From a virus, in IMG/VR virus record IMGVR_UViG_3300049097_000028, positions 1 to 23,522 of that record: 23,522 nt of DNA, one strand, 5' to 3'. Made by a program: the position numbers and the translations under genes. The stretch's first letter is position 1, and every line of letters begins with the position of its first letter. Shown piece by piece: positions 1-23,522 of the stretch. Under the pieces are notes generated by a model. That model ran no database searches, was not told where the DNA came from, and worked only from the letters and a program-made list of their open reading frames with translations.

Positions 1-576
1 CGTTATTCGGGCGGCGAATATACTTATGGTCACTTTTGGGGGCAAGGTACAACGACGATTGACGACCCGAATAACGGCGGCCACGCTTACGGCTTCGGCG
101 ACGGGGCCGCGCCGAATAATCAGAACTACGCCGCGACAATGAAGGCGCAAGGGCTGGACGAAATGATCGCCCTGGACGGCGGGGCGACCTGGATGATAAT
201 GAACGGGGCGTCGTCCTGGCCGGTCGGCCAGGATCGAGCCGGGACCGATCGCGGGCGGGGATACGGTTGTTCGCGGGCTGGCGGTCCAGGCGGCGGCTTC
301 GCACATTATCGGCTTTCACAATTAACCGCGTTTAAACCTTTGATCCCGATCCCTGCATTTTTGGCGAATACTACCCCGGCCCCTGATCAAGTTATGCTTT
401 TAGGGACGCAGCCCGATGTCAGAATGGTTAATATGGCAAACATTGAACCGGGCGAAGTCCTGACGGTCGCGGGCGAAGATTGGTATTGTTTCCCCTGGGT
501 CGTGAAAAAAATGGACCTAGACAACACGGAAGAAAGCTGGAACGCCGGGACCGCATACCGGCGCGAAAACGCTTAA
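1..576 (+). CDS. Tail/fibre-like virion protein, 3' part (possible frame disruption)
   Basis: The frame starting at base 1 is open from the left edge to the TAA at 574-576, so this is the 3' end of a gene or of two genes. The first ~70 residues are Gly/Asn/Tyr-rich (GHFWGQGTTT, ALDGGATWMIMNG), and the last ~75 (LIPIPAFLANTT, MLLGTQPDVR, EDWYCFPWVVKK, AGTAYRRENA) also read like a folded virion protein. The middle, about 221-320, is low-quality Gly/Arg-rich sequence in this frame, while frame 2 there reads far better and stops at 323-325. Either two genes are present, the second starting near TTG 340 or at the TTA 322 that overlaps that stop, or one gene carries two compensating indels. Position just before tail-tip genes supports a structural role. 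I do not recognise the family firmly. Confidence 0.5.
   Translation, partial: RYSGGEYTYGHFWGQGTTTIDDPNNGGHAYGFGDGAAPNNQNYAATMKAQGLDEMIALDGGATWMIMNGASSWPVGQDRAGTDRGRGYGCSRAGGPGGGFAHYRLSQLTAFKPLIPIPAFLANTTPAPDQVMLLGTQPDVRMVNMANIEPGEVLTVAGEDWYCFPWVVKKMDLDNTEESWNAGTAYRRENA
203..325 (+). other. Alternative frame-2 coding segment inside the first gene
   Basis: In frame 2, from just after the stop triplets at 194-202 to TAA 323-325, the translation contains RIEPGPIAGGDTVV followed by RGLAVQAAASHIIGFHN. This looks like a genuine protein C-terminus, unlike the Gly/Arg-rich frame-1 reading of the same bases. Frame 1 is convincing upstream up to about base 220, so a one-base shift lies between about 203 and 226. 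It could be a natural mutation, an assembly error or, less likely, recoding; I see no classical slippery sequence. Confidence 0.45.
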
Positions 577-579
577 ACA

Positions 580-2475
580 ATGACCGACTTCCCGACTCTT
601 TTAGTTCCTGGAACCGTAGCCCCGGACGACCAGGTCGGGCAGGTTTCGACCGATCGGGCTTATATACCAGGGATCGGGACGACGGCATATTGGGACCCGC
701 CGAACAACCCGGTCCCCCTGGCCCGCGCCCCGGCTGGTAAAATCGGACTAACGGACGGTTCGCGCGACGGGCGTCGCCTTTCATTTTTCCAGCGTTCAGT
801 TTCAGCGACAGCGAACACAACCTGGGGACGCGGCGGGGCGGGGCTGGCCCTGTCGCGTGAAGTTAATCGTCGCGCTATCCCGGCGCATAAGGTAGACCGA
901 CAGACCGTCCTGGAACAAATCCCGTCCGTTAAACGCGGCGGGCTGGCCGTCGGCCTGGGCGCTGAATGGTTCGAACAGATCGTCGTCTTCCCGACATCGC
1001 TGGCCCTGGGGAACGTGTTGTCGACCCAGGTCAGAACGATCGAAATATATAATAGCTTTCGACGGCCCCGACAAACGGTTCAATGGACGACCTTCGTCAA
1101 TAACGTCGGGGTCGGGGTTGACGTGACCAACCTTCCAGGACTGCCGTTTCCGTTGGTCGCGACGGAAGGCTTTATCGCCGACGTTCAGATTTCGACCGCT
1201 GGCCCGCCGTCGATTTCCGGGACCCTGGATTTCACATTCGGCCCCCCGCAAAGCGAAACCATTCCGGTCCCCGTGACGGGGAACAGGATCACTATTTTCC
1301 AGTATATTCCCCAGGCCCCGATCGGCGAATCGCTGCAGTTCAAAACGGACATATTGAAGAACAACGACGGCAGCGAACAGCGGGTTAAGGTTCGCAACGT
1401 CCCGCGCCAGTTAATGACCTTCACGGTTCGGACCGATGCGGGCCTTACCCGTGACCAGATAAACGCCGTCTTGTTCGATTGGCAAGCGCGCGTTTTTGGC
1501 GTTCCGATTTGGTTCGAACAGCGTCCCCTGGATAGCGACATTTTGATCGCCGCGACCGACTTCGACGTCGACACGTCAGCCGCGGATTATAGGGTCGATT
1601 CCCTGGTTATGATTTGGGAGTCGAACCAGCATTTCGAAGTCCTGGAAATCGCCAGCTTGACGGCGACGAACATCGTCACGAAAACGCCATTCGCGAAAGC
1701 ATTCACGGCGGGAATTGCTAGTGTCATGCCGGTCCGAACCGCTTACACCAGGCCAGCATTGTCGAACACCAGGTTCGCGATCGGGCCGTCCGATTTCAAA
1801 ATGGAATTCGAAATCCTGGACAATGTCGACCTGGCCAGCCTGGGGGCGTTTAATACTTACCAGGGCGTCGGCCAAACCATCCCGAAGCCGATCCTGGACG
1901 GGTTTAATTTCATGGGGGGCGCGACCATCGGGGAAGGCAACCGCCGCCGGGTCGAACGCCTGGACGTCCTGACCGGGCCGCCGATTCAGTATTCGCCCTG
2001 GACCAAAGGAAAGCCGATCTATCAATTCGGGTTCGAAGCGAAATCATTCGACGAGGTTTTCGAATGGCGTCAATTAGCGCATTATTTGCGCGGGTCACAG
2101 TTGTCGTTTTACGTCCCGACCGGGCGGACCGATTTGAAGCCGATCGGCGACGTCCTGGACACGGCGACATTTATCGACGTTCAAAATTTCGGTTTCACGA
2201 ATTTTATTCAGGAAGTGACGCCGCGATCTGACCTTCGGTTTGTGCCGATAAGCGGAACCCCGTCGGTTCACCAGATCACGGCAAGCCAGGAACAAAGCGC
2301 AACCGTCGAACGGATATCGTTTTCGCCAGCGGTTAGCCCAGGAATAACGCTTGCGAATTTGGATCGGGTCGAATTTGTGACACTATGCCGGATTGATAGC
2401 GACAAGGTCGACCTGATCCACGGGCGACCAGGCGAATCACGAATTCAGTTTAATTTGATAGGGGTCCCGGCGTGA
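580..2475 (+). CDS. Phage tail protein, 631 aa
   Basis: A large beta-rich virion protein in the tail-tip cluster, immediately upstream of the BR0599 hub gene. It starts at ATG 580, three bases after the previous stop, with only a weak ribosome binding site. Visible blocks are an N-terminal 120-residue Pro/Gly-rich arm, then a segment beginning VRTIEIYNSFRR (about residues 149-160) that resembles the first domain of baseplate or distal-tail type proteins of several siphoviruses, then GSEQRVKVRNVPRQLMTF (about 265-282) and a C-terminal half of repeated short beta-like stretches. By position it may be the distal tail or a minor tail protein linking the tube to the hub. The exact family is unassigned. 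The gene overlaps the next one by four bases (GTGA). Confidence 0.85.
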   Translation: MTDFPTLLVPGTVAPDDQVGQVSTDRAYIPGIGTTAYWDPPNNPVPLARAPAGKIGLTDGSRDGRRLSFFQRSVSATANTTWGRGGAGLALSREVNRRAIPAHKVDRQTVLEQIPSVKRGGLAVGLGAEWFEQIVVFPTSLALGNVLSTQVRTIEIYNSFRRPRQTVQWTTFVNNVGVGVDVTNLPGLPFPLVATEGFIADVQISTAGPPSISGTLDFTFGPPQSETIPVPVTGNRITIFQYIPQAPIGESLQFKTDILKNNDGSEQRVKVRNVPRQLMTFTVRTDAGLTRDQINAVLFDWQARVFGVPIWFEQRPLDSDILIAATDFDVDTSAADYRVDSLVMIWESNQHFEVLEIASLTATNIVTKTPFAKAFTAGIASVMPVRTAYTRPALSNTRFAIGPSDFKMEFEILDNVDLASLGAFNTYQGVGQTIPKPILDGFNFMGGATIGEGNRRRVERLDVLTGPPIQYSPWTKGKPIYQFGFEAKSFDEVFEWRQLAHYLRGSQLSFYVPTGRTDLKPIGDVLDTATFIDVQNFGFTNFIQEVTPRSDLRFVPISGTPSVHQITASQEQSATVERISFSPAVSPGITLANLDRVEFVTLCRIDSDKVDLIHGRPGESRIQFNLIGVPA

Positions 2476-3302
2476 CGTTTGACGCATTCGAAACCAGTGT
2501 CGAAGATGGCAACTTAATTGAACTTTACCAGTTCACCCAGGGCGCGGTCGTCAGCCGGTTCACGAACTTTAATCAGGACGTTACTTTCAACGGGTCGACC
2601 TGGTTGACCACGCAAATCAGCCGCGAAAATATAGAACGGGCGATCGAAACCGGGATCAATGATTTAAAAATTCGGATGCCGCTGGATAACCCGATCGCGT
2701 CGCAATATATCCCGAACGTTCCGGGGAAGGTGATCGACGTTATCATATACCGGGCGCATTTCACGGACCCGGCTGAACAAGTCCTGGTCGTGTTCGAAGG
2801 CTACATCGCCCAGGCGGAATTCGACGGCGGCCTGGAAGCGACGTTGACCCTTCAACCGTTTACTAGTCAGTTTAAAAGATCGGCCCCCCGATACACTTAT
2901 CAAAGCCTTTGTAATCATGTTTTATATGATGCCCAATGCAAGATCGCCAGGGGGTCATTCACGCACGTCGGACTTTTGTCGGGCATAGACGAAACGCTTC
3001 GAACGGTCACTGTGAACGGCGTCGTCGGCAATGGTTCGGATTGGGCGGTCGGCGGTTGGGTCGCCTTCCCTGCAGGCGGAAACGATGATCAACGCCTGGT
3101 CGTCGCGCAATCGTCCGACACGTTGACGCTATTGTCGAACTTCGCGTCCGACGTCCTGGGCCAGAATGTCGACGTCTTCGCGGGCTGCGCGCATGATATC
3201 GGAACCTGTAACACGAAATTCGCGAACGTGATCAATTTCGGCGGGACGCCTTACGTTCCCGTCAAAAATCCATTCGGGTCCACGATTCGCGGGGGTTCGT
3301 AA
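2472..3302 (+). CDS. Tail hub protein, BR0599/DUF2163 family
   Basis: A 276-residue protein matching the phage BR0599/DUF2163 pattern, the family of the gene-transfer-agent and siphophage tail hub. Diagnostic parts are the N-terminal half with RENIERAIETGINDLKIRMP (51-70) and the C-terminal domain with C147-x8-C156 and C239-x6-C246, ending in FANVINFGGTPYVPVKNPFG. Known biology: lambda gpL, the functional counterpart, binds a 4Fe-4S cluster through four cysteines in its C-terminal domain, and the spacing here is, as I recall, the same. The start is GTG 2472, overlapping the upstream stop as GTGA, with AGGGG upstream. The stop overlaps the next start (TAATG). It should sit at the tail tip and recruit the J-like protein. 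Confidence 0.92.
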   Translation: MTFDAFETSVEDGNLIELYQFTQGAVVSRFTNFNQDVTFNGSTWLTTQISRENIERAIETGINDLKIRMPLDNPIASQYIPNVPGKVIDVIIYRAHFTDPAEQVLVVFEGYIAQAEFDGGLEATLTLQPFTSQFKRSAPRYTYQSLCNHVLYDAQCKIARGSFTHVGLLSGIDETLRTVTVNGVVGNGSDWAVGGWVAFPAGGNDDQRLVVAQSSDTLTLLSNFASDVLGQNVDVFAGCAHDIGTCNTKFANVINFGGTPYVPVKNPFGSTIRGGS

Positions 3303-6300
3303 TGCCGTTTTTTACGATGTTGCTGGTTTATGTCGCGACCTTCCTGATCACTGAACTATTAAGGCCGAAGCCAAACCTGGAAAACGCAAAGCCCGCGACC
3401 CTGGGCGACTTCCAGGTTCCGACCGCGACCGAAGGCCGAGTAATCCCGATCATATTCGGGCGGATCAATATCAAAGGCCCGAACGTGATCTGGTACGGCG
3501 ATTTAAAAACCGAAAAGATCGAAGAAGAAGTTTCGACCGGAATGTTCAGTTCCGAAGACGTGACCATAGGCTTCGAATATTACCTGGGCGTCCAGTTGGG
3601 ACTTTGCCGGGGACCGCTGACCGGCCCCCTGGACGAACTAGGCAATATCAGGAACGATGATTCGTATGTCTGGGGGCCGCTAGGTCCGAACGCCGAAGCC
3701 GCGATTAATCCGTCCGGCGGCGGGACCGCGTTCACGATCGACGTGAAAAACCATTTCGGCGAAAAAGACGCCCCTGGCCAGGGCGGCCTTCGCATCAACG
3801 CGGAAATTTATGACGGTTCAGCGACGCAAAGCACAAACGCATATTTAGCAGGATTTCAATCCCCGCTTCCCGCTTATCGGGGGCTGGCGTATATCGTTTT
3901 CAAACAGGGCTGGATCGGGAATTCCCCGCAGCTTCGGAATTTTGAATTCGAATTGGCGCGCTTCCCCGACGGCCTGAACCTGGCCGGGTTGCAACCAGGC
4001 GACGAAATAATAAACGACGGCTGTAATCCGATGAATGTCATTTATGAAATTCTGACGAATGCCGAATGGGGTTTGAACCTGGGCGCGATCCAGTTGAACG
4101 TCGTCGGGATGCGCGCAGCCGCCGCGACGCTGAAAACGGAAGGAAATGGATTCGCCTTTATTTGGGACCGGGTCCAGGAAGTCGCGGGGATGATCCGCAC
4201 GATCGAAGAACAAGTCGACGGCGTCCTGGTCCAGGAACCGCTGACCGGGGTTTTCAATTTCACTTTGATCCGCGACGACTACACGCCCGGAACGCTTCCG
4301 CTGTTGGATGAATCGAACGTCCTGGAAGTCCAGAAATTCCGCCGACCTTCCTGGAATTCGACGTCCAACATTGTCAGCGTTCAATTTGCCGACGCCCGGA
4401 AATCGTTTAAAACGTCTTACGCGGTCGCCCAGGATTCGGCGAATATCGACATCGTTAAAAACGTCAGCCTGTCGAACGTGAATTTCCCCGGCGTGAACAA
4501 TGCATCCCTGGCGAATTCCCTGGCATGGCGCGAACTGCGCTTGTTATCGTATCCGATCGGGACCGGGCGGTTAATCGTCAACCGGACCGAATACGAATTG
4601 AAACCGGGCGACGTCCGGGAATGGTCCTGGTCACGGTTGGGCTTAATCAGGCTACCGATTCGGATTACTAAGATAAATCGCGGGAACCTGTTGAAGGGCC
4701 AGATCGCGATCGACTTCACGGAAGACATTTTCGCCGCGACCGCTGGCACGTTCGCCGATCCGCCGGATACAATCTGGACCCCGCCCGACACGTCAGCCCT
4801 TCCGGCCCTGTTCGAAAAGCTGTTCGAAGTTCCCTATGTATTGACCGACGCGGAACTGGCCGGGGTCAATACGATCGCCGTCCAGGTCGGGACGTTGGTC
4901 GTTCGATCGGGAACCCAGGAAATCGGATATAACAAGTTCGTCGAAGTCGCCGACTTCCCGACCGTCCCGTCCGACCCGGCGGAAAGTTCGGTTATCGCCC
5001 CGGCGTCAACCAACGGGACGACCCCGTTCGGTTTGCTGGTTGGCGCGCTGGACGCTGGTCAGACTAACGGCTTCCAGGACGCGGTCGGTTTCATTGTCGA
5101 CAATGGGGTCGACCTGTCCAGGCTGACCGACATCGACGCGGGCCAGCTTGAAGCCCTGAATAATGGCTGCATGATCGACGACGAAATAATCCTGTTCAGC
5201 GACATCACGGACAACGGCGGATCGCATACGATTTTCAACCTGGTCCGGGGCGCGCTGGATACGCTGCCCGCCGAACATGCTGACAATGCACAGGTTTGGT
5301 TTTTTACCTACGGGACCGGGCTGGCCAACGCTTCGCCCGAAGGCGACACGTCGCAGAACTGGAAGGTCAGGAACCAGCTTTTTACAACGTTCGATACTTT
5401 CCTTTTCGCTTCGACGATCGTCAATTCCTTAACAACTGCCGGACGCGCTGGAAAGGCTTATCCGCCGCGTGATGTCGAAGTAAATCCGGCGGCCCCTGGC
5501 GGCGGGTATTTCCCTGTCGACGCGGGCAGTCCGTCGGGCGCTGAACTGGTCGGCCTGTTGGCGCTGACCTGGGCCGGGTCCGATAAGTTCGCCCAGGCCA
5601 GGGCGACCGCCTGGGACGATCCACACGTCACCCAGGAAGCCGGAAGCGCGTTCCGCTTGCGGATCATCGAAGACCCAGGCGGGGCCGACACGGTCGTCCT
5701 GGACGTTTCTGGCATACCTACCGGCGCAACCGAAGGGGCTTACAATGCGGCGGGGTTCGCGGACGATACGGTCACGGACTTATACCAGGCGGAACTGTCG
5801 TCGGTCGCGGTCAATGGTGAAAGCCAGGTCTGGACGATCGGGCCGTTTAATATTTACGGCTTCGGCTACAAAATGGACGAAAAGTTCGGCGGCGATTCTG
5901 ACGGGATTTTACTGGCGAAGGGCGACGTCCCGAACGTTGTCGATCCTATCCCAGGCGTGACCAGCCAATCCGTTTTCCGGGTTACGGCGTCGGGCGTGTT
6001 CGACAGCGACGACGATCTGGTCGTTTATATTTCGTTCCTGGAATTGGGCGGAAGCGTCAGCCAGAACGAACGTTATCACCTGATCGGGACCAGCGGCGGG
6101 AAAACGACCGTCGCCGATTACCTGTTGGAAATCGCGACCCTGATCGCGGGCGACTTCGATCCGATCAAAGTCCAGGCCGTCGTCGACGGGAACGTCCTGA
6201 CAGTGTCGTCCAGCTTCGGATCGATCGGCGGGGACATCGTTAATAACACGGCACAAACCCGGATCGATACGGTTATGCGGGCGATCGGCGGATCGTCGGG

Positions 6301-7264
6301 TCGAAATCAAATCGTAATGTTCGATCTATGGGAAGCCGACCCGTCGACTAGTCCGGCGACGCCGGTCCTGGCCCCGGCTGCGCTGGCCAGTTACAACGCC
6401 GACGCGCCCAGGGCGAACAAACTGGAACTTCAAGTCCAGGCCGGAACCCTGTCAACGCAACGCGACATCGCCGGAACCAGGGGACCGGGGGCCAGGTTGG
6501 ACGATACGACGATATTTTGGGGCGGGGTTGACGTCGCACCTGGAACCCAGGGGATCAGCCGCGAAAAGCCGCTGCGCTTCGGTCAGACAACCGCGCCATA
6601 TTCGGCGGCCTTCCCGTCCGATTTAATGGGTCAGCTTCGCAAGCTGGCGTCCGAAGAATGGTCCGAATATATTCAGTCCGTCAAATGGTCGAACTTCAAT
6701 CCGGTCGGGTCCGGCGGAATCCAGGCGGCCCGCCCGTCGGTTGAGGTTATGATGCGCGAAAACTTCGAACTGGTCGCCGCGACCGATTTCGAATCGACTG
6801 ACGAAAACACAATATTCGAAGGCCCGTTCGGCCCGGTCAAGTTACTAGCGACGGTTTCGGTTCCCCTGGTTCCGTTCACGCCACAAGGGACGCAGCAAAC
6901 GACCCGCGTCGTTTTCTCTGATATCGGCGACCCGTCGATCGGCGGGTTTACCGACGTCGTCGCGGGCCAGGTTTACACTATCACCCTGGGCGGCGTCACT
7001 TATACCGAAATAGCCACGGGCGGCGACGCGGCATTGTCGCCAGGGATACGCGACGGAATTTATACCCGGTTCAAAACTCAGATCGACGGGTCCGGTCTAT
7101 ATACTTGTGAATTGAACCTGGCCGATTATTACCTGACGGGGTCGCCAGCGACGCAGTTTATAAAATCAATGGATATCCTTCGGAATACGCAAACGGTCGC
7201 CTTCACATTCGACGCGCGGGCGTCCTATGGGTTACTGTTGGACCTGGAACATTTTGAAAACTAG
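3302..7264 (+). CDS. Tail-tip attachment protein, J-like, 1320 aa
   Basis: The largest gene of the window, following the hub gene as tail-tip (lambda J-like, Phage-tail_3 type) proteins usually do. A hydrophobic N-terminus (residues 4-20) is followed by RPKPNLENAKPATLGDF and a PTATEGRVIPIIFGRINIKG-type segment typical of these proteins. Residues about 240-490 carry the central hub-binding region (EVAGMIRTIEEQVDGVL, then a long beta-rich stretch up to FTEDIFAATAGTF). The C-terminal ~800 residues are a chain of beta-rich domains that probably carry receptor contacts and are specific to this phage group. GGGGG lies at 3291-3295 before ATG 3302. Role: central tail fibre or tip controlling adsorption and DNA ejection. 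Confidence in the general role is high, in domain limits low. Confidence 0.87.
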   Translation: MPFFTMLLVYVATFLITELLRPKPNLENAKPATLGDFQVPTATEGRVIPIIFGRINIKGPNVIWYGDLKTEKIEEEVSTGMFSSEDVTIGFEYYLGVQLGLCRGPLTGPLDELGNIRNDDSYVWGPLGPNAEAAINPSGGGTAFTIDVKNHFGEKDAPGQGGLRINAEIYDGSATQSTNAYLAGFQSPLPAYRGLAYIVFKQGWIGNSPQLRNFEFELARFPDGLNLAGLQPGDEIINDGCNPMNVIYEILTNAEWGLNLGAIQLNVVGMRAAAATLKTEGNGFAFIWDRVQEVAGMIRTIEEQVDGVLVQEPLTGVFNFTLIRDDYTPGTLPLLDESNVLEVQKFRRPSWNSTSNIVSVQFADARKSFKTSYAVAQDSANIDIVKNVSLSNVNFPGVNNASLANSLAWRELRLLSYPIGTGRLIVNRTEYELKPGDVREWSWSRLGLIRLPIRITKINRGNLLKGQIAIDFTEDIFAATAGTFADPPDTIWTPPDTSALPALFEKLFEVPYVLTDAELAGVNTIAVQVGTLVVRSGTQEIGYNKFVEVADFPTVPSDPAESSVIAPASTNGTTPFGLLVGALDAGQTNGFQDAVGFIVDNGVDLSRLTDIDAGQLEALNNGCMIDDEIILFSDITDNGGSHTIFNLVRGALDTLPAEHADNAQVWFFTYGTGLANASPEGDTSQNWKVRNQLFTTFDTFLFASTIVNSLTTAGRAGKAYPPRDVEVNPAAPGGGYFPVDAGSPSGAELVGLLALTWAGSDKFAQARATAWDDPHVTQEAGSAFRLRIIEDPGGADTVVLDVSGIPTGATEGAYNAAGFADDTVTDLYQAELSSVAVNGESQVWTIGPFNIYGFGYKMDEKFGGDSDGILLAKGDVPNVVDPIPGVTSQSVFRVTASGVFDSDDDLVVYISFLELGGSVSQNERYHLIGTSGGKTTVADYLLEIATLIAGDFDPIKVQAVVDGNVLTVSSSFGSIGGDIVNNTAQTRIDTVMRAIGGSSGRNQIVMFDLWEADPSTSPATPVLAPAALASYNADAPRANKLELQVQAGTLSTQRDIAGTRGPGARLDDTTIFWGGVDVAPGTQGISREKPLRFGQTTAPYSAAFPSDLMGQLRKLASEEWSEYIQSVKWSNFNPVGSGGIQAARPSVEVMMRENFELVAATDFESTDENTIFEGPFGPVKLLATVSVPLVPFTPQGTQQTTRVVFSDIGDPSIGGFTDVVAGQVYTITLGGVTYTEIATGGDAALSPGIRDGIYTRFKTQIDGSGLYTCELNLADYYLTGSPATQFIKSMDILRNTQTVAFTFDARASYGLLLDLEHFEN

Positions 7265-7273
7265 GGGGCGACC

Positions 7274-7906
7274 ATGCCACAAACAGCACTGTTAAGACTT
7301 GGGATAAATTACGATTACGACGCCGGGGACGACGGCTGGAAAGCTGGTTATGACGGTTGGGCTGTCACAATGGACGCCTTCGCGATCGGCGGCCAGGTCA
7401 TCGACGAACGCAACGCCCAACCCGCCGCCGTCATTTCGGACGCTTATATCATCGGGACCGCGCCGTCCGGGGCCGCCTGGACAGGTAACGCGCGCGCCCT
7501 GGCCGTCTATAACGCGTCGACTTCGTCCTGGATCATTATTTCGCCGGTCGAAGGAATGGCCGTCTATGATCTGAACCTTCGAAAACAGCGGGTTTTTGAC
7601 GGCGTCGAATGGCAAGTCCGCGACAACATCCTGACGGTTGCGGCGAACGCCACGATCAGCCGCGACCATTACAACGCGACGATTGAACTAGACACGACAG
7701 CGGCGGCCAGGGACGTCACGATCCCCCAGGATTCAAGCGACGACCTTCCGATCGGCTTCCATTTCTATATCATCAACCGCAGCGGGACGAATAACGTCAC
7801 GTTTACATTGACCGGCCTGACGACCAGGGGGATCGCGGCGATCACTGCGGACCGGGGGAAGCTGCGGATCGTGAAGGTCGCGGCGGATACCTGGATCGAT
7901 TCATAA
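7274..7906 (+). CDS. DUF2793 domain tail-fibre-like protein
   Basis: A 210-residue protein. Residues about 50-115 follow the DUF2793 pattern: AYIIGTAPSGAAWTG, ALAVYNASTSSWIIISPVEG, then a short hydrophobic/aromatic strand ending FDGVEWQV. Proteins of this family sit at the end of tail operons in phages and gene-transfer agents of Alphaproteobacteria and are taken to be fibre or receptor-binding components. The C-terminal ~90 residues (VTIPQDSS, HFYIINRSGTNNVTFTL, LRIVKVAADTWIDS) form a typical beta-sandwich end domain of phage fibres. A GGGGG run just before ATG 7274 serves as ribosome binding site. It is in operon with the tail-tip gene, nine bases downstream. Confidence 0.82.
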   Translation: MPQTALLRLGINYDYDAGDDGWKAGYDGWAVTMDAFAIGGQVIDERNAQPAAVISDAYIIGTAPSGAAWTGNARALAVYNASTSSWIIISPVEGMAVYDLNLRKQRVFDGVEWQVRDNILTVAANATISRDHYNATIELDTTAAARDVTIPQDSSDDLPIGFHFYIINRSGTNNVTFTLTGLTTRGIAAITADRGKLRIVKVAADTWIDS

Positions 7907-7924
7907 ACCACAAAGGGGAAAACC

Positions 7925-8203
7925 ATGAAAACAGTCAATTCACATATGCACAGGATCAGACATCGAGGCCGAATCGAGTCGGTCTATTCCAGGTTGCGGA
8001 AGTTCGTCGCCCACCAGGTCGAAGCCGCCGCGCAAATGAACGCGATCGGCGGCGTCGCTGGCGTCACGAATACCGAAATCGTCGCCAGCATTGTCAACAA
8101 CGCAACGTTGAACCCTGTCGGCGTCCGGGACATTCGGGCAGCGTACCAACGCGGGACGACTACGGTCGCCCAGGTCGAGGCGCTAGGGATTCCGATCGTC
8201 TGA
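7925..8203 (+). CDS. Small hypothetical protein, last gene of tail operon
   Basis: A 92-residue protein that I do not recognise. The N-terminus is strongly basic with several histidines and arginines, the middle is helical with an Ala-rich stretch, and the C-terminal half (NTEIVASIVNNATLNP, VRDIRAAYQRGTTT) looks like two or three short helices. AAAGGGGAAAACC precedes ATG 7925, a good ribosome binding site, 18 bases after the previous stop, so it is cotranscribed with the tail genes. Its last 21 bases overlap the 3' end of the convergent gene on the other strand. It could be a small virion or assembly protein. Confidence 0.7.
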   Translation: MKTVNSHMHRIRHRGRIESVYSRLRKFVAHQVEAAAQMNAIGGVAGVTNTEIVASIVNNATLNPVGVRDIRAAYQRGTTTVAQVEALGIPIV

Positions 8204-8470
8204 TCGAAGGATCGCAACATCGCGGGCAAGGATCGCCCGCGCCATTGTCCCCAGGTCCGGGATGACCTTCGCCTGGATTATCGCCTGGGCCAACCATCGA
8301 ACGTCATCAATCGAAAATCCGTCGAATACGTCCAGGACGTCCTTATTCGCGATTTCCCGGTCCTGGCCGAAGTCCCGGCCCTTGCACCAAATAACAAATT
8401 TATCGGCATATTCGGCGGTCAGGGGCTTAAATTGGCCCCTTTCCGGCTGGCCGGTAGGTTCAACAGTCAT
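8183..8470 (-). CDS. Hypothetical protein, last gene of the left minus-strand operon
   Basis: A 95-residue mostly helical protein with no family I can name. ATG at 8470 is preceded on the minus strand by CGGGGGTCGA, a clear ribosome binding site in the style of this genome. Its 3' end overlaps the plus-strand tail operon by 21 bases, a tail-to-tail arrangement. Composition is mixed acidic and hydrophobic (ADKFVIWCKGRDFG, IDDVRWLAQAIIQAKVIPD), consistent with a small globular protein. It is 43 bases downstream of the winged-helix-like gene and probably cotranscribed with it. Confidence 0.75.
   Translation of the reverse strand: MTVEPTGQPERGQFKPLTAEYADKFVIWCKGRDFGQDREIANKDVLDVFDGFSIDDVRWLAQAIIQAKVIPDLGTMARAILARDVAILRSDDRNP
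8221..8241. terminator. GC hairpin at the convergent gene junction
   Basis: CGCGGGC (8221-8227) and GCCCGCG (8235-8241) form a perfect 7-bp stem with a 7-base loop, 17 bases after the end of the tail operon. There is no U-tract, so it may be a 3'-end stabilising structure or a weak terminator. It lies inside the convergent minus-strand gene, so it may also be coincidence. Confidence 0.3.
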
Positions 8471-8513
8471 TCGACCCCCGTTGTTTGTATGTTCGGGCCT
8501 TGTTTGCCAAACA

Positions 8514-8993
8514 TCAAATCAGGAAACCCATTAATTCGCCGTATTTGAATTTGTCTTTTCGAAGGCAATCCAGAATCGAAACCTGGGGTCCGCCCATGCC
8601 AACGCATTTTTTATTATAGGTATATGCGAACTTCGGAATCGTGATTCGTTTTTCGACGAAGTCGATCCCCTTCGCCGTGATCCGCCAGGTCCCGCTGGAT
8701 CGCTTGTCGGGGTCGTCGTTGTCGCCCTGTTCGATCAGCCCCCAATATCGCAATTTCGCAAAATCGCCGCCGATGACCTTCGGCCCCCCTTTCGGCATGT
8801 TGGCCGCAATAGTGCGGACGTGATAAAAACCGGGCTTCCCCTGGTTCAGCCGGTAAAGCGAAATTAATTGTTTCGCGATCGTCTTATAAATTTGTCGATC
8901 GTATCGGACAACGTCCTGGCCGCAACACGGGCAAATGCAACCTTCGATCCAGTATTGACGAAGTTCCTGTTTTGCCTGTTCGATAGTTTCCAT
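8514..8993 (-). CDS. Small zinc-binding, winged-helix-like phage protein
   Basis: A 159-residue protein of a type seen in many phages but without known function. Residues 19-24 hold a cysteine knuckle (CICPCC, then GQ). The middle contains the block GGDFAKLRYWGLIE followed by SSGTWRITAKGIDFV, which reads as a winged-helix fold: recognition helix then wing. The C-terminus ends in a KYGELMGFL helix. A nucleic-acid-binding role is inferred from zinc knuckle plus winged helix. The start at 8993 lies two bases after the stop of the upstream gene, so translation is probably coupled. Confidence 0.82.
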   Translation of the reverse strand: METIEQAKQELRQYWIEGCICPCCGQDVVRYDRQIYKTIAKQLISLYRLNQGKPGFYHVRTIAANMPKGGPKVIGGDFAKLRYWGLIEQGDNDDPDKRSSGTWRITAKGIDFVEKRITIPKFAYTYNKKCVGMGGPQVSILDCLRKDKFKYGELMGFLI

Positions 8994-8995
8994 GA

Positions 8996-9316
8996 TCAGA
9001 ACGGGACATCGTTGAAGAAATCGTCCTGGGGAACCAGGGGTTCCTTCGGGCCTGGATGCGGCTTTTCCTTTTTCGGATTGTCAGGCTGTCGACGCGGACC
9101 GCCGCCGCGTGAATTCGAATTGGCGGCCTTCCAACATTCCGAACATTGAGTCATCCAGGGCGCGCCCTCGAACTTCCCCCGGCAATCCATACAAGTTTGT
9201 TCGAGTTTGCATCGATGAAACTTTCCGGTTATCGGATCGGTTGGGACCCACTTCAATTTCGCGTTTTGCGTGAACGTGATTCCCGCGCTGCAGTAATTAC
9301 AGGATTTAGTCGCCAT
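8996..9316 (-). CDS. Zinc-finger protein with SSB-like acidic C-terminal tip
   Basis: A 106-residue protein. The start is taken at 9316 because AAGGTGG precedes it and it overlaps the upstream stop (TAATG); a longer reading from 9451 adds an unconvincing Arg-rich leader. Two zinc sites are visible: C6-x2-C9 with H34 and C36, and C42-x2-C45 with C58-x2-C61. A disordered Gly/Pro/Lys linker (about 65-93) leads to the terminus DDFFNDVPF. That resembles the DDDIPF tip by which bacterial single-strand DNA binding proteins recruit replication and repair enzymes. It may bind DNA and recruit SSB partners; this is inference from the tail motif. Confidence 0.8.
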   Translation of the reverse strand: MATKSCNYCSAGITFTQNAKLKWVPTDPITGKFHRCKLEQTCMDCRGKFEGAPWMTQCSECWKAANSNSRGGGPRRQPDNPKKEKPHPGPKEPLVPQDDFFNDVPF

Positions 9317-9552
9317 TACGCCACCTTGAAAAAGTCGTGAGCATTGACCAGGTAAACCGGAAGCCCTTCGACTTCGGGTCGGCCCGCGTGTTCCAGGTAA
9401 TCGTCGGCAGGTTCGGGAATGTATCCGATCCGTTCGTTCAGATAACCCCATTTTATAATCGTCGTCATTTGAAGACGGCCAACGAAAACAGCTTCGTCGA
9501 ACCCGTTCGCTTTCGCTTCCCGGACCCGTTCCAACATTTGTTCAAATATCAT
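9316..9552 (-). CDS. Hypothetical protein, first gene of the left minus-strand operon
   Basis: A 78-residue protein of unknown family. I start it at 9552 because AAGGGGGATCAA lies directly upstream; a start 30 bases earlier at 9582 has no ribosome binding site. The sequence opens with a helix (FEQMLERVREAKANGFDEA) and continues as a mixed alpha/beta small domain with RIGYIPEPADDYLEHAG. Its stop overlaps the next start by one base. It heads the four-gene operon running leftwards to 8183. Confidence 0.75.
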   Translation of the reverse strand: MIFEQMLERVREAKANGFDEAVFVGRLQMTTIIKWGYLNERIGYIPEPADDYLEHAGRPEVEGLPVYLVNAHDFFKVA

Positions 9553-9884
9553 TTGATCCCCCTTTTTTTTGCATAATTGCATAGTGTTAGATTTTAATAA
9601 TATTCACTTTCTAGATCGTGTTTAGAGCCTGGGAACAAACTGGCCCCCTACCCCCTGCAGGGCAAAAGTTAAACCAGTTTGTGAAACTAGACCGCATTCG
9701 TCGCCGTTGGTCACATTACCGGCCCAGGGGTATTTCGTCCCCCCCGGCTTTCTCATAAAAGCCCCTGGACGCCATTTTTCAACGGAACGGATAACCGAAT
9801 CGAGTCGGGTTTTGTTTGCAGGGAAGGTTGTTTCGTGCGAAGATTTCGACCTGGTGAATACCCTGCAAAAGTAGCCCACCACAA
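9553..9884. other. Gene-free region with inverted repeats, probable leftward promoter
   Basis: No convincing gene is seen here. The A+T-rich part at about 9568-9620 probably holds the promoter of the leftward four-gene operon, although no strong -35/-10 pair stands out. ACAAACTGG (9635-9643) and CCAGTTTGT (9674-9682) are a perfect 9-bp inverted repeat around a loop of about 30 bases containing a C-run and CCTGCAGG. AGTTT-GTG-AAACT (9676-9688) is a second small palindrome nested at its right arm. These may be operators or part of an origin. The weak reading frame at 9622-9882 starts inside the terminator flank and has no ribosome binding site. Confidence 0.45.
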
Positions 9885-9926
9885 AAAAGCCCCGGCGCGT
9901 CGATCACCCGCCGGGGCTTTTCTTTT
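9885..9926. terminator. Strong bidirectional intrinsic terminator
   Basis: AAAAGCCCCGGCG (9885-9897) and CGCCGGGGCTTTT (9909-9921) form a perfect 13-bp stem with an 11-base loop. On the plus strand it is followed by CTTTTT, and on the minus strand by a run of T residues, so it can work both ways. Its main job is likely to end the leftward accessory operon whose last gene stops at 10094. Confidence 0.9.
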
Positions 9927-10093
9927 TACACGGTCGCAAAAGTCGCGTCAAGTGTTTCGGTTTTTCCCGGTTTTCTCGCAACGTCCCGGAACGTCTTTTT
10001 TCGTCTGTGCCGTTCCGGAACGGCTTATCGATTTAAAATCCAGGGCGCAAAACAAACAGGCAACGAAGATCATAAAAAGCCAACCGCCGGGAG
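9927..10093. other. Short gene-free stretch after the accessory operon
   Basis: I see no gene, promoter or repeat here that I can support. It is the 3' trailer of the leftward operon between its last stop and the terminator. Confidence 0.5.
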
Positions 10094-10324
10094 TCATACC
10101 GGAAGCCCTAGTTTTCGGCTGATTGTCTTACAATCGAAACACGGTTCGGCGATCCCCGGACTTTCCGGGAACTTGATCATCCGATCCGCGCGAAGTTCCG
10201 CCTGGAATTCGGCGTTCCGAATCGCGCCCGCCAGGGTCGACATTCCCATTTCTTCAAGGTGACGGATTTCGCGGACCGTTAGTTTTTGCTGCCATTTCGG
10301 GCGGTCTTTTTTAAAGTGTCTCAT
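10094..10324 (-). CDS. Hypothetical small protein with CxxC, last gene of accessory operon
   Basis: A 76-residue protein, unrecognised. The N-terminus is very basic (HFKKDRPKWQQK), followed by a helix (REIRHLEEMGMSTLAGAIRNAEFQ) and a C-terminal C62-x2-C65 pair. GGAG lies upstream on the minus strand, partly inside the previous gene's end, one of the few GAG-containing ribosome binding sites of this genome. It may bind nucleic acid given its charge, but this is not shown. It is the last gene before the terminator at 9885-9926. Confidence 0.75.
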   Translation of the reverse strand: MRHFKKDRPKWQQKLTVREIRHLEEMGMSTLAGAIRNAEFQAELRADRMIKFPESPGIAEPCFDCKTISRKLGLPV

Positions 10325-10329
10325 TTCAT

Positions 10330-10581
10330 TTACTCCGGGGCGGGCGGCTGGCCGACCATCGACCAGGCCCCGCGATTAATGTCGTCCGTGATGACAGCCC
10401 CCAGGCGTTCGCCTGCAGGGACATCACCAGGGGACAGTTGAAGGGCGCAGTCGATACAGTCGCGCAGTAACAAGCCGATTTCCCGGCGTGTCGCGAGGCG
10501 TTTCGAATGCTTGCCGTCGATCAGGTCCGCAATATGCGAACGCTGGTCGTCCGTCAGTTCGATCGGGACGTTCGTTTTCAT
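10330..10581 (-). CDS. Hypothetical small helical phage protein
   Basis: An 83-residue protein beginning MKTNVPIELTDDQRSHIADL, then GKHSKRLATRREIGLLLRDC. Similar short proteins with a VPIELTD opening and a KR-rich helix are common in phage accessory regions and have no assigned function. The start at 10581 is three bases downstream of the previous gene's TAG (TTAGGTATG on the minus strand), so translation is probably coupled. The C-terminal third is Pro/Gly rich and likely flexible. Confidence 0.8.
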   Translation of the reverse strand: MKTNVPIELTDDQRSHIADLIDGKHSKRLATRREIGLLLRDCIDCALQLSPGDVPAGERLGAVITDDINRGAWSMVGQPPAPE

Positions 10582-10583
10582 AC

Positions 10584-10997
10584 CTAAGCCCCCATTCTGA
10601 TTTCGGCTTGATGTTCGGCTTCCAGTTCGGCGTCGATCCGGCGTTGTTCGTCATAGGCTTCGACGATGTCGGGATCAACCCCGGACCAATCGACGACCGC
10701 TTCGGTCGTGCGACCGTTGCAGCGATAACAGGTAACGTCATAGGAACCGCCGAAATAATCTTCGGCGAAATCTGGATCGTCGTGAAATTGTTCGGCGCTG
10801 ATCCCGCCCGCGTCGATCGACGGATTGACGTGTTTCCCTTCACCATTGCAAACCGAACAAACCGCCCAGGTCGTCGGAAGTTCGATCACGCGATCGGCTT
10901 CGCCTTCGTCGACCCCGTAAATCGTCACGGTTTTCGCTGGCGCGGGTTGGGTCCGCGCGTCGCGATTGTAATTCGATGTTTCTATATACCTATTCAT
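10584..10997 (-). CDS. DnaJ-type CxxCxGxG zinc-finger phage protein
   Basis: A 137-residue protein with C47-x2-C50-N-G-E-G and C90-x2-C93-N-G, the DnaJ-like zinc-finger pattern. Between the pairs lies the acidic block ISAEQFHDDPDFAEDYFGG, a combination found in many phage proteins of unknown function. The C-terminal 40 residues form an acidic helix (DEQRRIDAELEAEHQAEIR). The likely function is protein or nucleic-acid binding; no catalytic residues are seen. Its start overlaps the upstream stop by one base (TAATG at 10995-10999 on the minus strand). Confidence 0.85.
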   Translation of the reverse strand: MNRYIETSNYNRDARTQPAPAKTVTIYGVDEGEADRVIELPTTWAVCSVCNGEGKHVNPSIDAGGISAEQFHDDPDFAEDYFGGSYDVTCYRCNGRTTEAVVDWSGVDPDIVEAYDEQRRIDAELEAEHQAEIRMGA

Positions 10998-11410
10998 TAT
11001 TCGCCCCCGTGTCGCATGGTTGAACCGATGACGGTATGCGCGTCATCTTCGGCGATCCCGAAAACTTCCAGGTTTAATTCCATTGCGTAATCCATCGCTT
11101 GACCGAAGTCGTCGTTCTTATACCAGAACGAAGGAATCGGCCAGTATCCGCGATCGTGTTCCGTCGCGATCCCCAGGCCGCCGACGACGGCCACGAAGAC
11201 GGCGCGCTTAAACGTCCCGCTGTATTGTTCCTTAATGACCTGGATTTTCAGGTCATCAAGCCGGGGCTGGTCGTCGTCTGTAACAAGTGAATAGTGAATC
11301 CCGGATTCTATAGTGATCGATTCCAGGACGCGCGGGACGGAAATGTCGTCGTCGCCGATTAAAGTGATATCTTCGATTTCGATATCCGTGTTTTCGATTT
11401 TGGTTGTCAT
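10997..11410 (-). CDS. Acidic hypothetical protein
   Basis: A 137-residue protein with a strongly acidic N-terminal third (IENTDIEIEDITLIGDDD). I start it at 11410, where GAGGTATAGAAACG precedes the ATG; a longer reading from 11500 lies over the previous gene and has no ribosome binding site. The centre contains a hydrophobic strand (KRAVFVAVVGGLGIAT) followed by aromatic GYWPIPSFWY and a helix. The family is not recognised. High acidity in a phage accessory operon is compatible with a DNA-mimic or host-inhibitor role, but that is speculation. Confidence 0.75.
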   Translation of the reverse strand: MTTKIENTDIEIEDITLIGDDDISVPRVLESITIESGIHYSLVTDDDQPRLDDLKIQVIKEQYSGTFKRAVFVAVVGGLGIATEHDRGYWPIPSFWYKNDDFGQAMDYAMELNLEVFGIAEDDAHTVIGSTMRHGGE

Positions 11411-11415
11411 CGTTT

Positions 11416-11643
11416 CTATACCTCGTTTGTGATCATTGAAAAATGGATATTGTCCTGGCCCTTCACCCAACGCGGGATCGCCCCCCAGGGGGTCGACCAT
11501 GCTTTCCGGGACGGACGTCGGCCTGGTAGGTTGCAGTTAAAAATCCAACCGCCCCGGCCTTCGTTGAAGTACACGGTCGCAAACCGGAACGGTTCGCCTT
11601 CGCTGAACTTCTTCGCAATATATAGGCGTTTGATCGTCGTCAT
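11416..11643 (-). CDS. Hypothetical protein
   Basis: A 75-residue basic protein beginning MTTIKRLYIAKKFSEGEPF. The start at 11643 is chosen because GGGGGGC lies upstream and the ATG follows the preceding stop at 11645 within a few bases; the reading from 11721 runs into the previous gene. Sequence is rich in aromatic residues (GRGGWIFNC, WSTPWGAIPRWVKG), suggesting a compact beta domain. The end of this gene carries the ribosome binding site of the next one. No family recognised. Confidence 0.72.
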   Translation of the reverse strand: MTTIKRLYIAKKFSEGEPFRFATVYFNEGRGGWIFNCNLPGRRPSRKAWSTPWGAIPRWVKGQDNIHFSMITNEV

Positions 11644-11644
11644 G

Positions 11645-12355
11645 TTATTCGCCCCCCAGGTCGTAAAGTAACCAATCTTTATTCGAACCGTTCGCGATTT
11701 GGTCGGCGTACTTTTCGACAACGAACCCGGCTTCGGGACCAGGGGCGAAACCTGACGCCGCCGGAATCAGAACACGCGACCCGCGAAGGAATTGGTCGAT
11801 TACCAGGGCGGCCTGTCGATGACTGACGCCGTAAATAATCCCGGCGTTTATATAGTCGCCGAAGTCGATTTCCGAATCGTCCAGGTTCAACTTGAATAGA
11901 TGACCGTGAACTTCGTCGAATACGACGCAAGTGACATCGACCCGACGATCGTTCGCGAAATTCGTAATACACGAATAGCCGCCGCATTCGCGCGAATCGT
12001 AATCGTCCGCCGCCGTGTTCAAAACGGCTTCGTTTGCTTTGGCCGAATCGTCCAGGTCGATCGAATGGATCAACGGAAATTCGTTCGTCATTAAATCGCG
12101 GTTGTCGGTTTCGTCATACTTCGCCAGGATTTCGTCGCCGGTACGTTCCCGGCCTTCAATGCAATAATGGAAAATCAATTCCTTCGCCAAGTGACGCGAA
12201 CGGTCGCGCATAAAATAGACCAGCTTCCAGCCTTCGAAGTCTTTGTCGTATTCGGCGCGGACCAGGCGGAATTCTAAAACCTGGGCTTCGTCATAAAATC
12301 GGCCAGTTTCAAATGACCGGGCTGTCGGGCTGTAATTTAATATTTCGTTTTTCAT
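11645..12355 (-). CDS. Hypothetical protein, 236 aa
   Basis: A 236-residue acidic mixed alpha/beta protein, the longest of the accessory operon, that I cannot assign. Notable stretches are EGWKLVYFMRDRSRHLAKELIF near the N-terminus, a cysteine pair in SRECGGYSCITNF, and near the end GVSHRQAALVIDQFLRG, a possible helix-turn-helix. ACAGGAAACCAAACC on the minus strand precedes ATG 12355. One copy of the TTGTCGCG-N6-GCTAC element (12385-12408) lies about 30 bases upstream and points into the gene, so this gene may have its own promoter. Confidence 0.75.
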   Translation of the reverse strand: MKNEILNYSPTARSFETGRFYDEAQVLEFRLVRAEYDKDFEGWKLVYFMRDRSRHLAKELIFHYCIEGRERTGDEILAKYDETDNRDLMTNEFPLIHSIDLDDSAKANEAVLNTAADDYDSRECGGYSCITNFANDRRVDVTCVVFDEVHGHLFKLNLDDSEIDFGDYINAGIIYGVSHRQAALVIDQFLRGSRVLIPAASGFAPGPEAGFVVEKYADQIANGSNKDWLLYDLGGE

Positions 12356-12384
12356 GGTTTGGTTTCCTGTTGTTGGTACTGGTT

Positions 12385-12408
12385 AAAGTGTAGTTTAAAA
12401 CGCGACAA
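12385..12408 (-). promoter_or_regulatory. Repeated 24-bp element, leftward copy 1 (TTGTCGCG-N6-ACTAC)
   Basis: On the minus strand TTGTCGCG is followed after six bases by ACTAC, one base different from the other copies, at the same spacing. It lies 30 bases before the start at 12355. It shows the -10-like TACACT but no -35 box at the usual 17-base distance. Confidence 0.55.
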
Positions 12409-12416
12409 ATGCCGCG

Positions 12417-12824
12417 CTATTTACAATGCAGCATTCTTTTGAAATGCGCTTTCGAGTCGTTACCGAATCCACATTCGACGGACTTCATTGTCAGGCCGCC
12501 GCGCGGTCCGATGAAAAAGAAAATCCGCGAATCGCACATCAACGCGCGGGGCGAATATTTTCCACAATCCGAACGGCGGGTCGTGACGGTTGCAGATACA
12601 AAATATTTTCCACAACGTTCCAGCTTGAAGCGGATCGACGTGACGCCGTTGTAAGCCTCGCGATTGCGAACCAGGCGAACGACGGCACGAAGGCCGCGAC
12701 GTTCGCGCGGGTTCAGGTCCCGGACGTGGACGATTTCGAATTGGTCGTCAAGATCGACGCGGTTGACGCGGGCCAGTAATTTGTCGGCGTCGGCGATTAT
12801 TTGGTCGGTTGTTTTGGTAGTCAT
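12417..12824 (-). CDS. Hypothetical protein
   Basis: A 135-residue basic protein without a recognised family. ATAGGAAACGAAACC on the minus strand gives a ribosome binding site for ATG 12824 almost identical to those of its neighbours. The N-terminal helix (DQIIADADKLLARVNRV) is followed by VRDLNPRERRGLRAVVRLVRN and a Cys-containing beta-rich half. Two rightward readings in the same stretch lack ribosome binding sites. The DNA contains AATATTTTCCACA-like segments twice, about 60 bases apart. Moderately confident that it is real. Confidence 0.68.
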   Translation of the reverse strand: MTTKTTDQIIADADKLLARVNRVDLDDQFEIVHVRDLNPRERRGLRAVVRLVRNREAYNGVTSIRFKLERCGKYFVSATVTTRRSDCGKYSPRALMCDSRIFFFIGPRGGLTMKSVECGFGNDSKAHFKRMLHCK

Positions 12825-12854
12825 GGTTTCGTTTCCTATGTTGGTTGATGGGGA

Positions 12855-13298
12855 TTAAGCCGCGACACGAACGCGCGGCTTTTGAGTTTTCCAGAATTCG
12901 GCGACCAGGTCCGACTGACCATTTCCGGCCAGTAAAGACCAAACAGCGCGATCCAGTTCATATTCAGTTTCGTATTTCCAGCGACCCATAAATTCGCGGG
13001 CGGCGGCTTCCAGTTCGTCCGAATTATTGAAGTGAACGAACACGAATTTCGCCTGGGGGATTTCGTCGTTTGTGTTGCTGTATTCATAAAGGTCCCGCAT
13101 TCCGTCGAAGTGACCGTATTGAAAACCCTTTGCGTAAGTCTCGATCATTTCGCGAACAGCCGGGACGACGTCCTGGTTTATGTTGACGTTGATACTTGAA
13201 CCCATGCTGTAACTTTTAGAAGTGACGCGGGCGTCGATGTTGTTCGCCTTTAAGTGTTTGCGGATCATGGCGGCGGCTTGTGCGACTTGTGATTTCAT
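12855..13298 (-). CDS. LPD29-type domain protein, first gene of accessory operon
   Basis: A 147-residue protein matching the LPD29 pattern: AAAMIRKHLKAN followed by RVTSKSYSMGSSINVNI, then VREMIETYAKGFQYGHFDGM and a tyrosine-containing stretch. LPD29 is known as an accessory domain of phage and plasmid polyvalent proteins, many of which travel with anti-defence functions; here it stands alone. AACAGGAAACGAAAAC precedes ATG 13298. Transcription probably starts at the leftward element at 13331-13354 and is governed by the palindrome at 13316-13336. As first gene of an operon next to the repressor it is expected to be expressed early. Confidence 0.82.
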   Translation of the reverse strand: MKSQVAQAAAMIRKHLKANNIDARVTSKSYSMGSSINVNINQDVVPAVREMIETYAKGFQYGHFDGMRDLYEYSNTNDEIPQAKFVFVHFNNSDELEAAAREFMGRWKYETEYELDRAVWSLLAGNGQSDLVAEFWKTQKPRVRVAA

Positions 13299-13315
13299 GT
13301 TTTCGTTTCCTGTTT

Positions 13316-13336
13316 CAGTTAATGTTCCATTAACTG
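13316..13336. promoter_or_regulatory. Perfect palindromic operator candidate
   Basis: CAGTTAATG and CATTAACTG form a perfect 9-bp inverted repeat around a three-base centre (TTC). It overlaps the end of the leftward promoter-like element at 13331-13354 and sits 18 bases before the first accessory gene. A dimeric repressor, most simply the XRE protein encoded at 13483, could bind here and block leftward transcription. Confidence 0.75.
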
Positions 13337-13354
13337 TAGCAGTAAACGCGACAC
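13331..13354 (-). promoter_or_regulatory. Repeated 24-bp element, leftward copy 2 (GTGTCGCG-N6-GCTAC)
   Basis: On the minus strand GTGTCGCG, six bases, GCTACAGTT: the same spacing as the other four copies. Its GCTAC end runs into the 21-bp palindrome, as expected for a repressible promoter driving the accessory operon. Confidence 0.6.
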
Positions 13355-13403
13355 TTCACAGGGATTTTTCAGGGGTAAAGGCAAAAAAAAGGCAATTAAT
13401 CGA

Positions 13404-13409
13404 TATAAT
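13404..13409 (+). promoter_or_regulatory. -10 box TATAAT before the regulator gene
   Basis: A perfect TATAAT lies in the divergent control region and would start a transcript at about 13415. No good -35 box is seen 17 bases upstream. The resulting leader would place the GAGAGGAAG ribosome binding site and the ATG at 13483 well inside the message. Confidence 0.45.
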
Positions 13410-13416
13410 TTGAACT

Positions 13417-13440
13417 ATGTCGCTTTATTTGCTACGGTCT
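13417..13440 (+). promoter_or_regulatory. Repeated 24-bp element, rightward copy 1 (ATGTCGCT-N6-GCTAC)
   Basis: ATGTCGCT, six bases, GCTACGGTC: fixed spacing as in the other copies, with two differences in the left box. It is back-to-back with leftward copy 2 across the control region and points into the regulator gene at 13483. Confidence 0.5.
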
Positions 13441-13482
13441 GGACCTGAAACGACCACACAACAACGAGAGGAAGAAAAGCGA

Positions 13483-13707
13483 ATGGGAACTTTAACCCTA
13501 CGCGAAGCCCGAAAAAAGTCTGGTTTAACGGGGAACCAGGTCGCCGCGCTTGCGGGTTGTGATCGTGCGACACTTTACCGGATCGAAGACGGGGACAGCC
13601 AACCCAGGCGGGACACCGCGCGCGCTTTGTTTTGCCTTTACAAGGGGGCCGTCACCCTGGCGACAATCTACGATCCAGAATTTTCCAACCAGGTCCGCGC
13701 GGCCTGA
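13483..13707 (+). CDS. XRE-family helix-turn-helix regulator
   Basis: A 74-residue DNA-binding protein of the lambda-repressor/XRE type, essentially just the HTH domain. Residues 5-40 form the HTH: LREARKKSGLTGNQVAALAG, then CDRATLYRIEDGDSQP, where the second helix pair contacts DNA. I start at 13483 because GAGAGGAAG lies nine bases before it; a reading from ATG 13417 adds 22 residues and would start inside the promoter region. It sits opposite the accessory operon and beside the 21-bp palindrome, so it likely represses that operon and perhaps itself. No dimerisation or cleavage domain is present, so it is not a full CI-type repressor. Confidence 0.88.
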   Translation: MGTLTLREARKKSGLTGNQVAALAGCDRATLYRIEDGDSQPRRDTARALFCLYKGAVTLATIYDPEFSNQVRAA

Positions 13708-13718
13708 TAACGATTTCC

Positions 13719-13745
13719 CTGACCGGGCCGATTAACTTTTATGAT
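13719..13745 (+). promoter_or_regulatory. Candidate sigma70-type promoter for the rightward operon
   Basis: CTGACC (13719-13724) and TATGAT (13740-13745), separated by 15 bases, resemble -35 and -10 boxes, with a short spacer. Transcription would begin near 13752, giving an ~80-base leader that contains the attenuator-like structure at 13780-13817. Confidence 0.4.
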
Positions 13746-13779
13746 TATCACAGTAATCGCTTAACCAAATCGACGCCGT

Positions 13780-13817
13780 GAGGGCGATCGACGGCCCTGG
13801 TCAGGGCTTTTACTTTT
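13780..13817 (+). terminator. Attenuator-like leader with alternative hairpins
   Basis: GGCCCT (13793-13798) and AGGGCT (13803-13808) form a 6-bp stem with a GGTC loop followed by TTTACTTTT, a short intrinsic terminator. An earlier AGGGC (13781-13785) can pair with the same GCCCT arm, so the two hairpins exclude each other. This is the layout of an attenuator in the leader of the gene at 13831. Confidence 0.6.
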
Positions 13818-13830
13818 GCAGGGGTAAAGG

Positions 13831-14124
13831 ATGCAACTAGAAAACTATTTCGAATCGTGCGCGGCCTGCGGGTCCCGGACGATTCATTTCGTTTTAAACC
13901 CGCCGATGATTCGCCGCCATTGCGCGAAATGCGGGCGCGACAATTCCCCGACCTGGGGGGCCGAATTTGCGCCTGGTTATCCTTTGCCCGAATTCGCGGC
14001 GATCGCCGCCTTCGTCCCCGATCGTCCGGCCCCGTCCCCGCGTTATGTTCCGCCGCGATCCTGGGAAGAACTTTCCAATTTCGAACGGTCCCAACATTTC
14101 GGACCCGCCGCCCTTCACGACTAA
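13831..14124 (+). CDS. Zinc-ribbon small protein
   Basis: A 97-residue protein with C10-x2-C13 and C31-x2-C34, a zinc ribbon whose two knuckles are separated by 17 residues. The C-terminal half is Pro/aromatic rich (PDRPAPSPRYVPPRSWEEL), with a short helix at the end. AGGGGTAAAGG is the ribosome binding site of ATG 13831. It is the first gene of the rightward operon, after the attenuator-like leader. No known family; zinc and nucleic-acid or protein binding are inferred from the ribbon only. Confidence 0.8.
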   Translation: MQLENYFESCAACGSRTIHFVLNPPMIRRHCAKCGRDNSPTWGAEFAPGYPLPEFAAIAAFVPDRPAPSPRYVPPRSWEELSNFERSQHFGPAALHD

Positions 14125-14139
14125 AAAGGAAACGAGACT

Positions 14140-14454
14140 ATGACAGACAACCCCCCGGAAATTTATCTGGACCCACGGGTCGCCAAGACAATCCCCCAGG
14201 AACCCGCCGGACCCGATTCGCAGCGGGAACAGGTTCGCTATTTCAGCGCCGTCCGCGTGAAGGAACTGATCGACATGGCCAGGGGCGGCCCGGAATTTAT
14301 CATCCAGATCACGACCCCGCCGAAGTCGTCCGCGATCTTCGCGCTGACGAATTACGGTCGAATATTTCAGCGGTCGTCGAATAATTCCTGGAAGCCGGTC
14401 GAAGGTCCTGACCTGGGGACGGACGCGAACGTCCGATCGGAAGGGGGCGGATAA
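14140..14454 (+). CDS. Hypothetical protein
   Basis: A 104-residue protein that I do not recognise. AAAAAGGAAACGAGACT precedes ATG 14140. The first 45 residues are acidic and proline-rich; residues about 50-95 (GGPEFIIQITTPPKSSAIFALTNYG, then RIFQRSSNNSWKPVEGP) read as three beta strands with alternating hydrophobics, similar to small single-repeat beta domains. Its TAA overlaps the next ATG by one base, so the two are translationally coupled. Confidence 0.75.
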   Translation: MTDNPPEIYLDPRVAKTIPQEPAGPDSQREQVRYFSAVRVKELIDMARGGPEFIIQITTPPKSSAIFALTNYGRIFQRSSNNSWKPVEGPDLGTDANVRSEGGG

Positions 14455-14633
14455 TGTTCCAGGCGATTCGGATTTGGTTCGCCTGTTGGTTTGCTGGCCA
14501 CGATTGGACCTGTAAGGCCGCCGAAGATATCCCGCCAACAGAATCGCAATTGAAGCACGGCGTTTCCGGCTTTTATGATTATGCGAAAATGTACTGTAAA
14601 CGCTGCGGACGCGAATCCGGGAGGAACCTTTAA
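14454..14633 (+). CDS. Small zinc-binding protein, 59 aa
   Basis: A short gene between its neighbours with coupled ends: ATG 14454 overlaps the previous stop, and its TAA is followed one base later by the next ATG. The 59 residues contain GHDWTC (H16, C20) and MYCKRCGRES (C48, C51), a four-ligand zinc site typical of tiny phage proteins that begin with a hydrophobic stretch (IRIWFACWFAGHDW) and carry HDWTC. Function unknown. The codon use and tight spacing make it convincing in spite of the length. Confidence 0.82.
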   Translation: MFQAIRIWFACWFAGHDWTCKAAEDIPPTESQLKHGVSGFYDYAKMYCKRCGRESGRNL

Positions 14634-14634
14634 A

Positions 14635-14964
14635 ATGCGAAAATGGAAATCAGAACACGACCCACAAACGCGGGTTTTCCTTTACTTCCAGGAACACCCG
14701 AACAAGTTTTTCAACGCGCGCCACATCGCCAGCCAGGTCCGCGTCGCCCGTCGCCGGGTCCAGACAATAATCGAATACCTGGAAGACCTGGGGAAGATCG
14801 AAGGCGTCCATTGTGTAACGTCGAAATTTTGGGGGCGGCCCCGGACGTTATACCGAAGCATTCGCGGCGGCCCGATCCATGATTCGATCCCCCAGGTTGA
14901 AGCCTTCGCCCCTGGCGGCCAGGTCATCGAGGACGTGCCCGAACAATTGCGGATCGAACAATGA
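14635..14964 (+). CDS. Winged-helix DNA-binding-like protein
   Basis: A 109-residue basic protein. I start at 14635, where GGGAGGAACC lies just upstream; a reading from 14575 runs through the previous gene. Residues about 13-60 (RVFLYFQEHPNKFFNARHIA, SQVRVARRRVQTIIEYLEDLG) fit a winged-helix domain: two helices, a recognition helix rich in Arg and a wing with KFWGRPRTLYR. It may regulate phage or host genes or act in replication. The C-terminal 35 residues look disordered. It overlaps the next gene by four bases (ATGA). Confidence 0.78.
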   Translation: MRKWKSEHDPQTRVFLYFQEHPNKFFNARHIASQVRVARRRVQTIIEYLEDLGKIEGVHCVTSKFWGRPRTLYRSIRGGPIHDSIPQVEAFAPGGQVIEDVPEQLRIEQ

Positions 14965-15233
14965 TCCGGATCGACTTCGAACCAGGCGAATCCAGGCTTC
15001 AATATTTGGCCCGCGTCCTGGTCGCTTATATGGATTTTTTCGAACCCGGTTTGATTCATTACGACGGCGCTGAATGCGATGGTCAATGCCTCGCGGACGA
15101 TATCGAATCCGCCGTCGAATCGCTGCCCGACCTGGAAGACCTGAAAAAGGCGGTCAACTATTTCGACGCCGGGGGGGAAGTCGACGCCCGGTCCGAATAC
15201 TTGATCAAGGCCGCCCGGAAGTTGATCAAGTGA
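14961..15233 (+). CDS. Conserved-type small acidic phage protein
   Basis: A 90-residue acidic protein containing LIHYDGAECDGQCLADDI, a motif I recognise from many uncharacterised phage proteins where HYDxAxCDGxCLxxD recurs. The preceding helix (RLQYLARVLVAYMDFF) and the following one (LPDLEDLKKAVNYF) suggest a small helical fold. Function unknown. It starts with ATG overlapping the previous stop (ATGA) and ends overlapping the next start (GTGA), so it lies in a tightly coupled gene chain. Confidence 0.82.
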   Translation: MIRIDFEPGESRLQYLARVLVAYMDFFEPGLIHYDGAECDGQCLADDIESAVESLPDLEDLKKAVNYFDAGGEVDARSEYLIKAARKLIK

Positions 15234-15469
15234 TAGATTTACCAGAAAATATTCTATTGCGGACCGTGACCTTCCTGGACGGCGCGAACGGCTATAAAAT
15301 GCAATGCCGGGTAAATGAAGACCTGGGCCTATATGTCACGTCAGAACGCGAATCACGTCACGACCCATTTATTCACGCGATCACTATGGACGGCGTCGAA
15401 GGAATATTCGGATCGATTGAAGACCTACGCGAAGCGGTCGACGCGATCAACCTGGAAGCGACGATATAA
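15230..15469 (+). CDS. Hypothetical protein, GTG start
   Basis: A 79-residue protein starting at GTG 15230, which overlaps the previous TGA as GTGA; GGAAG lies upstream. An in-frame ATG far upstream would overlap the previous gene by about 160 bases and is unlikely. The protein has an alternating hydrophobic beta start (NILLRTVTFLDG) and a C-terminal helix (SIEDLREAVDAINLEATI). No family recognised. Tight coupling in the operon supports it. Confidence 0.75.
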   Translation: MIDLPENILLRTVTFLDGANGYKMQCRVNEDLGLYVTSERESRHDPFIHAITMDGVEGIFGSIEDLREAVDAINLEATI

Positions 15470-15473
15470 ACAA

Positions 15474-15701
15474 ATGAAAAAATCAAAGGTTAAACGCTGG
15501 CGCTGCGGGGATTGTGGCGCGATCTTTAACAAGCCGACATTTCGCCACGTCCCGGACGCCGACGACCCAACGATCCCGCGCGCCCTTCGCCAGCCAGGAA
15601 TCCCCGTCCTTTACACTTGCCCCGATTGTGATTCGGGTAACGTTCGCGGTATGGCCAACCCTGACCCGTTCACGCCGATCCAGGCTTCCCCCGACAAATA
15701 A
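15474..15701 (+). CDS. Small zinc-ribbon protein
   Basis: A 75-residue protein with a very basic N-terminus (KKSKVKRWRCGDCG) and a zinc ribbon C11-x2-C14 ... C49-x2-C52. Such ribbons with a basic tail often bind nucleic acid. No clear ribosome binding site is present; the ATG is four bases after the upstream stop, so translation may depend on coupling. The next gene is 71 bases further, after the repeated promoter-like element. Confidence 0.75.
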   Translation: MKKSKVKRWRCGDCGAIFNKPTFRHVPDADDPTIPRALRQPGIPVLYTCPDCDSGNVRGMANPDPFTPIQASPDK

Positions 15702-15712
15702 ATTCTGGAAGG

Positions 15713-15736
15713 TTGTCGCGTTACAAGCTACAATCG
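15713..15736 (+). promoter_or_regulatory. Repeated 24-bp element, rightward copy 2 (TTGTCGCG-N6-GCTAC)
   Basis: TTGTCGCG (15713-15720), six bases, GCTACAATC. The TACAAT part matches a -10 box in five of six positions. It lies 60 bases before the recombination gene at 15773 and points into it. Confidence 0.65.
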
Positions 15737-15772
15737 AGGGGCTATTTTGCAAACGAAAAAGGTAATCATCAA

Positions 15773-16891
15773 ATGACCGAACAAAACGAAGCCCTGGCGG
15801 TTGTCAAATCCGACAGCCCCCCGGCAGATCAACCGATTGAAATCCACAACCAATCCCCCGCCCCGGTCCAAATTCGAAACGCCTTCGACCTGGCCCCTGG
15901 CCAATTCAAGGCGGGACTGAAACGCCAGGGGGAAAATCGAACGGCCTTAATGACCTGGATCAAAGGCGAAATGCATGAAGGCGTCGACTATGGAAAAATT
16001 CACGTCGTCAAACGCGACAAATGCAACAAGGGGAAATTCTGCGATAACCCCCACCATTTCAGCAAGGATTCCCTGTTCAAACCAGGGGCCGAAAAAATCG
16101 TCGGAATGATGGGCTTCCGCGCGATCTGGCCGACGCTGGTCCAGTACGAAAACGCCGCGATCGAAGGGAAGCAAATCAACCAGGTCGCGCTTCGCTGCCA
16201 GTTGGTCGACAAGTCGGGGAACATCATTTCCGAAGGTTGGGGGGCGCGTAACCTGGCCCAGGATTCGAACGACCTGAACAAGTCCGTCAAAATGGCCAAA
16301 AAGTCCGGGCTGATCGACGCCGTCCTGAATGCTGGCGGATTGTCCGAAGTGTTTACCCAGGACGTCGAAGACATGCCGAAGGATTCGTTCGGCGACGAAC
16401 CGCCGTTCGATCCATACAACCAGGAACAGGTCCGGTTTGACGGGACCGAACGGATCGACCCGGCGAAGGCGTTCCCATTCGGGAAGCATAAGGGCCAGCC
16501 CTGGGCCGACGTTCCCCTGGACTATCTGGAATGGTGTCTGGATAAAATGTCGAACCTGGACCCCGGCCTTCGGAAGCAAATCGAACAGGCCGCCGCCGAT
16601 AAATTTGTCGCGCCGGAAGTGACACAAGGATCGTTTGAAGCTAAGATCGAAGAACGTTTCGAGGAAGTAACCGAAGACCAATTGAAAGACGAACGGATCA
16701 CGCGCGCCGAATCGCGTCCGCTGCAGTATTACGCGGACCTGATCGCAAGGGCCGCCGGACAGCTTGAACTTGAAAACGTGAAACAAGATATAGCCGGATC
16801 GATCCACGAAAAGCCGTTGAAGGCTTTCCTGGCCGAACGGCTGAACAGCTTTTTAAACTGGGAACCTGCAGGGGAAGAAAATGTCGACTGA
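15773..16891 (+). CDS. Probable recombination protein (annealing-like) with DUF3820 C-terminal domain
   Basis: A 372-residue protein. The N-terminal half contains ALMTWIKGEMHEGVDYGKIH (about 58-77), C84 and C90 in CNKGKFC, then HHFSKDSLFKPGAEKIVGMM (94-113) and SEGWGARNLAQDSNDLNKSV (153-172), with a KMAKKSGLIDAVLNAGGLSEVFTQD tract. Phage proteins with the LLKPGAEK block are commonly found in recombination modules; whether they are single-strand annealing proteins is my inference. Residues about 233-265 (FPFGKHKGQPWADVPLDYLEW) match the DUF3820 pattern. I start at 15773, with AAAGGTAA upstream. The stop overlaps the partner gene by 11 bases. Likely role: homologous recombination or repair during replication. 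Confidence 0.72.
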   Translation: MTEQNEALAVVKSDSPPADQPIEIHNQSPAPVQIRNAFDLAPGQFKAGLKRQGENRTALMTWIKGEMHEGVDYGKIHVVKRDKCNKGKFCDNPHHFSKDSLFKPGAEKIVGMMGFRAIWPTLVQYENAAIEGKQINQVALRCQLVDKSGNIISEGWGARNLAQDSNDLNKSVKMAKKSGLIDAVLNAGGLSEVFTQDVEDMPKDSFGDEPPFDPYNQEQVRFDGTERIDPAKAFPFGKHKGQPWADVPLDYLEWCLDKMSNLDPGLRKQIEQAAADKFVAPEVTQGSFEAKIEERFEEVTEDQLKDERITRAESRPLQYYADLIARAAGQLELENVKQDIAGSIHEKPLKAFLAERLNSFLNWEPAGEENVD

Positions 16892-17600
16892 AATAAACAT
16901 CAATAAAGAACTGGCGAAGGCCGAACTTCGTCCGATCGCGATCGATATCGCAACGTTCAACGATACGCTGGACGGGATCGAAATCGAAACCGAAGACGAC
17001 CAGGGGACCGTCGCGGACCTGGTTAAATTTATGAACGGATCGCGGAAGAAACTGGAAACGAAACGCCTGTCCCTGGTCGAACCGTTGAAGTCGGTCGCGA
17101 AGGACATCGACGCAATGTTCAAGGTCCCGCGCGATCAGATCGACCTGGTCCTGGTGAAGGCGAAAGGGAAAATGAACAATTTCGCCCAGGCCCAACACGC
17201 GATCGCAGCCGCCAGGGCGAAGGCCGATCGCGAAGAAGCCGAAGCCGAAGAACGCGAAGCCCGCAAGCTGGCCGCCGACCTGGCGTCGATCAGCGAACAC
17301 GCCGCACCTATGGCCGAAGCCGTCATCGAACAAGCCCAGGCGAAGGTCGTCAAGGCCGCCGCCCCGGTCCAGGTCGCCGCCGTCAAATCCGAAACGACAA
17401 CGACCGCCGTCAATAAGACCTGGACGGTCGACGTCCTGGACGTGGTCGCGCTTTGCCGCGCTGTCGCCGACGGCCTTATCGGGCCGGAAATGATCGACCC
17501 GAACATGGCGGCCCTTCGTGATTTCTGTCGGGCCGAAGCGGTCGAACGTGAGAAATTCGGCTGCAAGTTCTATCAAAAGATTTCGACAACTGTCCGCTAG
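16881..17600 (+). CDS. Recombination-module partner protein, coiled-coil (DUF1351-like)
   Basis: A 239-residue protein overlapping the previous gene by 11 bases, with GCAGGGGAAGAAA upstream. The first half (TVADLVKFMNGSRKKLETKR, LSLVEPLKSVAKDIDAMF) resembles phage proteins that accompany recombinases, including DUF1351. A long Ala/Glu/Lys helix (about 100-150) is likely coiled-coil. The C-terminal 60 residues (TWTVDVLDVVALCRAV, then a helical end with FGCKFYQKISTTVR) form a separate domain. The position directly behind the recombination gene suggests that the two act together, but the activity is unknown. Confidence 0.75.
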   Translation: MSTEININKELAKAELRPIAIDIATFNDTLDGIEIETEDDQGTVADLVKFMNGSRKKLETKRLSLVEPLKSVAKDIDAMFKVPRDQIDLVLVKAKGKMNNFAQAQHAIAAARAKADREEAEAEEREARKLAADLASISEHAAPMAEAVIEQAQAKVVKAAAPVQVAAVKSETTTTAVNKTWTVDVLDVVALCRAVADGLIGPEMIDPNMAALRDFCRAEAVEREKFGCKFYQKISTTVR

Positions 17601-17609
17601 GGGGTCGCT

Positions 17610-17825
17610 ATGCCGTCAAGACAAATCTGTCCGATAATGTCCCGCCCGGTCGCGATCACGAAAGCGAACGGGATCGTCGTCCCTGAAATGCACCTGGTCG
17701 ACTGTTGTGGCGAAGGCTGTCAATTTTGGATTTCGATCTATTCAGCCGAAGGATTTAAACAGTCGCCCGAATGCGCCCTGGTCCTTCCCGCCCTGTCGAA
17801 CGCTGACGGGCTTTTCGTCGTTTAG
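17610..17825 (+). CDS. Small cysteine-rich protein
   Basis: A 71-residue protein with cysteines at 7, 32, 33, 37 and 55 (CPIM, DCCGEGCQFW, ECALV), a probable single metal site. TAGGGGGTCGCT before ATG 17610 is a typical ribosome binding site here; it starts ten bases after the previous stop. No known family. The next gene has a nearly identical leader (TAGGGGGTCACT), suggesting coordinated expression. Confidence 0.75.
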   Translation: MPSRQICPIMSRPVAITKANGIVVPEMHLVDCCGEGCQFWISIYSAEGFKQSPECALVLPALSNADGLFVV

Positions 17826-17834
17826 GGGGTCACT

Positions 17835-18398
17835 ATGGCAAAGCTAGTTAAATGCGATTATTGCGGCGTCCTGACGTACTCGCTAAGGGTTGGCGACGGT
17901 TGCGATCGATGCAACCAGGGGACCATGAAGGCCGACAGCGCGGAACCGGATTTCCGGGGCCACGTCGACGCGCCAGCCGGGGAAATGACGACAGCCGAAG
18001 GGGCGGCCCTGGTCGACGAACCCGAACGCCCGATCGCTGACGCGTCCGCCTTCGGCCTGGACCAGCCGGACAATCCGGTCATCGAGGCGCAGCCCAGGAA
18101 GGGGCCGAAGGTGACGGGACACGACGGGGCGGATTTGTGGGACCTGTTACGCGATGGCGAATTCCACAAGGCGAAGGACCTGAACATGGAAAGCCGGAAA
18201 ATCCGGGCCGTTTGCGCCGTGTATCCGAATCAATTCCTTTCAACACAATCGGGATATAAGATCGTAAAAAAGGCGACCGACGGCGAAATCGAAAACGCCG
18301 CCGCCGACCTTCGTTCCAGAATGGCCCACCTGGGCCGCCGAGCGTCCGCCCTTGAATCGGTCCTTCACGCCCGCAAACAACCGGGGTTCGACTTATGA
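17835..18398 (+). CDS. Zinc-ribbon plus winged-helix-like protein
   Basis: A 187-residue protein with a zinc ribbon C7-x2-C10 ... C23-x2-C26, an acidic linker (about 33-95) and a C-terminal domain that opens with DLWDLLRDGEFHKAKDLNME and continues with SRKIRAVCAVYPNQFLSTQS and GYKIVKKAT, a winged-helix-like arrangement ending in a helical bundle (DLRSRMAHLGRRASALESVL). This combination suggests DNA binding, perhaps transcriptional control, but I do not recognise the exact family. It overlaps the next gene by four bases. Confidence 0.8.
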   Translation: MAKLVKCDYCGVLTYSLRVGDGCDRCNQGTMKADSAEPDFRGHVDAPAGEMTTAEGAALVDEPERPIADASAFGLDQPDNPVIEAQPRKGPKVTGHDGADLWDLLRDGEFHKAKDLNMESRKIRAVCAVYPNQFLSTQSGYKIVKKATDGEIENAAADLRSRMAHLGRRASALESVLHARKQPGFDL

Positions 18399-18538
18399 AC
18401 TGTTTTTATTTTTTCGATGTCGGCGACGTGTCGGCGTTTCAATGGATCGGGATCGGGGTCGTCATTATCGCCGCGCTGGCCGGGTTTATTTCACTGCTGA
18501 ACATGGCGATCGCTTACAGCGCCAGGGGGGAAGGATGA
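18395..18538 (+). CDS. Small membrane protein, 47 aa
   Basis: A 47-residue gene with coupled ends: ATG 18395 overlaps the previous TGA, and its own TGA overlaps the next ATG. A single transmembrane helix lies at about residues 16-38 (QWIGIGVVIIAALAGFISLL). Function unknown. It is distinctly separate from the lysis membrane proteins further downstream. Confidence 0.7.
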   Translation: MNCFYFFDVGDVSAFQWIGIGVVIIAALAGFISLLNMAIAYSARGEG

Positions 18539-18888
18539 CAAATTCGATTTTCAATTGGTTTTGGCAGCCCCCTATAAACGGATCGCCGGGGCTGTTAATG
18601 GTCGCGGACTTTCACCCAGGCCCGGAAGCGGTCGACGTTCCGTTCGTCCTGGAAGACCTGGGAAACGTGCTGTTATGGGTCGAAGCCCGGATCGACAAAA
18701 AACTGTCGCTTCATTCCTTCCGCCTGTATACGCGGGACCCGTTGGGGATATGGGCGCAAATTGCATTCAACGACCCAGGGTCGCGGAAGTTCACGGTCCG
18801 GCAGCCTGACGCCGAACAGGCCAGCCTGTCCGAATTATGGGACCAACGGCTGGCCCGGTCCGATCGCCCGACCAGGTTGGATTCGTGA
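18535..18888 (+). CDS. Hypothetical protein
   Basis: A 117-residue protein starting at ATG 18535 as part of an ATGA overlap; the earlier in-frame starts lie in the preceding gene. It is Trp/Pro-rich at the N-terminus (FNWFWQPPINGSPG), and about residues 30-85 read as alternating strands and a helix (LEDLGNVLLWVEARIDKKLS, FRLYTRDPLGIWAQIAF). No family recognised. Its end overlaps the next start (GTGA). Confidence 0.72.
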   Translation: MTNSIFNWFWQPPINGSPGLLMVADFHPGPEAVDVPFVLEDLGNVLLWVEARIDKKLSLHSFRLYTRDPLGIWAQIAFNDPGSRKFTVRQPDAEQASLSELWDQRLARSDRPTRLDS

Positions 18889-19151
18889 ACACCTGGCAAA
18901 TTATCGGCCTGGTCGTCGCTGGTTGGTTCGTCCTGTCGGTCCTGGCCCTGATCCTGGCGATGAAATGCTTCGAAGCCGGACGCTATGCCGAACGGAAAAT
19001 GGTTTCCGAAAACCTGGCGGAAATTGTTCGCCAGGGCGTCGATAAGGTATTGGGCGCGCCGAACGAACAATGGTCCAAACCCATGCGGGACCAGCTTCGG
19101 CTGAAAATGTTCGAAACAATTTCAGAGGTAAAAAACACGACCAGGCATTGA
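18885..19151 (+). CDS. Small membrane protein, GTG start
   Basis: An 88-residue protein starting at GTG 18885 (GTGA overlap). One N-terminal transmembrane helix (about 5-24, IIGLVVAGWFVLSVLALILA) is followed by a basic/acidic cytoplasmic or periplasmic helix (YAERKMVSENLAEIVRQGVD, then a final RLKMFETISEV). Last gene of the early/middle rightward operon before the hairpin and terminator. Function unknown; it could be membrane-anchored and may interact with host cell-surface or replication machinery. Confidence 0.72.
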   Translation: MNTWQIIGLVVAGWFVLSVLALILAMKCFEAGRYAERKMVSENLAEIVRQGVDKVLGAPNEQWSKPMRDQLRLKMFETISEVKNTTRH

Positions 19152-19213
19152 TCAACCCTTTTAACTTGGGTCCGATGCGGAAACAATGTCCGGTCGAGTA
19201 TTTCAAGGCGCTA

Positions 19214-19248
19214 GGGTCCCCCGCGCTTTGATCTGAAAAGGGGGGACC
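19214..19248. other. Strong hairpin before the terminator
   Basis: GGTCCCCC (19215-19222) and GGGGGACC (19241-19248) form an 8-bp stem around an 18-base loop in the gene-free stretch after the middle operon. There is no T-run on either side, so it is not an intrinsic terminator by itself; it may protect the upstream 3' end or cooperate with the terminator that follows. The rest of 19152-19288 shows nothing else I can support. Confidence 0.5.
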
Positions 19249-19288
19249 AGGGTCGCGCGTTTGTTGGTATCCTCGCGGCCTGGGGAAG

Positions 19289-19334
19289 GCCCCGTCGATC
19301 GGTTTTCGTTTCCTGGTCGGCGGGGCTTTTTTTT
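19289..19334 (+). terminator. Strong intrinsic terminator of the middle operon
   Basis: Bases 19289-19300 (GCCCCGTCGATC) pair with 19315-19326 (GGTCGGCGGGGC), a 12-bp stem with two G-T pairs and a 14-base loop, followed by eight T residues. It separates the middle operon from the lysis cassette. Confidence 0.9.
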
Positions 19335-19359
19335 GCCTGCAGGGCGGTTTTGGTATAAG
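19333..19359 (+). promoter_or_regulatory. Promoter candidate for the lysis cassette
   Basis: TTGCCT (19333-19338) and TATAAG (19354-19359) with 15 bases between them resemble -35 and -10 boxes. They lie right behind the terminator and about 50 bases before the first lysis gene at 19409. Confidence 0.5.
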
Positions 19360-19408
19360 GTCGGCCCGTCGATCGTGAGGATCGCCCGAATCACCAGCGG
19401 GGAACCGA

Positions 19409-19852
19409 ATGACAATTGAACGCGTCCGCGATGACCGAAGCAAAAAGGGAACCCACGGCGTCATCGAGCTAGGCGGGAAAACCTGGCACACCATCGAACC
19501 CCCGGACCTGGGGAACAAGCCCTTCGAATCATGCGTCCCCCTGGGCGAATATGATCTATTGCCGTTTTCGTCCGCGAAATATGGCGAAGTCTTTTTGATG
19601 GTTAACCCCGATTTAAACGTTTACGCCTTCGAAGATTCACCTGGCCGCCCGGACGACGGTCGCTTCCTTTGCATCCTGGCCCACAAGGGAAACGAGGTTG
19701 AAAACTTCGTCGGCTGCGGGGGCTGTTCGCATACCTACGACGAAGCAAACGACCGCCTTTTGTCCAGCACAAAACAATCATGCATCGAATTTAACCAGGC
19801 TGTCCGCGACGAAGGATCGTTGAAGCTGACAGTCCGACACGAAATCGACTAA
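19409..19852 (+). CDS. DUF5675 family protein
   Basis: A 147-residue protein with the DUF5675 pattern: an opening strand pair (HGVIELGGKTWHTIEPPD), GNKPFESCVPLGEYDLLPF (about 36-55), a strand containing an aromatic residue and NPDLNVYAFED, then FLCILAHKGNEVENFVGC with GGCSHTYDE. Members of this family sit in or next to lysis cassettes of many tailed phages; the activity has not been established to my knowledge. It stands directly after a new promoter and heads the lysis operon, so it may be involved in peptidoglycan processing. GGGGAACCG precedes the start. Confidence 0.8.
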   Translation: MTIERVRDDRSKKGTHGVIELGGKTWHTIEPPDLGNKPFESCVPLGEYDLLPFSSAKYGEVFLMVNPDLNVYAFEDSPGRPDDGRFLCILAHKGNEVENFVGCGGCSHTYDEANDRLLSSTKQSCIEFNQAVRDEGSLKLTVRHEID

Positions 19853-19862
19853 CGGGGAACCC

Positions 19863-20309
19863 ATGCAAAAGAAATTCAGCGAACAATCGACCGGGGTCCA
19901 ATGGGGAACGATTGCCACAATTATCGGATTATTGTTCGGCGGCTTCGGCGCGGCCATATGGACGGCAGGCGACACGATTATCGATACAAAATATTCGACC
20001 GACGTCGACGTCCAGGGCGTCCAGAAAAAGTTCGGCGAACAGTTCAACGCCTTCCAGGAAACCGTCCAGGCGAACACGGCGTCCGTTCAATCGACCGCCA
20101 GGTCCGTCGATGGGTTGACCCTGGTCGTCCTGGACCTTCGAATCCGGGACCTGGAAAATATCAAGTTCGACCTGGAAAGCGAAAAGACGAACGCCGGGGT
20201 CAACTGGAACAACGGCGACGAACGTGAATTGGTCGGTCTGCGGAAATCGCTGTCCGATCTGAACATTCAGCGCGACCGCTTGTTTCAGCGCATACTGGCC
20301 AACCAATGA
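19863..20309 (+). CDS. Membrane-anchored coiled-coil protein of the lysis cassette
   Basis: A 148-residue protein with an N-terminal transmembrane helix (about 16-36) followed by a helical coiled-coil from about 50 to the end (QGVQKKFGEQFNAFQETVQ, RKSLSDLNIQRDRLFQRIL). ACGGGGAACCC before ATG 19863 is its ribosome binding site. By order and architecture it could be a holin-associated or XhlA-like protein; sequence alone does not prove this. It overlaps the next gene by four bases (ATGA). Confidence 0.7.
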   Translation: MQKKFSEQSTGVQWGTIATIIGLLFGGFGAAIWTAGDTIIDTKYSTDVDVQGVQKKFGEQFNAFQETVQANTASVQSTARSVDGLTLVVLDLRIRDLENIKFDLESEKTNAGVNWNNGDERELVGLRKSLSDLNIQRDRLFQRILANQ

Positions 20310-20548
20310 ACGGCGACGATATGCAACGACCCGGCCCAGGTTTCGAACGTCACGCCCAAACAGGCTTGACTGTCCTGGTCGTCGCCCTGTTGTGTTGGGT
20401 TGGCCTGACCACGCAAAACACCCAGGTCGAAGTCGCGAAAATCGTCGTGAAGGTTTCCAGCCTGGAAGCGGCGGCCAAAGTTCCGGACGCCCGCGTCGAT
20501 GATCTGACCAGGCGCGTCGAAGCCCTGGAAGCGGCGGCCCGACCATGA
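20306..20548 (+). CDS. Small membrane/coiled-coil protein, lysis cassette
   Basis: An 80-residue protein with one transmembrane helix (about 20-37, GLTVLVVALLCWVGL) and a coiled-coil C-terminus (VVKVSSLEAAAK, TRRVEALEAAARP). Both ends overlap neighbours by four bases, so it is coupled. This organisation (membrane anchor plus short coiled coil, between lysis genes) is like XhlA-type lysis helpers; the assignment is tentative. Confidence 0.65.
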   Translation: MNGDDMQRPGPGFERHAQTGLTVLVVALLCWVGLTTQNTQVEVAKIVVKVSSLEAAAKVPDARVDDLTRRVEALEAAARP

Positions 20549-20784
20549 CCCCCGAAGATTTCAATAAATGGCGCGTTTGGCCCCGGCTGTTGACCGGCGC
20601 GTTTTCGCTGTTTTTCTTCTATGCCTGGTTTTATGTCGTCGATTGGTTTATCGCGTTCAATTGGGAAACGGTCGAAAACCAGGCGGTCGCCCTGGCCCTG
20701 GCCGGGTTCCCCGCCGCGATCCTGACCGTGATCACGATCGTCCTGGGGAAGTTGATCGATAAATATATGAACGGACCGACGTGA
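20545..20784 (+). CDS. Holin candidate
   Basis: A 79-residue protein with two predicted transmembrane helices, about 15-37 (LLTGAFSLFFFYAWFYVVDW) and 47-71 (AVALALAGFPAAILTVITIV), and short charged ends. Small size, two membrane helices and the position directly before the spanin genes fit a class II holin, which forms the pores that end the infection. It starts at ATG 20545 in an ATGA overlap and ends overlapping the GTG start of the i-spanin gene. Similar short proteins with an EDFNKWR N-terminus occur in other phages. Confidence 0.65.
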   Translation: MTPEDFNKWRVWPRLLTGAFSLFFFYAWFYVVDWFIAFNWETVENQAVALALAGFPAAILTVITIVLGKLIDKYMNGPT

Positions 20785-21158
20785 ATATCCAGATCATTAT
20801 CCTGGTTGTATGCCTGGGCGGCGGCCTGATCGGGGCCGGGGCCTGGATCGTGAACGGCCAGATCGACGCCCGTGTCGTTGCCGAACAGAACGCCGTCGCG
20901 TCAAAAATATCCGCCGAAACGGCGAACGCCAGGGTCGCGCAACTCGAAAGCGACCTGGTAAAAGAAAGTGAACGCCAGGAAATACTTCAAAAGGAACTGC
21001 AGGCCGCCCGCGACCTAGAAGCAACAACGACCGAAGTCCTGGAAGACCGTCGACGCCTTGATTCGCTTACCGCAGCAAAGCCGACCCTATTGGAACGCAT
21101 GGCGCGGAAAGCGACGACGAAGGTTTGGGACGAAATCGAGTCGGAATCGCGACAGTGA
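20781..21158 (+). CDS. i-spanin (Rz-like)
   Basis: A 125-residue protein with an N-terminal transmembrane anchor (about 4-24) and a long periplasmic coiled coil (about 30-100, AETANARVAQLESDLVKESE, RQEILQKELQAARDLEATTT), the architecture of inner-membrane spanins. Spanins fuse the inner and outer membranes at the end of lysis. The start is GTG 20781 overlapping the previous TGA. The gene's end overlaps the o-spanin start by four bases. Its presence shows a Gram-negative host. Confidence 0.78.
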   Translation: MNIQIIILVVCLGGGLIGAGAWIVNGQIDARVVAEQNAVASKISAETANARVAQLESDLVKESERQEILQKELQAARDLEATTTEVLEDRRRLDSLTAAKPTLLERMARKATTKVWDEIESESRQ

Positions 21159-21490
21159 AAGCGGGCGCGACTCTGTTTTTCCTGCTGGCCCTTCCTGGCT
21201 GTTCACTGCTATCCCCGAAGCCCGCCGACATAGTAATCAAGCCGGAACCCGTCCCGGTCATTTGCGGGGCCGTCAACAACAAGCCCGACGCCCTGGTCCT
21301 AAAGGACACGCCGCCGACGGTCGCCCTGGGTCCGAACCAGGTTTGGGGTTACTGGTTCAGTCCTGACCTTTACGCGTCGTTAGCGGAAAACCTGCAAGCA
21401 ATGCGGGCCTATATGATCCAACAGCGCGCCATCCGTGGGACCCTGGTCAAATGCATCACGGACCACAATGACAAAATAAAAACGGAATAA
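21155..21490 (+). CDS. o-spanin lipoprotein (Rz1-like)
   Basis: A 111-residue protein starting at GTG 21155, which overlaps the i-spanin TGA. The first 15 residues are a lipoprotein signal with lipobox LPGC (cysteine at 16), directing the protein to the outer membrane. The mature part is proline-rich near the start, then contains QVWGYWFSPDLYASLAENLQ and two further cysteines. In most phages Rz1 lies inside Rz; here it follows it, as in the separated type. I am fairly sure of the lipoprotein nature and moderately sure of the spanin role. Confidence 0.77.
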   Translation: MKAGATLFFLLALPGCSLLSPKPADIVIKPEPVPVICGAVNNKPDALVLKDTPPTVALGPNQVWGYWFSPDLYASLAENLQAMRAYMIQQRAIRGTLVKCITDHNDKIKTE

Positions 21491-21514
21491 TTGTCGCGGT
21501 TTTTGCTACCATCC
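21491..21514 (+). promoter_or_regulatory. Repeated 24-bp element, rightward copy 3 (TTGTCGCG-N6-GCTAC)
   Basis: TTGTCGCG (21491-21498), six bases, GCTACCATC. It starts on the base after the o-spanin stop and ends seven bases before the ATG at 21521, which would make that message leaderless or nearly so. Confidence 0.65.
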
Positions 21515-21520
21515 GACCCG

Positions 21521-21706
21521 ATGCTGGAATTCTCAAACATTGACATTTTTATCCTGGCCGCCCTGGCTAGTTGCGCCGGGGGGCTGTCGTCTATCCTGTT
21601 CGGTAAATGGATCAGGCGTCGGACCGAAATATCGCGGGAAGGCTGGCACGAAAAAGAACGCCGCCGAATCGAGGCAATTAATAAACAACTGAACGGGGGG
21701 ACGTGA
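21521..21706 (+). CDS. Small membrane protein, possibly leaderless
   Basis: A 61-residue protein with one transmembrane helix (about 8-27, IFILAALASCAGGLSSILFG) and a charged C-terminus (GKWIRRRTEISREGWHEKER). The start is ATG 21521; the TTG at 21491 falls in the promoter-like element. No ribosome binding site precedes ATG 21521, and the element ends seven bases upstream, so translation may begin at the 5' end of the message. Function unknown. It overlaps the next start (TGATG). Confidence 0.65.
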   Translation: MLEFSNIDIFILAALASCAGGLSSILFGKWIRRRTEISREGWHEKERRRIEAINKQLNGGT

Positions 21707-22002
21707 TGTCCGAAAACCAAATTCCGAAACTGCAAGTCCAGCGAATGGGCAAAAAATGGCGGATCGTATACGTCGAAACGCGGGGGCTGGCCCGCTTCAA
21801 TAGTGGCCAACCGCTGGACGCCTGCAAGGGCAGCGAAAAGGGCGGCGGGTTCCTGGACGTTCGTGACGGCGCGAAACTTAAAGTCGACGGACGGATCGAA
21901 GCATCGAAGCGAATGTCGGCTGTCCTGGCCAACTTGCCGCCGCCGGAATCGGGTCGCGATTGGATGGATACGGACCCGGAAGCGGAAGGAATCGGGAATT
22001 AA
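21706..22002 (+). CDS. Hypothetical protein
   Basis: A 98-residue basic protein. I take ATG 21706 in a TGATG overlap with the previous gene; GTG 21703 is an alternative three bases earlier. ACGGGGGGAC precedes it. The N-terminal half (VQRMGKKWRIVYVETRGLAR, then DACKGSEKGGGF) is strand-like, followed by a short helix (IEASKRMSAVLANLPP) and an acidic C-terminus. No family recognised. Confidence 0.72.
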   Translation: MSENQIPKLQVQRMGKKWRIVYVETRGLARFNSGQPLDACKGSEKGGGFLDVRDGAKLKVDGRIEASKRMSAVLANLPPPESGRDWMDTDPEAEGIGN

Positions 22003-22020
22003 ATCAACGGGGGAAATACT

Positions 22021-22149
22021 GTGGATATGTTATTGATACTTTTATTCGGCCTATTCCTGGGCTGGTTGACGACGCTAGTCGATAAAATTCCAACGGCGAA
22101 GGCGGTCGACGCCTGGGTTCGCGAAAAACTATCGGTCTGGTCGTCGTGA
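22021..22149 (+). CDS. Small membrane protein, 42 aa, GTG start
   Basis: A 42-residue protein starting at GTG 22021 with CGGGGGAAATACT just upstream. One transmembrane helix spans about residues 3-20 (MLLILLFGLFLGWLTTLV), followed by an amphipathic helix with a charged C-terminal tail (KAVDAWVREKLSVWSS). Its TGA overlaps the GTG of the collagen-like gene (GTGA). Too short for confident family assignment, but spacing and ribosome binding site support it. Confidence 0.65.
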   Translation: MDMLLILLFGLFLGWLTTLVDKIPTAKAVDAWVREKLSVWSS

Positions 22150-22778
22150 TCCGCGCCCTGTTCCTGGTCCTGTTACTGGCGGCGACGCCGGGGCTGGCGA
22201 AAAAAGGGAATGGACACGGACACGGACACGACCACGGCGGCGAAACTGGTCCAGCCGGTCCAGCCGGTCCAGCCGGTCCCCCAGGCGATCCAGGGCCAGC
22301 CGGTCCAGCCGGTCCAGCCGGGGCTAATGGAAACGACGGTCGGGACGGTGGCGATCCTGGCGATCCTGGTGGCGCTGATAACGGGGGCGGCGGCGAAGGC
22401 GAAGTCGCGAAATGCGGGTTCCTGGGTTGCAGTCAAAAGAACACTCCGGCCCCGGCGACGCCGGTCCCGGTTGCGATGCTGGTTCCGAAGGGTTATCCGC
22501 AAATAGTCATCGAACAGCATGGCGATATCGTGTCGGTAACGTTGATCGATTGGCCAGCGAAGCCCGAACCGATTCCCCCGGTCGTGATCCCCGCCCCGGA
22601 AGTGAACGTCGTCGTCGAAGCGACCACAATCGAACCGGCAAAAATTAACCTCGTCGCCGCTGAACCCGAAACCGAAGAACAAAAGAAAAAGAAACGCAAG
22701 GTCCGGAACGACGTCAATGACCTATTGAAGCAACTGGCCGAAGACGCGATCGCCCGCGATGACCCGCCCCCGGAATAA
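22146..22778 (+). CDS. Secreted collagen-like protein
   Basis: A 210-residue protein starting at GTG 22146 (GTGA overlap). Residues 1-18 are a signal peptide (IRALFLVLLLAATPGLA) with likely cleavage after A18. A His-rich stretch (GHGHGHDHGG) is followed by about eleven G-X-Y triplets from residue 35 (GPA, GPP, GDP, GND, GRD), i.e. a collagen-like rod; then a Gly-rich linker, a cysteine pair (C87-x4-C92 approximately), a proline-rich section, and a Lys-rich coiled-coil end (EEQKKKKRKVRNDVNDLLKQ). Phage collagen-like repeats are usually in fibres, but a signal peptide points to export by the host, perhaps to the periplasm or surface. Confidence 0.78.
   Translation: MIRALFLVLLLAATPGLAKKGNGHGHGHDHGGETGPAGPAGPAGPPGDPGPAGPAGPAGANGNDGRDGGDPGDPGGADNGGGGEGEVAKCGFLGCSQKNTPAPATPVPVAMLVPKGYPQIVIEQHGDIVSVTLIDWPAKPEPIPPVVIPAPEVNVVVEATTIEPAKINLVAAEPETEEQKKKKRKVRNDVNDLLKQLAEDAIARDDPPPE
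22249..22322 (+). repeat. 9-bp tandem repeats encoding the collagen-like rod
   Basis: CCAGCCGGT is repeated three times in two blocks (about 22251-22280 and 22296-22322) separated by a variant section. They encode the GPA triplets and may vary in number by slippage. Confidence 0.8.
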
Positions 22779-23118
22779 TTTCGGGGCCAGGAAAACCGTC
22801 GTCGATGGGATCACATTCGATTCACGCCGCGAGGCCCGCCGCTATTCCGAATTGAAGCTGTTAGAACGGGCGCACGAAATAACCGACCTGGAACTTCAAC
22901 CGCGCTTCCCCCTGGGAACTGACGACGATCCCGTCAAGATTCGATCGAAGGGATATCCGAACGGTCGTCGCTGCAGTTACAAAGCCGATTTTCGGTATTA
23001 CGACAACGTTTCCGGCCTGGTGGTCATCGAGGACGCGAAGGGTCACGACACGGACACGGCGCGCCTTCGACGGGCTTTTGTTGAATGGCAGTATAAAATC
23101 GTTATAGTATTGACCTAG
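22759..23118 (+). CDS. DUF1064 PD-(D/E)XK nuclease-like protein
   Basis: A 119-residue protein matching DUF1064: VDGITFDSRREARRYSELKL (15-34), LELQPRF (44-50), a CSYKADFRYY strand with D77, and VVIEDAKG with D92 and K94 (the (D/E)xK pair). This is the core of PD-(D/E)XK nucleases; E25 in the first helix is also typical. Phage members are thought to act as Holliday-junction or structure-specific nucleases. It overlaps the previous gene by 20 bases and has no clear ribosome binding site. It lies just before the terminase gene, as is often seen. Confidence 0.85.
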   Translation: MTRPRNNFGARKTVVDGITFDSRREARRYSELKLLERAHEITDLELQPRFPLGTDDDPVKIRSKGYPNGRRCSYKADFRYYDNVSGLVVIEDAKGHDTDTARLRRAFVEWQYKIVIVLT

Positions 23119-23165
23119 TCCAACCCGACAACCCGACAACTATGTCACGCGTGAGGCGCTGAACG

Positions 23166-23522
23166 TTGGCACGAAAAAAAACCATAACCCCCCGCCGTCG
23201 CTTACTTTTTCTGAAAGATTTGAAAGCGAACGGGCGGGTCACGTCGGCGGCCAAAAAAGGCGAAATGAACAGGTCGTCCTGGTACGATTTAGCCGAACGC
23301 GATCCCGATTTCAAAATGGAATGGGACGACGCCCTGGCCGAATTCCTGGACTTAGGCGAGGCGGAAGCCTGGACGCGGGGGATCGACGGAACCTTGAAGT
23401 CGACGCCATACGTTCACGTCAAAGGCGACAAACGGGAAACCAGGTTCCACAAGGTAAAAGAAAAATCCGATCGCCTGTTGGAATTCTGTTTGAAAAATCG
23501 TCATCCACATTTTAAGCCGACG
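23166..23522 (+). CDS. Terminase small subunit-like protein (partial at right edge)
   Basis: The reading frame from TTG 23166, with GTGAGGCGC upstream, is open to the end of the window and gives 119 residues. It begins with a basic segment (ARKKTITPRRRLLFLKDLKA), a helix-turn-helix (ANGRVTSAAKKGEMNRSSWY, then DLAERDPDFKMEWDDALAEF), an EAEAWTRGIDG block and SDRLLEFCLKNRHPHFKP. This order matches phage small terminases, which recognise the packaging site. An internal ATG would be too late. The gene continues beyond the window, presumably followed by the large terminase subunit. Confidence 0.82.
   Translation, partial: MARKKTITPRRRLLFLKDLKANGRVTSAAKKGEMNRSSWYDLAERDPDFKMEWDDALAEFLDLGEAEAWTRGIDGTLKSTPYVHVKGDKRETRFHKVKEKSDRLLEFCLKNRHPHFKPT

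What the first reader, a model, noticed from the sequence alone, without database searches (positions are those of the whole stretch)
1..23522. Near-absence of GAG/CTC on both strands and in all reading phases
Reading the window by eye, I find about five GAG and two CTC between 1 and 7,900, and roughly 35 GAG and 17 CTC in the whole window. Base composition alone would predict about 400 of each. The depletion is not limited to codons: Glu is almost always GAA, but GAG across codon boundaries is also missing. Before the favoured Ser codon TCG the previous codon ends in T where C would create CTC (AAT or GAT in place of AAC or GAC, e.g. 3658-3663, 4432-4437). Since CTC is as rare as GAG in genes of both orientations, selection acts on the DNA (or both strands), not on tRNA supply. 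Many surviving copies sit in ATCGAGG or TCGAG. Possible causes: a host or phage DNA-targeting system reading a GAG-containing motif, a modification system, or a strong mutational bias.
Basis: partly seen in the sequence, partly recalled or inferred. Interest (0 to 1): 0.8.

Follow-up and report, generated by a model that had tools for sequence, protein, structure and literature searches.

The report
Phage genomes almost emptied of GAG/CTC
This virus of bacteria, like several related virus groups, has removed nearly every GAG/CTC triplet from its DNA by silent changes. Selection evidently acts against the three-letter word itself, probably because some DNA-cutting defence recognises it.

Summary
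The window has 39 GAG and 19 CTC; both strands together hold 58 against 534 expected from dinucleotides (0.11). The loss is equal on both strands and present in all codon phases. Against a non-depleted sister phage, at positions with identical amino acids, 152 of 157 GAG/CTC are replaced, by whichever base change is silent; GAC/GTC is changed in 30%. GAG sites turn over faster than other triplets. So selection acts now on the DNA word; one mutation type cannot explain it.

The same word is purged in several phage groups: the window's own group (0.08-0.20), Septimatrevirus/Kilunavirus (0.03-0.04) and Rhodobacter Titanvirus (RcSpartan: 5 of about 850). Their hosts are alpha-, beta- and gammaproteobacteria. 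The window's near sister, unrelated phages of the same hosts, and 149 of 150 sampled Pseudomonadota genomes show no comparable depletion.

GAG loss tracks loss of restriction-type palindromes (rho 0.56, 84 dereplicated genomes or loci; matched control words 0.04), also inside one genome (FE013 backbone against island). Best reading: purging to escape a restriction-like enzyme that reads GAG. The enzyme and the host are unidentified. Priming-site avoidance by the phages' own primase-polymerase was tested and is weaker. No earlier report of this avoidance was found.

The parts
1..23522 (.). Whole window, fragment of a siphophage genome in which GAG/CTC is purged to 0.11 of the dinucleotide expectation
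3438..6743 (.). Longest stretch free of GAG and CTC (3,305 bases), inside the tail hub gene
580..2475 (+). Tail assembly protein gene (phrog_1082), used for the codon-matched comparison with G004
2472..3302 (+). Tail assembly protein gene (phrog_778)
3302..7264 (+). Central tail hub protein gene (phrog_1101); 73-84% identical in depleted relatives, 53-59% in non-depleted sisters
15713..16891 (+). Recombination/exonuclease-associated protein (phrog_10048; C-terminal DUF3820-like), probable single-strand annealing function (inference)
16881..17600 (+). phrog_10477 exonuclease-type protein
22759..23118 (+). DUF1064 protein, phrog_190 'Holliday junction resolvase'; also present in the non-depleted sister, so not the discriminating gene
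13466..13470 (+). Surviving GAGAG near the start of the HTH regulator gene, an example of residual copies

Best explanation
Shown: GAG/CTC is kept out of the phage genome by continuing selection on the double-stranded DNA word, acting equally on both strands and on all codon phases. Inferred: this is site avoidance against a sequence-specific DNA-cleaving or nicking system with a non-palindromic GAG core (weaker activity on GTG and GGA) that these phages meet in Pseudomonadota hosts. Phages of this kind without protective base modification lower the cost of infection by having few or no targets, just as they have removed restriction palindromes. The enzyme could be one widespread system, or several whose recognition sequences share GAG. 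It is not identified, and the window's host is unknown.
For: Depletion in all phases and on both strands. Replacement dictated by the genetic code, using every position of the word, 152 of 157 changed vs 48 of 159 for GAC/GTC. GAG sites shared between relatives far less than control words: window vs relatives 0-0.35 against about 0.6; RcTitan vs RcSpartan 0.13 against 0.75-0.89. GAG loss correlates with 6-bp palindrome loss over 84 dereplicated genomes/loci (rho 0.56, p 3.5e-8) and not with composition-matched control hexamers (0.04); partial on GC 0.57. Inside FE013 the backbone has GAG 0.02 and palindromes 0.43, the island 0.54 and 0.80. The window lacks CGGCCG, CCCGGG, GCCGGC, GGGCCC, GGATCC and GGCGCC altogether. 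Four deazaguanine-pathway (DpdA+) relatives are near baseline, 0.70-0.84. In Septimatrevirus about half the surviving GAG are GGAG just upstream of an ATG, i.e. kept where function demands it.
Against: No restriction enzyme known to me reads three non-palindromic bases, and the large survey of phages saw avoidance almost only for palindromic Type II sites, not Type I/IIG and rarely Type III (PMC6286503). The same word is purged in phages of alpha-, beta- and gammaproteobacteria, while unrelated phages of the same hosts are near baseline: D3112 0.76, phiKMV 0.81, BcepNazgul 0.76; RcMrWorf, on the same strain as RcTitan, is at 0.57. Not every phage without DpdA is depleted: G004 1.29, ply2008005c 0.82 (the latter judged on 20 kb only). 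Palindrome avoidance also occurs without GAG avoidance (PAE1, phiKMV). The correlation uses related phages and is not tree-corrected.
Confidence: 0.45

Rival explanations
1. The phages' own archaeo-eukaryotic primase-polymerase reads GAG (and weakly GTG) on its template; stray copies cause harmful priming, so the phage removes them.
For: KL1 and Birtae primases carry the NrS-1 polymerase HBD (PF22763, E 2.6e-8 and 2.8e-8) and match the NrS-1 primase structures. NrS-1 reads GTGA/GTGG (PMC8718748). Across 93 such primase loci GAG and GTG depletion rise together (rho 0.82). G003 carries another AEP-like protein.
Against: NrS-1 itself is not depleted in GTG (0.91), and pRN1, whose primase is recalled (from memory) to need GTG, has 1.35. 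The window group has no AEP primase: no PF22763 in the window, G001, G003 or G004 and no AEP motif in the window or G001, although G001 and G004 together cover the whole circle. Nearly identical primases have weaker depletion (L074, 78% identical, 0.32). RcTitan and RcSpartan share only one GAG, so none is kept as a common priming site except possibly that one.
Confidence: 0.15
2. The phages encode a host-degrading nuclease or nickase with GAG specificity and purge their own DNA to be immune.
For: The trait follows phage lineage, not host taxon. Some relatives carry VRR-NUC or PD-(D/E)XK-type genes.
Against: No non-structural gene detectable by BLAST is shared by the window group and Septimatrevirus. 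VRR-NUC presence shows no association with GAG depletion (42 loci with it, median 0.45; without, 0.28; p 0.16). The DUF1064 gene is also in non-depleted G004. FE013 carries an island with 277 GAG.
Confidence: 0.12
3. A context-dependent mutation process (polymerase error, deamination, lesion) destroys GAG/CTC.
For: A three-base context is typical of mutational signatures; the depletion is strand symmetric.
Against: All three bases of the word are replaced, by several bases, according to which change is silent: Glu codons G>A at base 3, Arg/Gly plus G junctions A>G/C/T, xxC|TCx junctions C>G/T/A. GGAG is kept at ribosome sites.
Confidence: 0.05
4. Host codon or genome signature: the host itself avoids GAG.
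For: The host of the window is unknown, so its genome could not be checked.
Against: 149 of 150 sampled Pseudomonadota genomes contain GAGNGAGNNGAG, mostly in many copies; genome contigs bearing a related capsid gene show 0.57-0.98. Codon usage cannot explain CTC and junction phases.
Confidence: 0.05

Closest known systems
Avoidance of Type II restriction palindromes in phages (Rusinov et al. 2018, PMC6286503)
   Same: Elimination of a short DNA word from phages by selection; the same genomes have lost many 6-bp palindromes.
   Different: The word is three bases long and not palindromic; that survey found avoidance almost only for palindromic Type II sites, and none for Type I or IIG.
CRISPR PAM depletion, e.g. 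CC in Pseudomonas phages (PMC12174588)
   Same: A very short DNA word is under-represented in phages.
   Different: There CC is lower than expected, especially at the protospacers (abstract); here loss is up to about 170-fold and genome-wide.
NrS-1/pRN1-type primase recognition motifs (PMC8718748)
   Same: Three- or four-base recognition with a G-x-G pattern; homologous primase in many depleted phages.
   Different: The known members do not purge their motif; the window group lacks the primase.
7-deazaguanine (DpdA) modified Queuovirinae
   Same: Relatives in virion genes; modification protects DNA from host restriction (established for this pathway; title of Hutinet 2019, cited in PMC7472734).
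   Different: No TGT-family gene in the window's relatives tested; the DpdA+ relatives examined are not GAG-depleted.

Membership tests
Restriction-site avoidance | Word is under-represented beyond composition on both strands | tested here: met
Restriction-site avoidance | Removal by selection, with changes dictated by coding constraint | tested here: met
Restriction-site avoidance | Goes together with avoidance of other restriction sites | tested here: met
   correlation, not tree-corrected
Restriction-site avoidance | Word equals the recognition site of a known host enzyme | tested here: inconclusive
   No three-base restriction enzyme known to me; host unknown; papers searched gave none
Primase priming-site avoidance | Genome encodes the primase | tested here: not met
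   window and G001 have none; met for Septimatrevirus and Titanvirus
Primase priming-site avoidance | Characterised members purge their own motif | tested here: not met
   NrS-1 GTG 0.91, pRN1 GTG 1.35
Deazaguanine-modified phages | TGT/DpdA gene present | tested here: not met
   PF01702 absent in G001, G003, G004 and others; not searched as a family in the 23.5-kb window itself
CRISPR PAM avoidance | Matching spacers in host arrays | not testable with these tools
   host unknown; no spacer search available

The most novel reading that the evidence does not exclude
A widespread, undescribed bacterial DNA-targeting system recognises the bare trinucleotide GAG (less strongly GTG and GGA). Several lineages of unmodified phages escape it by deleting the word from their genomes almost completely.
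Probability: 0.25. Interest if true: 0.9.

Novelty: new variant of a known kind. Interest (0 to 1): 0.72.

Why it matters
Removing a three-base non-palindromic word down to 5 copies in 44 kb (RcSpartan, about 850 expected) is far stronger than the short-word avoidance I know of, and the papers searched do not mention it. It points to an enzyme with an unusually short recognition word acting on phages of many Pseudomonadota. Cultivated phages on ordinary laboratory hosts (PA73, KL1, RcTitan) carry the trait, so the cause can be tested directly. It also gives a simple genomic marker, the GAG ratio, for finding phages under this pressure and, by contrast, phages that have found another way round it.

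Tried and rejected
Host genome signature: rejected for sampled Pseudomonadota. Mutational bias: rejected. tRNA/codon supply: rejected. VRR-NUC or DUF1064 nuclease as cause: no association. Primase priming sites: weakened by NrS-1, pRN1 and the absence of a primase in the window group. The gene-association screen of primase loci returned mainly replication genes and antisense ORFs, confounded by phylogeny. A conserved pair of GAG 24 bp apart at the start of the capsid gene in Septimatrevirus/Kilunavirus looked like an origin but is absent in RcSpartan. Looking for the host through tail or capsid relatives in genomes gave no close prophage. Looking for a donor of the FE013 island gave none. The first control for palindromes was faulty (swapped centres are again palindromes) and was redone. 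Structure prediction was not used.

Full report
1. The observation. GAG occurs 39 times and CTC 19 times in 23,522 bases; both strands together give 58 against 534 expected from dinucleotides (0.11). A Markov simulation never fell below 472. All one-base flank combinations are low. The loss is not a codon effect. Codon-junction phases are at roughly 0.03-0.22 of synonymous shuffles for GAG and CTC in the sense strand, Glu is 95% GAA, CTC is 1% of Leu codons, and non-coding DNA is equally poor. AGA/TCT (0.49) and GTG/CAC (0.55) are the next lowest triplets.

2. It is selection on the word, and it is current. The nearest sister for which a whole contig was read, G004 (tail hub 55% identical, same gene order), has GAG at 1.29. 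At aligned positions with unchanged amino acids, 152 of 157 GAG/CTC of G004 are replaced in the window, against 48 of 159 GAC/GTC and 18 of 100 GAA/TTC. The replaced base is the one that is silent in that phase, and several bases are used. This excludes one mutation type. Between the window and its depleted relatives the few GAG are shared at 0-0.35, control words at about 0.6; between RcTitan and RcSpartan at 0.13 against 0.75-0.89. GAG sites therefore arise and are lost again.

3. Distribution. The window's close relatives L001, L002, L003/G001, L004 and L025 have 0.08-0.20. Relatives at 53-59% identity are not depleted, 0.81-1.35. A distant phage, G003/L026/L027, has 0.27. Among isolates, Pseudomonas phage 73 has 28 of 826, KL1 29 of 809, VCLv11 31 of 792, DoCa1 36 of 900; RcSpartan has 5 of 854 and RcTitan 10 of 867; Birtae has 0.28. 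In loci fetched with the KL1 primase the ratio runs from 0.00 to 1.07, lowest in those most like KL1 and in those with GC above about 0.47. Unrelated phages of the same hosts lie at 0.57-0.81. Of 150 Pseudomonadota genomes 149 contain a triple-GAG pattern that would practically vanish under tenfold depletion. So the trait belongs to phage lineages, in hosts from three proteobacterial classes.

4. Survivors. In Septimatrevirus and Kilunavirus, 13-15 of the 28-36 surviving GAG sit in GGAG just ahead of an ATG, as expected if ribosome binding pays for the cost. In the window many survivors are in CGAG, only slightly above the share of CGA. In Birtae GAGC is spared while TGAG, GAGG and GGAG are most depleted, so the exact motif may differ between lineages or be a mixture.

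5. Link with restriction-site loss. Six-base palindromes without GAG are at 0.69 in the window, 0.73 in G001, 0.50 in phage 73, 0.45 in KL1, 0.40 in RcSpartan and 0.83 in G004. Phage 73 has no GATC (76 expected), RcSpartan no GTAC (76 expected). Over 84 dereplicated genomes or loci GAG and palindrome ratios correlate (rho 0.56, p 3.5e-8); control hexamers of the same composition do not (0.04). In FE013 the backbone has 12 GAG/CTC and no GTCGAC, GCCGGC, CGGCCG or GGCGCC, while a 22-kb island has 277 GAG/CTC and 15, 17, 19 and 12 of these palindromes. This ties GAG loss to restriction-type pressure, and the island shows that GAG is costly rather than lethal. Four relatives with the deazaguanine pathway (MMDA13, VspDsh1, PaMx25, JenP2) lie at 0.70-0.84, as expected if modification replaces purging, but ply2008005c (0.82, no such genes in the 20 kb read) shows that this is not the only way to escape.

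6. Rival mechanisms. KL1-type primases carry the NrS-1 HBD domain, and NrS-1 reads GTGA/GTGG; GAG and GTG depletion rise together (rho 0.82). This made priming-site avoidance attractive. But NrS-1 and pRN1 do not purge GTG, and the window group has no such primase: G001 and G004 are broken at different places, each covers the other's break, and neither contains a primase or polymerase gene. A phage-encoded nuclease shared by depleted groups was not found.

7. Literature. None of ten searches returned a paper describing this depletion; text searches in papers on KL1, MMDA13, phiAxp-1 and Rhodobacter phages found no mention of it. The main survey of restriction avoidance in phages reports avoidance almost only for palindromic Type II sites. 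Most subscription papers are not held, so an earlier report cannot be excluded.

8. Limits. The window is a metagenomic contig with no known host. Expectations come from the same depleted sequences, which makes them conservative. The correlations are not corrected for a tree. The enzyme is inferred, not seen.

Noticed in passing
window 1-23522: Nine palindromic hexamers are absent or nearly so, e.g. CGGCCG 0 (20 expected), CCCGGG 0 (18.5), GCCGGC 0, GGGCCC 0, GGATCC 0, GGCGCC 0.
   Followed up: yes
L063 (Pseudomonas phage FE013) 19300-41060: A 22-kb island of about 95 tiny unannotated genes with much more ordinary word content, inserted in a backbone purged of GAG and palindromes; no donor found among phages.
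   Followed up: partly
L163 RcSpartan: GTAC is absent (about 76 expected), GGAC/GTCC is 12 of 204 and GTAG/CTAC 7 of 54, so further words, some not palindromic, are purged in this lineage.
   Followed up: no
L118, L119: Here GGA/TCC (0.40-0.42) is the most depleted triplet rather than GAG, which suggests that the purged word can shift between lineages.
   Followed up: no
L064 Vibrio phage VspDsh_1: GGC/GCC is depleted to 0.52 in this phage with a deazaguanine pathway.
   Followed up: no
L059 7149-7173, L061 7114-7138, L062 5026-5050, L060 19243-19267: Two surviving GAG on the minus strand, exactly 24 bp apart, are conserved at the start of the major capsid gene in Septimatrevirus/Kilunavirus.
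   Followed up: partly
G001 and G004 (L005-L007, L054-L056): This phage type appears to have a roughly 45-kb genome without recognisable polymerase, primase or helicase genes.
   Followed up: partly
window 22146-22778: Secreted-looking collagen-like protein with repeated GPAGPAG motifs, next to the DUF1064 gene.
   Followed up: no
G131 (unnamed Pseudomonadota genome, 2.0 Mb): GAGNGAGNNGAG occurs 232 times against 20 for the reversed pattern, a strong excess, possibly a repeat.
   Followed up: no

Follow-up and report, generated by a model that had tools for sequence, protein, structure and literature searches.

Putative Cro-like operators fused to extended -10 promoters in a group of uncultured tailed phages

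A 23.5-kb fragment of a tailed phage (tail genes present) carries five copies of a short element in which an operator and the -10 box of a promoter appear to share the same bases. The fragment is the 23,522-nt virus record IMGVR_UViG_3300049097_000028, referred to here as the window, and all coordinates are those of the window unless a contig is named. These elements are probably Cro-like autorepressor operators that overlap host sigma70-type promoters and act through a 74-aa XRE-type helix-turn-helix (HTH) protein encoded beside them. Binding of the HTH protein to the elements is well supported by sequence comparison, and we infer repression rather than activation from one feature only, the overlap of the site with the -10 box. 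The coordinates of the elements and their adjoining genes are listed in Table 1.

Table 1. Elements and adjoining genes in the window; start codon distances are in nt past the TACNNT hexamer.
Feature	Coordinates	Strand	Start codon	Remarks
Element A TTGTCGCGTTTTAAACTACACT	12387..12408	-	31	-10 TACACT at 12392-12387; predicted target gene 11645-12355
Element B GTGTCGCGTTTACTGCTACAGT	13333..13354	-	34	Degenerate palindrome matched perfectly; predicted target gene 12855-13298
Element C ATGTCGCTTTATTTGCTACGGT	13417..13438	+	44	Divergent from B; predicted target HTH regulator gene
Element D TTGTCGCGTTACAAGCTACAAT	15713..15734	+	38	5' of predicted target gene 15773-16891
Element E TTGTCGCGGTTTTTGCTACCAT	21491..21512	+	8	Predicted target gene 21521-21706
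Leftward gene, no assigned function	11645..12355	-		Predicted target of element A
First gene of leftward unit	12855..13298	-		Weak LPD29 match; predicted target of element B
XRE-type HTH protein, 74 aa (HTH_31/HTH_3)	13483..13707	+		Proposed binder of the elements
372-aa protein, phrog_10048, no assigned function	15773..16891	+		Predicted target of element D; followed by a gene of an exonuclease-annotated family
61-aa protein, no assigned function	21521..21706	+		First gene past element E

The preliminary description of this DNA had reported five copies of a fixed-spacing element, and all five were found in place. The strict form TGTCGC-N7-[GA]CTAC-NN-T occurs five times in the window, whereas 400 dinucleotide shuffles of it averaged 0.005 occurrences and never exceeded 1. 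When all spacers from 0 to 40 were tested across the window, TGTCGC and CTAC were joined at a spacer of 8 only, and 5 of the 25 occurrences of CTAC belong to such a TGTCGC-N8-CTAC element. The core proposed earlier, TTGTCGCG, was slightly over-strict, its first T being present in three of five copies and its last G in four, while the accompanying statement that TTGTCG lies too near to serve as a -35 box holds because only 10 nt separate it from TACNNT. As a -35 candidate TTGTCG was rejected: its spacer is 10, and it varies (CGTCGCG, TGTAGCG, TATCGCG) whereas the -10 is constant. The preliminary description lacked three features: the near-dyad, the extended -10 and, further upstream, a weak stretch resembling a -35.

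Column statistics were taken over 33 sites, with the near-duplicate contig G001 left out. The element is an imperfect 19-bp palindrome, TGTNGCR-N5-YGCNACA, with repeats inverted about column 11; G3, T4, G6, C7, G15, C16, T17, A18, C19 and T22 are near-invariant and columns 9-12 are variable. Summed dyad complementarity reaches 5.67 at column 11, where 2.7 would be expected, and no other centre exceeds 3.1 (column-shuffle p = 0.00015); fully symmetric examples occur, e.g., TGTAGCGGGACTCGCTACA in G008. The right arm doubles as an extended -10, TGnTAnnnT, with column 17 at -12. Symmetry is broken at column 17, which is T (at -12) whereas the mirror of C5 would be G, and at column 14, where T (at -15) is preferred whereas the mirror of G8 would be C; both positions deviate from the dyad towards the extended -10 bases. 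A palindrome search that did not require a -10 found TAnnnT in register in 14 of 14 perfect matches and in 32 of 36 with at most one mismatch. The reversed-palindrome control was poor at up to two mismatches (77 versus 79), so only matches with zero or one mismatch were used. The coincidence of the symmetry breaks with extended -10 bases, together with TAnnnT within the palindromes, suggests that operator and -10 are fused in one element. Elsewhere in the window, at 9930-9951 on the minus strand, TTGACGCGACTTTTGCGACCGT forms an operator-like palindrome lacking a -10 and directly precedes an intrinsic-terminator-like hairpin (AAGCCCCGGCG..CGCCGGGGCTTTTTT); at 29313 of G001 its arms and hairpin are kept and its spacer is not.

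Evidence that these sites are promoters comes from base conservation and from the placement of start codons. Across the 33 sites T-12 is present in 32, A-11 and T-7 in all, G-14 in 30 and T-15 in 21; these columns belonged to the search profile, and the perfect palindromes provide evidence at -7 that is independent of it. T-12, A-11, T-7 and the TG would be the bases read by the sigma70-type factor of the host, whose preference is assumed here. The nearest open-frame ATG lies 6, 6, 7, 7, 7, 8, 8 and 8 nt past the hexamer at eight sites and 21-45 nt past it at 27 sites, with none at 9-20 nt. This distribution points to a transcription start about 7 nt downstream of the hexamer, which would either place the start codon at the 5' end of the RNA or leave room for a ribosome-binding site. 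The distance at element E predicts a leaderless or nearly leaderless start. Likeness to TTGACA peaks at the normal 16-18 bp spacing among 33 offsets, but the signal is weak (mean score 2.29 versus 1.36-2.14 elsewhere), and a plain sigma70 scan detected none of the five window elements. Caulobacter RpoD promoters read TTGaCgS / GCtANAWC (PMC8144410). The GCTACA of the element fits GCTANA in that -10; unlike those promoters, the element ends in T rather than C, has a weak -35 and holds an operator arm within its spacer.

Several leader sequences drew attention in their own right. A leader of approximately TCACTTTGCAGGAG is conserved between element and start codon of the 15773 homologues in L110, L114, L153, L155, L156 and L158 (with variants TCACTTAGCAGGAG in L153 and GACACTTTGCAGGAG in L156), which exceeds the needs of a ribosome-binding site. 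At L012 13117-13160, GTGGACAAACTATAG lies 6 nt past the element and could encode four codons as a leaderless upstream frame ahead of the main gene. In L012, L116, L157 and L155, TCACACTTT or TCACAGTTT recurs outside the element that precedes the HTH gene, on its upstream side.

Relatives were found by searching with the 74-aa HTH protein and the 15773 protein. Eleven further IMG/VR contigs encode an HTH homologue (45-96% identical); in ten of them the element has its original form, and in G009 the form is altered. A refined profile yielded 37 credible sites, spread over 11 of the 12 HTH-bearing contigs found first; nine lower-scoring or doubtful matches were left out by eye, of which one (G007 23187, other strand) was later seen to precede a gene. 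Absence from relatives had been named in advance as counting against the element; these 37 sites show that it is instead conserved. Sites recur before the HTH gene, the leftward unit and the 15773 homologue, and the last position is kept in remoter contigs even though the 15773 proteins there are merely 42-52% identical. The element precedes the HTH gene itself in most HTH-bearing contigs. Divergent pairs like B and C, which flank 13355-13416 in the window, are also found in G001, G003, G004 and G010.

The element appears confined to phages that encode the HTH protein. Among 73 loci (1.27 Mb) that have the 15773-type domain and lie outside the HTH-bearing group, no site scored 17 or higher. 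A pattern scan of the bulk collection returned 103 stretches, mostly with single copies, which by a rough estimate is about the chance level for 14 fixed bases at that collection size. The contigs examined that have several strong copies carry the HTH gene, the exception being L029 with two weakly related matches. Searches for relatives gave 35 matches in genome_contigs, nearly all to one Bacteroidota (mostly flavobacterial) HTH family matching only across the HTH core, and none in plasmids. The G001 terminase is nearest to those of Rhizobium and other, partly alphaproteobacterial, phages at <40% identity, a weak hint of an alphaproteobacterial host. We found no prior description of the operator sequence in the open-licence literature.

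Symmetric reading of the element by the HTH protein is best supported by a matched change in protein and site. Two classes of recognition helix are compared here, x-[DHN]-R-x-T-L and C-T-R-P-T-L-Y-R (TRPTL, six phages), contigs of the latter class having been added by a further scan. TRPTL-class sites occupy the same gene positions, e.g., CGTCCCG-GCTCA-TGTTACTCT; the site before the 15773 homologue (the position of element D) is kept with either class. When the search placed no constraint on columns 6 and 16 and sites before genes were counted, G6 was present in 31 of 32 sites of the first class and 0 of 16 of the TRPTL class, and C16 in 32 of 32 and 1 of 16, respectively. The two columns pair with each other across the dyad; in the TRPTL class column 16 takes the role of the free n in TGn, and both classes keep the -10 bases and TG. 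Loss of the dyad mates with retention of the -10 bases separates what sigma would need from what an HTH dimer would need. The Fisher p-values (about 1e-11) overstate the difference because the TRPTL class is apparently one branch of the HTH family and the change may be a single evolutionary event. These phages would offer a natural specificity switch: at equivalent gene positions, two HTH classes face two matching classes of operator, which lets sigma-constrained bases be told from repressor-constrained ones.

The usual site is missing before the gene in a third class of HTH protein, with TDPTNLSR or a similar recognition helix. At L270 5895-5911, GCTGC-N7-GCAGC precedes the gene with the same arm geometry; a near copy lies at L272 5876-5892 and weaker forms lie 5' of the HTH gene in L273 and L271. 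These sites overlap a possible leftward promoter and are possibly a third operator specificity.

The HTH protein matches Pfam HTH_31 at 44.8 bits (cut-off 27) and also HTH_3. Its AlphaFold2 model is all-helical (pLDDT 91), and the nearest solved structures are operator complexes of C.Csp231I, followed by P22 c2, SinR, C.AhdI and 434 Cro. Foldseek matches were modest (best E 0.009), and weak E-values are usual for such small folds. The only tblastn match among 50,697 GenBank phage records (E 0.01) is in the Citrobacter phage phiNP, whose distant homologue (38.5% identical) is in the Cro position, flanked by a divergent HTH gene and a DNA-binding gene. Adjoining the HTH gene in the window, 13831-14124 encodes a small protein with two CxxC pairs (zinc-ribbon-like), and similar genes stand beside the HTH gene in L110 and L156.

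Under the preferred reading of autorepression, host RNA polymerase with its main sigma factor would initiate at the extended -10 TGnTACNNT with a weak -35 at 16-18 bp. The inverted repeat, centred near -18, would serve as operator for an HTH dimer, which would cover -27 to -9 as the protein accumulates and keep RNA polymerase off. In Cro fashion, the protein would thereby shut its own gene and the divergent leftward unit, as well as a recombination-type unit and the one that runs on to the packaging genes. Element E precedes a DUF1064 resolvase-like gene, and in G001 (45.5 kb) the fifth site is followed by a codirectional series of resolvase-like, terminase and head genes, so all visible transcription units may answer to the HTH protein. 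Further along the window, the 22146-22778 protein contains collagen-like GPAGPAGPP repeats at 22239-22330. No integrase was matched in 12 contigs, which may be incomplete records, and this fits a virulent phage. Such a system would constitute a defined regulon, with regulator, operator, promoter and start sites, for uncultured and perhaps alphaproteobacterial tailed phages, a group for which we found no described transcription programme.

The alternative that retains most weight, though we consider it unlikely, is that the HTH protein activates transcription by recruiting host RNA polymerase to promoters with a poor -35, in a manner somewhat like that of MotA at T4 middle promoters. The weak -35, the unvarying geometry between element and -10 and the fact that almost every element is a promoter all agree with this. 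However, a symmetric dimer would occupy the place needed by sigma region 2, given that the -10 (-15 to -9) and the right arm are one and the same; known activators of this fold bind further upstream, and a strong -35 can be dispensable at extended -10 promoters. A slightly more doubtful form has a single-domain HTH activator or promoter-choice factor that, through an element interlocked with the -10, steers host polymerase to every phage promoter. If true, a single small protein would drive the phage programme in place of a sigma factor or polymerase.

It is improbable that the element is bound instead by a host regulator or another conserved phage protein, with the HTH protein a bystander. 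The zinc-ribbon-like protein would be a candidate given that its gene accompanies the HTH gene in relatives too, but the base changes follow the HTH recognition helix, and in most contigs a site stands before the HTH gene itself. This and other conserved neighbouring proteins could take part.

The preliminary description had weighed a phage-specific promoter against a regulator box overlapping the -10, and the latter is favoured by palindromy, by the element's confinement to HTH-encoding phages and by the joint change of helix and dyad mates. Two fixed blocks at constant spacing before several gene starts would suit a phage-encoded sigma factor or single-subunit RNA polymerase, yet we regard this as very improbable. 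No sigma region-4 domain scored above cut-off in 12 contigs (positive controls worked), the RNA_pol search of possibly incomplete records gave no match and no positive control response, and no unexplained polymerase-sized open reading frame stands out in G001. Moreover, the bases conserved in the right block match a sigma70 -10, and the left block changes with its dyad mate along with the recognition helix. Least probable of all is a sigma54-type promoter (TGGCAC-N5-TTGCW): a -24/-12 layout would accommodate the interval between G at -26 and GC at -14/-13, but the near-invariant GG at -24 reads GT in all five window copies, and T-12, A-11, T-7 and the 6-8 nt to leaderless starts fit sigma70.

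The general type of regulatory system proposed here is already known, and its notable parts are the fused operator and -10 and the two specificity classes. As in the lambdoid Cro systems (lambda, 434, P22), a small single-domain HTH protein has operators over promoters, including two divergent ones beside its own gene. Unlike those systems, there is no recognisable CI-like partner gene opposite the HTH gene (the divergent gene 12855-13298 matched no repressor family) and no integrase match, the operators are single and scattered over the genome rather than in triplets, and the bases of one operator arm double as the -10. Controller (C) proteins of restriction-modification systems in the C.Csp231I class are the top structural matches and are likewise small autoregulators with two short operator arms around an N5 spacer (CTAAG-N5-CTTAG in C.Csp231I; PMC4321490). 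Here, in contrast, sites are single rather than paired OL/OR and the arm sequence is different; no restriction or modification genes were found among the ten window genes scanned, nearest neighbours included. TgrL of the virulent Caulobacter phage phiCbK is an early-expressed, self-interacting XRE protein that represses 92 of its 99 direct host targets and has a motif with two half-sites (PMC10688885). It was not among the tblastn matches to the window HTH protein in the phage records, from which phiCbK is possibly absent. Both are phage XRE proteins associated with a motif of two half-sites, but TgrL has been studied for its effect on host genes.
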